This document shows positions 1-64,000 of a stretch of DNA of 64,000 nucleotides, in pieces. The number at the start of each line of letters is the position of its first letter. Within the stretch, counting starts at the first letter, position 1. The stretch is from Comamonadaceae bacterium OTU4NAUVB1 (GTDB taxonomy: Bacteria; Pseudomonadota; Gammaproteobacteria; Burkholderiales; Burkholderiaceae_C), in the NCBI GenBank assembly GCA_024372625.1, contig CP099603.1:62001-126000 (forward strand), written 5' to 3'. The position numbers and the translations under genes are program-made. The notes beneath the pieces are model-generated. The model saw nothing but the letters and a program-made list of their open reading frames with translations, had not been told where the DNA came from and ran no database searches.

Positions 1-67
1 CCTGACCAACGACAACTACAAGCTCTGGGGCGAGGTGGCGCGCAGGAACGGCGTGAAGGCGGAATAG
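1..67 (+). CDS. C-terminal end of a gene cut by the window, possibly a Bug/TctC solute receptor
   Basis: Only the last 21 codons are present, ending in a TAG at 65-67. The tail reads ...YKLWGEVARRNGVKAE. Bug-family tripartite tricarboxylate receptors often end in a similar helix (a WG-x-V motif followed by a short G-I/V-K tail), so that family is the best guess, but the piece is too short to be sure. A 266-base intergenic region with regulatory palindromes separates it from the next gene. Confidence 0.4.
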   Translation, partial: LTNDNYKLWGEVARRNGVKAE

Positions 68-99
68 CTATTCCTTTGCCATCAAAACGGGTTGATGCT

Positions 100-116
100 T
101 GACAAATGTCAGACAT
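100..116. promoter_or_regulatory. Overlapping small palindromes upstream of the ABC-transporter operon
   Basis: TGACA-AA-TGTCA lies at 100-111 and overlaps the odd-centred palindrome ATGTC-A-GACAT at 106-116. Short palindromes of this kind occur as GntR/FCD-type operators. No regulator of that class lies next to it, so the role is a guess. Confidence 0.25.
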
Positions 117-230
117 GGCGCCCGCTCGCTGCTTGTCTGGCATGCCTGACCTGCAGGAACGAATCGACCCATTGCACTTCATGCGTTGGGGCAAACCCCA
201 AGCAATCAAAATTTGCTTTTTGCTAAAATA

Positions 231-242
231 TGAAGCGCTTCA
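231..242. promoter_or_regulatory. LacI-family operator, distal copy
   Basis: TGAAGCGCTTCA is a perfect 12-bp palindrome centred on GCGC, the usual core of LacI/GalR-family operators. It lies 92 bases before the receptor gene start. A LacI-family gene closes the same gene cluster at 11093-12118, which makes that protein the obvious ligand. A second related site lies at 297-309. Confidence 0.7.
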
Positions 243-296
243 AATGATGAGCTAGGGAAGATGGTAAGCATCATAGCAATCGACTCTCTCAAGAAA

Positions 297-309
297 TGAA
301 GCGCTTTCA
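297..309. promoter_or_regulatory. LacI-family operator, proximal copy
   Basis: TGAAGCGCTTTCA has the same GCGC core and TGAA/TTTCA arms as the site at 231-242, with one base of asymmetry. The two cores are 66 bp apart (about six helical turns), a spacing that would allow looping by a tetramer or two dimers. It lies 25 bases before the ATG at 334, a position suited to repression. Confidence 0.65.
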
Positions 310-333
310 ATCAATGAACTCATCGGAGACACC

Positions 334-1551
334 ATGCGGCCATTCAAGAAACTTGTCGCCTCGCTGGCATGCCTGGCCGCCGTGGCGGCCTTAACCGCGC
401 CAGCCGCTCACGCGGCGGACCTTAAGCTGGGCGCGCTGTATCCGTTCAGCGGTGGCTTGGCGCTATTGGGCGACGAGAGTTTTCGCGGCGTGCAGTTGGC
501 GGTCGACGAGCGCAACGCCGCCGGCGGTGTTAACGGCAACAAGATCGTGCTGGTCAAGGCCGATGCGGTCGATGCCAACCAGGCCGTGGGCGAGGCGCGT
601 CGCCTGACCTCAGTCGAGAACGTGACCGCCGTCTTCGGCAGCTACGCATCGGGCGTCTCGGCCGCGGCAACCCAGGTAACCGAACTGGCCGGTGTGCCGT
701 ACTTCGAACTCGGCGCGGTGGCAGACACGATCACCGGGCGCGGTATGAAGTACGTCTTCCGCAGCAACTCGACAGCCAAGAACTTCGCCGAACGCAGCAT
801 CGAGGCGGTCGTGAAAGTGGTCGCTGCGCAATTGAAGGTGGACCCGAAGTCGCTCAAGATCGCGATCATCTTCGAAGACGGTTCCTACGGCACGCTGGTG
901 AGCACCTTCCAGAAGGACGAAGCCAAGCGGCTGGGCCTGAACGTGGTCGAGAGTCAGTCGTACTCGGCCAAGAGCGTCGATCTCTCCTCGCTCATCCTCC
1001 GTTTGAAGGGCGCCGGCGCCGACGTGGTGCTGCAGACCTCCTACCAGAACGACACCGCCTTGTTTTTCAAGCAGGCGGCTAACGCCGGCTACAAGCCCAA
1101 GGCGATGATCGGCGCGGGGGGCGGCTATTCGCTCACAGACACGGCCAAGCAGCTCGGCACCGCCATCGACGGCGCCTACGACGTCGACTTCCCGCAGGAC
1201 ACCATGGCCGAGAACGGCGCACCGGGTCTGCGTGCCTTCTCGGCGGCCTACCTGAAGCAGTTCGGCACGGCGCCGCGCTCGGGCCACAGCTTGGTGAATT
1301 ACGTCGGCGCCAAGGCCTTCCTCGAAGTGCTGGCCAATGCCAAGTCGACCGACAAGGACAAGATCCGCGAAGCCGTCCTGGCCTACAAGAAGGCGCCCGG
1401 CAGCAGTGCCGCAGGCTGGGGATTCGACTTCGGCGACAACGGCCAGAACAAGTTGGCCACCACGAACCTGATGCAGTGGCAGAAGGGCAAGTTGGAAACC
1501 GTCTACCCCGAAGGCGTCGCCACGGCCAAGCCGATCGTCCGCGCCGACTGA
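334..1551 (+). CDS. ABC transporter substrate-binding protein, branched-chain amino acid type (LivJ-like)
   Basis: A 405-aa periplasmic receptor. Residues 1-28 form a Sec signal peptide (KK, hydrophobic core, AHA cleavage site), followed by the start LKLGALYPFSGGLALLGDES, typical of the Leu/Ile/Val-binding type I fold. It starts an operon with livH (61-base gap), the fused livM-livG and livF. These importers also carry many non-amino-acid ligands such as aromatic acids, urea and amides. The oxidoreductases downstream suggest an oxidisable ligand rather than an amino acid, which is an inference. Two LacI-type operators precede the gene. Confidence 0.9.
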   Translation: MRPFKKLVASLACLAAVAALTAPAAHAADLKLGALYPFSGGLALLGDESFRGVQLAVDERNAAGGVNGNKIVLVKADAVDANQAVGEARRLTSVENVTAVFGSYASGVSAAATQVTELAGVPYFELGAVADTITGRGMKYVFRSNSTAKNFAERSIEAVVKVVAAQLKVDPKSLKIAIIFEDGSYGTLVSTFQKDEAKRLGLNVVESQSYSAKSVDLSSLILRLKGAGADVVLQTSYQNDTALFFKQAANAGYKPKAMIGAGGGYSLTDTAKQLGTAIDGAYDVDFPQDTMAENGAPGLRAFSAAYLKQFGTAPRSGHSLVNYVGAKAFLEVLANAKSTDKDKIREAVLAYKKAPGSSAAGWGFDFGDNGQNKLATTNLMQWQKGKLETVYPEGVATAKPIVRAD

Positions 1552-1612
1552 GCGTCGCTCACCCGTCCAACGCTTCAGCCGTGCGCCGACCGCGCGCGGC
1601 AGGGGAGACCTC

Positions 1613-2485
1613 ATGTCCATTTTTCTCCAGCTGCTCGCGAACGGCCTGCTGCTCGGTGGCGCATACGCCATCATCAGCATCAGCCTGACGCTCATCTTTG
1701 GTGTCGTGCGCGTCGTCAACTTCGCCCACGGCGAGCTCCTGATGGTCGGCCTGTACGCCACCTGGTTCATCGCCTCACACACCGGCATGCATCCGTATGC
1801 GACGGTTGTTCCGGTCGCGTTGCTGCTGCTGGTGATCGGCGCGGCGATGCAGCGCTTCATCATCCAGCCGCTGCTGTCGGCCGAACCCCACATCCAGATC
1901 TTCGCGACGGTCGGCGTGTCGACCGCGCTGTTAAACCTGGCGCTGATGATTTTCGGTGCCGACGTCCGCAGCGTCCAGCCCAGCTTCGGCGCCGACGCCT
2001 TCCAGCTCGGGCCGATCAGCATCGTCACCGGCCAGCTGATCACCTTCGTCGTCGCGCTGCTCGTGGCGCTGGGCGTGTACCTCTTCCTTCAGCACACCTT
2101 CACAGGTCGCGGTTTCCGTGCGCTGGCGCAGAACCGCGCGGCTGCCGCACTGATGGGCGTGAACGTCAACAAGGCCTACATCCTGGTCTTCGCGCTCGGC
2201 ACGTCGCTGCTCGGACTGGCGTCGGGACTGCTGGCGGTTCAGTACCCGGTGTTCCCGACCGTGGGCCAGTACTTCGTGCTAACGGCCTTCGTCGTCGTCG
2301 TGCTCGGCGGGCTGGGCAGCTTGCCCGGCGCGGTGGTCGGCTCGCTGTTCATCGGGCTCATCGACAGCTTCGCGGGCTTCTACGTCGGCTCGGATCTGAA
2401 GGAGGTCGTGTACTTCGTGATCTTCCTGGTGATCCTGACCGTGCGCCCGACCGGGCTCTTCGGTCTCGGCCGCGGTTCCGAATAG
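1613..2485 (+). CDS. livH: Branched-chain-type ABC transporter permease LivH
   Basis: A 290-aa inner-membrane permease made almost entirely of hydrophobic helices. It has the LivH-type start (GLLLGGAYAIISISLTLIFG) and the conserved stretch around VNFAHGELLMVG. The C-terminal GGLGSLPGAVVGSLFIGLIDS segment matches the EAA-like loop that contacts the ATPase. GGGGAGA ahead of the ATG serves as ribosome binding site. It pairs with the permease half of the next protein to form the heterodimeric channel. Confidence 0.92.
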   Translation: MSIFLQLLANGLLLGGAYAIISISLTLIFGVVRVVNFAHGELLMVGLYATWFIASHTGMHPYATVVPVALLLLVIGAAMQRFIIQPLLSAEPHIQIFATVGVSTALLNLALMIFGADVRSVQPSFGADAFQLGPISIVTGQLITFVVALLVALGVYLFLQHTFTGRGFRALAQNRAAAALMGVNVNKAYILVFALGTSLLGLASGLLAVQYPVFPTVGQYFVLTAFVVVVLGGLGSLPGAVVGSLFIGLIDSFAGFYVGSDLKEVVYFVIFLVILTVRPTGLFGLGRGSE

Positions 2486-2504
2486 CCGAAACAGGGCTCA
2501 AGCC

Positions 2505-4304
2505 ATGATCTTTCCAAGAATGACCCATCCGCGCGCCTATGTCGGCGCCGCGGCGCTGCTGACGCTCCTGGTCGCACCGCTCCTCATCAACTCGCCCTTC
2601 GTCTATCACCTCGCCGTCCAGGTCTGCATCTTCGGTGCGCTGGCGACGGCATGGAACATCGTCGGCGGCTATGCCGGGCAGCTCTCGCTCGGTCATGCGG
2701 TTTTCTACGCCATCGGCGGCTACGTCACGACCATGCTGGTGATCCACTTCGGCCTCTCGCCGTGGATCGGCATGTTCGGCGGGGCGGCCGTCGCGGTCGT
2801 CGCGGCGCTGGTCATCGCCTACCCGACGCTGCGGCTGCGGGGACCGTTCTTCGCGCTGGCGACCATCGCCTTCCTCGAAGTCTGCAAGCTTCTCGTCATC
2901 CACTTCGAGGGCTTCACCGGCGGCTCCGCCGGCCTGAACGTGCCGCTCAACATCGGTCTGAAGTGGATGATCTTCCGGGAAAAGTGGGCCTACCTGGCGA
3001 TCGCCTTCGGCTTCCTCGCGGTCACGCTGTGGATCAGCTGGGTCATCCGCTACTCGCGTTTCGGCTTCTACCTGATCGCCGTGCGCGAGCGCGAGGACGC
3101 AGCTCGCGCCGTGGGGGTGAATGCCGTCCGCGTGAAGATCGCCGCGGCGGTCATTTCCGCCGCGCTCACCAGCTTTCTCGGCGCCTTCCATGCGATGTAC
3201 CTGACCTTCCTGGAGCCGTCCGCCGCGTTCTCGCTCGAACTCTCGATCCAGATCGCGATGTTCGCGCTGATCGGCGGCCTGGGCACCGTGGCCGGCCCGC
3301 TGCTCGGCACGGTGCTGGTGCTGCCGGCCGCGGAGCTGTCGCGCGGCTGGCTCAGCGCGCTGGGCAACGGCACGCACGGCTTCGTGTACGGCGTGGTGCT
3401 GGTGCTGGTGGTGCTGTTCTTCCCTCGCGGTCTCGTCGGCCACCTGGGCGGACGGGCGCTGGCGCTGATCGACCGGCTGCCGGGCGCACGCAAGGTCGCG
3501 GCCGCATCGGCGCCGGTGTCCACCGCGGTGCGGTCCGAGCCGACTGCCGCTCGACTGGGTCAGCCGCTTCTCATCGCCGAAGGTCTGCAGAAGCGTTTCG
3601 GTGGATTGCAGGCGACGGACAACGTCTCGCTGACGCTGCACGAAGGCGAGATCCTCGGCGTGATCGGGCCGAACGGCGCCGGCAAGACGACCGTCTTCAA
3701 CCAGCTGTCGGGTTTCATCGCGCCGGATGCCGGTACGGTCAAGGTGCGGCTGGCCAGTGGCGAATGGGCGCAACCCACGTCGCCGGAAGCGTTCGCGCAG
3801 AACGGCGTCGGGCGCACCTTCCAGATCGTGCAGCCGTTCTCCGGTCTGTCGGTGCGCGAGAACATCATGCTGGGCGCCTTCATGCGCACGCAGAACACCG
3901 CCGAAGCCGAAGCCATCGCCCGCCGGGTCGCCGAATTGACGGACCTGACAAGCCTGCTCGACCATGAAGCGCGTGGCCTCACGGTCGGCGGCATGAAGCG
4001 GCTCGAAGTGGCGCGCGCGCTGGCCACCGGACCGAAGGTGCTGCTGCTCGACGAAGTGCTCGCCGGGCTGAACCCGACCGACGTGACGCGGGCCATCCAG
4101 ATGATCCGCAACATCCGCGATTCGGGCGTGTCGGTGCTCATGATCGAGCACCTGATGCAGGCCACCATGGCGCTGTCCGATCGCATCATCGTCATCAACG
4201 CCGGCAAGCTGTTGCGCGAAGGCAAACCCGCCGACGTGGTCAACGATCCGGCCGTCATTGAAGCCTATCTGGGCAAGGGGTACCTCGATGCTCAAACTGC
4301 GTGA
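2505..4304 (+). CDS. Fused ABC permease-ATPase (LivM-LivG)
   Basis: A 599-aa fusion. Residues 1 to about 330 are a LivM-type permease with multiple membrane helices and the motif GGLGTVAGPLLG. A linker of about 25 residues follows. Residues from about 350 form a LivG-type ATPase with Walker A GPNGAGKTT, a signature region GGMKRLEVARAL in place of LSGGQ, Walker B VLLLDEVLAGL and the switch His in MIEHLM. LivM and LivG are separate in E. coli; fused forms are known in Burkholderiales. The 3' end overlaps livF by 17 bases, so translation is probably coupled. Confidence 0.92.
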   Translation: MIFPRMTHPRAYVGAAALLTLLVAPLLINSPFVYHLAVQVCIFGALATAWNIVGGYAGQLSLGHAVFYAIGGYVTTMLVIHFGLSPWIGMFGGAAVAVVAALVIAYPTLRLRGPFFALATIAFLEVCKLLVIHFEGFTGGSAGLNVPLNIGLKWMIFREKWAYLAIAFGFLAVTLWISWVIRYSRFGFYLIAVREREDAARAVGVNAVRVKIAAAVISAALTSFLGAFHAMYLTFLEPSAAFSLELSIQIAMFALIGGLGTVAGPLLGTVLVLPAAELSRGWLSALGNGTHGFVYGVVLVLVVLFFPRGLVGHLGGRALALIDRLPGARKVAAASAPVSTAVRSEPTAARLGQPLLIAEGLQKRFGGLQATDNVSLTLHEGEILGVIGPNGAGKTTVFNQLSGFIAPDAGTVKVRLASGEWAQPTSPEAFAQNGVGRTFQIVQPFSGLSVRENIMLGAFMRTQNTAEAEAIARRVAELTDLTSLLDHEARGLTVGGMKRLEVARALATGPKVLLLDEVLAGLNPTDVTRAIQMIRNIRDSGVSVLMIEHLMQATMALSDRIIVINAGKLLREGKPADVVNDPAVIEAYLGKGYLDAQTA

Positions 4305-4992
4305 TATCAGCGCCGGCTACGGCAAGAGCGAAGTGCTGCGAGGCGTTTCGCTGGACGTGCAGCAGGGCGAGGTCGTGACGCTCGTCGGCGCCAACGGTGC
4401 CGGCAAGACGACCACGCTCAAGACCCTGTGCGGCCTGCTCCATTCCACCGGGGGAAGCATCGAGTTCGAGGGCCGGACGCTTTCGGGTAAGGCGCCGCAC
4501 GAGATCGTCGAACTCGGCATCAGCATGGTGCCCGAGGGGCGCCAGCTGTTCCCATTCCTGACGGTGCAGGAAAACCTGCTGATGGGCGCCTACAAGCGCT
4601 CGGCCCGCAGCGTGCGCGACCAGAGCTTGGCGGAGGTGCTGAAGATATTTCCCCGCGTCCGGGAGCGGCTGCCGCAGCTGGCTGGATCGCTTTCTGGCGG
4701 CGAGCAGCAGATGGTGGCAATAGCGCGCGGCATGATGGCTGGACCGAAGCTGCTGATCATGGACGAGCCATCGCTGGGCCTGTCGCCGCTGCTCGTGGAA
4801 CAGATGTTCGACGTGGTCCGTCTGGTCGCCTCGCGCGGCACGACGGTGCTGCTGGTCGAACAGAACGTGTTCCACACCCTGAAGCTGGCCGACCGCGGCT
4901 ACGTGCTTGAGAACGGCACCATCACGCTGACCGGCACGGGCAGCGAACTGCTGGCCAACCCACATGTGCGGCGCGCCTACCTAGGGCACTGA
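4288..4992 (+). CDS. livF: ABC transporter ATP-binding protein LivF
   Basis: A 234-aa second ATPase of the importer. Walker A GANGAGKTT, signature LSGGEQQMVAIARGMM, Walker B LLIMDEPSLGLSP and switch His-equivalent region LLVEQN are all visible. An upstream in-frame ATG at 4258 would add ten residues, but the ATG at 4288 gives the family-typical start MLKLRDISAGYG and is chosen. It overlaps the fused permease-ATPase gene by 17 bases and is followed after one base by the SDR gene, showing one operon. Confidence 0.93.
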   Translation: MLKLRDISAGYGKSEVLRGVSLDVQQGEVVTLVGANGAGKTTTLKTLCGLLHSTGGSIEFEGRTLSGKAPHEIVELGISMVPEGRQLFPFLTVQENLLMGAYKRSARSVRDQSLAEVLKIFPRVRERLPQLAGSLSGGEQQMVAIARGMMAGPKLLIMDEPSLGLSPLLVEQMFDVVRLVASRGTTVLLVEQNVFHTLKLADRGYVLENGTITLTGTGSELLANPHVRRAYLGH

Positions 4993-4993
4993 A

Positions 4994-5779
4994 ATGACGT
5001 CGACAAATTCAACGGATCGCCTGCACGCCGGTCGCGTGGTGCTGGTCACCGGCGCGGCGGGCGGCATCGGCTCGGCGCTCGCCGAAGCTTACGTATGCGA
5101 TGACGCCGCGGTCGGCCTGGTCGACTTCGACGCGGCGGCTGGACAGGCGCTGGCCGACCGGCTCTCCGACGCCGGCCACCGTGTGCATTTCGCGCAGGCC
5201 GACGTGGCCGACTACGACGCTTGCGCCGCGGCCTGCGCTGGCATCGAAGCCGCGCTCGGCGCGATCGACACGGTCGTCAACAACGCGGGCATCTCGCCCA
5301 AGCACGCGGGCAAACCGGCGCCAATCTGGCAAATGGATCCCTCGGAGTGGCACCGTGTGATCGACGTCAACGTCCACAGCGTCTTCAACTTCGTGCGAAT
5401 CCTCTCGCCCGGCATGGTGGAGCGCCGGTTCGGCCGCATCGTGTCGATGTCGTCGGTCGCCGGCAAGGCCTACCTCGACATCGTGGCCGCGCACTACGGC
5501 ACGACCAAGGCCGCGCTGATCGGCATGACGCGCCACCTGGCCGGCGAGCTCGGGCCGTACGGCATCACCGTGAATGCGCTCGCCCCGGGCCGCATCGACA
5601 CGCCCATGGTCGCCGGCGCGCCGCGCGCGGCCAACGACGCGGTCATCGACGTCACGCCGCTGCGGCGGCTCGGCAAGCCGGCCGAAGTGGCCAATGCCTG
5701 CGTGTTCCTCACGTCGCCGAAGGCCGACTTTGTCACTGGTCAGGTGATCGACATCGCTGGCGGCTGGTTGATGACCTGA
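4994..5779 (+). CDS. SDR-family NAD(P)-dependent oxidoreductase
   Basis: A 261-aa classical short-chain dehydrogenase/reductase. It has the cofactor motif TGAAGGIGSALAE near residue 20, NNAG, the catalytic Ser in SMSSVAG, and a YxxxK motif (YGTTK), with the FabG-like end GQVIDIAGGW. Such enzymes oxidise secondary alcohols to ketones or reduce the ketone. The start is one base after the livF stop. In this cluster it probably performs the first or second oxidation of the imported substrate, but the substrate cannot be read from the sequence. Confidence 0.88.
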   Translation: MTSTNSTDRLHAGRVVLVTGAAGGIGSALAEAYVCDDAAVGLVDFDAAAGQALADRLSDAGHRVHFAQADVADYDACAAACAGIEAALGAIDTVVNNAGISPKHAGKPAPIWQMDPSEWHRVIDVNVHSVFNFVRILSPGMVERRFGRIVSMSSVAGKAYLDIVAAHYGTTKAALIGMTRHLAGELGPYGITVNALAPGRIDTPMVAGAPRAANDAVIDVTPLRRLGKPAEVANACVFLTSPKADFVTGQVIDIAGGWLMT

Positions 5780-5802
5780 CATTCACATCATTTGGACGAC
5801 CG

Positions 5803-7248
5803 ATGACTGCACAACTGAACATGAATTTCATTGCCGGCGACTGGCTCGCCGGCACCGACGTGAACCGCAACATCAACCCTTCGGACACCAGCGACGTAGT
5901 CGGTGAATACGCGCGGGCTGACGAGAAGCAGACGCTTCAGGCCATCGACGCGGCTTTCGATGCCCGAACGACATGGCAGCGGAAAACGGCCGAGGAGCGC
6001 TCCGACGCGCTGGACCGCATCGGCACCGAAATCCTCGCGCGTCGCGACGAACTGGGCCGGTTGCTGTCGCGCGAAGAGGGCAAGACCCTGGTCGAAGGCA
6101 TCGGCGAGGCGACGCGGGCCGGCAGGGTGTTCAAGTTCTTTGCCGGCGAGGCGTTGCGCCTGGGTGGCGAGAAGCTGGCCTCGATCCGCGTCGGCGTCGA
6201 GGTTGATGTGGTGCGCGAAGCCGAAGGCGTGATCGGCATCATCACGCCTTGGAATTTTCCGATCGCGATTCCGGCCTGGAAGATCGCCCCGGCGCTGGCT
6301 TATGGGAATACGGTCGTCTTCAAGCCGGCCGATCTCGTGCCCGGCAGCGCTTGGGCACTGGCCGAGATCATCGTGCGGGCCGGCGCTTTGCCGGCCGGCG
6401 TGTTCAACCTGGTGATGGGCGCCGGCTCCAAGGTCGGCGATGCCATGGTGACTTCGCCCAAGGTGCGCGCGATGACCTTCACCGGCTCGACCAGCACCGG
6501 GCGCCAGATCGGTCTGCGCTGCATGGAGCGTGGCGCCAAGGTGCAGCTGGAGATGGGCGGCAAGAACCCGCTGGTCATCCTCGACGACGCCAATCTCGAC
6601 CAGGCTGTGTCGGTCGCGGTCAACGGATCCTTCTTTTCGACCGGCCAACGCTGCACCGGCTCCAGCCGCCTCGTGGTGCAAGCGGGTGTCCACGACCGCT
6701 TCGTCGCCGCCATGGTCGAGCGCATGGCCGCACTGCGAATCGACTACGCCTTGAAGGACGGCACCGACATCGGTCCCGTGGCGTCGCAGGACCAGCTGGA
6801 CCAGGACCTGTTCTACATCGCGAACGCGAAGGAAGAGGGCGGCCGCATCGTGGCCGGCGGGGAGTTGCTTCAGCGCGAGCACCAGGGCTTCTACCTCTCT
6901 CCTGCGCTGATCACTGAAACGCACAACGCGATGCGGGTCAATCGCGAAGAGGTGTTCGGCCCGGTGGCCAGCGTGATCCGTGTGAAGGACTACGAGGAAG
7001 CGCTCGCGGTAGCCAACGACACCGACTTCGGTCTCTCGTCCGGCATCTGCACGACTTCGCTCAAGTACGCCTCGGACTTCAAGCGCAACTCGACGGCAGG
7101 CATGGTGATGGTCAACGTGCCGACTGCCGGCGTGGACTACCACGCCCCGTTCGGCGGCCGCAAGGGATCGAGCTACGGCTCGCGCGAGCAGGGTTCGTAT
7201 GCACGCGAGTTCTACACGTCGGTCAAGACCACCTACACGCAGGCCTGA
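5803..7248 (+). CDS. Aldehyde dehydrogenase, alpha-ketoglutarate semialdehyde dehydrogenase type
   Basis: A 481-aa NAD(P)-dependent aldehyde dehydrogenase. The catalytic Cys is in GQRCTGSS, the general-base Glu in LEMGGKNP, the cofactor loop in FTGSTSTG, and the oxyanion Asn in TPWNFP. Overall length and the ends match 2,5-dioxovalerate (alpha-ketoglutarate semialdehyde) dehydrogenases of sugar-acid and hydroxyproline pathways; succinate semialdehyde dehydrogenase is the main alternative. The reading frame is open upstream, but the ATG at 5803, 23 bases after the SDR stop, gives the family start. A close truncated paralogue lies at 45990-47249. Confidence 0.88.
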   Translation: MTAQLNMNFIAGDWLAGTDVNRNINPSDTSDVVGEYARADEKQTLQAIDAAFDARTTWQRKTAEERSDALDRIGTEILARRDELGRLLSREEGKTLVEGIGEATRAGRVFKFFAGEALRLGGEKLASIRVGVEVDVVREAEGVIGIITPWNFPIAIPAWKIAPALAYGNTVVFKPADLVPGSAWALAEIIVRAGALPAGVFNLVMGAGSKVGDAMVTSPKVRAMTFTGSTSTGRQIGLRCMERGAKVQLEMGGKNPLVILDDANLDQAVSVAVNGSFFSTGQRCTGSSRLVVQAGVHDRFVAAMVERMAALRIDYALKDGTDIGPVASQDQLDQDLFYIANAKEEGGRIVAGGELLQREHQGFYLSPALITETHNAMRVNREEVFGPVASVIRVKDYEEALAVANDTDFGLSSGICTTSLKYASDFKRNSTAGMVMVNVPTAGVDYHAPFGGRKGSSYGSREQGSYAREFYTSVKTTYTQA

Positions 7249-7249
7249 C

Positions 7250-8065
7250 ATGACGCACATCACCGGCAATACGCAGGTCTTCGGCATCTTGGCCGATCCG
7301 ATCCATCACGTCAAAACGCCACAAGGCATCAACCGGCTGTTTGACGACAACGGTTTCGAGGGCGTCATGGTGCCGATCCACGTCGGCGCCGATGATCTGG
7401 CGAGCGTGGTGCAGGGGCTGCGCCGCATGAAGAACTTCGGCGGCTTCGTCGTTACCGTGCCACACAAGACGGCCATGCCGGCGCTGTGCGACGAACTCAC
7501 GTCGGCGGCGGCGCGGATCGGCGCGGTCAATGTCGTGCGACGTAACGCGGACGGAAAGCTCGTCGGCGCGATCCTCGACGGCGAAGGCTTTGTCGCAGGA
7601 TTGCGCAGCGTCGACATCGAGCCGTCCGGACGCAGCGCCTACCTGGCCGGCGCCGGCGGTGCAGCAAGCGCCATTGCCTATGCACTGGCGCAGTCCGGCG
7701 TGGCGCGTCTGACCATCGCCAACCGCACCACGGCCAAGGCTGTCGAACTGGTCACGCGGATGCGAGAGGATTTCCCCGGCCTGGCGCTGACGGTTGGCTC
7801 CGGCGATCCGTCGGATCACGAACTGGTTGTCAATGCTACGTCCCTCGGTCTGCGCGAAGGCGATGCGCTTCCGCTGGATATCGACCGACTGACGCCCGAC
7901 CAAACGGTGGCTGAGATCATCATGCAGCCGGTTGAGACACCGCTGCTGCGCATCGCCGCCGCAAAGGGATGCCGGGTGCACTACGGCGCGCCGATGCTGG
8001 CGACCCAGATTGCGCTGATGGCCGCCTTCATGCGCGGCGCACAAACCGAGGAGAAGCCTGAATGA
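7250..8065 (+). CDS. Shikimate dehydrogenase-like protein (AroE/YdiB family) with altered substrate motif
   Basis: A 271-aa two-domain AroE-family protein. The catalytic Lys is in VTVPHK, the DG of the substrate site is in LDGEGF, and the cofactor loop is GAGGAASA. The usual N-terminal S-x-S pair that binds the shikimate carboxylate is V21-K22-T23 here, and the usual NTDG is ILDG. That points to a substrate other than shikimate. Its place inside a catabolic operon also argues against a role in aromatic amino acid synthesis. It starts one base after the aldehyde dehydrogenase stop and overlaps the next gene by ATGA. Confidence 0.85.
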   Translation: MTHITGNTQVFGILADPIHHVKTPQGINRLFDDNGFEGVMVPIHVGADDLASVVQGLRRMKNFGGFVVTVPHKTAMPALCDELTSAAARIGAVNVVRRNADGKLVGAILDGEGFVAGLRSVDIEPSGRSAYLAGAGGAASAIAYALAQSGVARLTIANRTTAKAVELVTRMREDFPGLALTVGSGDPSDHELVVNATSLGLREGDALPLDIDRLTPDQTVAEIIMQPVETPLLRIAAAKGCRVHYGAPMLATQIALMAAFMRGAQTEEKPE

Positions 8066-9447
8066 ACGATGCGGAGTTGATCGACTCGCTGCGGGCCATT
8101 GTCGGCGAACGCGGCGTCATCACCGGCGCCGACGACCTCGAAACCTATAACGTGGACTGGCGTCACGTCTTTCGCGGCCAAGCCCGCTGTGCCGTGCTGC
8201 CGCGCTCGACGCAGGAAGTGGCGGAGGTGGTCCGGCTATGCGCCGGGCTGGGCATCGCCATCGTGCCGTTCGGCGGCAACACGGGACTCTCGGGCGGCGC
8301 GACGCCCGACGGAAGCGGCCGACAGGTCGTGATCTCCTTGGCGCGGATGAGCGTCATCCGGGACATCGACACGCTGGGCGAGACGATGGAGGTCGAGGCC
8401 GGATGCATCCTGCAGACCGCGCAGGAAGCCGCGACCGAGGCTGGCCTGATGCTGCCGATCAGCTTGGCGGCCGAGGGATCGGCACGCATCGGCGGCATCC
8501 TGTCGACCAATGCCGGCGGCACCAACGTGCTGCGCCATGGCATGTCGAGGACGCGCGTGCTGGGCCTCGAGGTCGTGACCGCGCAGGGCGAGATCGTCAG
8601 TGGCCTGCGCCGGCTGCGCAAGGACAACGCCGGCTACGACTGGAAGCAGTGGTTCATCGGCGCCGAGGGCACGCTCGGCATCGTCACCGCCGCCGTGCTG
8701 CAACTGGCACCGCTGTGGAGCCACCGCGTGACCGCGCTGCTGGCCGTGCCGACGCCCGACGCGGCGCTGAAGGTGCTACGCGCGGCGCGCCGGCAGATTG
8801 GCGAGACGCTGAACGCCTTCGAACTGATGTCGGGTGCGGCGCTCGAACTGGTGGCGAAGCATCAGGGCGTGCAGACGCCGCTGGCGGCGTCCGACTGGTT
8901 CGTCTTGGTCGAGGCGAGTTCGTGTCTGCCGGGCCTGCGCGATGCGGTCGAGACGCTGTTCGGCGCGGTGCTCGAAGACGGCGACGCAACGGACGGCGTC
9001 ATCGCCGAATCGGAGCGCCAGGAAGGCGAGCTCTGGCTATTGCGCGAATCCATCACCGAAGCCGAGTCGCGCGAAGGGCGCTCGCTCAAGCACGACGTGT
9101 CCGTGCCCATCGCACGCATTTCCGCGTTCCTGCAGGAAGCCGATGCTGCGGTGGCGGACGCTTTTCCGGGCTCGCGCGTCAACGCGTTCGGCCATGCGGG
9201 CGACGGCAACATCCACTACAACGTGATCGTCTCGCCCGAGGTCGACGGTCACGCGCTGAACATGCGGGTCCACGATCTCGTGGTGCGACACGGCGGCAGC
9301 ATCTCGGCCGAACACGGCATCGGTCAGTACCGGGTGAGCGAGCTCGAAAGATGCCGGGCCGCACCCGAGCTCGATCTGGCCCGCCGCATCAAGCGGGCCC
9401 TTGACCCGGCTGGAACGATGAACCCTGGAAAGGTCATGGCCTCATGA
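8062..9447 (+). CDS. FAD-linked oxidase (D-lactate / D-2-hydroxyacid dehydrogenase family, GlcD-like)
   Basis: A 461-aa flavoprotein of the VAO/PCMH type. The FAD-binding loop PFGGNTGLSGGATPDG lies near residue 70. The C-terminal half has the metal and substrate motif GHAGDGNIHYN and the late EHGIG and MNPGKV motifs of D-2-hydroxyacid dehydrogenases. Such enzymes oxidise D-2-hydroxy acids to 2-oxo acids and pass electrons to the respiratory chain. It overlaps the preceding and following genes by four bases each (ATGA), so the three are translationally coupled. The exact hydroxy acid is unknown. Confidence 0.88.
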   Translation: MNDAELIDSLRAIVGERGVITGADDLETYNVDWRHVFRGQARCAVLPRSTQEVAEVVRLCAGLGIAIVPFGGNTGLSGGATPDGSGRQVVISLARMSVIRDIDTLGETMEVEAGCILQTAQEAATEAGLMLPISLAAEGSARIGGILSTNAGGTNVLRHGMSRTRVLGLEVVTAQGEIVSGLRRLRKDNAGYDWKQWFIGAEGTLGIVTAAVLQLAPLWSHRVTALLAVPTPDAALKVLRAARRQIGETLNAFELMSGAALELVAKHQGVQTPLAASDWFVLVEASSCLPGLRDAVETLFGAVLEDGDATDGVIAESERQEGELWLLRESITEAESREGRSLKHDVSVPIARISAFLQEADAAVADAFPGSRVNAFGHAGDGNIHYNVIVSPEVDGHALNMRVHDLVVRHGGSISAEHGIGQYRVSELERCRAAPELDLARRIKRALDPAGTMNPGKVMAS

Positions 9448-11066
9448 ACTCGAACCCACCTATCGGCGAGCAATACGACTATGTCATCGTCGGCGGCGGT
9501 ACCGCCGGCTGCATCCTCGCCAACCGGCTCACTGCCTCCGGCTCCCATCGCGTGCTCATGCTCGAAGCCGGCGGCGAGCCGGAGAGCATGTGGATCAACA
9601 TCCCCGCCGGCTTCAGCAAGTTGCTGACCAACAAGCAGTACAACTGGCGCTTCCAGACCGAAGCCGAAGAGAACACCGACAACCGCGTGATCTCCGTGCC
9701 GCGCGGCAAGGGGCTGGGTGGATCGACGCTGATCAACGGCATGGTGTACGTGCGCGGGCAGGCCGGCGACTACGAAGCCTGGCGCGAGGCCGGCGCGCTT
9801 GGCTGGGGATGGAATGACGTGGAACCGTACTTCCGCAAGCTGGAGAACTACGACAAAGGCGGCCCGACGCGCGGCCACGACGGCCCCATGAAGCTGGCGC
9901 AGGTCGCCGAGCGCTTTCCTATTTCCGATGCCTTCATCGCAGCCGCAAAGGAAGACGGGCTGCCGTTCAACGACGACTACAACGCTGGGCGCCAGGAAGG
10001 CGTTGGTTACTACCAGGTCACCCAGAATCGCGGCCGGCGCTGGAGCGCCTATGACGGCTATCTGCGGCCGGCGTTGGCGCGCAAGAACCTGACGGTCGTC
10101 ACGCACGCTCACGTGCTTCGCCTGACGCTCGAGGGCAAGCGATGCATCGGGGTGACCTATCGCCGGGACGGCAAGGAGATCACGGTGACGGCGCGTGGCG
10201 AAGTGATTCTTTCCGCAGGCGCGATCCAGTCGCCGCAACTGCTCGAACTCTCGGGCATCGGTCAGCCGGCGTTGCTGCAGGCGCATGGCATACCGGTGCG
10301 CCATGAACTCAAGGGCGTCGGCGAGAACTACATCGACCACTTCTGCACCCGCATGAACTGGCGTGTGAAGAACGCGGTCACGCTCAACGAGATGTCCCGC
10401 AACTGGCGCCTCGGCGTAGCGGTGTCGCAGTACTACGCGCGCAAGACCGGTATCCTCACGCTGGGCACCGGGCTGGTGAATGCGTTCGTGAAAACGCGGC
10501 CTGAAATGGAAACGGCCGACGTGCAGTTCTTCTTCGTCCACGCCAGCTATGCAAACGCAGCGGAGCGCATTCTCGACCGGCTGCCGGGCATGACCATCGG
10601 CGTCACGCAGCTGCGGCCGCACTCCGTCGGAACCATTCACATCAAGTCTCCCGACGCATCCGCCGGGCCGTCGATCCGACCGAACTTCCTGTCGAACCCG
10701 GTCGACGAGGAATGCATGGTGCGCGGCATGCAGGTCGCGCGACGCATCGTCGCGCAGCCAGCGCTGCGCAATCACGTGGTCGAGGAGATGAGCCCGGGTA
10801 CAGAGGTAGCGACCGATGCCGAATGGTTGTCGTTCGCTCGCCGCAACGGGCAGACGATCTACCACCCGATCGGCACTTGCAGGATGGGAGAGGACGACGG
10901 CGCTGTGGTCGACCTGCGCCTTCGATTGCATGGGCTGGAAGGACTGCGCGTCGTGGATGCGTCCGTGATGCCGAAAATGGTTTCGGGCAACATACAGGCT
11001 GCGGTGATGATGGTCGCCGAGAAAGCTGCCGACCTGATCCTGGAGGATGCCGCCCGCCGCCCCTGA
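9444..11066 (+). CDS. GMC-family oxidoreductase (choline dehydrogenase-like)
   Basis: A 540-aa flavoprotein. The Rossmann FAD motif is at the N terminus (YVIVGGGTAGCILANRL), the GMC signature GKGLGGSTLINGM is near residue 88, and the C terminus holds the catalytic-His region YHPIGTCRMG followed by VVDASVMP. GMC enzymes oxidise primary or secondary alcohols; the subgroup near choline dehydrogenase is broad. It is the last enzyme of the coupled run and lies 26 bases before the LacI gene. Confidence 0.9.
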   Translation: MNSNPPIGEQYDYVIVGGGTAGCILANRLTASGSHRVLMLEAGGEPESMWINIPAGFSKLLTNKQYNWRFQTEAEENTDNRVISVPRGKGLGGSTLINGMVYVRGQAGDYEAWREAGALGWGWNDVEPYFRKLENYDKGGPTRGHDGPMKLAQVAERFPISDAFIAAAKEDGLPFNDDYNAGRQEGVGYYQVTQNRGRRWSAYDGYLRPALARKNLTVVTHAHVLRLTLEGKRCIGVTYRRDGKEITVTARGEVILSAGAIQSPQLLELSGIGQPALLQAHGIPVRHELKGVGENYIDHFCTRMNWRVKNAVTLNEMSRNWRLGVAVSQYYARKTGILTLGTGLVNAFVKTRPEMETADVQFFFVHASYANAAERILDRLPGMTIGVTQLRPHSVGTIHIKSPDASAGPSIRPNFLSNPVDEECMVRGMQVARRIVAQPALRNHVVEEMSPGTEVATDAEWLSFARRNGQTIYHPIGTCRMGEDDGAVVDLRLRLHGLEGLRVVDASVMPKMVSGNIQAAVMMVAEKAADLILEDAARRP

Positions 11067-11092
11067 ATGACTCCCATGAATGTTTCTCCACG

Positions 11093-12118
11093 ATGAGTTC
11101 TGAACGACGCTCGACCCTCGAAGACGTGGCACGACTCGCAGGCGTATCGCTGGGCAGCGCTTCACGTGCGCTCTCCATTCCTGATCAGGTGAAGCCCGCC
11201 ACCCTGGCTAAGGTTCGGCACGCGGTGTCGCAACTGGGCTATGTGCGCAATGGCGCGGCACAGGCGCTGGCATCCCGACGCACCCGGACGGTGGCGACGA
11301 TCTATCCGACGCTGAGCAATCCGATCTTCTCCGTGTCCATTCACAAGCTTCAGCAAACGCTCTGGAAATTCGGCTACCAGCTGCTGGTGGCCAGTCACGA
11401 GTACGAGCCTGAACGCGAAATCGAATTGCTGAGGACCATCGTGGAACGTGGCGTCGATGGGCTCGTCCTGGTGGGCACCGATCACACGAGCGAGGTATTC
11501 GAACTCGCGCGACAGTACGCCCTGCCTTATGTGATGACCTGGTCAATCGATGGATCGCACCATCCTCATTGCATCGGCTTTTCCTATCACGACGCCGCTT
11601 TCGAACTCGCTTCGCTGGTGGTGGGAAAAGGGCACCGGCGCATCGCGCTGTGCAACGGCTTCGAAGGATCGAACGAACGCGCGCGTTCCCGCGCAGCGGG
11701 TACCCGCGCGGCGCTGAAGGCCGCTGGGCTTTCGCTCGACCCGTCGCTCGTCACCGAGCAACCGTTCAATTTCGAGGGTGGACGCGAGGCGGTCCGTCGA
11801 TTCATGGCGCATGCGATCCCACCGACAGCGCTAATCTGCGGGACCGACCTCCAAGCCATCGGTGCGATCGACGAATGCCGTCGCCGCGGCATCCGGATTC
11901 CCGAGGATTTGTCGATCACCGGCTTCGACGACATCGAGCATGCGGCCATCGTGGTCCCGCCCCTCACGACCGTGAAGGTGCCGACGGAAGACATCGGCGT
12001 CCTGGCAGCCCGCTGCTTGGTGGCGCTCCTGGAAGGACATGTCGTGCCCCCAGCCGAGCCACTGGAGACGACGGTCGTCATGCGCGAGAGCCTCGGCGCC
12101 GCGCCGACGAGGACGTGA
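11093..12118 (+). CDS. LacI-family transcriptional regulator
   Basis: A 341-aa repressor. Residues 8-60 are the LacI helix-turn-helix and hinge (TLEDVARLAGVSLGSASRAL, then RTRTVATIYPTLSNP), followed by a periplasmic-binding-protein-like effector domain. The frame is open further upstream inside the GMC gene, but the ATG at 11093 gives the canonical start. It probably binds the two GCGC-centred palindromes at 231-242 and 297-309 and so controls the entire cluster in response to its substrate. Confidence 0.9.
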   Translation: MSSERRSTLEDVARLAGVSLGSASRALSIPDQVKPATLAKVRHAVSQLGYVRNGAAQALASRRTRTVATIYPTLSNPIFSVSIHKLQQTLWKFGYQLLVASHEYEPEREIELLRTIVERGVDGLVLVGTDHTSEVFELARQYALPYVMTWSIDGSHHPHCIGFSYHDAAFELASLVVGKGHRRIALCNGFEGSNERARSRAAGTRAALKAAGLSLDPSLVTEQPFNFEGGREAVRRFMAHAIPPTALICGTDLQAIGAIDECRRRGIRIPEDLSITGFDDIEHAAIVVPPLTTVKVPTEDIGVLAARCLVALLEGHVVPPAEPLETTVVMRESLGAAPTRT

Positions 12119-12157
12119 AGCAGCAGCTTTCGAAAGAATCGATCTTGCAGGAACGCG

Positions 12158-12637
12158 ATGAATGAACTGACGCCCTCTTTGATCTCCCAGCACCGGATCG
12201 AGCCCGGATGGCGTTTTGGATTGACGGCCCGGGCGCGCTGGAGCGATCTAGACGGTTTCTCCCATGTGAGCCACAGGGCGCACTTCGTCTGGTTCGAGGA
12301 GGCACGCAACGCCTACCTTGCCGAACTTGGTTTCGCGTTGGTCTCGGCCTACGTCCCGGGCCCCGTGGTGAAGGAAGTGGTCTGCAGCTATGAGCGCGGT
12401 CTGGCCTTCGACGATGCTGTCGCGATCACCGCGCGGACCGAGTGGTTTGGCCGGACTAGCTTCGGGATGGACTATGCGATCTGGTGTCAGGGACTGGTCG
12501 CGCGTGGCAGTGCGGTCTGCGTTTGGTTTCATAACCGCTCTGCATCGAAGGTTGTGCTCCCACTTTCACTGTGCGAGGGAATGAAACGTGATGGAGCGAC
12601 TTGTCGCGCGTCGATCGTGCCGGTTTCGCGCGTCTGA
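12158..12637 (+). CDS. Acyl-CoA thioesterase, hot-dog fold
   Basis: A 159-aa protein with the 4-hydroxybenzoyl-CoA thioesterase-like pattern RWSDLDGFSHVSHRAHFVWF, including the Asp that acts in catalysis in this family. It lies 39 bases after the LacI gene and may be co-transcribed. The C-terminal 25 residues (after VWFHNRSASKV) look less like the family, and the stop codon directly abuts the stop of the opposite-strand gene (TGATCA at 12635-12640), so the tail may have been remodelled. Confidence 0.75.
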   Translation: MNELTPSLISQHRIEPGWRFGLTARARWSDLDGFSHVSHRAHFVWFEEARNAYLAELGFALVSAYVPGPVVKEVVCSYERGLAFDDAVAITARTEWFGRTSFGMDYAIWCQGLVARGSAVCVWFHNRSASKVVLPLSLCEGMKRDGATCRASIVPVSRV

Positions 12638-13036
12638 TCAGGCCGCCGGCGCGACGGCCTCACAGACCATCGCGCTGTCGACGTACTGCTCCATGCTCGC
12701 GATCGTGCCGTTCAGCATGCGGTACAGGTGCGCGAAGGTCGCCCGCATGGCCTTGCCAGTCTTCGCATAGGTGCCCGAGTACACCCCGAACGCCGCGACA
12801 CGGTCCCCGTCGGCCAGATGGGTGTGGACCTCGGCCTTGTAGCCCACCCATTCGGTGGCCAGCCGACGGAAGACCCGGTCGAAAATCTCGTCGGGTCCGG
12901 TGTAGGTCCCGGCGTAGGGGAAGCCCGCCGCCTCGGTCCAGGTCGTCGTGGGGATCAGGGCGGCGCGCAGGTGCCGGCCGTTCTCTTCCGGCGAGCCCTC
13001 GTAGGTGGCGCGAATGACGTCCAGGTGGGAGGTCAT
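12638..13036 (-). CDS. SnoaL-like / nuclear transport factor 2-family protein
   Basis: A 132-aa protein with the pattern of the SnoaL-like cone fold: an N-terminal helix (HLDVIRATYEG), a central sheet region with RLATEWVGYKAEVHTHLADGDRV, and a GTYAKTGKAMRATFAHLYRM segment. Many such proteins bind small hydrophobic ligands or catalyse isomerisations; no specific reaction can be assigned. It begins three bases after the stop of the MBL-fold gene, so the two are one transcript. Confidence 0.7.
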   Translation of the reverse strand: MTSHLDVIRATYEGSPEENGRHLRAALIPTTTWTEAAGFPYAGTYTGPDEIFDRVFRRLATEWVGYKAEVHTHLADGDRVAAFGVYSGTYAKTGKAMRATFAHLYRMLNGTIASMEQYVDSAMVCEAVAPAA

Positions 13037-13039
13037 GCA

Positions 13040-13939
13040 TCAGCCCCACTTCATCTCGCCCTTGGCGACCTTCGCTCCGATCTGCAGCGCGACGCCCATG
13101 CCGGCTGCCGGATAGCGCTGGGTCATGGCCACTATGAGGGCGGCGCTGTCGGATGCCTTGGCCAGTTCCTCCTCGAACGCCACGAGGTAGTCGCGGGTGT
13201 AGGTGAGCGCCGAGGCGTCGGTGGCGGCCGCGGGCGACATGTGGCCCGGGATCACCACGGCCGGCTTGCGGGCCGCCATGGCGTCGAGCGTCCTGATCCA
13301 GGCCTTGCGACCTTCGACGCCCGGGGTGTCGGCCGTCCACACGTGCACGCCGGAGAACACCAGCACGCCACCGAAGATGGCGTCGAGCGACTTGACCGCG
13401 AGGTAGCGGCGGTTGGCGAGGCCGTCCGCGTCGACGATCTCGATGGACTGGCCTTCCAGCGCGATCGAGGCGCCGTCGAAGGCCTCGGGCATCACGATGT
13501 CCGACAGCGTCTGCGGGCCGTTGTTCTTGAGCTGGGGACCCCAGGTCGCCAGCTTCTTCTCGACGCTCCCCTTGATGGCTGCGATGGTGGCCGATGCCGC
13601 GACGACGCGCGCCGCTGGAAACGCGGCCTTGATCGGCCCCAGGCTGAAGTAATAGTCGGGATCGCTCTGGCTGATGTAGATGGTGGTCAGCTGCTTGCCG
13701 CTGGCCTTGACGGCCTCGGCGAGGGCCTTGCCATCGGGCAATGTGAAGCCGCCGTCGACCAGCACGGCCTCGCGCGCGCCGGCGATCAGCACCGGGGCGC
13801 GGAAGAAGCCGTTCTCGCCGGCGGGGAAATGGCGGAGGGTCAGGGGGGTCGATGCGGCCATGGCGTGGTGTGCTCCAGTAAAAGCCGTCGCGAAGCCCGC
13901 GACGGCGAAGGTTTGAATCAAGTTTCTGCGTGTCGTCAT
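13040..13939 (-). CDS. MBL-fold hydrolase-like protein, exported by Tat, with degenerate metal motif
   Basis: A 299-aa protein. The ATG at 13939 gives a twin-arginine signal (MTTRRNLIQTF then a hydrophobic stretch to HAMA). The fold resembles metallo-beta-lactamases: VLVDGGF, then the usual HxHxDH position reads ISQSDPDYYF (residues 89-98), then VIPGH later. Both His of motif 1 are replaced (Gln and Tyr) while the Asp residues remain, so metal binding is doubtful. It sits between the SnoaL-like and DsbA-like genes. Confidence 0.75.
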   Translation of the reverse strand: MTTRRNLIQTFAVAGFATAFTGAHHAMAASTPLTLRHFPAGENGFFRAPVLIAGAREAVLVDGGFTLPDGKALAEAVKASGKQLTTIYISQSDPDYYFSLGPIKAAFPAARVVAASATIAAIKGSVEKKLATWGPQLKNNGPQTLSDIVMPEAFDGASIALEGQSIEIVDADGLANRRYLAVKSLDAIFGGVLVFSGVHVWTADTPGVEGRKAWIRTLDAMAARKPAVVIPGHMSPAAATDASALTYTRDYLVAFEEELAKASDSAALIVAMTQRYPAAGMGVALQIGAKVAKGEMKWG

Positions 13940-14018
13940 GATGTTTTCCTTGGCGAGATTGGGAAGAAGCGAGTAGGTAGTTGGACGAGCAGGTGGTCGT
14001 GGGCCGGGTCCGAGCCGC

Positions 14019-14657
14019 TCAGGCACGTTCCAGTTCGCTGGCGAGCATGGAGGGATCGGCATAGAGGGCGCCGGCATCCACATGCCAGCGCTTCGCGCCG
14101 GCTTCCGCGATCAGGGTCGGCACGCCACGGGCGCCGAACTCCTGCATCAGCGTCCGGGCCTGGTGGGTGCGGGCGGTGTTGGCGTCGAGGAGTCCGGCAT
14201 CGGCACGCGCGAGCCTTGACGCCGCCTCCGCCAGGCCCAGCGTCTCCAGCAACGTCACCAGCGTGGCCGACGAGGTGACATCCCTCGCGTCCACATACCG
14301 GGCGTGCTGGATCGCCTCGAGCGCTTCGAACTCATGCGCCGGCGCGGTCACGTGCACCGCCGTCAGCGCCAGCGTGGCGGGTCCGCTGTCAAACAGGCGC
14401 TCGCGGTGACCCAGCACCTTGGCGCGGTACACGGGCGTGAAGCGCTGTCCGGTCAGGTGTTCGATGCGCTGGTCGTTGGACCAGGCATGGGTCGCGAAAT
14501 CGTCGGTCATGAGCCTCGCGCCGGCACCGGAGAACAAACCGGTCGGCAGCAGGTCGAGCGTGATGCCGGACATCCGAGACAGGCCGCGCAGCGTGGGCGC
14601 GGCGCCGTAGCACCAGCCGCACAGTGGATCGAAGAGGTAGTGCAGTTTCTTGTCCAT
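14019..14657 (-). CDS. DsbA-family protein (2-hydroxychromene isomerase / FrnE-like thioredoxin fold)
   Basis: A 212-aa thioredoxin-fold protein without signal peptide. The redox motif CGWC is at residues 13-16 in FDPLCGWCYG, and the cis-Pro loop is GARGVPTLI near residue 170. This pattern matches the cytoplasmic DsbA-like oxidoreductase group annotated as putative protein-disulfide isomerase. The frame is open further upstream, but the ATG at 14657 gives the family start. It is divergent from the LysR gene at 14737, which is the likely regulator. Confidence 0.8.
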   Translation of the reverse strand: MDKKLHYLFDPLCGWCYGAAPTLRGLSRMSGITLDLLPTGLFSGAGARLMTDDFATHAWSNDQRIEHLTGQRFTPVYRAKVLGHRERLFDSGPATLALTAVHVTAPAHEFEALEAIQHARYVDARDVTSSATLVTLLETLGLAEAASRLARADAGLLDANTARTHQARTLMQEFGARGVPTLIAEAGAKRWHVDAGALYADPSMLASELERA

Positions 14658-14700
14658 GCGGTTGTTCCTTGCTCGTGAGCCTGGATGGTAGGAACGCTCG

Positions 14701-14718
14701 ATTGATTCGTGAATCCAT
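14701..14718. promoter_or_regulatory. Palindrome between the DsbA-like and LysR genes, probable LysR operator
   Basis: ATTGATTC-GT-GAATCCAT has 8-bp arms with one mismatch (inner GATTC/GAATC is perfect). It sits in the 79-base divergent intergenic region, the standard place for a LysR autoregulatory and activation site. No other site in the gap is as symmetric. Confidence 0.5.
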
Positions 14719-14736
14719 ACGTGATAAACATGCCGT

Positions 14737-15684
14737 GTGCTTAAAACAAACAATCAGGGTGAGGATGGCCCGAACAGTCTCGGCAGCCTGCGACGCCTGG
14801 CCTACTTCGTCGCCGTGGTGGAGACCGGCTCGTTCACTGCTGCCGCCGAGCGCCTAGGCATCACCAAGGCGGTGGTGAGCCAGCAGGTGGCCCGCCTCGA
14901 GCGCGAGTTCCAGACCTCCCTGCTGGTGCGCACCACGCGCAAGGTGCAGGCCACCGAAGTGGGTCTGGCGTTCTATGAGCGCTGCGCCGTGATCCTGCGC
15001 GAAGCGGAGCACGCGTTCGACGGTTTGGCGGAACGGTCGGCCGCGCCCTCGGGCACGCTGCGGCTCACCGCGCCGTTCGACTACGGCGTCGGCGTGGTGG
15101 TGCCCGCCATCGCCGAGTTCACCCGGCGTCATCCCGCGTGCAAGGTCGACGCCGTGCTCAGCGACCAGACGTTGGACCTGATGTCCGGCCGTTTCGAGAT
15201 GGCGATCCGCGTCGGATGGCTCGATGAGACGAGCGAGCAGGCGCGCAGGATTGGTACCTTCCGTCAGTTGCTCGTGGCGCCGGCAGCCATGGCACGACGG
15301 ATCGCGGCGCTGGCCAGCCCGGCAGAGATCGCAGGACTGCCTTTCGTCGCCAACACCGCCCTGCGCGAACACCTGCGGTGGACCTTCTCCTCGGGCGAGA
15401 CCGCGTCCCAGGTGGTGCACGTGCAGGCCGCCATCTTCCTGGACGCCACGCTGGCCGTGCGCGAGGCCGTGTGCCAGGGCGCCGGGCTGTCGGTGCTGCC
15501 GGACTATGCGGTCACGGCGGACCTCGCCGCGGGGCGGATCGTCGAGGTGCTGCCACGCTGGCACCTGCCTTCCGGCGGCATCCATGTCGTCTTTCCCGCC
15601 GCGCGTTACCGGCCCGCGAAAGTCCGCGCTTTCGTCGACCTGCTGGCGCATCGGGAAGCGTCGCGAGGACCCGCGCCCCGCTGA
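14737..15684 (+). CDS. LysR-family transcriptional regulator
   Basis: A 315-aa regulator. The winged-helix domain is clear (FVAVVETGSFTAAAERLGIT then VVSQQVARLE), followed by the effector-binding domain (SGTLRLTAPFDYGVGVVVPAIAEF). The start taken is the GTG at 14737; no ATG lies nearby in frame, so the first 15 residues are uncertain. It is divergent from the DsbA-like, MBL-fold and SnoaL-like genes and probably controls them. Confidence 0.85.
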   Translation: MLKTNNQGEDGPNSLGSLRRLAYFVAVVETGSFTAAAERLGITKAVVSQQVARLEREFQTSLLVRTTRKVQATEVGLAFYERCAVILREAEHAFDGLAERSAAPSGTLRLTAPFDYGVGVVVPAIAEFTRRHPACKVDAVLSDQTLDLMSGRFEMAIRVGWLDETSEQARRIGTFRQLLVAPAAMARRIAALASPAEIAGLPFVANTALREHLRWTFSSGETASQVVHVQAAIFLDATLAVREAVCQGAGLSVLPDYAVTADLAAGRIVEVLPRWHLPSGGIHVVFPAARYRPAKVRAFVDLLAHREASRGPAPR

Positions 15685-15765
15685 ACGCGCGTGGCGTCGC
15701 GCAAGGCCCCGAGGTAAACGACGAACCGGCCGATGCCCGGCCGGAGCCCGCGCATTCGCGGCCGC

Positions 15766-16060
15766 TCAAGCCCGTGGCGCGACGCCGGGTGCGGCCTGCG
15801 GGAGGCGATCCTCTTCACCCGGCAAGGTCCTCACGGCGTGCGCCACCTCGGTGCCCAGCAGTTCGATCGAGCGCTGCATCGCCCCGGTCTCAAGCATGGC
15901 CGAACTCATCTGGAAGGTGATGCGCGAGAGGCCGCCGAGCGCCGCGTCCGCCGCGAGGATCTTCTCGCGCACCGTGCCCGGATCGCCGATCAGGAAGGCG
16001 CCCCCGGGACCGCACATGGCATCGAACTGGGTGCGTTTATCTTCAAGGCGTCGCCGGCTG
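15766..16060 (-). pseudogene. 3' remnant of a luciferase-like (LLM) flavin-dependent oxidoreductase gene
   Basis: The last ~95 codons of an LLM-class monooxygenase remain. The frame reads KRTQFDAMCGPGGAFLIGDP, then ALGGLSRITFQM and SIELLGTEVAHAVR, the characteristic C-terminal end of this family. Upstream of about 16050-16060 the similarity fades into unrelated sequence, so some 250 N-terminal residues are missing. The breakpoint lies about 110 bases from the first direct repeat (16152-16184), which suggests the gene was cut when the accessory island arrived. The exact junction is an estimate. Confidence 0.65.
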
Positions 16061-16151
16061 TTTCGCCTCTTCGGAGGGGTGGTCCTAAAAGGAAACGCGC
16101 AATCTACGCTAGAGCGACTTAAAGTTTCAAACGACCAGTGTCCGCTGTTGG
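16061..16151. other. Short spacer between the LLM remnant and the first island repeat
   Basis: No gene is seen here. The base composition is lower in GC than on either side, in keeping with an insertion boundary. Confidence 0.4.
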
Positions 16152-16184
16152 CCGATAGCAGTCATGATCTGTGATTTATCAACA
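16152..16184 (+). repeat. Direct repeat copy R1 (left edge of island)
   Basis: The right arm TGTGATTTATCAACA (16170-16184) is identical to that of copy R3. The left arm is degenerate (only GATA is kept). This is the leftmost of four copies in the same orientation. It lies just inside the truncated LLM gene and just before the toxin-antitoxin pair. Confidence 0.6.
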
Positions 16185-16280
16185 AGAAATAGAGCTAACG
16201 ATGCGCACAGCTTCCAGCGAGTTCCGACGGGTTTTGAAAGAAAACAGGGGAAATCGGGCCCTGGATGACTGCCGACCCTT

Positions 16281-16295
16281 GAGGCAATCTGCCTC
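16281..16295. promoter_or_regulatory. Palindrome upstream of the toxin-antitoxin operon
   Basis: GAGGCA-ATC-TGCCTC is a perfect 6-3-6 palindrome 48 bases before the antitoxin start. Type II antitoxins usually bind such a site to autoregulate their operon. No direct evidence beyond symmetry and position. Confidence 0.45.
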
Positions 16296-16342
16296 TGCTC
16301 CTGCAAATTGCGCTCGACCCTGTTTCTCTGGACAATGACGCT

Positions 16343-16573
16343 ATGGACCACAGGCCTCTGGTTACCGCTTCTGCCTCTGCGCCGGACATCGATGATGCCC
16401 AGGGCAATGCTGCGAAGCGCCCTGAGCCGGCGCGACGCATCCGTCGTCAAGGTCCGCCGTCCGAACGCCACCTGTCCTTGGCCCGCAACCTCCAGCGAGA
16501 TGTTTGGAAAGTGGCCGATGCCGACGACCGGGCACGCCGCATCGAGGACACCTACGGTCTCCAGAAGAAGTGA
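16343..16573 (+). CDS. Putative antitoxin of a YafO-type toxin-antitoxin pair
   Basis: A 76-aa, strongly charged protein (many Arg, Asp, Glu) with a helical C-terminal half around SLARNLQRDVWKVADADDRA. I do not recognise its family; it is not YafN-like by eye. The call rests on context: its stop TGA (16571-16573) overlaps the GTG start of the toxin (16570-16572) in the classic GTGA arrangement, and a perfect palindrome lies upstream. The start codon has no strong ribosome binding site, so a different start is possible. Confidence 0.55.
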   Translation: MDHRPLVTASASAPDIDDAQGNAAKRPEPARRIRRQGPPSERHLSLARNLQRDVWKVADADDRARRIEDTYGLQKK

Positions 16574-17097
16574 GTCCGCCACGACCCGCTGCGGCGGCGG
16601 CGGCGCTGAGCGTGCATTTCGATCCTGATCTTGCGAAAAAGATTGGGTCGCTAGAAGTTCTTCAGGAAATCGCTTCGCTGATCCGGGAGTGGAAGGTCAT
16701 CGATGATCGCGGCCAGATCGCAACGCAAGACCACTGGTTTTTTGGCAGGGACAAGCCCAACAATCCCGTGCGGGGTAACGCGGTCAGCTTTGCCTTCCAC
16801 GTCCACTTGCGACCGTTCAACCCTGCGGCTTGCGCCGCGTGGGACCAGCAAGCCGATGATGAGCGTCTGACCCCATACGAACGCACGAGCGACCGACTGG
16901 CGGTCTATTCGCTCAAGCACGCCGAGCCCTCCGCAGGACTGCTGTTGCTGGACATCGTGGGCGATCCGGGCGGTCATGCGATCTTCAACCGGGAAGATCC
17001 CGTCTATGCGCGGCTGCTCAGAGCCTGGGACCGGATCGCCGACCGCCATCAGGGGGTCGGGTTGAGCGCGCTGCCCATCGACGTCCTCACCCTGTAG
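16570..17097 (+). CDS. YafO-family type II toxin (probable ribosome-dependent mRNA interferase)
   Basis: A 175-aa protein starting with GTG at 16570. The order of motifs follows E. coli YafO: WFFGRD (residues 57-61), FHVHL (76-80), a charged segment, LAVYSLKH (110-117), LLLLDIV and PGGHAIF (133-139). YafO cleaves mRNA on the ribosome and halts growth. This protein is longer than YafO (132 aa) because of an N-terminal extension with an Ala run; an internal GTG at 16612 could give a shorter form. Translation is coupled to the upstream 76-aa gene. Function is inferred from motif order only. Confidence 0.65.
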   Translation: MSPPRPAAAAAALSVHFDPDLAKKIGSLEVLQEIASLIREWKVIDDRGQIATQDHWFFGRDKPNNPVRGNAVSFAFHVHLRPFNPAACAAWDQQADDERLTPYERTSDRLAVYSLKHAEPSAGLLLLDIVGDPGGHAIFNREDPVYARLLRAWDRIADRHQGVGLSALPIDVLTL

Positions 17098-17150
17098 CGA
17101 AAATTTCGCGCCCGCGAAAATCCGAACCTTGCTTGCCCATTCACTTGCTT

Positions 17151-17180
17151 TTATTCAATCGTTCAACAACAATTGAATAA
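17151..17180. promoter_or_regulatory. ArsR operator overlapping the arsR start codon
   Basis: TTATTCAA (17151-17158) and TTGAATAA (17173-17180) are perfect inverted 8-mers 14 bases apart. The last A is the A of the arsR ATG. ATTCAA/TTGAAT arms are typical of ArsR operators. A TTGCTT (17145) and AACAAT (17168) pair spaced by 17 bases could be the promoter, which would leave almost no leader. Confidence 0.65.
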
Positions 17181-17506
17181 TGAATGAAGAAGTCGTTGTG
17201 AAGTCGCTTGCTGCGCTGGCCCAGACCAGCCGCTTGCGCGTGTTCCGCGCCCTGGTGGTGGCCGGCCAAGAAGGACTGACGCCCGGCGCGCTTGGTGAAG
17301 CCCTGGACCTGCCCGCGACCAGCTTGTCGTTCCACTTGAAGGAACTGACCAATGCCGGGTTGACGTCGCAGGAGCGCCAAGGCCGGCACTTGGTCTACCG
17401 GGCGTCGTTCGACCAGATGAATGCACTGCTCGGTTACCTCACCGAGAACTGCTGCCAAGGCGAGGCCTGCGCGGTGAGCGGCACGACCCTGGCCTGTGAC
17501 TGCTGA
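17180..17506 (+). CDS. arsR: Arsenic-responsive repressor ArsR
   Basis: A 108-aa winged-helix repressor. The DNA-binding helix region LPATSLSFHLKELTNAGL is near residue 48. The metalloid site is at the C terminus (NCCQGEAC), the CC-x4-5-C arrangement of the Acidithiobacillus ferrooxidans ArsR class rather than the CVC motif of plasmid R773 ArsR; a further CDC ends the protein. It heads arsRBCH. The ATG overlaps the operator and has no Shine-Dalgarno sequence, so the mRNA may be nearly leaderless. Confidence 0.92.
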   Translation: MNEEVVVKSLAALAQTSRLRVFRALVVAGQEGLTPGALGEALDLPATSLSFHLKELTNAGLTSQERQGRHLVYRASFDQMNALLGYLTENCCQGEACAVSGTTLACDC

Positions 17507-17551
17507 CGCTGCTTTGCGTTGCCCGTCCATTCCTCCCACCACGACAACTCC

Positions 17552-18838
<1,287 letters not shown>

Positions 18839-18870
18839 ACGAGGTCCGACTTCACAACGCTGGAACCGAC

Positions 18871-19302
18871 ATGAGCGACATCACGATCTATCACAACCCC
18901 GACTGCGGGACCTCGCGCAACGTGCTCGCGCTGATCCGCAACACCGGCGAGGAACCTGCCGTCGTCGAATACCTGAAGACGCCACCCGACCGCGCAACGC
19001 TGAATCAACTCATCGCGGACATGGGCGTGCCCGTGCGGGAGGTGCTGCGTCAGAAGGGCACGCCCTATGACGAGCTCGGCCTGAGCGATCCAAGGTGGAG
19101 CGACGAGCAGCTGATCGACTTCATGCTGCAGCATCCCATCCTCATGAACCGGCCGATCGTGGTGACCCCCATCGGCACCCGACTGTGCCGGCCCTCCGAA
19201 GCGGTGCTCGACCTCTTGCCAACGCTGCAGCGAGGCCCGTTCGCCAAGGAAGACGGTGAGGCCGTGATCGATGAGAAAGGCCAGCGTGTTGCCAAGCCCT
19301 GA
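18871..19302 (+). CDS. arsC: Glutaredoxin-dependent arsenate reductase ArsC
   Basis: A 143-aa thioredoxin-fold reductase. The catalytic Cys is in [11 protein letters not shown] (Cys12) and the arsenate-binding Arg residues are in the expected places (RPIVVTP near residue 94). This is the R773/E. coli class using glutathione and glutaredoxin. It converts arsenate to arsenite for export by ArsB. The 3' end overlaps arsH by 32 bases. Confidence 0.95.
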
Positions 19303-20005
19303 CCTGCCAAACCTCGATGCGGACCAGTTCCACCTGCCCGATCCTCAACGCCTGTTTCCCCCGCGACGGGCAGACCACCCGCCGCGCATCCTGCTGCTCT
19401 ACGGATCGTTGCGCGAGCGCAGCTACAGCCGGCTGCTGACGGAGGAAGCGGCCCGCTTGCTGCAGGCCCTGGGGTGCGAGACGCGCATCTACGATCCTCG
19501 AGACCTGCCGCTGCCTGACGCGGCGCCTGAGAACCACCCGAAGGTGCAGGAGCTGCGCGACCTCGCGCAGTGGGCCGAGGGCATGGTGTGGACATCCCCG
19601 GAGCGCCACGGCGCGATGACGGGAGTCCTCAAGGCGCAGATCGACTGGATTCCCCTGGCGATCGGCTCGGTGCGACCCACGCAAGGCAAGACGCTGGCGG
19701 TGATGGAGGTCTCAGGCGGCTCGCAGTCCTTCAACGCCGTCAACCAGATGCGCGTGCTCGGGCGCTGGATGCGCATGATCACGATCCCCAACCAGTCGTC
19801 CGTGGCCAAGGCATTCCTGGAGTTCGAGGAGGACGGGCGCATGAAGCCATCGCCGTACTACGAGCGGGTGGTGGACGTGATGGAGGAGTTGGTGAAATTC
19901 ACGCTGCTCACGCGCGACTGCGCGGATTACCTGGTGGACCGCTACAGCGAGCGGCGGGAAAGCGCAGAAGCCCTGTCAAAGCGCGTCAACCTGCGCTCCC
20001 TCTGA
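19271..20005 (+). CDS. arsH: ArsH, NADPH-dependent FMN reductase / organoarsenical oxidase
   Basis: A 244-aa flavodoxin-like protein with the FMN-binding loop [13 protein letters not shown] (residues 42-54), the [18 protein letters not shown] segment and [12 protein letters not shown], all typical of ArsH. ArsH oxidises trivalent organoarsenicals and can act as an azo or quinone reductase. It overlaps arsC by 32 bases and ends the ars operon. No clear terminator follows. Confidence 0.94.
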
Positions 20006-20074
20006 GAGCGGTAGAGCAGGTCCGCGTGCGGTGGCTGGCGCAGGTCACAACGGCGGCGCAGCGAGCCCGGCGAA

Positions 20075-20539
20075 TCAGGCGCGGCCCGACTTCAACCCAG
20101 TGCCGCGCGCACGGCGCGGCGTGTGCTGATCTGCAATCCGGTCTTCGTCAGCCAAGGTCTCCACGATCGGACAATCGGGTCGATCGTCACCGTGGCAGTG
20201 GTTCACCAGATGCGCCAGTGTGGCCTTCATGGCGCTGAGTTCCTGCAGCTTGGCGTCGAGCTCCTGCAAGTGCGCCTGTGCCAGCGCCTTGACCTGCCGG
20301 CTCGGACGACGCTTGTCCTGCCACAGCCCGAGCAATTCGCGGATCTGATCGATCGAAAACCCGAGGTCGCGCGACTGGCGAATGAACCGCAGGGTGCTCA
20401 CTTCCCGGTCCGTGTACTGGCGATAACCCGCCTCGGTGCGCAAGGCTTCGGGAAACAGCCCAACCTTCTCGTAGTGACGGATCATCTTGGCCGAGACTCC
20501 AGAGGCCTTGGCCGTCTCGCCGATATTCAACAGTGTCAT
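20075..20539 (-). CDS. cueR: CueR, Cu(I)-responsive MerR-family activator
   Basis: A 154-aa MerR regulator with N-terminal winged helix (NIGETAKASGVSAKMIRHYEK). The metal-binding loop has Cys115 and Cys123 eight residues apart in HCHGDDRPDCPI, matching Cys112/Cys120 of E. coli CueR, and so predicts Cu(I)/Ag(I)/Au(I) sensing. The gene lies 11 bases downstream of copA on the same strand. It probably acts on the two 19-bp-spacer promoters at 23081-23111 and 23162-23192. Confidence 0.92.
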   Translation of the reverse strand: MTLLNIGETAKASGVSAKMIRHYEKVGLFPEALRTEAGYRQYTDREVSTLRFIRQSRDLGFSIDQIRELLGLWQDKRRPSRQVKALAQAHLQELDAKLQELSAMKATLAHLVNHCHGDDRPDCPIVETLADEDRIADQHTPRRARGTGLKSGRA

Positions 20540-20550
20540 GGGTCTGAGCC

Positions 20551-23052
20551 TCAAGCCTTGCGGGCGGGGTGGGTGGAAGACAGGATGGGCGACGCAAACA
20601 ATGCTTCTTGCTGCTGCAGCGAACGCCAGCGCCGCAGCAGCAAGGCGTTGCCGACCACGCTCACGCTGCTGAAGGCCATGGCCGCGCCGGCGATCATTGG
20701 ACTGAGCAGGCCTAGGGCTGCCAATGGAATGCCCAGCGCGTTGTAGCCGAACGCCCACCACAGGTTCTGCTTGATCTTGGCGTAGGTGCGGCGCGAGACG
20801 TCGATGGCGTCCGCGACGAGCCGTGGGTCCCCACGCATCAGGGTGATGCCAGCGGTCTCCATCGCCACGTCCGTGCCGGTCGCCATGGCGATGCCCACGT
20901 CGGCGGCGGCAAGAGCGGGTGCATCGTTGATGCCATCGCCCACCATCGCCACCACCTGGCCGGCCGCGCGCAACTCCTGCACGATGGCTGCCTTGTCGCC
21001 GGGCAGCACTTCGGCGCGTACTTCGGTGATGCCGAGGTCCTGAGCCACCGCGCGCGCACTGCCTTGGTTGTCCCCGGTGAGCATGACGGTGCGGATGCCC
21101 AACGCTTGCAGCCGGGCGACGGCTTGGCGGGCGGCGGGCTTGACCGTGTCGCCGAACGCCAAAAGGCCCAGCAGATCGACCTGCTGCCCGGTGGTGCGGG
21201 TGAGCCAAGAGATCGTCCGGCCTTCATCTTCCAGACGGGTCGCTTTCTGGGCCAGCGCACCAGTAGGCACACCCAACTCCTGCAGTAGACGGCTGCTGCC
21301 TAGCGACAGAACGCTGCCCTCCACGGTGGCCGTCAATCCACGACCCGGCAGGGCCTTGGCTTGAGAAGCCGCAGGCAAGGTCAGTTTCTCTTCGCGCGCC
21401 TGGTCCAGCACAGCACGTGCCAAGGGATGCTCGCTGACGCTTTGCAGGGCGCCTGCAAGTCGCAGGACGTCTGCGCGGTCCTCGCCCGGCGCCGGCACGA
21501 CCGCGGCCAGCGACGGCCGTCCTTCGGTCAGCGTGCCCGTCTTGTCAAAAGCCACTGTGGTGACCGAGTGCGCCACTTCCAGCGCCTGGGCGTCCTTGAT
21601 CAGGATGCCTTGGCGCGCGGCCACGCCGGTGCCGGCCATGATGGCCGTGGGGGTCGCCAGTCCCAGCGCGCATGGGCAAGCGATGACGAGCACCGCCACC
21701 GCGTTGATCAGCGCTTGCTCCCAGTTTCCCGTGACGGCGACCCACCCAACGAAGGTCAGTGCGGCGATCGCTAACACCACCGGCACGAACACCGCGCTCA
21801 CCCGGTCCACGATGCGCTGGATCGGCGCCTTGGCCGCCTGCGCCGACTCGACCATGCGGATGATGCGCGCGAGCATCGTCTCCGTGCCCACCGCCAGCGT
21901 CCTGACGGTCATCACGCCTTCGACGTTGATGGCGCCGCCCGTCACCTTCGCACCCACGGCCTTGGCCACCGGCAGACTTTCTCCGGTGATGAGCGATTCA
22001 TCAACATGGCTGTGACCCTCGCTCACCTCGCCGTCTACAGCGATCCGCTCGCCTGGGCGAACAACGACCAGATCACCCACGCGCACCTGATCGATGGCGA
22101 CTTCCACTTCGATGCCGTCACGGCGCACCCGGGCGGTCGCCGGACGCAGTGCGTTAAGGGCATGAATGGCGGCAGCGGTCTGGCGCTTGGCGCGACCTTC
22201 TAGCCATTTGCCCAGCAGCACGAGCGTGATGACCGTTGCCGAGGCTTCGAAGTACAGATGGGCCATGCCGTGCGTGCCATGACGCCACAGCAGGTAGACC
22301 GACAGCCCATAGGCCGCCGAGGTGCCCAGGGCCACCAGCAGGTCCATGTTGCCCGCGCCGGCGCGCACGGCTTTGTAGCCGGCCCGGTAGAAGCGCCAGC
22401 CCAGCCAGAACTGCACCGGCGTGGCCAGGGCCCACTGGGCCCAGCCACCCAGCATCCAGTCGATCCCCAGCACCTGCAGCAGCATCGGTGCGATGAGCGG
22501 CGCGGTCAGCACCGCCGCCACCGCCACCGGCCACCAAGCGGGCCACTGCCAGCCGGGCGCCACCGAGACGGATGCCGACGAAGGTGCCATCTCCCGAGCC
22601 TTCACGGCGTAGCCACCTTTCTCAATGGCCGCTTCTAGGGCCTGCACCGGCACGGTCGAGAGCATTTCGACGGTGGCTTTCTCAGTCGCAAGGTTGACCG
22701 AGGCGCTCGTGACCCCAGGAACTTTCAGGAGCGCCTTTTCCACGCGGGACACGCATGAGGCGCATGTCATGCCTTCCACACCCAGTTCCACTTGCTGTGT
22801 GCCCACCTCGTAGCCAGCCTTGCGCACGGCCGCCACCAACGCCTGGGCACCCACGCCGGGCTCGACCGCCACGGCCGCCTGCTCGGTTGCCAGGTTCACT
22901 TCGGCTCGCTGAACCCCCGGCAGCGTTTTCAGGGCTTTTTCCACCCGCATGACGCAGGAGGCGCACGTCATCCCAGCGATGGGGAGCTGCAGGGCCTGCA
23001 GGCCTGGGGAAGCGGCAGCGGTGGCGCCTAGGGGGTGGACAGCGGTGGTCAT
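20551..23052 (-). CDS. copA: Cu(I)-exporting P-type ATPase CopA
   Basis: An 833-aa P1B-type ATPase. Two N-terminal metal-binding domains (each GMTCASC) are followed by membrane helices with the transport motif [10 protein letters not shown], the TGES actuator loop, phosphorylation motif DKTGTLTEG and hinge [10 protein letters not shown]. It exports cytoplasmic Cu(I). Start choice: the ATG at 23052 gives MTTAVHPLG; an ATG two codons upstream (23058) is also possible. A frame open still further upstream would run through the CueR-type promoter and is rejected. cueR follows directly. Confidence 0.94.
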
Positions 23053-23080
23053 GGGCATCAAGGAAATATCGAGACCTTGG

Positions 23081-23111
23081 AGTCTGAAGCTTCCCACAGT
23101 GGCAAGCTCAA
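23081..23111 (-). promoter_or_regulatory. CueR-type promoter of copA
   Basis: On the minus strand, -35 TTGAGC and -10 CAGACT are separated by 19 bp, the elongated spacer that MerR-family activators twist. The spacer and flanks hold the dyad AGCTTGCC-ACTGT-GGGAAGCT (23088-23108), close to known CueR boxes. It lies about 30 bases before the copA start. Confidence 0.75.
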
Positions 23112-23161
23112 GGGGGAAGTGGAGAGTGCGCAACGCCGAGATGGTTATCCGTCAAGGGCAC

Positions 23162-23192
23162 TTGACCTTCCAACAGTGACAAGGATGACACT
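23162..23192 (+). promoter_or_regulatory. CueR-type promoter of copZ
   Basis: -35 TTGACC and -10 GACACT are separated by 19 bp, with the dyad CCTT...AAGG (23166-23184) in the spacer. This mirrors the divergent copA promoter 50 bp away, so one CueR protein should switch on both. Confidence 0.72.
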
Positions 23193-23228
23193 GACTGCGT
23201 CCAACCACTTTTGAGCCAGGAGAACCCC

Positions 23229-23477
23229 GTGATCGCCTTTGACATTCAAGACATGACCTGCGGCCATTGCGTTGCCACCATCACCCGGGCCGTGGCAGCG
23301 GTTGATGCGGGCGCTGCCGTGCGCTTCGATCTGCCGGCGCACCGCGTGGAAATCACGTCCGGCACCGCCAGTGCCGACGTCCTGAGCCAGAGCATTCGGG
23401 ACGCCGGCTACACCCCGGTGGCGGCCAGTGCGACCCCGGCGGCAGCGCCCAAGAAGGGTGGCTGCTGCTGCGGCTGA
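23229..23477 (+). CDS. copZ: CopZ-like cytoplasmic copper chaperone with Cys-rich tail
   Basis: An 82-aa heavy-metal-associated domain. The Cu(I) site is MTCGHC (residues 9-14), and a Cys-rich end (GGCCCG) is unusual for CopZ. The start is the GTG at 23229, with AGGAG five bases ahead; an upstream in-frame TTG at 23211 is less likely. It is divergent from copA and has its own CueR-type promoter. It should hand Cu(I) to CopA. Confidence 0.88.
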   Translation: MIAFDIQDMTCGHCVATITRAVAAVDAGAAVRFDLPAHRVEITSGTASADVLSQSIRDAGYTPVAASATPAAAPKKGGCCCG

Positions 23478-23535
23478 GCGCCTGCGGGCTCCGCGCGGTA
23501 CCGCACCGACAGGCCCTTGCAAAGCCTTGAAAAAC

Positions 23536-23570
23536 AAAAAGGCCGGCATTCACCATGCCGGCCTTTTCTT
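23536..23570. terminator. Bidirectional Rho-independent terminator
   Basis: AAGGCCGGCAT-TCACC-ATGCCGGCCTT is an 11-bp perfect stem with A-rich left and T-rich right flanks. It separates copZ (plus) from the convergent periplasmic copper cluster (minus). Confidence 0.88.
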
Positions 23571-23609
23571 TGGGTCAGCCCGCCTCAAAGGCGGGCCGCC
23601 TTGCGCGAT

Positions 23610-23726
23610 TTACTCGCAGCAGGGCATCGTGACCTCGTCGCAGCAGTCTTCACCGCAGCAGGGTGCGGCAGCGAACGCAGCGGTCGAGGCGAGGGCAAAG
23701 GCAAAAATAGCCAGAAGTTTTTTCAT
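23610..23726 (-). CDS. 38-aa secreted Cys-rich peptide, putative periplasmic copper binder
   Basis: A very small gene at the end of the copper cluster. It starts ATG with AAGGA five bases ahead. Residues 1-19 are a perfect Sec signal peptide (MKKLLAIFAFALASTAAFA); the mature peptide of about 19 residues has three CC pairs (PCCGEDCCDEV, then PCC) and acidic residues. Six thiols in 19 residues strongly suggest metal binding in the periplasm. I know no named family. It lies 58 bases after the CusF-like gene and is followed by a strong terminator. Confidence 0.75.
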   Translation of the reverse strand: MKKLLAIFAFALASTAAFAAAPCCGEDCCDEVTMPCCE

Positions 23727-23784
23727 GGAAGTCCTTGAGGGTTGAAGTAAAAAAAACGCACGCAATAAAGTGAGCCAGTGTGGC

Positions 23785-24156
23785 TCAGCGCAAAGACTCG
23801 ATGGCGGTCACAACGAACTTGCCATCGATTTTCTCTGCCTGGAACTGCACTTTCTCACCTGGTTGCACCTTGTCGAGGACCGTGTCGTCCTTGACGCCGA
23901 ACACCATCGTCATGCCCGGCATGTCCAAGCTCTTGAGCGGGCCGTGTTTGATGGTGATCTTTTTGTTGTCCCTGTCCACTTTGCGGACCTCGCCTTTGGT
24001 CATCTCGGCGCTGCCGGCGGCTTGAGCCTGAACAGCGCCGGCTGGCGCAGCGCTCTCTGCGGGCGCGGGCGACGGCTCGGGCGTCTGGGCATGGGCCGAG
24101 CCGATCAAGGCGAAACCCACTGCAAGGGTGGCGAGGGTGATACGGAGATTGAGCAT
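23785..24156 (-). CDS. CusF-like periplasmic copper-binding protein
   Basis: A 123-aa protein with signal peptide (residues 1-23, SAHA cleavage), a Pro/Ala-rich linker, and a C-terminal small beta-barrel like CusF: GEVRKVDRDNKKITIKHGPLKSLDMPGMTMVF. The Cu(I) ligands of CusF (one His, two Met, one Trp) map to H, M and M here (IKHGP, MPGMTM); the Trp is replaced by Phe. It probably carries Cu(I) to an efflux route or to the oxidase. Confidence 0.85.
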   Translation of the reverse strand: MLNLRITLATLAVGFALIGSAHAQTPEPSPAPAESAAPAGAVQAQAAGSAEMTKGEVRKVDRDNKKITIKHGPLKSLDMPGMTMVFGVKDDTVLDKVQPGEKVQFQAEKIDGKFVVTAIESLR

Positions 24157-24240
24157 GGGGACTCCTTGGGGAAAGTGGGGGGTGGTGTTTGTGAGGTGCC
24201 CTGCCAATCCGGATTGAAGAAGTTCAGCAAGGCAGAGGAC

Positions 24241-24729
24241 TTACTTGCGCGCAGCCTTGGCCACCGTGACGGCGCCCTTCATGCCGGCGTCGTAGTGGCC
24301 GGGCTGCAGGCAGGCGAAATCGACTTTTCCGGCCTTGGTGAACTGCCAGATGATTTCGCCGGTCTTGCCAGAAGCCAGCGTCACCATGCTCGGCTCGTCG
24401 TGCTCCATCTCGGGGTTCTTTTTCATCACCTCGTAGTGCTCCTTGAGCTCTTTCTCGGTGCCCAGCATGAGTTCGTGCTTGATCTTTCCGGAGTTCTTGA
24501 CGACGAAGCGCACGGTCTCGCCCTGCTTGACGTTGATCGAGGCCGGGGTGAAGCGCATGGCATCGGTCATGTCCACCACGATCGTGCGCGTGACCTTGGC
24601 AGCCACGCCGGGCTTGCCTACGGCCTGGTCGGTCTCATGACCGCCCGCGTGATTGCCCGAGGCAGAGGCGCCCACAGCGGCCAGAGCGAGGAACGTGGCA
24701 AAGGCGACTTGGCGAAGTGTGTGGTTCAT
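24241..24729 (-). CDS. Cupredoxin-domain copper protein (CopI-like)
   Basis: A 162-aa exported protein with an N-terminal signal peptide and a His-rich stretch (GNHAGGHETD), then a plastocyanin-like domain. The type 1 copper ligands are visible: His in KHELMLG, and Cys, His and Met in ACLQPGHYDAGM. CopI-type proteins protect periplasm from copper in Burkholderiales and photosynthetic proteobacteria. The frame runs on upstream, but the ATG at 24729 gives the signal peptide. Confidence 0.87.
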   Translation of the reverse strand: MNHTLRQVAFATFLALAAVGASASGNHAGGHETDQAVGKPGVAAKVTRTIVVDMTDAMRFTPASINVKQGETVRFVVKNSGKIKHELMLGTEKELKEHYEVMKKNPEMEHDEPSMVTLASGKTGEIIWQFTKAGKVDFACLQPGHYDAGMKGAVTVAKAARK

Positions 24730-24791
24730 GGCTTTGAAGTGAAATTTGAGAAAAACGGAGGAAGCGAAAAGGAAGGAAAACGACGGCGCCA

Positions 24792-26207
24792 TTAGTGCCC
24801 GGCATGGCCCGCGCCGGGCTTGCGCACTTGCACTTCGATGTTCTTGGCCGGCATGTTCTGCACCGGCATGGCCGCCGCGCCCGCGCCTTGCTGGCGCGGG
24901 CCTTCGGGCACCGGGCCGTCGAGCTCGTAAGCGACGGTGCCCTTGGGATGCTTGAACCAGCCAGGATTGGAGTAATCACCGGCTTTTTGGTCCTTGCGCA
25001 CCTTCACCACGCTGAACATGCCGCCCATCTCGACCGAGCCGAAAGGCCCTTCGCCGCTCATCATGCGAGCCGTGTTGTCGGGCAGCGGCATCTCCATCTC
25101 GCCCATGTCGGCCATCCCGCGCTCGCCCATCACCATGTAGTCAGGCACCAGGTCGGCGATCTGCTTGGTCACGTCCTTGTGGTCCACGCCGATCATGGTG
25201 GGCACGTCGTGGCCCATCGCGTTCATCGTGTGGTGGCTCTTGTGGCAGTGGAACGCCCAGTCGCCTTCCTCGTCGGCCAGGAACTCGATCTGGCGCATCT
25301 GGCCCACCGCCACGTCCGTGGTCACCTCGTACTGCCGCGTGGTCTTCGGGGTCGGCCCGCCATCGGTGCCGGTGACCAGGAACTCGTGGCCGTGCAGGTG
25401 CATCGGGTGGTTGGTCATCGTCAGGTTGCCCATGCGGATGCGCACCTTGTCGTTCAACCGCACGTTGAGCGAGTCGATGCCGGGGAAGATGCGGCTGTTC
25501 CAGGACCACAGGTTGAAGTCCAGCATCGTCATGATCTTGGGCGTGGCGCTGCCGGGCTCGACGTCATAGGCGTTGAGCAGGAAGACGAAGTCGCGGTTGA
25601 CCTCCTCGATCAGCGGGTGCCTGGTCTTGGGGTGCGTGACCCAGAAGCCCATCATTCCCATGGCCATCTGCACCATCTCGTCGGCGTGGGGGTGGTACAT
25701 GAAGGTGCCCGGGCGACGCGCGACAAACTCGTAGACGAAGGTCTTGCCCGGGCGGATCGCCGGCTGGGTCAGGCCGGTGACGCCATCCATGCCGTTGGGC
25801 AGGCGCTGGCCGTGCCAATGCACGCTGGTGTGCTCGGGCAGCTTGTTGGTGACGAAGATGCGCACGCGGTCGCCCTCGACCACCTCGATGGTGGGTCCGG
25901 GTGACTGGCCGTTGTACCCCCAGAGATTGGCCTTGAAGCCCGGCGCCATCTCACGCACCACCGGCTCGGCCACCAGATGGAATTCCTTGACGCCGTTGTT
26001 CATGCGCCAAGGCAGCGTCCAGCCGTTGAGGGTGACGACCGGGTTGTAGGGCCGGCCGCTCGATGGCATGAGTGGTGGCATGGTGTTGGGCGTGGTCTGC
26101 AGCACCGGCTCGGGCAGTGCCGCCATGGCGACCTTGCTGACCGAGGCGGCAGCCAGTGTGCCGGTGATGGCGCCCGCGCCGCTGAGGAAATTTCTTCGGT
26201 TGTTCAT
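24792..26207 (-). CDS. Periplasmic multicopper oxidase (PcoA/CueO-like), Tat-exported
   Basis: A 471-aa oxidase. The N terminus MNNRRNFLSGAGA is a Tat signal. All four copper-ligand motifs are present: HWHGQ, YHPHADEM, HPMHLHGHEF and HCHKSHH followed by Met. A Met-rich stretch near residues 390-415 (MADMGEMEMP) is typical of cuprous oxidases. It should oxidise Cu(I) to less toxic Cu(II). The start at 26207 is fixed by the twin-arginine motif. It follows the TolC-like gene after 47 bases. Confidence 0.9.
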   Translation of the reverse strand: MNNRRNFLSGAGAITGTLAAASVSKVAMAALPEPVLQTTPNTMPPLMPSSGRPYNPVVTLNGWTLPWRMNNGVKEFHLVAEPVVREMAPGFKANLWGYNGQSPGPTIEVVEGDRVRIFVTNKLPEHTSVHWHGQRLPNGMDGVTGLTQPAIRPGKTFVYEFVARRPGTFMYHPHADEMVQMAMGMMGFWVTHPKTRHPLIEEVNRDFVFLLNAYDVEPGSATPKIMTMLDFNLWSWNSRIFPGIDSLNVRLNDKVRIRMGNLTMTNHPMHLHGHEFLVTGTDGGPTPKTTRQYEVTTDVAVGQMRQIEFLADEEGDWAFHCHKSHHTMNAMGHDVPTMIGVDHKDVTKQIADLVPDYMVMGERGMADMGEMEMPLPDNTARMMSGEGPFGSVEMGGMFSVVKVRKDQKAGDYSNPGWFKHPKGTVAYELDGPVPEGPRQQGAGAAAMPVQNMPAKNIEVQVRKPGAGHAGH

Positions 26208-26254
26208 GGGAAGGTGTTCGAATTGTTCGAAGGGCTCGATTCGTAAGGCGCCGC

Positions 26255-27688
26255 TCAATGGGCGGCGCCAGCGGCAGCGGCAGCCGGTGCAGGCGCCGCG
26301 CCAGAGGCCATGGCAGGGACCGCGCCACCCGGGCGGCCGATGACGGCCGCAGCGAGCGAGGCGTCGGCGAGCCAAAACTGGTGCTGGGCGTCGATGGCAC
26401 GGCGCACGCTCGTGACCTGGGCGCGCGCTTCGGCCAGCAACTCGAAGACGCCGATGAACATGCCGTTGTAGCGAAGCATGTTTTCGTCGGCGATGGCCTG
26501 GCGCAGCGGCACGATCTCGTCGCGGTAGTGGCGCGCCACGTCATAGGACGTGCGATAGGCCGAGTAGCCCTCGCGCAGTTGTGAGGACGCACCGCGCACT
26601 GTCGCGTCGTAGCGGTTGGCCGCGGCCAGCGTCTGAGCGCTGAAGAGGTCGCGCCGGGCACCCCCCCAGTCGAACAGCGGCAGCCGGATGTCGAGCTCGA
26701 AGCCACGACCCGTGCTCTGGGTGCCCTCGGCGTTGTCGAAGACGGTGTCGCGCCGCGCACCCACTTCCACATCGATGAAGGTGCCCAGCAGGTTGAAGCC
26801 CTGCGCGCGGCCCACGAGGTCCAACTGGCTGCGGGCGAGTTGCACATCGAGGCGCTGCTGCGCGGCGGTCTTCGACACCTCCTGCGGATCGCGCGGCGCC
26901 TTGGGCAGATCGGGCAGGCGCGCGGGCAGGGTCAGGCGCGTGGCCTGAGCCTCGTCCAGACCCAGGATGCGCACCAGGTCCTCGCGCGTGGCGGTCACAG
27001 CATGGAGTGCGAGGGCCAGATCGGTCGTGGCGTCCGCGTAGAACACCTGCTGGCGGGCGCGCTGGAGCTTGCTGAAGTTGCCCACCAGCTGCATCCGACG
27101 CGCCAGTTGCGCGCTGGCCTGTGCCGAGCGGTTGACCTGCTCGGCGTACGAGAGCGCCTGCTGGGCGGCCACCGCGCGCACCCAGGCCTGCTTGACCTGG
27201 GTGACCTGATCGATCACGACGCCCGTCAGCTGGATCTTGGCCTGCTCGGCTTGGCTGCGGGAGAGGCCCAGGCGCTGCGGCAACAAGAGGATGTCCACCA
27301 GCCCGAAGGACAGCAAGCGGCCCAGTTCGAGTTCGTCATTTAGGCGCACGCGCTCGAACGACAAGATCGGGTTGGGCAGGCGGCCGACTTGGTTGGCGAG
27401 GGCGAGGTTGACTGCGCTCTGCGCAATCAAGGCCTGGAGCGACGGACTGTTGGCCAGGGCCACCTGCACAGCGTCGCTTTGCGTCAAGGGTCGCGACAGC
27501 AACTCGTTCGTCAGGGCGGCGCGCTGGTCGCGCTGCGCTTTCGTGCGGCTGAGCTCGACCTTGCCCTGGGTGAACGGCTCGGAACGGGCGTTGGTTTCCT
27601 TCAGGGCGTCATCGATGCTGACGGAGGCGCAGCCGGTCAGGGTCAGGACGACCGCTGCCAGGGCGCTTAGGCGGAAGGCCGGCTTCAT
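26255..27688 (-). CDS. TolC-family outer-membrane protein (CusC-like lipoprotein)
   Basis: A 477-aa outer-membrane factor. The signal peptide ends in a lipobox (LTGCA, Cys at about residue 20) and the rest has the long helical repeats of TolC proteins. No RND pump or adaptor is encoded next to it, so it may work with copper pumps elsewhere or have a stand-alone role. It overlaps the upstream gene by four bases (ATGA). Confidence 0.87.
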   Translation of the reverse strand: MKPAFRLSALAAVVLTLTGCASVSIDDALKETNARSEPFTQGKVELSRTKAQRDQRAALTNELLSRPLTQSDAVQVALANSPSLQALIAQSAVNLALANQVGRLPNPILSFERVRLNDELELGRLLSFGLVDILLLPQRLGLSRSQAEQAKIQLTGVVIDQVTQVKQAWVRAVAAQQALSYAEQVNRSAQASAQLARRMQLVGNFSKLQRARQQVFYADATTDLALALHAVTATREDLVRILGLDEAQATRLTLPARLPDLPKAPRDPQEVSKTAAQQRLDVQLARSQLDLVGRAQGFNLLGTFIDVEVGARRDTVFDNAEGTQSTGRGFELDIRLPLFDWGGARRDLFSAQTLAAANRYDATVRGASSQLREGYSAYRTSYDVARHYRDEIVPLRQAIADENMLRYNGMFIGVFELLAEARAQVTSVRRAIDAQHQFWLADASLAAAVIGRPGGAVPAMASGAAPAPAAAAAGAAH

Positions 27689-28080
27689 GGCTGGCCTTTC
27701 TTCGGCGCCATGGGCATCGACATCGAGGCCCCCGAGGGCATGGGGTGGCCACCCCCGCTCTGGGCGGCGTGTCCGGCATGTCCGGCCTGGGCGCCCGGAC
27801 CTGCGTTGGCCTCAGACGCCTCCTTGGCGTAGGCCTTCCAACCGCCGCGTTGGTGGACGGTGTCGTTGGCTTGCTGCCAGGGGACGGCTTTCTCGTCGGT
27901 GAATCCCTGGAAACCCTCCAGGGCCGAGCGATAGGACAAGGCGGTCGGTGCCGCCTGTGCCGGGCGTTGCGCGTCTGACGAAGCGTCAGGATCAGGAGTT
28001 TGGGCGTGAGCAGCGGCAGCAAAAATGGCTGCGGCCACGGGAACGATGACCAGCCATCGGGCTGGCGAAAAATGATGCAT
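27685..28080 (-). CDS. Periplasmic protein of unknown function in the copper cluster
   Basis: A 131-aa protein with signal peptide (AAAHA cleavage). The middle has a conserved-looking segment YRSALEGFQGFTDEKAVPWQ and ANDTVHQRGGWKAYAKEA; the C terminus is rich in Gly, His and Met (GHAGHAAQSGGGHPMP, SMSMPM), which suggests metal binding. Similar small proteins precede TolC-like genes in other copper clusters, but no function is established. It overlaps the TolC-like gene by ATGA. Confidence 0.7.
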   Translation of the reverse strand: MHHFSPARWLVIVPVAAAIFAAAAHAQTPDPDASSDAQRPAQAAPTALSYRSALEGFQGFTDEKAVPWQQANDTVHQRGGWKAYAKEASEANAGPGAQAGHAGHAAQSGGGHPMPSGASMSMPMAPKKGQP

Positions 28081-28202
28081 GGAAGCCTCGCGAGGTCATG
28101 AACGGGGTCCGTCAACGCATGCGCACGAAGGCGCGCGGGTCAAGACGGGCGGAACATGGGCGTGCGCAGCGACCCGTGAGACTTCACGGGCGTGCGAACG
28201 CC

Positions 28203-28601
28203 TTAGGCGCGAGGCGGTTTGTCGAGGAGACGGGGTTCGACGTTGCGGGCAACGTCAACGGGCTCTTGCAAATCCGCTTGGGGAAGCGTGAAGAGCGCCG
28301 GGGGATGCAGAGCAGTGGTCAATGCCGACGAATGACACGCACCACAGGTGCCGCACTTGTGGCCGGCGTCGTCGTCGGCCACATGTGCATCGTGCTCGTG
28401 CGCGCTGAGCGTCGGGTCAATCTGACCATGGTCATGGACGGCCACCGCGTCAGGAACACCACGCGCTGTCTGCAGCACCTGGGTTTGTGACATTGTCGAA
28501 CTGCTGGACACGCAGAATGCCATGGTCGCTGCCGCGTATCCCTGGAAGGGGACAGCGAGCATGACGGCCCACAGCAAAAACAGACGTATCCGGGAAAACA
28601 T
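28203..28601 (-). CDS. DUF2946-like exported metal-binding protein (CopL-like)
   Basis: A 132-aa protein with signal peptide (FLLWAVMLAVPFQGYAAA). It has a His/Asp-rich part (HEHDAHVADDDAGH) followed by KCGTCGACHSS, a CxxCxxCH motif seen in small copper-cluster proteins of the DUF2946/CopL type. It is the first gene of the minus-strand copper cluster. The frame is open upstream, but the ATG at 28601 starts the signal peptide. The family name is tentative. Confidence 0.65.
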   Translation of the reverse strand: MFSRIRLFLLWAVMLAVPFQGYAAATMAFCVSSSSTMSQTQVLQTARGVPDAVAVHDHGQIDPTLSAHEHDAHVADDDAGHKCGTCGACHSSALTTALHPPALFTLPQADLQEPVDVARNVEPRLLDKPPRA

Positions 28602-28766
28602 GCGCGCAGTGTAGCGAGATGCCGGCACCCTGTGGTCACGCGTGGGGATGGACCTCGTGCATGAACGCACGTGCGATCCCGTGTGCGTGCGCATCGACGG
28701 GCCAATCCATCTGCATGGCCTACAGCACATGACAGCCCAGGCTGCTGGACCCTCAGAGGCCGTGCG

Positions 28767-28780
28767 AGGTTACTCAACCT
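28767..28780. promoter_or_regulatory. Small dyad upstream of the first DUF305 gene
   Basis: AGGTT-ACTC-AACCT lies 33 bases before the DUF305 start. It could be an operator; no ECF-type or CueR-type promoter like those elsewhere in the island was found here. Confidence 0.25.
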
Positions 28781-28812
28781 GTTGCCACGACTTTTAACCC
28801 AAGGAGATCCCT

Positions 28813-29253
28813 ATGAAACTCACTTTCAACGCTCGCCTAACCCAGCGTTCTAGCAATTTTCTGCTGAAGGCGGTCTGTGCGTTCAGCTTGCTTGGCACGC
28901 TGGCGGCGCCGCTGGCCGTGCAGGCTCAGCCTGCGAAGGCAGAAGCTCCCATGGCCGGTCACGCCATGCCCGCGGGGGGCATGAACCACGGCGGTGACAT
29001 GAAGGCGATGATGAAAGGCATGAACGACAAGATGGCTGGCATGACCATGACGGGCAATCACGATGTGGACTTTGCCCAGATGATGCGCATTCACCATCAA
29101 GGCGCCATCGACATGGCGGAGATGGAACTGAAAAATGGCGAGGACGCTTCGATGCGGAAAATGGCGCAAGAGGTCATCAAAACGCAGAAAAAGGAAATAG
29201 CTACCATCGATCGTTTTTTGACTAAAAATGGCTCGCCTGCCAAGGGTTCTTAA
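28813..29253 (+). CDS. DUF305 (CopM-like) exported copper-binding protein, copy 1
   Basis: A 146-aa exported protein. A signal peptide ends near VQAQ; a Met/His-rich part follows (MAGHAMPAGGMNHGGDMKAMMKGM), then the DUF305 core with MMRIHHQGAIDMAEMEL. In cyanobacterial CopM such Met/His clusters bind copper in the periplasm. AAGGAG lies ahead of the ATG. It is divergent from the cop cluster and ends before the terminator at 29380. A second DUF305 gene lies at 32756-33178. Confidence 0.85.
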   Translation: MKLTFNARLTQRSSNFLLKAVCAFSLLGTLAAPLAVQAQPAKAEAPMAGHAMPAGGMNHGGDMKAMMKGMNDKMAGMTMTGNHDVDFAQMMRIHHQGAIDMAEMELKNGEDASMRKMAQEVIKTQKKEIATIDRFLTKNGSPAKGS

Positions 29254-29379
29254 ACCAGATTAAAAAAGCGAACATAGATCGCCGTGGATTTAAAAATAAA
29301 TAAAGTGCTGAAATCAAATTCGATGCTGCATTGAAAATGCCAGCATGCAGATATTTGATCATGGTAAAATGCACGCTGA

Positions 29380-29404
29380 AGCCGACGCCTGACGTCGGCT
29401 TTTT
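29380..29404 (+). terminator. Rho-independent terminator after DUF305 copy 1
   Basis: AGCCGACG-CCTGA-CGTCGGCT is a perfect 8-bp stem followed by TTTT. It lies 126 bases after the DUF305 stop and just before repeat R2. Confidence 0.85.
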
Positions 29405-29415
29405 ACATTTGGCTT

Positions 29416-29448
29416 GATGATAAATCAGCCAATTGTGGTTAATCAACA
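29416..29448 (+). repeat. Direct repeat copy R2
   Basis: The left arm contains GATAAATC (29419-29426), the spacer is AGCCAATTGT, and the right side reads TGTGGTTAATCAACA (29434-29448), two mismatches from R1. It lies between two convergent gene ends, so it is unlikely to be an operator. Confidence 0.65.
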
Positions 29449-29532
29449 GATCTGATGTCTGACTGATTGCTTGCTGGCGCTTGTAGAGCACTGGGTCACA
29501 TCGTCCAACGCCCTAATGCGGGCTGTTGGCTT

Positions 29533-30522
29533 CTATGCTTCGTGTGCTACTTCTAGAGCGTTTTGCCGATCGATGCAAAAAAGCTTTCGATAGGCAGAGG
29601 GCGAAGTCTGGAGATGGCTGGCGAACAGCTGGCGCAGCGAGAGGGCGGTGCCGAACCCGACTTCGGTGGCCACGCGCTCGATCGGGAAGTCGGTGGTTTC
29701 CAGCAACTGCTGCGCCCGCGCGATGCGCTCCGCAGCCAGCCACTTGACCACGGTGGTGCCCGTCGCCTCGCGAAAACGTCGCGTGAAGGTGCGTCGGCTC
29801 ATCCGCGCGACGTCAGCCAGGGTGTCCAGCGACAGCGGTTCAGACAAGTGGCTGCGTGCCCATTCCAGCACGCCGGGCAAGCGGTTTTCGCTCGGCAGCG
29901 CAGGCACCGGCTGCTCGATGTACTGGGCCTGGCCGCCCTGGCGATGAGGCGGTGTCACCAGCATCCGCGCGACGCGGTTGGCGACGTCGGCGCCGTGGCG
30001 CTGACGCACGAGGTTCAGGCAGCAATCGATCGCCGCAACCGTCCCGGCCGATGTGATGACGTTGCCATCGTCCACGTAGAGCACATCGCGAAGAAAGTCG
30101 GTCCGCGGAAAGCGCGTGGCGAAGAGTTCGCGACAAGCCCAGTGGGTGGTCGCTCGGCGCCCGTCGAGCAAGCCGGCATCGCCCAGCACGAAAGCGCCCA
30201 GGCACAGACCGACCACCTGCGCGCCGCGCGCATGGGCCTTTCGCAAGGCCTCGCTCAGCACTGCGGGCGCAGCGTTCTCAGGATGGTCCCAGGCCGGAAC
30301 GATGACGACGTCGGCATCGACCATGGCATCCAGGCCGCTGGGCACCTCGATCTCCATGCCCTGGTCACAGCGCACACGACCGGGCGTCGGTGCGCAGTAG
30401 CGCACTTCGTACGGCGGGAAGCCCGCGGGTGCCGGCGTCACTCCGAACACCATGCTGGGCACCGAGAGGTGAAACAGGCTGACGCCCTCGAAGGCAAGCA
30501 CGGCGACGCGGACGGGTGGCAT
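29533..30522 (-). CDS. GlxA-family AraC-type transcriptional regulator
   Basis: A 329-aa regulator. The N-terminal half is a DJ-1/PfpI-like amidase fold (VAVLAFEGVSLFHL, then GLCLGAFVLGDAGLLDGRRATTHW); the C-terminal half has two AraC helix-turn-helix motifs (LADVARMSRRTFTRRFREATG, then IERVATEVGFGTALSLRQLF). The ATG at 30522 is preferred to an upstream one at 30558, since it starts MPPVRVAVL as in the family. Targets are unknown; the divergent UlaG-like gene is the nearest candidate. Confidence 0.87.
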   Translation of the reverse strand: MPPVRVAVLAFEGVSLFHLSVPSMVFGVTPAPAGFPPYEVRYCAPTPGRVRCDQGMEIEVPSGLDAMVDADVVIVPAWDHPENAAPAVLSEALRKAHARGAQVVGLCLGAFVLGDAGLLDGRRATTHWACRELFATRFPRTDFLRDVLYVDDGNVITSAGTVAAIDCCLNLVRQRHGADVANRVARMLVTPPHRQGGQAQYIEQPVPALPSENRLPGVLEWARSHLSEPLSLDTLADVARMSRRTFTRRFREATGTTVVKWLAAERIARAQQLLETTDFPIERVATEVGFGTALSLRQLFASHLQTSPSAYRKLFCIDRQNALEVAHEA

Positions 30523-30683
30523 GGCAGCTCCAGGGACAAGACTGAACGAATGGCCCAATCCTAGCGATCAAAGTCATCCGGGCCAATGGTGCAAAGCGTC
30601 TTCGATCCGCAAACTGGACCCACCGCACGAACACCAGTTCATCGTGCACAACCAGCAAACCAACGATCGGTAAGGAAATCCCC

Positions 30684-31595
30684 ATGAAAGTCTTGAATGT
30701 TCTGCGTGTCACCGCCGCACTTGGCAGCATCGGCATGATCGTCGCCTGCGGCACGGCCTACTCCAGCAACAGCGCTTCAAGCGTTCCCGCTCCCACAGCG
30801 GCAACCGTCGTGCAGCTCCAGCAGATTCGCAATGCGACCGTCAAGATCGATTTCGCAGGCACCACGTTCCTGGTCGATCCGATGCTCTCAGCCAAGGGTG
30901 CATTCCCAGGTTTCCCCAACACCTACCGCAGCGAACTGCGCAATCCCCTGGTGGATCTGCCTTTCACGGCCGATCAAGTGCTCGAGAGCGTCGAAGCCGT
31001 CGTGGTGACCCACACCCACACTGACCACTGGGACGAAGCCGCACAGAAGCGCATTCCCAAAGACATGCCCATCTTTGTGCAGAACGACCTGGACGCCAAA
31101 ACGATCCGTGGTCAGGGCTTCAAGGACGTGCGTGTGCTTCAAGACACCACCACGTTCAATGGCGTGAAGCTGAGCAAGACCGGTGGCCAGCATGGCACCG
31201 ACCTGTGGTTTGCGGATCCCGTACGTTCAGAGGGCATGGGCCCGGTCATGGGCGTCGTGTTCTCGGCGCCCAAGGCCAAGACGGTCTATGTGGCCGGTGA
31301 CACCGTCTGGCGTCCAGAGGTGGACCAGGCCCTGACGACTCACAAGCCGGACGTCATCGTCCTGAACACCGGCAGTGCCCTCATGAGCGGCTTCGAGGAG
31401 CACCCGATCATCATGGGCAAGCAGGACGCCCTCCAAGCTGCCAAGGCAGCGCCCAAGGCGGCCATCGTGGCGGTGCACATGGATTCGGTGAATCACATGT
31501 CGCTCAGCCGCAAAGAACTGCGCGCTTTTTTGCAGGAGCAAAAGATTCAGGATCGCGTGGCCATTCCTGCGGATGGCGAGACGATGCGGTTCTGA
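30684..31595 (+). CDS. MBL-fold metal-dependent hydrolase, lipoprotein, UlaG-like
   Basis: A 303-aa protein. The signal peptide ends in a lipobox (MIVAC, Cys21), so it is probably anchored in the envelope. The metal site is intact: THTHTDHWDE (HxHxDH), GGQHG, AGDTVW and VHMDSVNH, the order seen in UlaG-type beta-lactamase-fold hydrolases. The substrate is unknown. An AAGGAAA sequence precedes the ATG. It is followed by the isochorismatase-like gene after 59 bases. Confidence 0.85.
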   Translation: MKVLNVLRVTAALGSIGMIVACGTAYSSNSASSVPAPTAATVVQLQQIRNATVKIDFAGTTFLVDPMLSAKGAFPGFPNTYRSELRNPLVDLPFTADQVLESVEAVVVTHTHTDHWDEAAQKRIPKDMPIFVQNDLDAKTIRGQGFKDVRVLQDTTTFNGVKLSKTGGQHGTDLWFADPVRSEGMGPVMGVVFSAPKAKTVYVAGDTVWRPEVDQALTTHKPDVIVLNTGSALMSGFEEHPIIMGKQDALQAAKAAPKAAIVAVHMDSVNHMSLSRKELRAFLQEQKIQDRVAIPADGETMRF

Positions 31596-31654
31596 GCCCT
31601 GCTGTATCGACCGCGATGCCAAGCTGTTCCGTCCACCTACAGAAAGACCAAGCA

Positions 31655-32143
31655 ATGAAACAAGCACTCGTCGTCATCGACATCCAGAATGAATACTTTC
31701 CTGGCGGAGGATTCGTGCTGGAAGGTGCCAAAGAAGCCTGTCGAGGCGCCATCGAAGCGATCGAGCATGCAAAACGCGAGGGATGGCTGGTCGTCAGCGT
31801 GCAGCACGTCAATGCGCCGGATGCGCCTGCTTTCAAGCCTGATACGAAAGGCGTGAAAACGCATGCCAGCGTTGCCGCCGCGCTTGGGGACGTTCCCGTC
31901 GTCGTGCAAAGGGAAGCCGACAGCTTCTTCGAGACCGATCTGGAAAAGATCGTGCGTGACGCCGGCATCACGGACCTCTACCTCACGGGCATGCTGACGC
32001 AGCACTGCGTCACCCATACCGCACTGTCCCCGCAAGCACGCGACATGAACGTTCACATCATTGCCAAAGGCTGCGCTGCGCCTGCCAAAGCATTGAGTGA
32101 CTTGGCCTTGCAGGGTCTGAGCGCTCGGTGTCGAATAGCATAA
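31655..32143 (+). CDS. Isochorismatase-like cysteine hydrolase, C-terminally shortened
   Basis: A 162-aa protein of the isochorismatase/nicotinamidase fold: ALVVIDIQNEYF (catalytic Asp), a Lys/Arg region at VVQREADSFFET, and the Cys loop LTGMLTQHCVTHTA. Family members usually continue 15-25 residues beyond the final SDLALQGLSARC segment, while this one stops after CRIA in a sudden change to AT-rich sequence. The shortening occurs about 130 bases before repeat R3, which suggests a recombination event. It may still be active. Confidence 0.78.
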   Translation: MKQALVVIDIQNEYFPGGGFVLEGAKEACRGAIEAIEHAKREGWLVVSVQHVNAPDAPAFKPDTKGVKTHASVAAALGDVPVVVQREADSFFETDLEKIVRDAGITDLYLTGMLTQHCVTHTALSPQARDMNVHIIAKGCAAPAKALSDLALQGLSARCRIA

Positions 32144-32622
32144 AATAACTTCTGCTCTACATCTATTTGGTTTTGACAAAATCGATGTTGGATTTTCAGA
32201 ATACTATTAAGCGTTGAAAATTTAAAGTAGGGAAAAAGGTTGATATTTTTATGCCGGCCTTTTTCGTTTTCTTTAATGCTAAATCGGCGAAATGTGATTT
32301 ATCAACATCCCTTTCATCATTACGCGCCGTTCTAGAAAACCGCATGCAGCTTGAAACAATGAGCCTCGTGCCTGTGACCTCATCGAGCTCAAGGTTCTCC
32401 ACTCGGTGTGGTCGTTGCACCTGCGATCAGCATTCAAACTGCGCCGCTGTCGATTGGCCATGGCCGACCTTGCCTGACCACGTACACCTCAGCCATCTTC
32501 AGAGAGCGCATCCAAGTCCTCGGCGTTTGCGGCCGTGCGGTGCACTTTTCATCTGGAGGTGAAGTGAGCAGCGCCTTTGCGGTCACTGAAACCACCACGC
32601 GCTCATGAGTTGAACGTGGACC
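32144..32622. other. Gene-free, low-GC stretch around repeat R3
   Basis: No convincing gene. It holds a half-terminator (ATGCCGGCCTTTTT at 32251-32264, matching the right half of the complete terminator at 23555) and repeat R3. A short open frame near 32390-32475 does not match any family I know. Confidence 0.5.
32275..32307 (+). repeat. Direct repeat copy R3
   Basis: The left arm is reduced to GCTAAATC, the spacer is GGCGAAATG, and the right side TGTGATTTATCAACA (32293-32307) is identical to R1. Same orientation as the other copies. Confidence 0.65.
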
Positions 32623-32655
32623 TGGAATAAACGGACCACCTCATCCGTCCATCCA
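32623..32655 (+). promoter_or_regulatory. ECF-sigma-type promoter of the DUF305/beta-propeller operon
   Basis: TGGAATAAAC, 13 bases, then CGTCCATCCA. The same two blocks with identical spacing precede the ECF sigma operon on the opposite strand (36719-36751). GGAATA-like -35 and CGTCC -10 elements fit ECF sigma factor promoters. Confidence 0.72.
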
Positions 32656-32755
32656 TGCAGACAACCGAAAGTAACCCTTGAGCCTTTGTCCTCCTGCACT
32701 CACGCTGCCCACCGTTCGTTGGCAAGCAGGTTGCTGTCGCACGCTCGTGCAGCGC

Positions 32756-33178
32756 ATGGTCGAACGAAGCTCCACAGGAGGCTGCTTCCTTCGCGCGGCC
32801 ACCATTGGGTTGCTGGTTTCAGGAAGCGCATTGACGCAGGCCGCCGATATGCACGTCCATGGCATGCCTGCCAACGGCGCGGCACCTCCAAGCTTCGTGG
32901 CCAGCACAGCCAAGCCCTTCGATGCGTTAATGGGTGATGCCATGGCCGTCATGGATCACGGCATGCGCAACGCGCCCATGAACGGTCAGCCTGCGCACGA
33001 CTTCATGACCATGATGATTCCCCATCACCGGGGTGCCATCGACATGGCCAAATCGATCCTGCTCAACACCCAGGATCCCGAAGTGCGCAATCTTGCGCAG
33101 GGAATCATCACCGAGCAGGCCAACGAAATCCGGGTGATGCAGGCTTGGCTCGCGCGTCAAACAACGCCTACCAAGTAA
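32756..33178 (+). CDS. DUF305 exported protein, copy 2
   Basis: A 140-aa protein with a signal peptide (FLRAATIGLLVSGSALTQA) and DUF305 core HDFMTMMIPHHRGAIDMAKSILL. The Met/His-rich N-terminal part is shorter than in copy 1. The start is the ATG at 32756; a TTG at 32678 in the same frame would add 26 residues without a plausible signal peptide. It lies 100 bases downstream of an ECF-type promoter and 54 bases before the beta-propeller gene. Confidence 0.82.
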   Translation: MVERSSTGGCFLRAATIGLLVSGSALTQAADMHVHGMPANGAAPPSFVASTAKPFDALMGDAMAVMDHGMRNAPMNGQPAHDFMTMMIPHHRGAIDMAKSILLNTQDPEVRNLAQGIITEQANEIRVMQAWLARQTTPTK

Positions 33179-33232
33179 CCGCACTGCGGTCTCTAACCCT
33201 GGTGTGTGAGCACGCCGAAAAAGGTTTCCTTC

Positions 33233-34627
33233 ATGAATTTTCTCAAGCCTCTCGTCATCGCCGCAGTGCTTGCTGCCGCATCTTTTGCTGCATCGTCAGC
33301 CTCCAAGCCTGGCGATCGCGTGTACACCGCGGACCAGAACACCAACACGGTGTCGGTGGTTGACCCCAACACCAACACCTTGCTTGGCCAAATCAGGCTC
33401 GGTAACCAGCGTCCCGACGTGCTGTCGCCGCTGTACAAGGGTGAGATCAACGTGCATGGCCTCGGCTTTTCGCCTGATCACCGTACGCTGGTCGCCATTG
33501 CCAACGGCTCAAATTCGGTGACTTTCATCGACACGGCGACCAACCAGGTCAAGGGCGTGACCTATGTTGGTCGTTCGCCGCATGAGGCTTTTTTCACGCG
33601 CGACGGCAAGGAAGTCTGGGCAGTGGTGCGCGGAGAGAATTACATCTCTGTCATCGACGCCAAGACCTTCAGGGAGCAGCGCCGGATCGAAACTGCACCT
33701 GGTCCTGGCATGGTGCTGTTCACGCCCGACGGCAAGCGCGCGCTTGTGGTCTCGAGCTTCACACCCGAAGTGGCTGTGGTCGACACCCGCTCGTACAAAA
33801 TCATCAAACGCATACCCGTCATCAGCCCGTTCTCACCGTTCCTGCAGTTCACCCCGGATGGCAAAGAGGTCTGGATGGGCCACAAGGACGTCGGCAAGGT
33901 CACGCGCATCGACGTGAAATCGATGGCGGTGACCAGTGTCGTCGACACCGGCTTCATCACCAACCATCTCGGATTCGCCAAAACGGCACGCGGCACGCTG
34001 GCGTACGTCGCGGTGGGTGGAGAAAATGTCGTGAAGGTCTACTCGACCGATGGCGAAGCAAGGCTGTTGAACACCATCATGACTGGCGCGCTGCCGCATG
34101 GCGTCTGGGCATCGGACGACAGTGAACGCATGTATGTCGGCCTGGAAAACGGCGATGCGGTCCAGGTGATCGACACCGCCAGCGATAAAGTCGTTGCGAC
34201 TGTACCCGTCGGCCAGGCACCTCAAGCGCTGGTCTATGTGTCGAATGCCGTACCGTCCGGTGCCGGTATGGACAACTTGAAGCCGCTGGCGAATGCGGCC
34301 CCTGTCAACATCCCACTCCTGCCGACGTCCGGTGACGCCAAGGGCTTCGTGGTGGCACGTAACTTCGGCGTGGTCGATGCGCTGGAAGTGTTTCTCTACA
34401 AGCTAAAGCCTGAGACGGTCTACAGCATCTTTGCAGGCGATCAGAAAGTGCCCGTTGCCAGCTTCAAGACCAATTTGGCGGGGATGGCCAACGGCACGGC
34501 GATCGGGGAAATCCGCGAGGTCAAGCGTCTGCAGTCGGAAGCCAATTCGACTCCCCCAGCCCTCGTGGTCATCGAAGGCAACGGACCATTGGAAGCAGCC
34601 AAGGTCGTTCTACGTAACCCGATGTGA
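33233..34627 (+). CDS. YncE-like exported beta-propeller protein
   Basis: A 464-aa protein with signal peptide (residues 1-25) and about seven YVTN-type repeats such as VYTADQNTNTVSVVDPNTN, VTFIDTATNQVKG and VQVIDTASDKVVATVPVG. The C-terminal ~110 residues form an extra domain without repeats. Such proteins sit in the periplasm and often serve as binding or scaffold proteins; the ligand is unknown. It follows DUF305 copy 2 in the same operon and ends at a terminator whose stem overlaps the stop codon. Confidence 0.83.
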   Translation: MNFLKPLVIAAVLAAASFAASSASKPGDRVYTADQNTNTVSVVDPNTNTLLGQIRLGNQRPDVLSPLYKGEINVHGLGFSPDHRTLVAIANGSNSVTFIDTATNQVKGVTYVGRSPHEAFFTRDGKEVWAVVRGENYISVIDAKTFREQRRIETAPGPGMVLFTPDGKRALVVSSFTPEVAVVDTRSYKIIKRIPVISPFSPFLQFTPDGKEVWMGHKDVGKVTRIDVKSMAVTSVVDTGFITNHLGFAKTARGTLAYVAVGGENVVKVYSTDGEARLLNTIMTGALPHGVWASDDSERMYVGLENGDAVQVIDTASDKVVATVPVGQAPQALVYVSNAVPSGAGMDNLKPLANAAPVNIPLLPTSGDAKGFVVARNFGVVDALEVFLYKLKPETVYSIFAGDQKVPVASFKTNLAGMANGTAIGEIREVKRLQSEANSTPPALVVIEGNGPLEAAKVVLRNPM

Positions 34628-34648
34628 TCCAGGGTCCGTGGATCTTTT
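34626..34648 (+). terminator. Rho-independent terminator after the beta-propeller gene
   Basis: GATCCA-GGGTCCG-TGGATC then TTTT. The stem begins inside the stop codon (TGA 34625-34627). Confidence 0.6.
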
Positions 34649-34909
34649 GCTGTGTCGTGCGGCGACGTTGCTGCGCGAAGCGGATATAGATCAATCCGCT
34701 TGGTCCAGTCCTTGACGATGCAGGATCCTCCTTGGAAGCTGTACTGCCAGATCGCACTGGTATTAGGACGGCCCTCGAGGCGGCTAGCGAATACAGTTTT
34801 GCGGCCTGGCTGCAAAACGTCGCATGAATCGTGACGTCAGTTCGATGCTTTAATTGAGCTATTGTTTTGGTATTTCATAGGCCGCATCCTCGCCAGCAAC
34901 ACTTACAGG

Positions 34910-35746
34910 CTATCTACGCCCTTCGAGCTGGCTGTAGACCGCTTCGGCGACCCGCAGCATTTCAGATTTGCTGTCGCCCGACGAGATGGCGTAGCCGAAA
35001 TCCTTGTCGACCCAGTAGAAGACATTGACTGGGCCGTCCTGGCCGAACTTGAAGGCCGTCTCGCGTCCGGCATCCTCGCGAGTGACGTACAGCGTCAGAC
35101 GTTCACCCTTCGCGCCTTCGAACATGAACTGCGCCACCGGCCCCTTGTCGCCCGGCAGCAGCCGCCCGCCGATGAGCTCGTAGCCCAGGGCGCGCAGGTC
35201 GGGCGGCTTTACTTCGGTGCCCATGCGCTTGGTCAGCCAGGTGACGAGCGCCTGCTCCTGGTCGGCGCCGACCTCGACCGGACGACGCACGTCCGGGCTG
35301 TAGACCACGTGTGCCACGGCCGCGCGGTGGGCAAAACCATTGAGCGTGCCCGCCCGCGCCGCGGCCAGCGTGGCACTGCGCTGCAGTTGCCCGTCGTAGG
35401 CGCCACGGCCCCACCAGGCCGACCCGGTGCTGACGACCGCGATCGCCACGCCGGCTGCCAGGGAGCGCCACGGCCATTCCTGCCAGCCCGCCCCCGGCGC
35501 CGGCTTCAGCGGCAGGCGCAGTGGCAAGGGCTCGGACAGGACCGGATCGAGGAACTGCTTGAGCGCCAGGTTTTGGGCACGCCAATCGTCTACGCGCTCG
35601 CGTTCGGTCGGATGCGCATCCAGGAATGCATCGATTTCGACATGCCGGGTCGGGTCCAGAAGGTGGTCCGCGTAAGCATGCAGATCGGCTTCGGTCACCG
35701 GCTTGATGCCGTCGGTGGAAATGGGTTTGAGTGGGGGAGAGTCCAT
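34910..35746 (-). CDS. Anti-sigma factor, membrane-bound
   Basis: A 278-aa protein. The N terminus resembles the ASD-type anti-sigma domain (VTEADLHAYADHLLDPTRHVEIDAFL), followed by one membrane helix near residues 92-113 (WRSLAAGVAIAVVSTGSAWWG) and a periplasmic part. It starts one base after the sigma gene stop, the usual arrangement of an ECF sigma/anti-sigma pair. No zinc-binding HxxxCxxC motif is seen. Confidence 0.85.
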   Translation of the reverse strand: MDSPPLKPISTDGIKPVTEADLHAYADHLLDPTRHVEIDAFLDAHPTERERVDDWRAQNLALKQFLDPVLSEPLPLRLPLKPAPGAGWQEWPWRSLAAGVAIAVVSTGSAWWGRGAYDGQLQRSATLAAARAGTLNGFAHRAAVAHVVYSPDVRRPVEVGADQEQALVTWLTKRMGTEVKPPDLRALGYELIGGRLLPGDKGPVAQFMFEGAKGERLTLYVTREDAGRETAFKFGQDGPVNVFYWVDKDFGYAISSGDSKSEMLRVAEAVYSQLEGRR

Positions 35747-35747
35747 G

Positions 35748-36272
35748 TCACTTGATCCTGCGCAGGGGTGCGACCGCTTGGGCTGACGGCGCGCGGCCTT
35801 GCAGTTCCTGCCGCAGCTTGTCGCGGCCGCGCGCCAGCCGGGACATCACCGTGCCGATGGGCACGCCGAGCGCGGTGGCGGCTTCTGCGTAGCTCATTTC
35901 CTCGACCGCGATGAGCAGCAGCACCTCGCGTTGCTCCACGGGCAGCCGCTGCAGGACGCGGTCCAGGTCGCGGACTTCGATGCCGTCGGACTGGCTGGCG
36001 CGCTGCGGGATTTCGGGCAGGTCGTCACCCGCGCTGTCCTCGGGTCGGCTGCCCCTGGCGCGTACGCCGTCGATGAAATGGTTGTGCATGATGCCGAACA
36101 TCCAGGCCCGGACGTCTCCGCGTTTCTGCCAGAGCGAGAACCGGCTCCACGCCCGCTCCAACGTGTCCTGCACCAGGTCGTCGGCGCGCGTGGCGTCCGA
36201 CACCAGCCCGCGCGCGTAACGGCGCAGGCCGGGAATGCAAGCGACGATCGCGGCTTCGTCCTGTGCGCGCAT
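35748..36272 (-). CDS. ECF-type RNA polymerase sigma factor
   Basis: A 174-aa sigma factor with region 2 (DDLVQDTLERAWSRFSLWQ, then MFGIMHNHFID) and region 4 (LQRLPVEQREVLLLIAVEEMSYAEAATALGVPIGTVMSRLARGRDKLR). The ATG at 36272 fits the family; the frame open upstream overlaps the lipoprotein gene and is rejected. The gene is flanked by its anti-sigma gene and by a small exported protein. It probably recognises the promoter motif at 36719-36751 (its own operon) and at 32623-32655. Confidence 0.9.
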   Translation of the reverse strand: MRAQDEAAIVACIPGLRRYARGLVSDATRADDLVQDTLERAWSRFSLWQKRGDVRAWMFGIMHNHFIDGVRARGSRPEDSAGDDLPEIPQRASQSDGIEVRDLDRVLQRLPVEQREVLLLIAVEEMSYAEAATALGVPIGTVMSRLARGRDKLRQELQGRAPSAQAVAPLRRIK

Positions 36273-36307
36273 GGGCTGGAAGTTCGTCCTCGTGCCGACC
36301 AGCCTGA

Positions 36308-36685
36308 TCAGGGCTTGATGACGTGCCAGACGTTCTTGAAGTTGTCGCCGGTCATGTCGCCGGCCTTCATGTCGGACTTGTAGAGGTAGACCGGCTTGCC
36401 CTTGTAGGCCCACTGCTTGGTCCCGTCGTCTCGCGTGACAAGGGTCATGTCGCCTTCGGGCTTCGCGTCCGCTTCTGCCATCACCGGCGGCCACAGTCCG
36501 GCGCACGGGCCGTTGCAGGCGCTTTTGCCGCTGCCGGCGGTGTCGTTGTCGAAGGTGTAGAGCGTCATGCCGCTGGTGTTGACCAGCATGCCGCCGGCCG
36601 TCTTCACTGGGGCGGCAGCCTGGGCGAGGCCAGCCGACGCGGCGGCGATGGCGAGAACGAGAGTCGAGACGAGGTGCTTGTTCAT
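36308..36685 (-). CDS. Exported protein with COG4315-type repeats
   Basis: A 125-aa protein with a signal peptide (AQAAA) and two copies of the short motif typical of this family: GMLVNTSGMTLYTFDNDTAG with SACNGPCAGLWPP, and KQWAYKGKPVYLYKSDMKAGD. These proteins commonly accompany ECF sigma operons; function unknown. It is first in the operon with sigma and anti-sigma genes (35-base gap), behind an ECF-type promoter with an AAGGGA ribosome binding site. Confidence 0.85.
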   Translation of the reverse strand: MNKHLVSTLVLAIAAASAGLAQAAAPVKTAGGMLVNTSGMTLYTFDNDTAGSGKSACNGPCAGLWPPVMAEADAKPEGDMTLVTRDDGTKQWAYKGKPVYLYKSDMKAGDMTGDNFKNVWHVIKP

Positions 36686-36718
36686 GGAAGTCCCTTGAAG
36701 GAAAAGTGGAGAAGACAC

Positions 36719-36751
36719 TGGATGGACGCGCGACGCTGGCTGTTTATTCCA
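36719..36751 (-). promoter_or_regulatory. ECF-sigma-type promoter of the lipoprotein/sigma/anti-sigma operon
   Basis: On the minus strand: TGGAATAAAC, 13 bases, CGTCCATCCA, identical blocks and spacing to the promoter at 32623-32655. It lies 34 bases before the first gene's ATG, so the sigma factor would control its own operon. Confidence 0.75.
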
Positions 36752-37114
36752 CTTGACTTCCCATTTTTTTGTTGAAATGAACAGCCTGAGAGGGTCGGTT
36801 CGCTCAAGACACTCGCCGTTGATAAATCGCCAAAATGTGGTTTATCAACAAAATGGTCTGTCATGGATGAGAACATGCATGTTGGTAAGACATGGCTGTG
36901 GTCATAGGCGCCATCGGTTGGGCGTAAGAGTGCTTCAGTCTCTGATCGACGATCCGCGCGAAAGTCTGCTGGTTTGAGGAGCAAGCCAGCCAGCAGTCGC
37001 CAAGCGATTGGCTGACGTCAGGTCGCGATGGTTCCACTGCTTCCTGGCGATGGAAGTTGCCCTGAGGCGGTTATTTCTCCAGTTTCAATCGCGTCTCACT
37101 TCTGAGACAACGAC
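36752..37114. other. Intergenic region at the right edge of the island
   Basis: No gene is seen. It holds repeat R4 and presumably the promoter of the mechanosensitive channel gene, which I cannot pinpoint. Confidence 0.5.
36818..36849 (+). repeat. Direct repeat copy R4 (right edge of island), best-conserved palindrome
   Basis: Arms GTTGATAAATC (36818-36828) and GGTTTATCAAC (36839-36849) pair in 10 of 11 positions around the spacer GCCAAAATGT. The right side TGTGGTTTATCAACA differs from R1 and R3 by one base. Beyond it, genes look like ordinary chromosome. Confidence 0.68.
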
Positions 37115-38071
37115 ATGGAAATACTGGGAATCGACTGGGTCGGCATCAATCCCGAAAACGGGCGAAAGCTGCTGCTCTCGGTGATCTTCATCGCGACCGT
37201 CCTGCTCGTGAGCAAGGCGATCAAGGCCCTGTTCGGCAAGGTCACCACGGGCACCCACGATCCCGGAGTGCAGGGGCGGTTCTGGATGCGACAGGGCGTC
37301 AGTCTCCTGAGCGCCGTGGTCCTGATCCTGGGATTGCTGTCCATCTGGTTCAACGATCCCGCGCGGCTCGCCACCGCCTTTGGCCTCATGTCGGCCGGTC
37401 TCGCCTTCGCACTGCAGCAGGTCATCACGGCCCTGGCGGGCTACTTCGTCATCCTGAGGGGTTCGACCTTCACCGTCGGCGACCGCATCTCCATGGGCGG
37501 CGTGCGGGGGGACGTGATGCGCCTGGGCTTCATCCAGACCACCATCATGGAGATGGGCCAGCCGCCCAGCGTCCAGGCCGCCGACCCAGCCATGTGGGTC
37601 AAGAGCCGGCAGTTCACGGGTCGGATCGTCACGGTCAGCAACTCGCGGATCTTCAGCGAGCCGGTGTTCAACTACACGCGCGAGTTTCCCTACCTGTGGG
37701 AGGAGATGACCATCCCGATCACCTTCAAGGAAAAGCGAGACCTGGTCGAGCAGATCCTTCTGACTTCGGCGTCGCGCCACGGCATTGACGTCGCGCAGAT
37801 CCCTTCAGAGGAGAGTGCGAGGATCCAGGCCGACTTCGGCCTGGGCCTCGAGGACATGCGTCCCCAGGTGTATTTCCGGATCACTGACAACTGGCTGGAA
37901 CTGACCGTTCGCTTCCTGGTGGGCACACACAGCATCCGCAGCGCCAAGGATGCGATGAGCCGGGAGATCGTCGAGCGCTTCGAGACCGAAGGCATCGGCA
38001 TCGCCTCCGCGACCTACGACATCGTCGGCTTCCCGCCCATCGAGATCCGGCGGGAACGCGCCCGTGCTTAA
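37115..38071 (+). CDS. MscS-family mechanosensitive ion channel
   Basis: A 318-aa membrane protein. Helices lie near residues 18-38, 60-80 and 85-113; the third, rich in Gly and Ala (FGLMSAGLAFALQQVITALAGYFVIL), is the pore helix of MscS. The beta domain follows with FTVGDRISMGGVRGDVMRLGFIQT. It opens under osmotic downshock. The 3' end overlaps the next gene by eight bases. Confidence 0.88.
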   Translation: MEILGIDWVGINPENGRKLLLSVIFIATVLLVSKAIKALFGKVTTGTHDPGVQGRFWMRQGVSLLSAVVLILGLLSIWFNDPARLATAFGLMSAGLAFALQQVITALAGYFVILRGSTFTVGDRISMGGVRGDVMRLGFIQTTIMEMGQPPSVQAADPAMWVKSRQFTGRIVTVSNSRIFSEPVFNYTREFPYLWEEMTIPITFKEKRDLVEQILLTSASRHGIDVAQIPSEESARIQADFGLGLEDMRPQVYFRITDNWLELTVRFLVGTHSIRSAKDAMSREIVERFETEGIGIASATYDIVGFPPIEIRRERARA

Positions 38072-39383
38072 GAAGTCGATCGGCAAGGTCTGGGGATTCC
38101 TGAGCGGTCGCTTCTGGATCATTCCCGGGCTGATGGTGATCGCGGGGATCGTAGGCGCCATCGGCTCGATCGAGATCGATCGCAGCGGCCTCTTGCCGGA
38201 TGCCTTGCTCCGCGGGCGCTGGCTCTACAACGGCGGTGGGACCGGAGCCCGTACCCTGCTCGGCGCTGTGGCGTCGTCCACCATCGGCGTGGCGGGCACG
38301 GTCTTCTCGATCACCATCGCCGCCCTGTCACTGGCGGCCGGCCAGATGGGTCCCAGGCTGCTGCGCAACTTCACGCACGACCGCGGCAACCAGGTGACCC
38401 TGGGCGCCTTTCTCGCCACCTTCTCCTATGCCCTGATGGTGCTGCGCAGTGTCAGGACCCAAGACGAGGGCACCTTCGTTCCGCACCTGTCGCTGTCCGT
38501 GAGCATCGTGCTGGCGTTCGGGTGCGTGGGCATGCTGGTGTATTTCGTCGGGCACATGGCCAGCCGGATCAACGTGGACACGGTCATCGATCTGGTCAGC
38601 CAGGACGTGCGCGCTGCCATCCTCCGGCTGACCACCATCGAGCGGCCCGCTGCCGCTTCCGATGACGTCGACTGGCACACGGCGAGGCCGGTCTTCGATG
38701 CGCGGCGTGGTTACCTCGAGCATCTAGATCAGGCAGCGTTGGCCCGCTGGGCTGCGGATCAAAAGACGCCGATCAAACTGCTGATCAGGCCCGGCGACCA
38801 TGCGTTCCCGGGTGCGCCCATCGCCCTCGCCAAGCCGCCTGCCGGAGATGACGGAACGCTCGATGACGTCAGTGGTGCGATCCGTGCCGTGACGGGCATG
38901 AGCAGCGAACGCACCAGCACCGATGACCTCGAGTACACCATTCGCCAACTTGTCGAAGTTGCGGTGCGTGCGTTGTCGCCCGGGATCAACGATCCCCATA
39001 CCGCCATCAGCGTGCTCGACCGGCTGGGCGTCGCGTTGTGCGACCTCGTGGGCCGTCACCTGCCCCATGGCCTCTGGACGGAAGCCGGCACAGTCTGTCT
39101 GGTCGTCCCGAGGGTGAGCTACGACGGTCTGACCGATGCGATGTTCCACATGATCCGCCAGAACGCGGCCGGCAGCACGGCCGTCTTGACCCGCCTGATC
39201 GATGTGCTGACCGCGGTGGCGTCCTGCGAGCCGCGCCAGGATCGCCACGCGGCGTTGTCCCGGCACGTTGCACTGGTGGCAGACGATGCCCGGCGCGACG
39301 TCAAGAACACGTCGGACCTAAAAGACGTCCTCGAGCGCGTCAATCGCTTCGAGAAAGTGCGTCGAGGCTGTTTTGACGCCTGA
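38064..39383 (+). CDS. DUF2254 membrane protein
   Basis: A 439-aa protein starting with GTG at 38064 inside the end of the MscS gene. Four membrane helices lie in the first ~170 residues (FWIIPGLMVIAGIVGAIG; then the AGTVFSITIAALSLAAGQMGPR stretch typical of DUF2254), followed by a long soluble part. Function unknown. Overlap with the channel gene suggests a joint role in the envelope. Confidence 0.85.
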   Translation: MLKKSIGKVWGFLSGRFWIIPGLMVIAGIVGAIGSIEIDRSGLLPDALLRGRWLYNGGGTGARTLLGAVASSTIGVAGTVFSITIAALSLAAGQMGPRLLRNFTHDRGNQVTLGAFLATFSYALMVLRSVRTQDEGTFVPHLSLSVSIVLAFGCVGMLVYFVGHMASRINVDTVIDLVSQDVRAAILRLTTIERPAAASDDVDWHTARPVFDARRGYLEHLDQAALARWAADQKTPIKLLIRPGDHAFPGAPIALAKPPAGDDGTLDDVSGAIRAVTGMSSERTSTDDLEYTIRQLVEVAVRALSPGINDPHTAISVLDRLGVALCDLVGRHLPHGLWTEAGTVCLVVPRVSYDGLTDAMFHMIRQNAAGSTAVLTRLIDVLTAVASCEPRQDRHAALSRHVALVADDARRDVKNTSDLKDVLERVNRFEKVRRGCFDA

Positions 39384-39425
39384 TGACGTTGGGCCAGCAA
39401 CTCATCGACTCGAGGTCGACGCTTT

Positions 39426-42400
39426 TCATGCCTCTCCTGAAGACCTTTTGTGCTCAAGCCGCTGGACCACCTGCCGTGCCAGAATTTTCAGGGCCGCCAG
39501 CTGGCGAGGCTGCGCCTCCCTGGCCACCGTATCAATGATGCAGACCGTGCCGATGGCATGACCCCAGGACGTGACGAGCGGCGCGCCCACGTAGAACCGA
39601 ATGAAGGGCTCGCCCGTCACCAATGGGTTGTGCGCGAAGCGCGGATCCTGGGTGGCATCGGTCACCACCATGACCTCGTCCGGTCGCTGGATGGCATGCG
39701 CACAGAAGGACTGCTCGCGCGGTGTCTCCTGCATCGGAAAGCCGATGCGTGCCTTGAACCACTGGCGATCCGAATCGATCATCGAGATCAGCGCGATGGG
39801 CGCATCGAACAACGCTGCGGCAAGGGACGTCACGTCGTCGCATTCCAGTTCCTCTCCGGTGTCCAGGACGCCCAAGGACTCAAGGTCGGACAGCCGCGCA
39901 TGTTCGGCGTTTTCGAGGTCTGACGCCGTGCCTGGTTCGTCGGTCCTGACAGCGTCTTGAATCGGCTTGGCCTTACGCATCACTTCGCGCAGCGATTTCA
40001 CCAGCTGATCCATGCCATAGGGCTTGGGCAGGAGCGTGAAGCCATGGTCGTGATTGCTGGCCAGCACGCTGCTGTAGCCGCTGCACAGCAGGATCGGCAG
40101 TGCCGGATGGCGGGTTCGAACCTGCGTCGCCAGATCGATGCCGTCCATCGGCGCCATCATCACGTCCGAGACCATGGCACAGAATGAATGGGAGCCCTCT
40201 GCCAACACCGCCAAGGCCTCGGCGCCGCTGCTGGCGACGAAGACTTCGAAACCGAGCTCCTCCAAGCTGGCCGATGTGGTGTTGGCCACGTCCGGGTTGT
40301 CTTCGACGAGCAGCAACCAGCCTTTTTCGGACCCCTGCGCCCATGACTCGTCTTCCGCGATGTCCTCGCTCAGGGCAGCGTTCTGGCTCAACGGCAGGTA
40401 GACCGTAAATGTTGTGCCCTTGCCCACCACGCTCTTGACCTGAACATCGCCGTGCGACTGCTTGGCAAAGCCGAAGACCTGGGACAACCCCAGGCCCGTG
40501 CCTTGTCCCACCGCCTTGGTGGTGTAGAAGGGCTCGAAGACACGGTCCAGGCGGTCTGCGGCGATGCCGCTGCCGGTGTCGGAAACCGACACGGCCACAT
40601 GCGGTCTGGCAACAGCGGGATGAGAACGGATCGCTGGCAGTGATGGCACGATGCGTGTCTCGATGGTGAGGTCGCCCACGTGATCCATCGCATCACGTGC
40701 ATTCGCGCACATGTTGACGATGGCGGTGTCGAACTGGCCGGTGTCGGCATGAATCAGGCAGGCGTGTCCGGAGGGCTTCAGCGACAGTCGCACGCGCGAG
40801 CCGATGAGCGTCTGGATCATGTCGCCGATGGCCGCCACGTTGTCCTTGGCGTCGAAGACTTCGGGCTTGAGGCTTTGCCGGCGCGCAAACGCGAGCAGCT
40901 GTCCCGTGAGCTTGCCGGCGCGGACGACCGCATTGGAGATGGCGCCCATGAAGCGCTGGCGACGATCGTCGGCGATGCCGGGTCGCTGCAGCAACTGGAT
41001 CGAGGTGCTGATGATGGTCAGCAGGTTGTTGAAGTCGTGCGCGATGCCGCCCGTCAACTGACCCACTGCCTCCATCTTCTGGCTCTGGCGAAGCTGATCC
41101 TCTGCTTCCTGCAGCGACTTGACCTGCTCGAGCAACACCGTCACGTCTCGACCCGAGGCAATGATGACGTTGTCCCCAGGACGAGCGCTCCAGGAGAGGT
41201 TTCGGTAGCTGCCGTCCTTGCAACGGTATCGGTTCTCGAAACCGGGAAACTCGGTTCCCATCCCGACTGCCGACGCACCCTTGATCGTGTGGTCCAGGTC
41301 ATCGGGGTGAACGAGGTCGAAAATCGAGGTGCCCAGCAGTTCATGCTCTGACCATCCCAGCACCCGGTTCCACGCGGGGTTGGTTGCCAGGATTTCGCCG
41401 GTGAAGGCCGCCACCAGCAGCATGTCACGCGACAACTCCCAGAGCCGGTCGCGATCCTCGGTGCGCTCCTTGACCTGGTTTTTAAGCAGGGCGTGGGCGT
41501 CCGCCAGTTCGATGGCGGCCCAGGTCCGGTCGGCCACGCTGCGCACGAAGTCCACCTCTTCGGCCGTCCAGATGCGAGGCACGCTGTCGAGCGCGATGAA
41601 GATGCCCACCAGCCGGCCGTCGCGCATCAGCGGAACGTTCAGGAGCGCACGGATCTGCATGTGAGCGAACCTGGCCTGCTGCCTGGCTGTGCGCGCATCA
41701 AGAGCCACATCGGCGATGCTGACCACCTCGCCACGCCGAAGGTCGGCGATGTAGGTGCCGTAGGCTTCGAACTGGTAGACGCCCGAGAGACTGAGCCATG
41801 TGCCGTCGGCGCTCCAATTCCCCTGCACATCGACCACGTCCTCCACCGCAGAGACAACGCCGTACGCGGTGCGCGTGACCTCCAGGCACTCGCCGCAGAT
41901 GCGCGAGGCCGTCGATGCGATGGTGCTCGCCGCGCCAAAGCCACGAAAATCGTCGCCCAGCCTGATCAAGGCTGCCGACTTGGCTTCGACCGCCTTGTGA
42001 CGGTCGATGTCGATCAAGACGCCAGGAAAACTCAGTGGCAGTCCGGTGTCGTCGAGCAGCACCTTGCCATTGGCTTCGATCCAGCCGTAGGCACCGTTCG
42101 AGCGAAGCACACGGTATTGTGCTCGGTAGGGTCCACCCGCTGACAGCGCCTGGGCGATCAACGCCTTGACGCGCTTGACGTCGTCAGGGTGGATGGACTG
42201 GGTGACCTCGGCAAGCGGCATGCCTCGGCGAAGCTTGTGCTCATTCAGAGAAAAGCGGTCCGCGAAACGGGCATCCGCTGTGAACACATCAGCCTGGACG
42301 TCCCAGAACCACGTGCCGGCGATGGCGCCCGCATCCAAGGCAAGTTGCAGTCGTTGGTCGGGTCCGAAGGTTTGCAGGTGGGCGGAAGGCGCTGAAGTGG

Positions 42401-42437
42401 CTGCGGCTGCAGGACTTCGACCGGTCGAATCAAACAT
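39426..42437 (-). CDS. Hybrid sensor histidine kinase, PAS-GAF-PAS-HK-REC-GAF
   Basis: A 1003-aa soluble kinase. In order: PAS (about 30-150), GAF (about 165-310), PAS (about 335-440), HisKA with His467 in GGIAHDFNNLL, the ATPase domain (NMCANARDAM, GSGIAAD, GTGLGLSQVFGF), a receiver domain (LLLVEDNPDVAN with phospho-acceptor Asp in MVSDVMMAP), and a C-terminal GAF (SLAAALFDAPIALISMIDSDRQWFKARIG). No membrane helix. A GAF domain after the receiver is unusual. It is convergent with DUF2254. Confidence 0.88.
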   Translation of the reverse strand: MFDSTGRSPAAAATSAPSAHLQTFGPDQRLQLALDAGAIAGTWFWDVQADVFTADARFADRFSLNEHKLRRGMPLAEVTQSIHPDDVKRVKALIAQALSAGGPYRAQYRVLRSNGAYGWIEANGKVLLDDTGLPLSFPGVLIDIDRHKAVEAKSAALIRLGDDFRGFGAASTIASTASRICGECLEVTRTAYGVVSAVEDVVDVQGNWSADGTWLSLSGVYQFEAYGTYIADLRRGEVVSIADVALDARTARQQARFAHMQIRALLNVPLMRDGRLVGIFIALDSVPRIWTAEEVDFVRSVADRTWAAIELADAHALLKNQVKERTEDRDRLWELSRDMLLVAAFTGEILATNPAWNRVLGWSEHELLGTSIFDLVHPDDLDHTIKGASAVGMGTEFPGFENRYRCKDGSYRNLSWSARPGDNVIIASGRDVTVLLEQVKSLQEAEDQLRQSQKMEAVGQLTGGIAHDFNNLLTIISTSIQLLQRPGIADDRRQRFMGAISNAVVRAGKLTGQLLAFARRQSLKPEVFDAKDNVAAIGDMIQTLIGSRVRLSLKPSGHACLIHADTGQFDTAIVNMCANARDAMDHVGDLTIETRIVPSLPAIRSHPAVARPHVAVSVSDTGSGIAADRLDRVFEPFYTTKAVGQGTGLGLSQVFGFAKQSHGDVQVKSVVGKGTTFTVYLPLSQNAALSEDIAEDESWAQGSEKGWLLLVEDNPDVANTTSASLEELGFEVFVASSGAEALAVLAEGSHSFCAMVSDVMMAPMDGIDLATQVRTRHPALPILLCSGYSSVLASNHDHGFTLLPKPYGMDQLVKSLREVMRKAKPIQDAVRTDEPGTASDLENAEHARLSDLESLGVLDTGEELECDDVTSLAAALFDAPIALISMIDSDRQWFKARIGFPMQETPREQSFCAHAIQRPDEVMVVTDATQDPRFAHNPLVTGEPFIRFYVGAPLVTSWGHAIGTVCIIDTVAREAQPRQLAALKILARQVVQRLEHKRSSGEA

Positions 42438-42558
42438 AAAGACGGCAAAATCCTACAGACAACGGAAGCCTTTGATTTTACTGATCAGGCCTAGCAAGGC
42501 GATGGCAGCGATCGATCAGAGACTTCAGGCGTCAAGCCAAACAGTGAATTTCAACCGT

Positions 42559-44202
42559 TTACAGTGCGAGCGCACGCCTGTCCAAGACGCCGCGCACGCG
42601 TCGCGCCAGATCAGCGAACCGGTAAGGTTTCTTCAGGATTTCAAACTCGGAGTTCTCATCTGCGTCGATGCCGTCCGAGGCACCCGCATAGCCCGTGGTC
42701 AGTAGGACCTGGACACTGGGCAACCGCCCACGCAGCTCACGCGCCAAGCCGAAGCCGTTCATGCCGCCGGGCATGATGAGGTCGGAAAAAAGCAGGTCCG
42801 GCGTCCATTGGTCTTGCTGATCGCGCTGAAGGGTCAGTGCTTCTTGGGCGCTGCCCGCCACATGCACCGTGTAGCCCAGGCTCTCGAGCATGTCCCGCGC
42901 CGTGCCCGCGACTTCCGGGCGATCGTCCACCACCAGGATCGTCTCCTTTCCCCCCTGATCCGCAGGTCGCTGAACCACCTGCTCGACCGGCTGCATGACA
43001 CGACCCGAACGTGGAAAGTACATTCGCACGGTCGTGCCGATGCCCAATTCTGAATAGATGTCGGCCATGCCGCCGGATTGCTTGGCGAAGCCGTAGACCA
43101 TCGACAGGCCCAACCCGGTGCCCTTGCCTTCTTCCTTGGTCGTGAAAAAGGGGTCCATGACCCGCTTGATGATGTCCGGGTGAATGCCTTCGCCGGTGTC
43201 GGCCACGACCAGCGCCACGTACTGGCCGGGCGGCAAGCCTGCAAAAGACTGCGCGTCCCGTGCATCCACCTCGATGTTGCGCGTCTTGAGGGTGATTTTC
43301 CCGCCCTCAGGCATCGCATCGCGGGCGTTGACCAGGATGTTAAGCAGGGCTGTTTCCAGTTGCGTGCTGTCCAGCTGGCAGTTGCCCAAGTCACCAACGA
43401 GTTCTTTGTGTAGCTCGATCCTGTCCCCCAGCGTCTCCTTGACGAGGTCGGTCAGATCGCCCACCAAGCTGTTGAGGTTGACCATCCGGCCTTCGAGGCG
43501 CTGCTTGCGGGAAAAGGCCAGCATCTGCTGGGTGAGGGTCGAGGTCTTCACGATCGAGCTGCGGATGCTGCTCAGGCCGCGCTCCAAGGCGGCATCGGTC
43601 ATCGAACCCGCCTTTTTCCTGAATTCCAACAAGTCCAGGTGCCCGGACATCACCTGCAGCAGGTTGTTGAAGTCGTGCGCGATGCCGCCGGTCAACTGAC
43701 CCAGGGCTTCCATCTTCTGCGCCTGACCCAAGGCATCCTCCATGTCTCGCCGGCGGCTCACGTCGAGCTGCGAGGCAAAGAAGTACACGAGCTCCTTGTT
43801 CTCATCGAAGATGGGCGAGATGTAGAGGGCATTCCAGAAGCTCGTGCCGTCTTTGCGGTAGTTCAGGATCTCAACATTGGTCTCGTGGCGGTCCTTGATA
43901 GCGGCACGCACCTCGGCCACAGTGGAAAGATCCGTGTCCGGTCCCTGAAGGAACCGGCAGTTGCGTCCCATCACGTCTTCCATCGCATACCCAGTGGTCG
44001 AGAGGAACGCACGATTGGCGAAGACGATTGGGTTATCGCTCTGATGGGGGTCCGTGACGATCATCGGCATGCGGGTCGTCTCGATTGCAGCGAAGAAAAT
44101 GTCTTCTCGGTGTCCGGAGATGGCGTAAGCGCCAGAGTCGGCCACTGAGACACCGGCGACCTTGGAGTCCTTGATGGGCGGTTTTTCGAAGGAAGACGTC
44201 AT
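42559..44202 (-). CDS. LOV-domain blue-light hybrid histidine kinase (LOV-HK-REC)
   Basis: A 547-aa kinase. The LOV signature GRNCRFLQG is at residues 79-87, with the adduct-forming Cys82; other flavin contacts are visible (Asn114 in ILNYRKDG, Asn124 in FWNALY, Gln145 in ASQLD). HisKA has His176 in GGIAHDFNN, followed by the ATPase domain and a receiver (ILVVDDRPEV, phospho-acceptor in LLFSDLIMP). The layout equals the LOV-HK-RR proteins of pseudomonads. The ATG at 44202 is preferred to an upstream TTG. Confidence 0.9.
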   Translation of the reverse strand: MTSSFEKPPIKDSKVAGVSVADSGAYAISGHREDIFFAAIETTRMPMIVTDPHQSDNPIVFANRAFLSTTGYAMEDVMGRNCRFLQGPDTDLSTVAEVRAAIKDRHETNVEILNYRKDGTSFWNALYISPIFDENKELVYFFASQLDVSRRRDMEDALGQAQKMEALGQLTGGIAHDFNNLLQVMSGHLDLLEFRKKAGSMTDAALERGLSSIRSSIVKTSTLTQQMLAFSRKQRLEGRMVNLNSLVGDLTDLVKETLGDRIELHKELVGDLGNCQLDSTQLETALLNILVNARDAMPEGGKITLKTRNIEVDARDAQSFAGLPPGQYVALVVADTGEGIHPDIIKRVMDPFFTTKEEGKGTGLGLSMVYGFAKQSGGMADIYSELGIGTTVRMYFPRSGRVMQPVEQVVQRPADQGGKETILVVDDRPEVAGTARDMLESLGYTVHVAGSAQEALTLQRDQQDQWTPDLLFSDLIMPGGMNGFGLARELRGRLPSVQVLLTTGYAGASDGIDADENSEFEILKKPYRFADLARRVRGVLDRRALAL

Positions 44203-44672
44203 GAGCGTAAGCAAAATAAGTTACGCGCGATTACATACCGGGAGTGCGCACAAGTTTTCGTAAATGTCAATGAACTGGGCTGCTTATAAAACAAAGGTTC
44301 TAAATTCTTGTCAGCCAGCGACATTTCCCCATGTGATGTGTGCCAAAAACGCGACACATTTTGCTGAATTCAACGTACCAAGTGACTTGAGCAAGCCAGC
44401 TTTGCTTGCTTCGGCAAGCAAGGGTCCAATCGCAGACGTCATGCACATGGATGAGTCATGTTCGCTCGATTCCTACACAAGCCGGACTTCAGCGAACAGC
44501 TCCCAGGTCCTGTGCGCAAGATCCCAAACTGACAGCGACGACTTCGCCTCCCGCACCAATAGCTGAATTTTCTTTGGTCGCTTGGCATGGTGGCAGGTGC
44601 TGCTTTTGGTCAGGCCCTGACTCCGGCAGACACGTCTGCCGATGCCCGAGCACCGGGCGGATACCATTGGGA
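44203..44672. other. 470-base divergent intergenic region between two kinase genes
   Basis: No gene is seen. It must hold the promoters of both kinase genes. A UUCG hairpin at 44402-44421 is the only clear structure. The GC content is lower than the neighbouring genes. Confidence 0.5.
44402..44421 (+). other. Stable UUCG-tetraloop hairpin
   Basis: TTGCTTGC-TTCG-GCAAGCAA: a perfect 8-bp stem closed by the extra-stable UUCG loop. There is no T-run, so it is not a standard terminator. It could be a leader structure of the downstream kinase mRNA. Confidence 0.4.
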
Positions 44673-45950
44673 ATGCACCAAAGCGAACCAGAATTCTTCA
44701 GTCTAGCCAACCATCTGGCAAAACGGCGCAGCGCATTGCTGCAGCAGTGGCGTGCAGCCGTTATCGCTGACACCACGTTGACCTCAGGCAGTGCATTGCC
44801 CAGAGTTCAACTGGACGACCATGTGCCATTCGTGCTGGAAGCTTTCGAAAGACAACTGCTGCCCGAAGGCCAGGCTGCGATCGAGCAGTCCTCAGCGGCC
44901 ACCGTCGAATCTGCCAATGCACATGGATTGCACCGATGGCAACAGGGCTACAAGCTGCAGGAAGTCGTTCGTGAGTTGGGGTACCTCAACCGTTTGATGA
45001 TCGCTGAGCTGGATGCTTTCGGGCACATGAACAAGGCCGACAACCATGTCATGGCCGCTGCGCGGCAATCGTGGGCAGCGGCGTACACGACCGGCGTGGA
45101 ACAAAGCACGAGCCAATTCTTCAAGCTTCAGCAGGCCGAGTCCCTGGGCCATGTGACCGACCTGGAAGCTGCCATGACAGCACTGACGGAAGTCGACAAG
45201 CAGCGGGCCGTGCTATGGGAGCAGATGGCCCACGACCTTCGCGGCAATGTTGGCGTGGTTGCGGTGGCGACAAGGGCGCTGAGCGTGCCGAACGCCACGG
45301 CCGACGCACGTGAGCGCTTCACCACGACGCTCGAGCGCAACGTGGACTCGTTGCGGCACTTGCTGGACGACGTGACCACGCTGTCGCGGCTCCAGGCGGG
45401 GGTCGATAAGCTGAAGGTGGAACAGTTCCAGCCGGGGGTGTTGATTCAGTCACTCTGTGATGGCTTGCAGGCGATGGCAGAGCAGCGTGGCCTGTACCTT
45501 CGAACGGTGGAGCCTGCTTATGGGATGACGATGGAAGGGGATGCGGTGAAGGTACGCCGGCTGGCCCAGAACCTCATCATCAACGCGCTCAAGTACACCC
45601 AGGAAGGTGGCGTCGTGGTGAGCTGGGCCAACTGCGAGGGCAAGGACACTGCACGTTGGCGACTCACGGTGAAAGACACAGGTCCTGGCATCCACGCCGG
45701 CCCTGCATCGCCATTGGCCGAAGCGCTCAAAGATGCCACCAATATCGCAAATGAAGCGACCGATCTGTCGCGAGCCGACGCAGCAGCGGTTTCTCTTGCC
45801 AAGCCCGCGGCTCAGACGGCAGGCGAGGGCATCGGACTTTCCATCGTCAAACGCCTGTGCGAGGTCCTGGACGCCACGATGGAGGTGAAATCCGATGCCA
45901 GGTCGGGCAGCGAATTCACCATTTTGTTGCCGAAGTCGTACCCGGCTTAG
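44673..45950 (+). CDS. Sensor histidine kinase with RsbRD-like N-terminal domain
   Basis: A 425-aa soluble kinase. Residues 1-150 resemble the RsbRD N-terminal helical domain (LAKRRSALLQQWRAAV, HRWQQGYKLQEVVRELGYL). HisKA follows with His in QMAHDLRGNVGV, then the ATPase domain (NLIINALKYTQEGG, DTGPGIH, GEGIGLSIVKRLCEV). It lacks a receiver domain. The frame is open upstream, but the ATG at 44673 is the first giving this domain. It is divergent from the LOV kinase. Confidence 0.85.
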   Translation: MHQSEPEFFSLANHLAKRRSALLQQWRAAVIADTTLTSGSALPRVQLDDHVPFVLEAFERQLLPEGQAAIEQSSAATVESANAHGLHRWQQGYKLQEVVRELGYLNRLMIAELDAFGHMNKADNHVMAAARQSWAAAYTTGVEQSTSQFFKLQQAESLGHVTDLEAAMTALTEVDKQRAVLWEQMAHDLRGNVGVVAVATRALSVPNATADARERFTTTLERNVDSLRHLLDDVTTLSRLQAGVDKLKVEQFQPGVLIQSLCDGLQAMAEQRGLYLRTVEPAYGMTMEGDAVKVRRLAQNLIINALKYTQEGGVVVSWANCEGKDTARWRLTVKDTGPGIHAGPASPLAEALKDATNIANEATDLSRADAAAVSLAKPAAQTAGEGIGLSIVKRLCEVLDATMEVKSDARSGSEFTILLPKSYPA

Positions 45951-45977
45951 GCATTGGCAACCGCCGAGTAAACCCAG

Positions 45978-45990
45978 TCTGAGGCTCAGA
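45978..45990. other. Small perfect palindrome at the pseudogene junction
   Basis: TCTGAG-G-CTCAGA lies exactly where similarity to the aldehyde dehydrogenase begins. It may be a scar of the rearrangement. Confidence 0.3.
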
Positions 45991-47249
45991 CGGCTCAGGC
46001 GCGCTCCGACGCGCTCGACAGGATCGGCACCGAGATCCTCGCGCGCAAGGAGGAACTGGGCACCCTGCTGGCCCGGGAAGAGGGCAAGACCCGGCCCGAG
46101 GGCATCGGCGAGGTGATGCGCGCCGGGCAGATCTTCAAGTTCTTCGCCGGGGAGTGCCTGCGCCTGTCGGGCGAGCTGCTGCCCTCGGTGCGCCCGAACA
46201 TCGGCGTGGAGATCACGCGCGAGCCCGTGGGCGTCGTGGGCCTGATCACGCCGTGGAACTTCCCCATCGCGATTCCGGCCTGGAAGATCGCGCCGGCGCT
46301 CGCGTTCGGCAACTGCGTGGTGCTCAAGCCCGCCGACCTGGTGCCGGGCAGCGCCTGGGCGCTGGCCGAGATCATCAGCCGCTCGGGCATCCCCGCGGGC
46401 GTGTTCAACCTGGTGATGGGCCGCGGCAGCGTGATCGGCAACGCGCTGGTGGCCCACCCCGGCATCCACGCCATCAGCTTCACCGGCTCGGTGGGCGTCG
46501 GGCGCCAGATCGGCATCCAGTGCGTCACCTCGGGCAAGAAGGTGCAGCTGGAGATGGGGGGCAAGAACCCGCAGGTGGTCCTGGACGACGCCGACCTCGC
46601 CCAGGCGGTGGAGCTGAGCGCGCAGAGCGCGTTCTACGCCACCGGCCAGCGCTGCACGGCGTCGAGCCGGCTGATCGTGACCGAGGGGATCTATGCGAAG
46701 TTCATCGCCGCGATGACCGAGCGCATGGCGAAGATCAAGGTGGGCGACGCGCTGGCCGCGGGCACCGACGTCGGCCCGGTCTCCAGCCAGAGCCAGCTCG
46801 AGCAGGACCTGGACTACGTCGCCATCGGCAAGGGCGAGGGCGCGACCCTGGCGGCCGGCGGCGAGCGCCTGAAGCTCGCCACCGACGGCTTCTACATGGC
46901 GCCGGCGCTGTTCAGCGAGAGCGCCAAGGACATGCGCATCAACCGCGAGGAGATCTTCGGCCCGGTGGCCAGCGTGATCAGGGTGAAGGACTACGAGGAG
47001 GCGCTGGCCACGGCCAACGACACGGAGTTCGGCCTGTCCGCGGGCATCGCCACGACCAGCCTGAAGCACGCGACGCACTTCAAGCGCCACAGCCAGGCGG
47101 GCATGGTGATGGTGAACCTGCCCACCGCCGGGGTGGACTACCACGTGCCCTTCGGCGGGCGCAAGGGCTCGAGCTACGGCCCGCGCGAGCAGGGCAGGTA
47201 CGCCCAGGAGTTCTTCACGACCGTGAAGACCGCGTATACGCTCGCCTGA
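45990..47249 (+). pseudogene. 5'-truncated aldehyde dehydrogenase (ketoglutarate semialdehyde dehydrogenase type)
   Basis: The frame is homologous to the intact enzyme at 5803-7248 from RSDALDRIGTEILA onward; about the first 57 residues and the start codon are missing, and an in-frame TAA lies at 45969. Catalytic Cys (GQRCTASS) and Glu (LEMGGKNP) remain. An ATG at 46113 could start a 378-aa product without part of the cofactor domain, probably inactive. Third-position GC is markedly higher than in the kinase gene just before it, which marks a junction. Confidence 0.75.
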
Positions 47250-47468
47250 CGTGATGGGGCCACCAAGCCTGTGTGCTCGTCGGTGATCAATCAGTCGAAC
47301 GTGATCTATCGATCATCCGGATGACCAGAAAGCAGGGCCGTCAAGCTGCAAGCCAATGCGTTCGGCAAGCCTTGGCGCTCGGCGAACGGCTTGGAATCGA
47401 CGGCGACGGTCAAGCCATTCGACCGGCGATGGAACAGCAAGGCAGCGGTTCAAGGCACGCGACAGCGA

Positions 47469-48365
47469 TCAGCGCCTCAGAAGCCCGCTGATCTTCTGCA
47501 CGTTGCGCAGGGTGCTCGAGAGGTGTTCATGCATGGCCTCCGCGGCCTGGTCGTTGTGGCCGCGCTCGAGCAGGTCGAGCATCGCCAGATGCTGACGGCA
47601 GTGCTCGACATAGCGGCTGCGGTCCTGCATCGAGCGATACGACAGCAGGCGCCGCACGCGGTTGACGCGGCGGATGGTGTCGACGAAGAAGGCATTGCCG
47701 GAACCTTCGACCAGCGATTCGTGGAAGCGCACGCCCCGGTCGTGCAACTGGTCGGCCGTGTCGGTCTCGATGCCGCCATCGAGCAGATGCAGTTCGGCCG
47801 CCCGGCAGCGCGCGATGACGGACGGCGCGAGGCGGTAGCCCGGCTCGCGCAGGGCCGCCGGCTCCAGCGCCAGCCGCAGCCGGTAGGACTGCAGCAGGCT
47901 GTCGGCGGTGGTCAGCATCGACGAGAACATCCAGCCGTAGCCCGGCTTCTTCTCTGCCCAGCCCTCGCTGGCGATGCGGCCGAGCACCGCGTTGAGCTGG
48001 GCCTGTGTCAGTCCATAGCGTTGCTTGAGCAGGGCCTCCGTGAACTCGTCGGGGAGCAGACCGCGCAGGCGGTCGTCGGCGATGCGGAAGTAGACCTGCG
48101 TGGCGACGTCCGACTCGTCCAGCCCGAGCCGGTCGGCCAGACCGCGTTCGCCGTCGCCGATCGGCTTGACCAGGAAATACCCCCGGTTGGGCTGACGCTG
48201 CAGCACGCCCTTCTCGGCCAGCAGCGAGAGCGCCTCGTTGACCGGTGAGCGCGACACACGCAGGCGGTCGGCCAGCAGCTGCGCGGGCAGGTGGCTGCCG
48301 GCGGGGAGGGCATCGGCTCGGATCAGGTCGAGGATCTGGGAAGGAATGGATTGGTCGGTCCGCAT
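47469..48365 (-). CDS. GntR-family regulator with a second winged-helix-like segment
   Basis: A 298-aa regulator. The N-terminal GntR winged helix (LPAQLLADRLRVSRSPVNEALSLLAEKGVL) spans about residues 10-65. A second helix-turn-helix-like segment (LTQAQLNAVLGRIASEGWAEKKPGYGWMF) is near residue 130, then an FCD-type all-helical effector domain. It lies 70 bases downstream of the aconitase gene on the same strand and probably controls that locus, with the inverted repeat at 51089-51114 as candidate site. Confidence 0.85.
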   Translation of the reverse strand: MRTDQSIPSQILDLIRADALPAGSHLPAQLLADRLRVSRSPVNEALSLLAEKGVLQRQPNRGYFLVKPIGDGERGLADRLGLDESDVATQVYFRIADDRLRGLLPDEFTEALLKQRYGLTQAQLNAVLGRIASEGWAEKKPGYGWMFSSMLTTADSLLQSYRLRLALEPAALREPGYRLAPSVIARCRAAELHLLDGGIETDTADQLHDRGVRFHESLVEGSGNAFFVDTIRRVNRVRRLLSYRSMQDRSRYVEHCRQHLAMLDLLERGHNDQAAEAMHEHLSSTLRNVQKISGLLRR

Positions 48366-48435
48366 GGGACCGGATTGTCCGACGTGGCCGGTGCCGCCAT
48401 GGATCGTCACGTTTCGCAGGCTCGACGAGGGCGTC

Positions 48436-51078
<2,643 letters not shown>

Positions 51079-51088
51079 GAGAGCAATT

Positions 51089-51114
51089 TTGCATTTGTGG
51101 AAACTAAAATGCAA
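51089..51114. promoter_or_regulatory. Inverted repeat in the acnA/lactonase divergent region
   Basis: TTGCATTT (51089-51096) and AAATGCAA (51107-51114) are perfect inverted 8-mers ten bases apart, in an AT-rich stretch between two divergent genes. It is a likely operator for the GntR protein at 47469-48365. Confidence 0.55.
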
Positions 51115-51192
51115 TTCAGTGCAAACCCGCAAGATGTCTCGTGAAACATCCGCACCCGGCTTTTCACTGATCCACCCGAGACAAGGACCCCC

Positions 51193-52245
51193 ATGCACGC
51201 CTACGTTGGCAGCCGCACCACCCGCGAACGCAATGCGCGAGGCGAGGGCATCGGCATCTTCGAGGTCGACGCCGCGACCGGCACGCTGACGCCCGTGGAC
51301 ATGGTGCAAGGCCTGATCAACCCTTCCTACCTCGTCCTGAACGCCACGGGCGAGTTCCTCTACACCGTGCACGGCGACGCGCAAGAGGTCAGTGCGTTCG
51401 GCGTGGATCGTTCGAGCGGACGCTTGCGCTTCATCAACAAGCAGCACACCCAGGGCAAGAATCCGGTGCATCTGGCGCTGGACCCGACGGGGCGCTTCCT
51501 GATCGTGACCAACCACCTCGGCGCCAGCCTGGCGGTGCTGCCGGTGCATGGCGACGGCTCGCTGGGCGCGGTCGAGCAACGCGTGGCGTTCGAAGGCCCG
51601 ATCGGTCCGCACCGCATCGAGCAAAAGCAGGCCAAGCCGCATTTCAGTCCGTTCGACCCGAGCGGACGCTTCGTCGTCGTGCCGGACAAGGGCCTGGACC
51701 GCGTGTTCACCTTCCGCTTCGAGAACGGTCGCCTGCGGCCGGCGGCGACGCCATTCGCAACGGCGCGCGAGGGTGCCGGGCCGCGCCACCTCGCGTTCCA
51801 CCCGAGCGCGCCATTCGCCTATGTCGTCAACGAACTCGATTCGACCGTGAGCGCCTGCCGCTTCGACGCCGAGACCGGCGCTCTGGCGCCGTTCCAAATC
51901 CTGCCGAGCCTGCCCGACACCTTCACCGGCAACAGCCGCGCCGCCGGCATTCAGGTCGATGCGCTCGGGCGCTTCGTCTACGCCTCCAACCGGGGCTGCG
52001 ACAGCATCGCCGTCTTTGCCATCGACCCGGTCACGGGCGCCCTGCGCTTCGTCGAGGCGGCGCCGACCCATGGCCGCACGCCGCGTTTCTTCACGCCGAG
52101 CCCGGATGGCCGCTTCGTGTTCGCCCTGAACGAAGACAGCGATTCGATCGCGACGCTGGCCGTCGACCTCGAGACCGGACGGCTGCAGCCCACCGGCGCG
52201 CGTGTCGCCTTCGGCAGTCCGGTGTGCATGGTGTTCTCCATCTGA
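51193..52245 (+). CDS. Lactonase-family beta-propeller protein (6-phosphogluconolactonase-like)
   Basis: A 350-aa seven-bladed propeller of the Pgl/carboxymuconate cyclase type, with repeats such as GIGIFEVDAATGTL, VSAFGVDRSSGRLRF, VSACRFDAETGAL and IAVFAIDPVTGALRF and the motif HFSPFDPSGRFVVVPDKGLD. There is no signal peptide. In this setting, a lactone hydrolase acting on an intermediate of acid breakdown is plausible. It is divergent from acnA and followed by a Bug receptor gene after 100 bases. Confidence 0.85.
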   Translation: MHAYVGSRTTRERNARGEGIGIFEVDAATGTLTPVDMVQGLINPSYLVLNATGEFLYTVHGDAQEVSAFGVDRSSGRLRFINKQHTQGKNPVHLALDPTGRFLIVTNHLGASLAVLPVHGDGSLGAVEQRVAFEGPIGPHRIEQKQAKPHFSPFDPSGRFVVVPDKGLDRVFTFRFENGRLRPAATPFATAREGAGPRHLAFHPSAPFAYVVNELDSTVSACRFDAETGALAPFQILPSLPDTFTGNSRAAGIQVDALGRFVYASNRGCDSIAVFAIDPVTGALRFVEAAPTHGRTPRFFTPSPDGRFVFALNEDSDSIATLAVDLETGRLQPTGARVAFGSPVCMVFSI

Positions 52246-52345
52246 GACGCCGGTCACGCAACCGTTGTCTTCCCAGGTTTGTTTCTCCATCGTCCCGCGT
52301 CGCCTCGAACGATCCGGGACCTCTCATCAGCACCAAGGATCGTTC

Positions 52346-53341
52346 ATGACCCGGAATCCCCGTCGTCGCCTGATTGGCACTGCCGCCGCCGTCGCCGCGC
52401 TGCTGGCCCTGCCGCTCGCTTCATTCGCGCAGGACCATCCCGCTCGGCCCATCACCATCGTCGTGCCGTTCTCGGCCGCGGGTGGCGTGGATGCCATGGC
52501 GCGCCTGCTGGCGGAGCAGCTGCGGGTGTCGCTCAAGCAGTCGGTCGTCGTCGACAACAAGCCCGGTGCCAGCGGCATGCTGGGTGCGGCCTATGTCGCC
52601 AAGGCCGCGCCCGACGGCTACACGCTGCTGCTCGGCTCGGCCGGTGAGACCGCCATCAATCCGTTGGTCTACAAAAGCCGCATGCAGTACGCGCCGGAAA
52701 AGGACCTGGCGCCCATCACGCTGGTCACGCGCGTGCCGAACGTGCTGGTCGCCAACCCGGCGCTGCCCGTGAAGAACGTCGAGGAACTGATCGCCTACGC
52801 GAAGAAGAATCCGGGAAAACTGTCGTATGCGACCAGCGGCGTGGGCAACCCCCAGCACCTAAATGGCGAGCTGTTCGCCTCGATGGCAGGCATCCAGATG
52901 AACCACATCCCGTACAAGGGCTCGGCCGGGCAGCTGGTGGACGTGGCCGGTGGCAACGTCGACCTGAGCTTCGTCAGCATGGCTGGCGCTGCGCCGTTCC
53001 TCAAGGGTGGGCGCCTGAAGGCGCTGGCCGTGACCTCGGCCCGACGTGCCAGCTTCGCGCCCGACATCCCGACCATCGCCGAGTTCAAGCCGATGGCGGC
53101 TTACGACATGGACAACTGGTTCGGCCTGTTCGCCCCCGCCAAAACACCGGTCGACGTGCAACAGAAGCTCAACACCGCCGTGACGCAGGCCCTGCAGGAT
53201 CCGGCGTTCGCAAGGAAGTTGATGGAGCAGGGCGGTGATCCTGCCCCCATGACGATCGACCAGTTCCGCGCCTTCATCAAGACCGAATCGGTGCAGTACG
53301 GGCGCATCGTGGAGGCCGCGAAGATCACTCCCGAAAACTGA
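52346..53341 (+). CDS. Bug/TctC-family tripartite tricarboxylate transporter receptor
   Basis: A 331-aa periplasmic binding protein with a signal peptide (residues 1-29) and the family pattern PITIVVPFSAAGGVDAMARLLAEQL, then DNKPGASGMLGAAYVAKAAPDGYTLL and HIPYKGSAGQLVDVAGGNVDLSF. Ligands of this family are usually di- or tricarboxylates. No tctA/tctB membrane genes accompany it, as is common for orphan Bug proteins in Burkholderiales. Confidence 0.9.
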   Translation: MTRNPRRRLIGTAAAVAALLALPLASFAQDHPARPITIVVPFSAAGGVDAMARLLAEQLRVSLKQSVVVDNKPGASGMLGAAYVAKAAPDGYTLLLGSAGETAINPLVYKSRMQYAPEKDLAPITLVTRVPNVLVANPALPVKNVEELIAYAKKNPGKLSYATSGVGNPQHLNGELFASMAGIQMNHIPYKGSAGQLVDVAGGNVDLSFVSMAGAAPFLKGGRLKALAVTSARRASFAPDIPTIAEFKPMAAYDMDNWFGLFAPAKTPVDVQQKLNTAVTQALQDPAFARKLMEQGGDPAPMTIDQFRAFIKTESVQYGRIVEAAKITPEN

Positions 53342-53363
53342 AATCCCCACCCAAGGAACTCCC

Positions 53364-54323
53364 ATGCGTCGCAACGACTTTTTGAAGACCCTCATCGCGT
53401 TATCCGCCACCAGCGCACTTCCGCTCACGGCCTGGGCCAACACCGCCATCAAGACGATGATCCCGGCCAACCCGGGCGGCGGTTGGGACACCACCGGCCG
53501 CGCTCTCGGCAAGGCCATGCAGGAAGCGGGCTTCGCCTCCTCCGTGAGCTACGAGAACAAGGGCGGCGCCTCCGGCACCATCGGCCTGGCGCAATTCGTC
53601 AGCAGCAGCAAGCGCGATCCGAACGCGATCGTCATGACCGGAGCGACCATGGTCGGCGGCATCATCGCGAGCAAGCAGGCCTCGCAGCTCGAGGCCGCGA
53701 CGCCCCTGGTCCGGCTGATGACCGAGTACCAAGTGTTCGTGGTGCCGACCGCCTCGCCGATCAGGACGATCCAGGACGTGGTGGCGCAACTCAAGGCGAA
53801 TCCCGGCAGCGTGAAATGGGGTGGTGGCTCGCGTGGCACCACCGAGCACATCGCCTCCGTCATGATCGCCCGGGAAGCCGGCGTCGATCCGACCAAGGTC
53901 AACTACGTGGCATTCCGCGGCGGCGGTGAAGCGGTCTCCGCGATCCTCGGCGGCAACGTCACGGTCGGCGGAAGTGGTTACACCGAGTTCGGCGAGTACA
54001 TCAAGGCCGGAAAGATGCGCGCCATCGCCGTTACCTCCGAGGCCCGTATTCCGGGCATCGACGCGCCGACGTTGAAGGAACAGGGCCTGAACGTCGTGAT
54101 CGGCAACTGGCGCGGCGTGCACGGCGCGCCCGACATCACGCCCGAGCAGCGCAAGGCGCTCATCGAGGGCATCGTGAAGGCGACCAGGACCCGGGCCTGG
54201 CAGCAGGCCGTCGAGCAGAACGGCTGGACGCCGGCCATGTTGACGGGTGATGAATTCAGCAAGTTCGTCGAAGACGAATTCGCGAGTCTGCGCGCGACCA
54301 TGACCAAGGCCGGGATGATCTGA
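53364..54323 (+). CDS. TctC-type tricarboxylate receptor
   Basis: A 319-aa periplasmic receptor with signal peptide (ending AWA) and the TctC-specific motif IPANPGGGWDTTGRALGKAMQEAG, closer to true citrate-transport TctC than the preceding Bug protein. It starts 22 bases after that gene, so the two receptors are co-transcribed. Two receptors side by side suggest different ligands or affinities. Confidence 0.9.
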   Translation: MRRNDFLKTLIALSATSALPLTAWANTAIKTMIPANPGGGWDTTGRALGKAMQEAGFASSVSYENKGGASGTIGLAQFVSSSKRDPNAIVMTGATMVGGIIASKQASQLEAATPLVRLMTEYQVFVVPTASPIRTIQDVVAQLKANPGSVKWGGGSRGTTEHIASVMIAREAGVDPTKVNYVAFRGGGEAVSAILGGNVTVGGSGYTEFGEYIKAGKMRAIAVTSEARIPGIDAPTLKEQGLNVVIGNWRGVHGAPDITPEQRKALIEGIVKATRTRAWQQAVEQNGWTPAMLTGDEFSKFVEDEFASLRATMTKAGMI

Positions 54324-54573
54324 GGTCAGCGAAGCGTCCGGAAGACCGGGGAAGCCCACGCAGCACGGCACAGCAAGTCGCCCGGCTGGTGGACGAGGGG
54401 AACAAGGCCCCCGACACGCTGAAGCACGCGCCCCGCTTGCTGTCGGCTCATGCGGCCGACCCGCAGCGCCACCGGCATCCACCGGCGCTCGACACCCCCG
54501 TGCTGCGAGCCCGAACTCACTTCGTCACGGACGACCGATGGGGCGTGCAGCGTCGCCAGACCTCGCAACCTGT

Positions 54574-56868
54574 CTATTGGCGAGCTTCGTAACGGTCGAG
54601 CATCATCACTTTGTCCCAGACCTTGACGAAGTCCCTGACGAAGCGATGGTGCCCGTCGCTGCCCGCATACACCTCGGCCACCGCGCGCAACTGGCTGTTC
54701 GAACCGAAGACCAGGTCACAGCGCGTGGCCTCGAAACGCTGTTGTCCGGTGGCGCGATCGACGATCGAGAAGGTCATCGCCTTGTCGTCCGCCGGCTTCC
54801 ATTCGTGATCGACGCTGGTCAGCACGCGGAAGAAGTCATTCGACAGCAATCCGACGCGGTCGGTGAAGACACCGTGGGCCGACCCGTCATGGTTGGCGCC
54901 CATCACGCGCAGCCCGCCGACCAGTGCCGCCCATTCGGGCGCGGTCAGGGCCAGCAGATGCGCCTTGTCGAGGAACATCTCTTCCGGCGCGACGCCCGGC
55001 GCGATCTGTGCGAACTGATCGTCCGTGTAATTGCGGAAGCCGTCGACCAGCGGCTTCAGCCAATTGAACATTTCGATGTCCGTGAGCTCCTGGGTGGTGT
55101 CGCGCCGGCCCGGGGTGAACGGAACCGACATCGGGACGCCCGCGTCGGCGGCCGCCTTCTCGATCGCCGCACAACCGCCCAGCACGATCAGATCGGCCAG
55201 CGACACGCGCAGGCCGCCCGACTGCTTGCCGTTGAAATCCGCCATCACGCGTTGCAGCGCGGCGATCACCGGCACGGTGCGCCGGTTGACCGCCCAGTCC
55301 TTCTGCGGCGCCAGCGCCAGCCGTGCGCCGTTGGCACCCCCCCGCTTGTCGCTGTTGCGGTAGGTGGCGGCCGCCGAGAAGGCCGTGAACACCAGATCCG
55401 ACACCGACACGCCGGCGGCCATGAGCTGCTGCTTGAGCGCCGCGACATCGCCCGCACCGATCACGTCGTGGTCGGCCGGCGGGATCGGGTCCTGCCAGAG
55501 CAGGCCGTTCTCGTTGCGCTTCTCCGGGCCCAGATAGCGCTCACGGGGACCCATGTCGCGGTGCGTCAGCTTGTACCAGGCCTTCGAGAACGCCTGCGTG
55601 AACGCGTCGAAGTCGTTCAGGAACTTCTCGCAGACCGCGCGGTAGGCGGGATCGGTCTTCAACGCGATGTCGCTGGTCATCATCATCAAGGGATTCATCT
55701 GCCCCGGGATGTGCGCATCGGGGGTCCTGGGCGCGTTCGGATCCGTGGGTGTCCACTGCAGCGCCCCGGCCGGGCTCTTGGTCTGCTGCCACTCGAACTT
55801 GAACAGGTTCTCGAGATAGTCGTTGTCCCACTGCGTGGGGTTGGGCGTCCAGCTGCCTTCGATGCCGTTGGTCGACGTGAATTCGCCGGCCCCGCTGCCT
55901 TCCGGGTTGTGCCACCCCAGGCCCATGGCCTGCATCGGCGCGATCTCCGGCGGCGGCCCGATGCGTTTGGCCGGCACCATGCCGTGGCTCTTGCCGAAGG
56001 CGTGGCCCCCGGCGATCAGCGCCACCGTCTCCTCGTCGTTCATGGCCATGCGCGTGAAGGTGGTGCGGATGTCGCGCGCCGACCCCATCGGATCGCCCTT
56101 CGAATAAGGGCCCTCGGGATTGACATAGATCAACGCCGAATGGCTGGCGGCCAGCGGGTTCTCCAGGTCGTAGTCGGCATCGCCGTTCTGATCGCGCCAG
56201 CGCTTGTCGCGCGAAACCATGGCGTCGGGCGTGTTCTCGACGCTCGCGTCCCACACCTCGGGTCCCCAGTACGTGCTGGTGTCCGCTTCCCAGGCGTCTC
56301 GACGCCCGCCCGCGAAGCCATAGGTCGGAAAGCCCATGATCTCGAGTGCGCAATTGCCGGTCAGGACCATCAGGTCGCCCCATGACAGCGCGCTGCCGTA
56401 CTTCTGCTTGATCGGCCAGATCAGGCGGCGCGACTTGTCGGTGTTGCCGTTGTCCCACCAGCTTTCCACCGGTGCAAAACGCTGCAACGCCTCGCCCGCA
56501 CCACCACGCCCGTCGGAGATGCGGTAGGTGCCTGCGGCATGCCAAGCCATGCGGATCATCTGCGGACCGTAATTGCCATAGTCCGAAGGCCACCACGCCA
56601 CCGAAGTCGTCAAGAACGTCTTGATGTCCTGTTTCAGTGCCGCGTAGTCGATCGTCTCGAAAGCGGCGGCGTAATCGAAGTCCGCGCCGAGCGGATCCGC
56701 CTGTGGACCGTTCGCGTGCAGCTGCTCGACCTTCAGGCGGTTCGGGTACCAATCCGACAGCGCGGGGGGTGTGCCCAACGCGCCCCCGACCCGGTCTCCG
56801 CCGAACGGGCAACGACCGGTCATGTCGTGGGTCTGCGTGTCGGTCTTGTCGTCCTTGATGTCCAGCAT
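54574..56868 (-). CDS. katG: Catalase-peroxidase KatG
   Basis: A 764-aa bifunctional haem enzyme. Distal-site residues are in [12 protein letters not shown]; Tyr and Met of the Met-Tyr-Trp crosslink are in LIYVNPEGP and [15 protein letters not shown]; the proximal His is in [10 protein letters not shown]. The N- and C-terminal halves repeat as in all KatG. It removes hydrogen peroxide. No OxyR gene lies next to it and no clear promoter was identified. Confidence 0.95.
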
Positions 56869-57427
56869 GTCGTGTTGTCCTTGTTTTGTTACAGCTGCAG
56901 TCTATGGCTGTCCGTACTCCCCGCGTTTCATTGTTGACATTGCCATGGCGCTCGCCACGCGCCCGCTGCAGCCGATCGCCGAAGCTCGCTTCGCAGAAAC
57001 CGATTGCAAGTTGTTTCAAGATGGGTAACGGTGAGACGTTCGAAGAGCGCTGTCGGTCTTCCGCGACCCGATGGAAGATCGTCGTGCGATCAGCAGTCGA
57101 GCTCACCCATGAGCCGGGTGGTGACCATCTCAGTGCAACAAAACTGGGATCGGTTCGAAGTGACGGGTCGACGCTCGCTCGACGCCGACATCCGGGTGCA
57201 CCAGTGACCCTGCGAATGCTCGGGCAGGGTCATCGGCGCACAGGCAATCTCCGGACCGGGCGCGGCCTGGAAACCCGCTTCGTCGTACGAAGCGGCAAGC
57301 GCCGGGACTATGGCAGCGAACCCGATCGTCGGTTGCACTGCCTCGTCATGCGCGTGGCGCCGTCCATTGCAGTGGCAAGGCGCTCGTGGGTCTGCCTGAT
57401 CCTTTTTTCCAATCAGTGAGAAATACC
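56869..57427. other. Intergenic region between katG and the SDR gene
   Basis: No supported gene over about 560 bases. A 32-codon open frame (57109-57207, MSRVVTISVQQNWDRFEV...) lacks a ribosome binding site and matches nothing I know. The region must hold the promoters of both divergent genes. Confidence 0.45.
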
Positions 57428-58324
57428 ATGTCCCGTGATCAATACAGCTATACGAATCCGGTCGAACAGTACGGTCGCGTGGAGCCGCCCGTGCAACATC
57501 AGCCGATGCCCGGCGTTCAGGCGCGGATGACGCCAGTGCCCGATCTGGGTGAGGCGACGTATCGCGGCAGCGGACGGCTCGCGGGGCGCAAGGCGTTGAT
57601 CACGGGCGGCGACTCCGGCATCGGCGGTGCCGTCGCCATCGCGTTCGCGCGCGAGGGCGCCGATGTCGTGATCGTGCATCTGCCCGCCGAGCAAGAGGAT
57701 GCCGCGCACATCCTCGGCCACATCGAGAAGGCCGGAAGGAAAGGGCATGCGATCGCCGCCGACATCACGGACGCCGATCGCTGTCGCGCGCTCGTCACGG
57801 AAGCCGTCGACGTGCTCGGTGGACTCGACATCCTCGTCAACAACGCCGGCAAGCAGGTGGCCGTTGCGCGAATCGCGGACCTGTCCGACGCGCAGTTCGA
57901 GCTGACGTTCCGCACGAACGTGTTCGCGAATTTCTGGATCACCAAGGCGGCACTGGCCCACATGTCGGCGGGTGCCAGCATCATCAACACCGCATCGCTG
58001 GAGGCCTACAAGCCGTCACCGGAGCGTCTGGATTACGCGGCCACCAAGGCAGCCATCAACAATTTCTCGAAGGGCCTCGCGCTGCAGGTCGCTTCGCGCG
58101 GCATTCGAGTCAACGTGGTCGCACCCGGGCCGGTGTGGACTGCGCTGCAGGTGTCGGGCGGTGTGTCCGACGAGCAGATGAAGACCTTCGACGACGAGAA
58201 TACCTACAAGCGTTCCGGACAGCCCGCCGAAATCGCGCCCGCCTACGTCTTCCTTGCTTCCGCGGAATCGAGCTATGTCTCGGGCGAGACGTTGAACGTG
58301 AACGGCGGCATGGTCACGCCGTAG
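57428..58324 (+). CDS. SDR-family oxidoreductase, YghA/GsiB-like
   Basis: A 298-aa short-chain dehydrogenase with the N-terminal extension typical of the YghA group (QYGRVEPPVQHQPMPG). Cofactor motif GGDSGIGGAVAIAFAREGADV, NNAGKQ, catalytic Ser in NTASLEAY and YAATK follow. Related enzymes reduce aldehydes or act in stress response. The ATG at 57428 is preferred to one 42 bases upstream. Confidence 0.88.
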   Translation: MSRDQYSYTNPVEQYGRVEPPVQHQPMPGVQARMTPVPDLGEATYRGSGRLAGRKALITGGDSGIGGAVAIAFAREGADVVIVHLPAEQEDAAHILGHIEKAGRKGHAIAADITDADRCRALVTEAVDVLGGLDILVNNAGKQVAVARIADLSDAQFELTFRTNVFANFWITKAALAHMSAGASIINTASLEAYKPSPERLDYAATKAAINNFSKGLALQVASRGIRVNVVAPGPVWTALQVSGGVSDEQMKTFDDENTYKRSGQPAEIAPAYVFLASAESSYVSGETLNVNGGMVTP

Positions 58325-58332
58325 ACGATCAG

Positions 58333-58351
58333 AAGGAAGGCGGTCCTTTTT
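58333..58351 (+). terminator. Weak Rho-independent terminator after the SDR gene
   Basis: AAGGA-AGGCGG-TCCTT followed by three more T. A short stem, but directly behind the stop codon. Confidence 0.4.
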
Positions 58352-58587
58352 CTCCACGGGACGTTGTTGCATGACACGTCATTCAGACCTCTGCCGAGCA
58401 GGGTCCGATTGATCGACAGCGAGATCTGGAGGGTGCCGTCAGTAAGCGCCATGACCATCGAGCCCGTGACGTGCGACCTGTCGACCCGTCGTGTCCGACG
58501 CCACGATGCCCATCCGCCGTACGCGTCGACACGGTAGACGACAAGTGACGTGCCGGCAGGTCAAATGGGTGGCGAAAGAAAGCGATT

Positions 58588-59595
58588 TCACGTCACGGTG
58601 ACGCCAGCGCTTTTCACGATCTTCTCGTACTTGTCCTTCTCGCTGCGGAAGAACACCGCCGCCGAGTCCGGCGCCGTCGGCCCGATGACGTTGCCCTGCT
58701 TGATCAGCGCGTCGCGCACCTCGGGCACCGCCACCGCCGCCACGAACGCATCGTGGATGCGCGCCACGTCGGCGGCGGCCATGCGCGCCGGGCCGATCAC
58801 GCCGAACCAGCCGTCGACCACGCAGTTCGGCAGACCCTGCTCGGCGATGGTCGGCACCTCCGGCAGGATGGGCGAGCGGGCGGCGGTGCAGACGCCGACC
58901 GCCACCATGGCCTGGCTTTTCAGATGCGCCTGGATGGCCGGCACGGCGATCACCGCCATGTCGACCTGGCCGCCGATCAAGTCGGCGATCAGCGGCGCCG
59001 ATCCCTTGTAGGGCACATGTTGCACGCGCACGCCGGCCTCGTCGACGAACAGCGCGGCGCCCAGGTGCAGGATCGTGCCGTTGCCCGAGGAGCCGTAGTT
59101 GTACTTGTCCGGATTGGCCTTGAGCAGCGCGACCAACTCGCGCACCGACTTGACCGGCAGCTTGCGTGGGTTGATCACCAGCGCCAGGGGTGTGCTGCCC
59201 AGCACGGTGATGGGCGTGACGTCGGCGAGGGCGTCGAACGGCAGGCTCTTGTAGACGCTCGGGAAGATCACGTGGTTGTTGGACACCACGCCCAGCGTGA
59301 AGCCGTCCGGCGGCGACTTGACGAGCGCCGTGGTTCCGGTGATGCCGCCGGCACCGGGCTGGTTCTCGATCACGACCGGGTGCTTCAATGCAACGCCCAG
59401 GGCCTGCGAGCAGGCCCGCATGATGGTGTCGACACCCGAGCCGGCGCTCACCGGGAGGATGAAACGCACCGGCCGATCGCTGCCGCCCTGGGCCCGCGCG
59501 GCGGGCGATGCACCGAGCGCCAGGGCTGCGGCGACGCCGAGGAAGTCGCGGCGAGGCAAGCTCCCGTGTGGTGGGTCGAAGGTCTGGATCGTCAT
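58588..59595 (-). CDS. Bug-family tripartite tricarboxylate transporter receptor, Tat-type signal
   Basis: A 335-aa periplasmic receptor. The N terminus has a twin-arginine signal (LPRRDFLGVAAALALG). The family pattern is clear: RFILPVSAGSGVDTIMRAC, IENQPGAGGITGTTALVKSPPDGFTL, HVPYKGSAPLIADLIGGQVDMAV. The ATG at 59595 is chosen over an upstream one inside the spacer. It is the last gene of the operon with the CoA-transferase and the lyase, so it probably imports their substrate. Confidence 0.88.
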   Translation of the reverse strand: MTIQTFDPPHGSLPRRDFLGVAAALALGASPAARAQGGSDRPVRFILPVSAGSGVDTIMRACSQALGVALKHPVVIENQPGAGGITGTTALVKSPPDGFTLGVVSNNHVIFPSVYKSLPFDALADVTPITVLGSTPLALVINPRKLPVKSVRELVALLKANPDKYNYGSSGNGTILHLGAALFVDEAGVRVQHVPYKGSAPLIADLIGGQVDMAVIAVPAIQAHLKSQAMVAVGVCTAARSPILPEVPTIAEQGLPNCVVDGWFGVIGPARMAAADVARIHDAFVAAVAVPEVRDALIKQGNVIGPTAPDSAAVFFRSEKDKYEKIVKSAGVTVT

Positions 59596-59657
59596 GGGTC
59601 GTCTCTCTTCGTTGTGGATGCGTGGCCCCGCCGACGGGCCGGTCTCGCCGGCGCCGC

Positions 59658-60923
59658 TCAAGCCAATGCGTGCCGTTCACGCATCTCGGTGATGGCGTCC
59701 CGACCGTAGCCCAGTTCGGCCAGCAGTTCGTCGGTGTGTTCCCCGAGGGTCGGTGGATCGAGCCGCACGCCGAGCCGTTCGCCGTCCATCGACAGCGGGA
59801 AGAGGGCGGTGCGCGCGGTCTGCCCGGCGCGCTCGCCGTCGGGCAGCCGGATCTCGGCCAGGCCGCCGGTGGCCAGCAGGTGCGGATCGTCGTAGAGGTC
59901 CTCCGGCCGGACGATGGGCGCGAAGGGCAGGCCGTGGCGCTCGAAGATCGCCGACAGCTCGGCCGCCGTGCGTGGCGCCAGGCGCACGCGCAGGTCGGCC
60001 AGCATCGAAGGCCGTGCGCGCACGCGCAGGTTGTTGGTCGCGAGCGACGGGTCGGCGAGCAGGTCGGCGAAGCCCAGCGCCGTGCAGAAGGTCCGCCATT
60101 GCGCATCGCTGACGGCGGCCAGGAAGATCTGCTCGCCGTCCTTCACGGTGAAGACGTCGTACAGCGCCCAGGCCGAGATGCGCTCGGGCATCGGCGCGGC
60201 GGCCTCGCCAGTGATGGCGTACTGCAGCATGTGCTGGCCGACCAGGAAAACGTTGTTCTCGAACAATGCCGAGCGCACCCGCTGACCGCGTCCGGTCTCG
60301 CGACGCTGCATCAGTGCGGCGAGCGCGCCGATGGCGCCGAACATCCCGCCCATAATGTCGTTCACGCTGCTGCCGGCGCGCAGGGGGTCGCCGGGCCGGC
60401 CTGTCATGTAGGCAAGCCCGCCCATCATCTGTACCACCTCGTCCAAGGCGGTGCGGTGCTCGTAGGGGCCAGGAAGGAATCCGGCATGGTCGACGTACAC
60501 CAAGCCCGGATTGAGCCTGGACAGCGCTTCGTGGTCGAGGCCGTAACGCGCCATCACCCCGGGCTTGAAGTTCTGCGCCACGACATCCGCGCCCACGCAC
60601 AGGCGCAGCGCCACCTCCAGACCCTCGGGCGTCTTCAGGTCGAGGGCGATGCTCTTCTTGTTGCGGTTGAACATTGGGAAGAAACCGGCGCCCGCGCCGA
60701 GCAGGCCGCGCGTACGGTCGCCCTCGATGGGCTCGACCTTCACCACGTCGGCGCCCAGGTCGGCCAGCACCATGCCGCAGGTCGGGCCCATCACCATGTG
60801 GGTGAACTCGATGACGCGGATGCCGGCCAGCGGCAGCGGTGCATGGGCCGCGCGGCCGGGAGCGGCGGCGTCGGGGCGAAGGAGCGTGGTGTCGGGATCG
60901 GTCATGGCGTCGATGGCGGTCAT
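59658..60923 (-). CDS. CaiB/BaiF-type CoA-transferase (class III)
   Basis: A 421-aa family III CoA-transferase. Characteristic segments are PLAGIRVIEFTHMVMGPTCGMVLADLGADVVKVEP, the catalytic-Asp region YVDHAGF (GxGxxGP-like loop degenerate) and GGMFGAIGALAALMQR. It moves CoA onto a carboxylic acid. The ATG at 60923 overlaps the lyase stop by ATGA. With the lyase next to it, it probably activates a branched hydroxy-dicarboxylic acid such as 3-hydroxy-3-methylglutarate or citramalate (inference). Confidence 0.88.
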   Translation of the reverse strand: MTAIDAMTDPDTTLLRPDAAAPGRAAHAPLPLAGIRVIEFTHMVMGPTCGMVLADLGADVVKVEPIEGDRTRGLLGAGAGFFPMFNRNKKSIALDLKTPEGLEVALRLCVGADVVAQNFKPGVMARYGLDHEALSRLNPGLVYVDHAGFLPGPYEHRTALDEVVQMMGGLAYMTGRPGDPLRAGSSVNDIMGGMFGAIGALAALMQRRETGRGQRVRSALFENNVFLVGQHMLQYAITGEAAAPMPERISAWALYDVFTVKDGEQIFLAAVSDAQWRTFCTALGFADLLADPSLATNNLRVRARPSMLADLRVRLAPRTAAELSAIFERHGLPFAPIVRPEDLYDDPHLLATGGLAEIRLPDGERAGQTARTALFPLSMDGERLGVRLDPPTLGEHTDELLAELGYGRDAITEMRERHALA

Positions 60924-61936
60924 GCGCTGGCGGCGGTCTGCGGCGCCGCGACGGCGGCCGCGGGCGTGGCCGGCACGAAGGTCTTCGGGAAACCAGCGCG
61001 CCACAGCGTGCCCTGCAGCGTCTGGCCAGCCAGCCAGACGGCGAGGCGCGCGCGCAGGTCCAGCAGGGCCTGCAGGTCGATGCCGGTGGCGATGCCCATG
61101 CGTTCGAGCATGAAGGCGACATCCTCGGTGCTCACGTTGCCGCTGGCGCCGGGGGCATGGGGGCAGCCACCGATGCCGGCGAGACAGGCGTCGAAGCGCG
61201 TGACGCCGACTTCCAGCGCGGCATACACATTGGCCAGCCCCATGCCGCGCGTGTCGTGGAAGTGGCCGCACCAGACGCGGTCGCCAGCGATGCGGATCGC
61301 CTGCTCGAACAGGCGGCGCACCATCGCGGGATCGGCGTAGCCCACCGTGTCGGCCAGGCTCACGCGATCGGCGCCGGCGTCGAGCAGGGCCTGCATCAGG
61401 CGCAGCACCTCCTCGGTCCTCACTTCGCCCTGGATCGTGCAGCCGAAGGCGGTGCCGACGCCGCCGTCGATCAGCGTCCTGGAGCCCGCCGCGTCCCGGG
61501 CGGCGCGCATCCGGCCGACCTCGGCGACCACCTCGTCGGGTGTCCTGCGCAGGTTGGCCAGGCTGTGCGCGTGGCTGGCCGACAGGGGCACCATCATCAG
61601 GTCGGCGCCACCCTCGATGGCGCGTTCGGCGCCCTTCAGGTTGGGCACCAGCACCGAGGCGAAGACGCCGGGCAGCGTCCTGGCGAAAGCCAGCAGCTCG
61701 GCCGTGTCGGCGAGCTGGGGCATCAACCGTGCCGGCACGAAGGAGCCGACCTCGATCTCGTGCTGCCCCGCCGCGTGCGCGGCACGGATCCATTCGATCT
61801 TGATGGCCGTGGGCAGCACGACCGGGATGCTCTGCAGGCCGTCGCGCAGGCCGACCTCGCGGATCACGGCGCGCAGCGGCGCGGCGGCACGGGGCTCGCG
61901 CTGCGTCTGGGCGAGCGTTGGGATGTGGTCGTTCAT
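60920..61936 (-). CDS. Hydroxymethylglutaryl-CoA lyase family protein
   Basis: A 338-aa TIM-barrel lyase. Motifs: REVGLRDGLQS (metal and catalytic residues), EVGSFVPARLMPQLADTAEL, DTVGYADP, GHFHDTRGMGLANV (metal His pair) and GGCPHAPGASGNVSTED with the catalytic Cys. It cleaves HMG-CoA to acetoacetate and acetyl-CoA; citramalyl-CoA is an alternative substrate for related enzymes. It is the first gene of the operon, divergent from a LysR gene. Confidence 0.9.
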   Translation of the reverse strand: MNDHIPTLAQTQREPRAAAPLRAVIREVGLRDGLQSIPVVLPTAIKIEWIRAAHAAGQHEIEVGSFVPARLMPQLADTAELLAFARTLPGVFASVLVPNLKGAERAIEGGADLMMVPLSASHAHSLANLRRTPDEVVAEVGRMRAARDAAGSRTLIDGGVGTAFGCTIQGEVRTEEVLRLMQALLDAGADRVSLADTVGYADPAMVRRLFEQAIRIAGDRVWCGHFHDTRGMGLANVYAALEVGVTRFDACLAGIGGCPHAPGASGNVSTEDVAFMLERMGIATGIDLQALLDLRARLAVWLAGQTLQGTLWRAGFPKTFVPATPAAAVAAPQTAASA

Positions 61937-61995
61937 CGCGTCTGTCTCCTTGTGCCGTCATCGTAGGAATTCCAGACCGCGATGCGACGCAATCT

Positions 61996-62014
61996 GGGAA
62001 CATGCAGGATTCCC
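61996..62014. promoter_or_regulatory. Inverted repeat between the lyase and LysR genes
   Basis: GGGAA-N9-TTCCC lies in the 125-base divergent region. It is a candidate LysR binding site; a looser pair ATTCCAGA/TCTGGGAA (61969-62000) overlaps it. Confidence 0.4.
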
Positions 62015-62061
62015 GATCGGAACATCACGGGGCGTGTCGCCCGCTACGAAGGGCCGCCCCG

Positions 62062-62973
62062 ATGAGAGACCTCGACCTGACCACCCTGCGCCTGTTCGTC
62101 GCCGTGTGCGAGACCGGGAGCCTGAGCCGCGCCGCCGAGCAGGCGCACATCGTCGGCTCGGCGATCAGCAAGCGCCTGGCGCAGCTCGAGGGCGGCCTGG
62201 GCACGCCGCTGCTGGTGCGCCGTCGGCGCGGCGTGGTGCCCACGCCCGCCGGTGCGACCCTGCTCGAGCACGCCCGCGTCGTGCTCGCCGGTGTCGACCG
62301 CCTCGGGCGCGACATGGCGGGCTATGCGGGCGGCGCGCGGGGAATGGTGCGGGTGCTGTGCACGTCCTCCGTGCTGGAGGAATCGCTGGCGCACGACGTG
62401 GCCGACTTCCTGCGCCTGCCGGCGCATGGAGACATCCAGGTCACGATGGAGGACCACATCAGCTCGCAGGTGGTGCGTGGCGTGTTCGAAGGCACGGCCT
62501 CGCTGGGGCTGTGCTGGGACGCCGTCGACACGCAGGGTCTGTCGACGCGGCCCTACCGCACCGATCGGCTGGCCATGGTGATGCACCCGGCGCATTCGCT
62601 GGCGGGTCACCAGCAGCTGCACTACGCGCAGACGCTGGCACACCAACAGGTCGGACTGCCCGCCACCACCATCCTGCAGATCCTGCTGCGGCGGGTCGCC
62701 GCCGAGCAGGGCCTGCAGATCCAGAGCCGCGCCACGGTGTCGAACTTCGACGCCGCGCTGCGCGTGGTGCAGGCCGACCTCGCCCTGGCGGTGGTGCCGG
62801 TCGAGGTGGCCGGCATCTACGCCGGTGCCGTGGGGCTGCGCGTCGTTGCGCTGGCCGACGCCTGGGCGCGGCGACAGTTCGTCGTGTGTTTCAAGGATCA
62901 GGCCACGCTGTCCACCGCTGCGCGGTTGCTGCTCGAACACCTTGCCAACCGGTCCGACCAGCACGGCGATTGA
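62062..62973 (+). CDS. LysR-family transcriptional regulator
   Basis: A 303-aa regulator with an N-terminal winged helix (LRLFVAVCETGSLSRAAEQAHIVGSAISKRLAQLE) and an effector domain. The ATG at 62062 gives the family start MRDLDLTTLRLF. It is divergent from the lyase/CoA-transferase/Bug operon and is the likely activator of it. Confidence 0.88.
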   Translation: MRDLDLTTLRLFVAVCETGSLSRAAEQAHIVGSAISKRLAQLEGGLGTPLLVRRRRGVVPTPAGATLLEHARVVLAGVDRLGRDMAGYAGGARGMVRVLCTSSVLEESLAHDVADFLRLPAHGDIQVTMEDHISSQVVRGVFEGTASLGLCWDAVDTQGLSTRPYRTDRLAMVMHPAHSLAGHQQLHYAQTLAHQQVGLPATTILQILLRRVAAEQGLQIQSRATVSNFDAALRVVQADLALAVVPVEVAGIYAGAVGLRVVALADAWARRQFVVCFKDQATLSTAARLLLEHLANRSDQHGD

Positions 62974-63025
62974 CGGACCGGCGGGCGATCGACGCAGTTC
63001 GCCGCCAGGCGGATCCCTTCGCGCC

Positions 63026-63490
63026 TCACGACGCGACGACCACCACGCCATCGTCATCCATGGCGACGAAGTCTCCGGACTTGAACGGCACGCCCCGCAA
63101 CGTCACGACGTCTCCGGAGTCGGCAGCGAAGCGGCCTCGCGCACGTGCGGGCGAAGTTCCGAGCGCGAAGACGGCGAAATCCCCGCGTTGCAACGCATCG
63201 GCGTCGCGCACCGCGCCGTGGATCAGCGCACCTGCCCAGCCGTTGTCCCGTCCCAGGGTCGCCATGCGGTCGCCGAGGACGGCCACGTCCAGGGACCCGC
63301 CGGCATCCACCACCAGGATCCGGCCTTCGCCAGGCTGGGCGAGTCGCAGCCGGATCGGCTCGGCGTCCTCGAAGGTGCGCACCGTCACGATCCTGCCGGC
63401 AGCGCGCCGGCATCGACCGAACGAACGCCAGGGTCCCGGGCAGATGCGCGCCCCGGCGCCCTCGCTGTCGCAGAGGTCCGCGGTGTTCAT
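63026..63490 (-). CDS. RraA-family protein (RNase E inhibitor or 4-hydroxy-4-methyl-2-oxoglutarate aldolase-like)
   Basis: A 154-aa protein with the RraA order of motifs: MNTADLCD, VRTFEDAEPIR, GRILVVDAGGSLDVAVLGDRMA, NGWAGALIHGAVRDADAL (the Arg-Asp used by the aldolases) and SGDFVAMDDDGVVV. RraA proteins and the aldolases share one fold and cannot be told apart safely here. Its position before a Bug receptor and near the lyase operon favours a metabolic aldolase. Confidence 0.78.
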   Translation of the reverse strand: MNTADLCDSEGAGARICPGPWRSFGRCRRAAGRIVTVRTFEDAEPIRLRLAQPGEGRILVVDAGGSLDVAVLGDRMATLGRDNGWAGALIHGAVRDADALQRGDFAVFALGTSPARARGRFAADSGDVVTLRGVPFKSGDFVAMDDDGVVVVAS

Positions 63491-63503
63491 GCGCGTTCCG
63501 GCT

Positions 63504-64000
63504 TCAGTCCAGGGTGGCGCCGGACTGCCTGACGAGCTTCTGGTGCTTCGCCAGTTCGGCCTGCAGGAAGGCGGGGGCCGCGTCGGGACCGGTGTCCAGC
63601 ACCATGAGGCCCTGGCCCGCGATGGCGGTCTGCGCCTCCGGCGCGTGCAAGGCGGCCTTGATCGCCGCGGCGTAGCCGTCCACCAGGGTCCTGGGCAGCC
63701 CGGCGGGGCCGATCAGGGCGATCCATGCGTCGAAGCCATAGCGCGGCGCGCCGGCCTCGGCCATGGTCGGCACGTCGGGCAGGGCGGTCGAGCGGCGGGT
63801 CGTCGACACCGCCAGTGCCCGCAAGGCGCCGGACTTCACGTGCGGCGCGACCTGCGACACCGAGACGAAACCGAGCTGCACCTGCCCGCCGATCAGGTCG
63901 GTGACCAACGGGCCCGTGCCGCGGTAGGGCACGTGCTTCATGTCGACCCCGGTCTCGCTCACCATCAGCTCGCCGGCCAGGTGCAGCGTGCTGCCGTTGC
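63504..64000 (-). CDS. Bug-family receptor, 5' end beyond the window
   Basis: The last ~165 residues of a Bug/TctC receptor: GSTLHLAGELMVSETG, HVPYRGTGPLVTDLIGGQVQLGFVSVSQVAPHV, then LPDVPTMAEAG and a C-terminal helix. The N-terminal half lies to the right of the window. It is 13 bases upstream of the RraA-like gene, so they share a transcript. Confidence 0.87.
   Translation of the reverse strand, partial: NGSTLHLAGELMVSETGVDMKHVPYRGTGPLVTDLIGGQVQLGFVSVSQVAPHVKSGALRALAVSTTRRSTALPDVPTMAEAGAPRYGFDAWIALIGPAGLPRTLVDGYAAAIKAALHAPEAQTAIAGQGLMVLDTGPDAAPAFLQAELAKHQKLVRQSGATLD

Follow-up and report, generated by a model that had tools for sequence, protein, structure and literature searches.

An oriented family of imperfect palindromes in accessory DNA of two putative secondary replicons of Comamonadaceae bacterium OTU4NAUVB1

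Eight sites of roughly 40 bases, seven full sites and one half site, form one oriented family in the accessory DNA of two replicons of Comamonadaceae bacterium OTU4NAUVB1, the contigs C1 and C5. All eight are on the + strand. The sites are tentatively read here as polar, single-strand-type attachment sites of a putative site-specific recombinase that would add, lose, or reorder accessory blocks, a possibility held at clearly less than even confidence. The genome consists of five contigs, of which C3 (3.29 Mb) starts with a gene that we take to be dnaA. Each of the contigs C1, C2, C4, and C5 contains a match to ParB_N, which is under the cut-off on C2 and C5, with rep-like and parA-like genes as its neighbours. 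Because of these matches and neighbouring genes, the four contigs are treated as putative secondary replicons. The Rep protein of C5 matches Rep_3. Low-GC zones are located near the ends of all four contigs and are least clear on C4. The window, which is the whole stretch of DNA that was analysed, is 64,000 nucleotides long and corresponds to C1:62001-126000.

Members and orientation of the site family

The window contains four exact matches to TGTGRTTWATCAACA, all on the + strand, at positions 16170, 29434, 32293, and 36836, in a search that allowed up to two mismatches. The number of matches expected by chance is 0.09 on average, and none of 100 shuffled sequences contained four. The first-pass annotation of the window had proposed four imperfect palindromes in the same orientation. 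The common orientation and the exact right part hold for all of them; however, the last is located at 36836 and not at 36835, and the full palindromic organization is found in R2, R3, and R4, whereas R1 keeps the right half only.

Sites of the family, with positions in the window and on the contig:
16150..16184 (C1:78150), + strand, R1, half site of which the right half TGTGATTTATCAACA (16170-16184) alone fits the family; leave-one-out score -3.5
29414..29448 (C1:91414), + strand, R2, full site with a left part that can form a hairpin; from weight matrix and fold
32273..32307 (C1:94273), + strand, R3, full site; from weight matrix
36816..36850 (C1:98816), + strand, R4, full site, its unbroken palindrome being the longest of any site in the window; from weight matrix
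C5:2175, + strand, S1, full site outside the window; from weight matrix
C5:21130, + strand, S2, full site outside the window; from weight matrix
C5:70761, + strand, S3, full site outside the window; from weight matrix
C5:79115, + strand, S4, full site outside the window; from weight matrix

The weight-matrix scan covered C1, C2, C4, C5, and 15 stretches of C3. Leave-one-out scores of the sites other than R1 are 21.9-45.7, and the maximum reached in 20 simulated zones is 15.1. Lower matrix scores belong mostly to the opposite strand of known sites. An unbiased search for palindrome families on C1, C2, C4, and C5 ranked the site family first, with five of the sites and one unrelated palindrome. 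A model built from the eight sites was applied to 27 sources. Its 12 matches at E <= 5 are the eight inputs, two of the inputs again on the opposite strand, and two weak extras, one of which overlaps the short related site on C1 that is described below. In the genome as a whole, the copies are tied to accessory DNA of the secondary replicons and do not have the even spread that the first-pass annotation had named as evidence against its proposal: the 15-mer has 10 matches with at most one mismatch, which are confined to C1, C4, and C5 with none on C3. At two mismatches there are 14 matches, including three on C3. Two further weak matrix scores are located at C1:109280 and C2:276104.

Two overlapping dyads within the sites

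The alignment of the eight sites contains two overlapping dyads. The first is the 13-8-13 imperfect palindrome of the full sites. Its covariation is no higher than that of shuffled alignments (313 of 500 were as high), as expected for arms that are read by a protein in double-stranded DNA. The second dyad is a hairpin in the left part, which pairs columns 1-10 with columns 16-24 and has one bulged base. This hairpin covaries, with 11 cells changed on both sides compared to 5.0 in shuffles and none of 500 shuffles as high, in a count from eight related rows and for a structure that had been drawn post hoc from R2, S1, and S2 before the counting. When 1,191 possible short stems were ranked, the first was that of columns 3-6 with 19-22, which overlaps the left hairpin in a slightly shifted register and pairs the base taken as the bulge. 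RNAalifold favours the long palindrome over the left hairpin, and the hairpin folds well in four of the eight sites (R2, S1, S2, and S3). A search of Rfam with the sites returned nothing at E <= 0.5.

The spacers vary between the sites, and the copies diverge from one another; in the right part, TGTGRTTWATCAACA, it is the sequence that is conserved. Conservation is far higher in these 15 bases than in the remainder, which favours selection and argues against the sites being functionless relics.

A short relative of the sites on three replicons

A 24-bp relative of the sites, B, has the organization TGTTGATTA-TGTGAT-TTATCAACA and is present as a single copy on each of C1, C4, and C5.

Copies of B:
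C1:45272, + strand, one mismatch
C5:415886, + strand, one mismatch, near rep
C4:157234, - strand, one mismatch, adjoining parB

The copies on C1 and C5 have the same + orientation as the eight sites. The array of sites is one-sided relative to B, with the same orientation in all eight; on C5 this one-sidedness requires the contig to be circular. The distance between the arm centres is ~11 bp in B and ~21 bp in the full sites, which corresponds to one and two helical turns, respectively. B is present in none of 100 other members of the genus. In seven related rep loci, the best B-like sites agree with B in 13-15 of 24 bases, and none is similarly placed near the end of rep. A relative with five mismatches is located 80 bases before the end of C5.

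Blocks between the sites and terminators in front of them

The four sites of the window separate three blocks of accessory genes.

Blocks of the window (no strand assigned):
16185..29413, block X, from R1 to R2: ars, copper, and DUF305 genes, with a paralog behind S2 on C5
29449..32272, block from R2 to R3: genes for a GlxA-type regulator, a metallo-hydrolase, and an isochorismatase, from gene calls and profile matches
32308..36815, block Y, from R3 to R4: genes for CopM/DUF305, a propeller, an anti-sigma candidate, an ECF sigma factor, and a secreted-repeat protein; it is a decayed paralog of the longer block described below

Block X had been annotated as a toxin-antitoxin, ars, and cop block. 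Its metal-resistance part is borne out by ArsB, ArsC, a heavy-metal P-type ATPase, a multicopper oxidase, and DUF305; the toxin-antitoxin label is not, because the four open reading frames at 15733-17097 match no Pfam family, and the two that were also scanned against NCBIfam gave no match. Positions 17180-17506 encode an ArsR/MarR-type HTH protein. The earlier assignments in the other two blocks were confirmed, namely the GlxA-type regulator (DJ-1/PfpI and AraC HTH), metallo-hydrolase, and isochorismatase in one, and the DUF305 proteins, YncE-like propeller, and ECF sigma factor in the other.

Blocks X and Y have paralogs among the sites of both C1 and C5, with the orientation kept and the order opposite. 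On C1, X is located between R1 and R2 and Y between R3 and R4, whereas on C5 the paralog of Y is located between S1 and S2 and that of X after S2. The counterparts of block Y on C5, on A. carolinensis pACP4.2, and in the genus member G233 are longer and include a whole yeiH. On C1, a decayed end of yeiH starts ~117 bases to the right of R3 in the nucleotide alignment, with weak support at the protein level (E 0.018).

The sites are extragenic. Gene calls from a simple in-house caller place R2 between convergent gene ends, as had been noted before. Two of the window sites are preceded by a terminator or a terminator-like hairpin.

Terminators in front of window sites:
29380..29404, + strand, intrinsic terminator (GC hairpin and T-run) ending 9 bases before R2
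32231..32265, + strand, terminator-like hairpin before R3, recognized by eye and absent from the strict scan

In the strict scan, three of the eight sites (R2, S2, and S3) are positioned at most 40 bases behind a + strand terminator, compared to 1% of intergenic bases (P = 5e-5). Terminators recognized by eye before S1 and R3 bring the number to five of eight.

Positions of the block ends relative to the sites

The gene before R2 and its paralog on C5 remain homologous across the terminator, up to the left edge of R2, where the homology stops. The homology between the gene before S3 and its paralog on C1 stops ~21 bases before S3, as judged by eye. Other block homologies end ~118 bases from R1, ~117 bases from R3, and ~54 bases from R4, and a 13-kb stretch in common with A. 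carolinensis (98.9%) has its ends at distances of 743 bases from S1 and 4,967 bases from S2. For the most part, the block homologies end near the sites but not at them, at distances between 54 bases and 5 kb. Block Y has internal deletions that are unrelated to the sites. There is no step in GC content at the sites, with a mean of 0.032 compared to 0.036 at 87 other gaps (P = 0.62) in a test that used one window size of 2 kb. No empty site was found in the relatives searched, which are without the sites themselves. The sites are located near points of rearrangement and are candidate, not proven, junctions. The module shuffling that the first-pass annotation had suggested is partly supported, by the oriented family, its accessory DNA, and the opposite order of X and Y. 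No relative that has gained, lost, or exchanged a block at a site was found, the homologies mostly do not end at the sites, and the toxin-antitoxin side of the analogy with dif modules is not borne out.

Occurrence of the sites in other sequences

The collection Genome_contigs contains no stretch that fits a strict pattern of the sites and 11 that fit a looser one, and Viral_contigs contains eight matching stretches. The GC content of the matching DNA is 0.26-0.47 in 10 of the 11 genome stretches, 0.52 in the remaining one, and 0.35-0.41 in all eight viral stretches. These matches are taken as chance, because none has a full left arm by eye and because of the GC content of the DNA in which they are located. 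In a sample of the family, one of 199 other genomes has a single match with two mismatches, and nine of 99 other members of the genus have one match each with three mismatches.

A search of plasmids with S1 returned five records, three of which match over 80% or more of the query, with 83-88% identity and E 1-4. Two are Acinetobacter plasmids, each matching once upstream of the same gene, and another match is inside an Elizabethkingia gene; because of these locations they are taken as chance. Plasmids also contain four partial matches to B and two to R2, and phages 16 partial matches to S1. No convincing similar family of palindromes was found in the loci of A. carolinensis, Ideonella, Variovorax, and the genus. 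A search of the literature by titles and the openings of abstracts, rather than by the letters of the site, gave no description of it. The family appears to be confined to this genome in the collections searched, which may omit the genome itself and near ones, and the other matches, scattered over relatives, plasmids, phages, viral contigs, and GTDB species genomes, are taken to be chance-like.

Candidate enzymes and comparison with known systems

The genome has nine matches to Phage_integrase, two of which are DUF3701 recombinases on C2 and C5; none of the nine is inside the arrays or beside B. When four recombinases were scanned with an integron-integrase model, the two DUF3701 recombinases matched far below the cut-off and none above it. 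DUF3701 recombinases make up the TnpR subgroup according to PMC8138268.

Candidate dif sites with TTATGTTAA arms are located at C3:1758312, C1:369539, and C5:219117; they were recognized by eye in a loose scan, missed by a stricter pattern, and compared with a table in a portion of PMC2731167. The sites have T(T/A)ATCAACA arms instead, and XerCD dif sites were therefore rejected, which upholds the earlier view that the arms are not of the XerC/XerD type. The layout of dif and pdif sites is 11-6-11 over 28 bp, compared to 13-8-13 in the full sites, and a 9-6-9 reading of B fits inside 11-6-11. The pdif/XerCD modules of Acinetobacter resemble the system described here in their short sites with one better-kept arm and a short spacer, in the accessory blocks between the sites, and in the Rep_3-type plasmids, as far as the excerpted text of PMC13141974 goes. 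By contrast, the sites reported here have other arms, a 13-8-13 layout, a single orientation, and much larger blocks, and dif modules are moved by the host XerCD. Near par, each of C1, C2, C4, and C5 carries a duplicated parS-like palindrome that differs from those of the other three, whereas B is common to C1, C4, and C5; parS was rejected for this reason. Sites of serine resolvases were rejected because the genome has no serine resolvase match.

The sites resemble integron attI and attC in their one orientation, in the simpler site (B) on one side, in the putative bulged hairpins, and in the position behind gene ends. A folded single-strand site of the integron type would have an extrahelical base; the left hairpin described here has a bulge and covaries, but folds well in four of the eight sites. 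Integron sites have the box consensus RYYYAAC/GTTRRRY. By contrast, the sites described here lack these boxes, none of the four recombinases scanned is an integron integrase above the cut-off and none is beside B, and the blocks are 3-50 kb long, whereas integron cassettes contain single genes.

Interpretation of the sites

As part of an attachment site, the left hairpin would form in single-stranded DNA, like integron attC or the substrates of HUH nucleases, and would thereby set the polarity. The right part TGTGRTTWATCAACA would be bound by protein and exchanged, and B may act as an anchor with blocks collecting on one side of it. The enzyme would be encoded in trans, with the nine Phage_integrase proteins, including the two DUF3701 recombinases, as candidates. 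This reading is favoured by the family scores, the single orientation, the covariation of the hairpin, the position behind terminators, the swapped order of X and Y, the stop of homology at R2, and the reduction of yeiH to a decayed end on the right of R3. It is weakened by homologies that end off the sites, the deletions in block Y, the flat GC content, and the differing spacers. The limited folding of the hairpin, the preference of RNAalifold for the palindrome, and the lack of a recombinase in the arrays and of a serine resolvase also weaken it, as does the one- and two-turn spacing, which equally suits a plain binding protein. Active sites would let replicons exchange metal-resistance and metabolic blocks of ~3-50 kb via a polar hairpin-type site. 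This would be a second natural route of modular gene capture, outside integrons and XerCD, and would provide a new kind of site to seek in large plasmids. It is distinctly unlikely that the sites belong to an integron-like module system, in which an undescribed recombinase or HUH nuclease would stack multi-gene blocks, each ending in a terminator and a single-strand hairpin site, on one side of B and always with the same polarity.

The main alternative, which is somewhat unlikely, is that the sites bind a dimeric DNA-binding protein, such as a nucleoid, silencing, or replicon-care factor, and have no role in recombination. The spacing of the arm centres in B and in the full sites would place both arms on the same face of the helix, the long palindrome is kept as such a protein would need, B is located near rep on C5 and beside parB on C4, and no recombinase gene is nearby. 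However, a symmetric site needs neither the uniform orientation of all eight copies nor the position behind terminators, and B is not needed as a centromere because each replicon has its own parS-like repeat. Sites that serve for binding only would still be an oriented, replicon-specific element that is invisible to gene annotation.

It is unlikely that the sites are functionless remains of a small dispersed element with insertion sites 3' of genes, such as a REP-like element or a single end of an HUH-type transposon. REP/RAYT elements and the ends of IS200/IS605 are bulged hairpins in extragenic DNA that have a defined orientation and are often located 3' of genes, and the sites are likewise oriented, extragenic, and imperfectly hairpinned, with divergent copies. 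The genome also has one Y1 transposase gene, on C3. However, the 3.3-kb locus around this gene contains no site-like sequence, the copies are as few as eight and have one orientation, and the 15-base conserved flank points to selection.

It is very unlikely that the sites are oriT-like targets of a relaxase, as in Pre/RSA, with B as the mobilisation site of three replicons and the other sites derived from relaxase-made recombination. The sites resemble the layout of an oriT, in which a hairpin precedes a conserved strand; B is present once on each of three replicons; and Pre/RSA and relaxase recombination sites are likewise ~24 bp long, palindromic, common to plasmids, and next to a hairpin. 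Relaxase-made fusions of plasmids at short common sites have been described, and Pre/RSA are Gram-positive systems (PMC5714925, in part). By contrast, this genome has no match to PF03432, the family searched for MOBP relaxases, and a relaxase motif scan, which also missed the annotated relaxase of a control locus, found none.

A crcB-DMT gene pair that is adjacent in Ideonella is split on C5.

Stretch shared with pACP4.2 and genes beside the sites

A 13-kb stretch of contig C5 of the OTU4NAUVB1 genome (C5:2953-16162) is common to A. carolinensis plasmid pACP4.2 (L050:12844-24773), with an identity of 98.9%, and is a recent transfer. The left end of the stretch in pACP4.2 adjoins the operon of a 605-residue-long tyrosine recombinase.

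The crcB and DMT transporter genes of C5 are positioned ~18.8 kb apart (2439-2759 and 21537-22562), one behind site S1 and the other behind S2, two full sites of the oriented site family; in Ideonella, the two genes adjoin each other (L203:11143-12772). The copper region of C5 includes a gene (44601-45237) with a 48-base tandem repeat encoding MQGMGQGG-like repeats.

Tyrosine recombinases and par regions

Two DUF3701 tyrosine recombinases are encoded on secondary contigs C5 and C2; PMC8138268 equates this group with the TnpR subgroup. Tyrosine recombinases of 342-343 residues, judged by eye to be paralogs, are located on main chromosome C3 and on C5, and may function as an extra terminus recombinase.

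Tyrosine recombinase genes
C5:316926-318836, DUF3701
C2:285583-287352, DUF3701
C3:1758859-1759887, 342-343 residues, ~0.5 kb from dif candidate C3:1758312
C5:214964-215995, 342-343 residues, ~3 kb from dif candidate C5:219117

Close to the par genes of every secondary contig are two almost perfect palindromes, a pair that differs from contig to contig and is probably parS.

Palindrome pairs near par
C5:411510 and 412187
C4:158678 and 535
C1:458843 and 459715
C2:49427 and 49722
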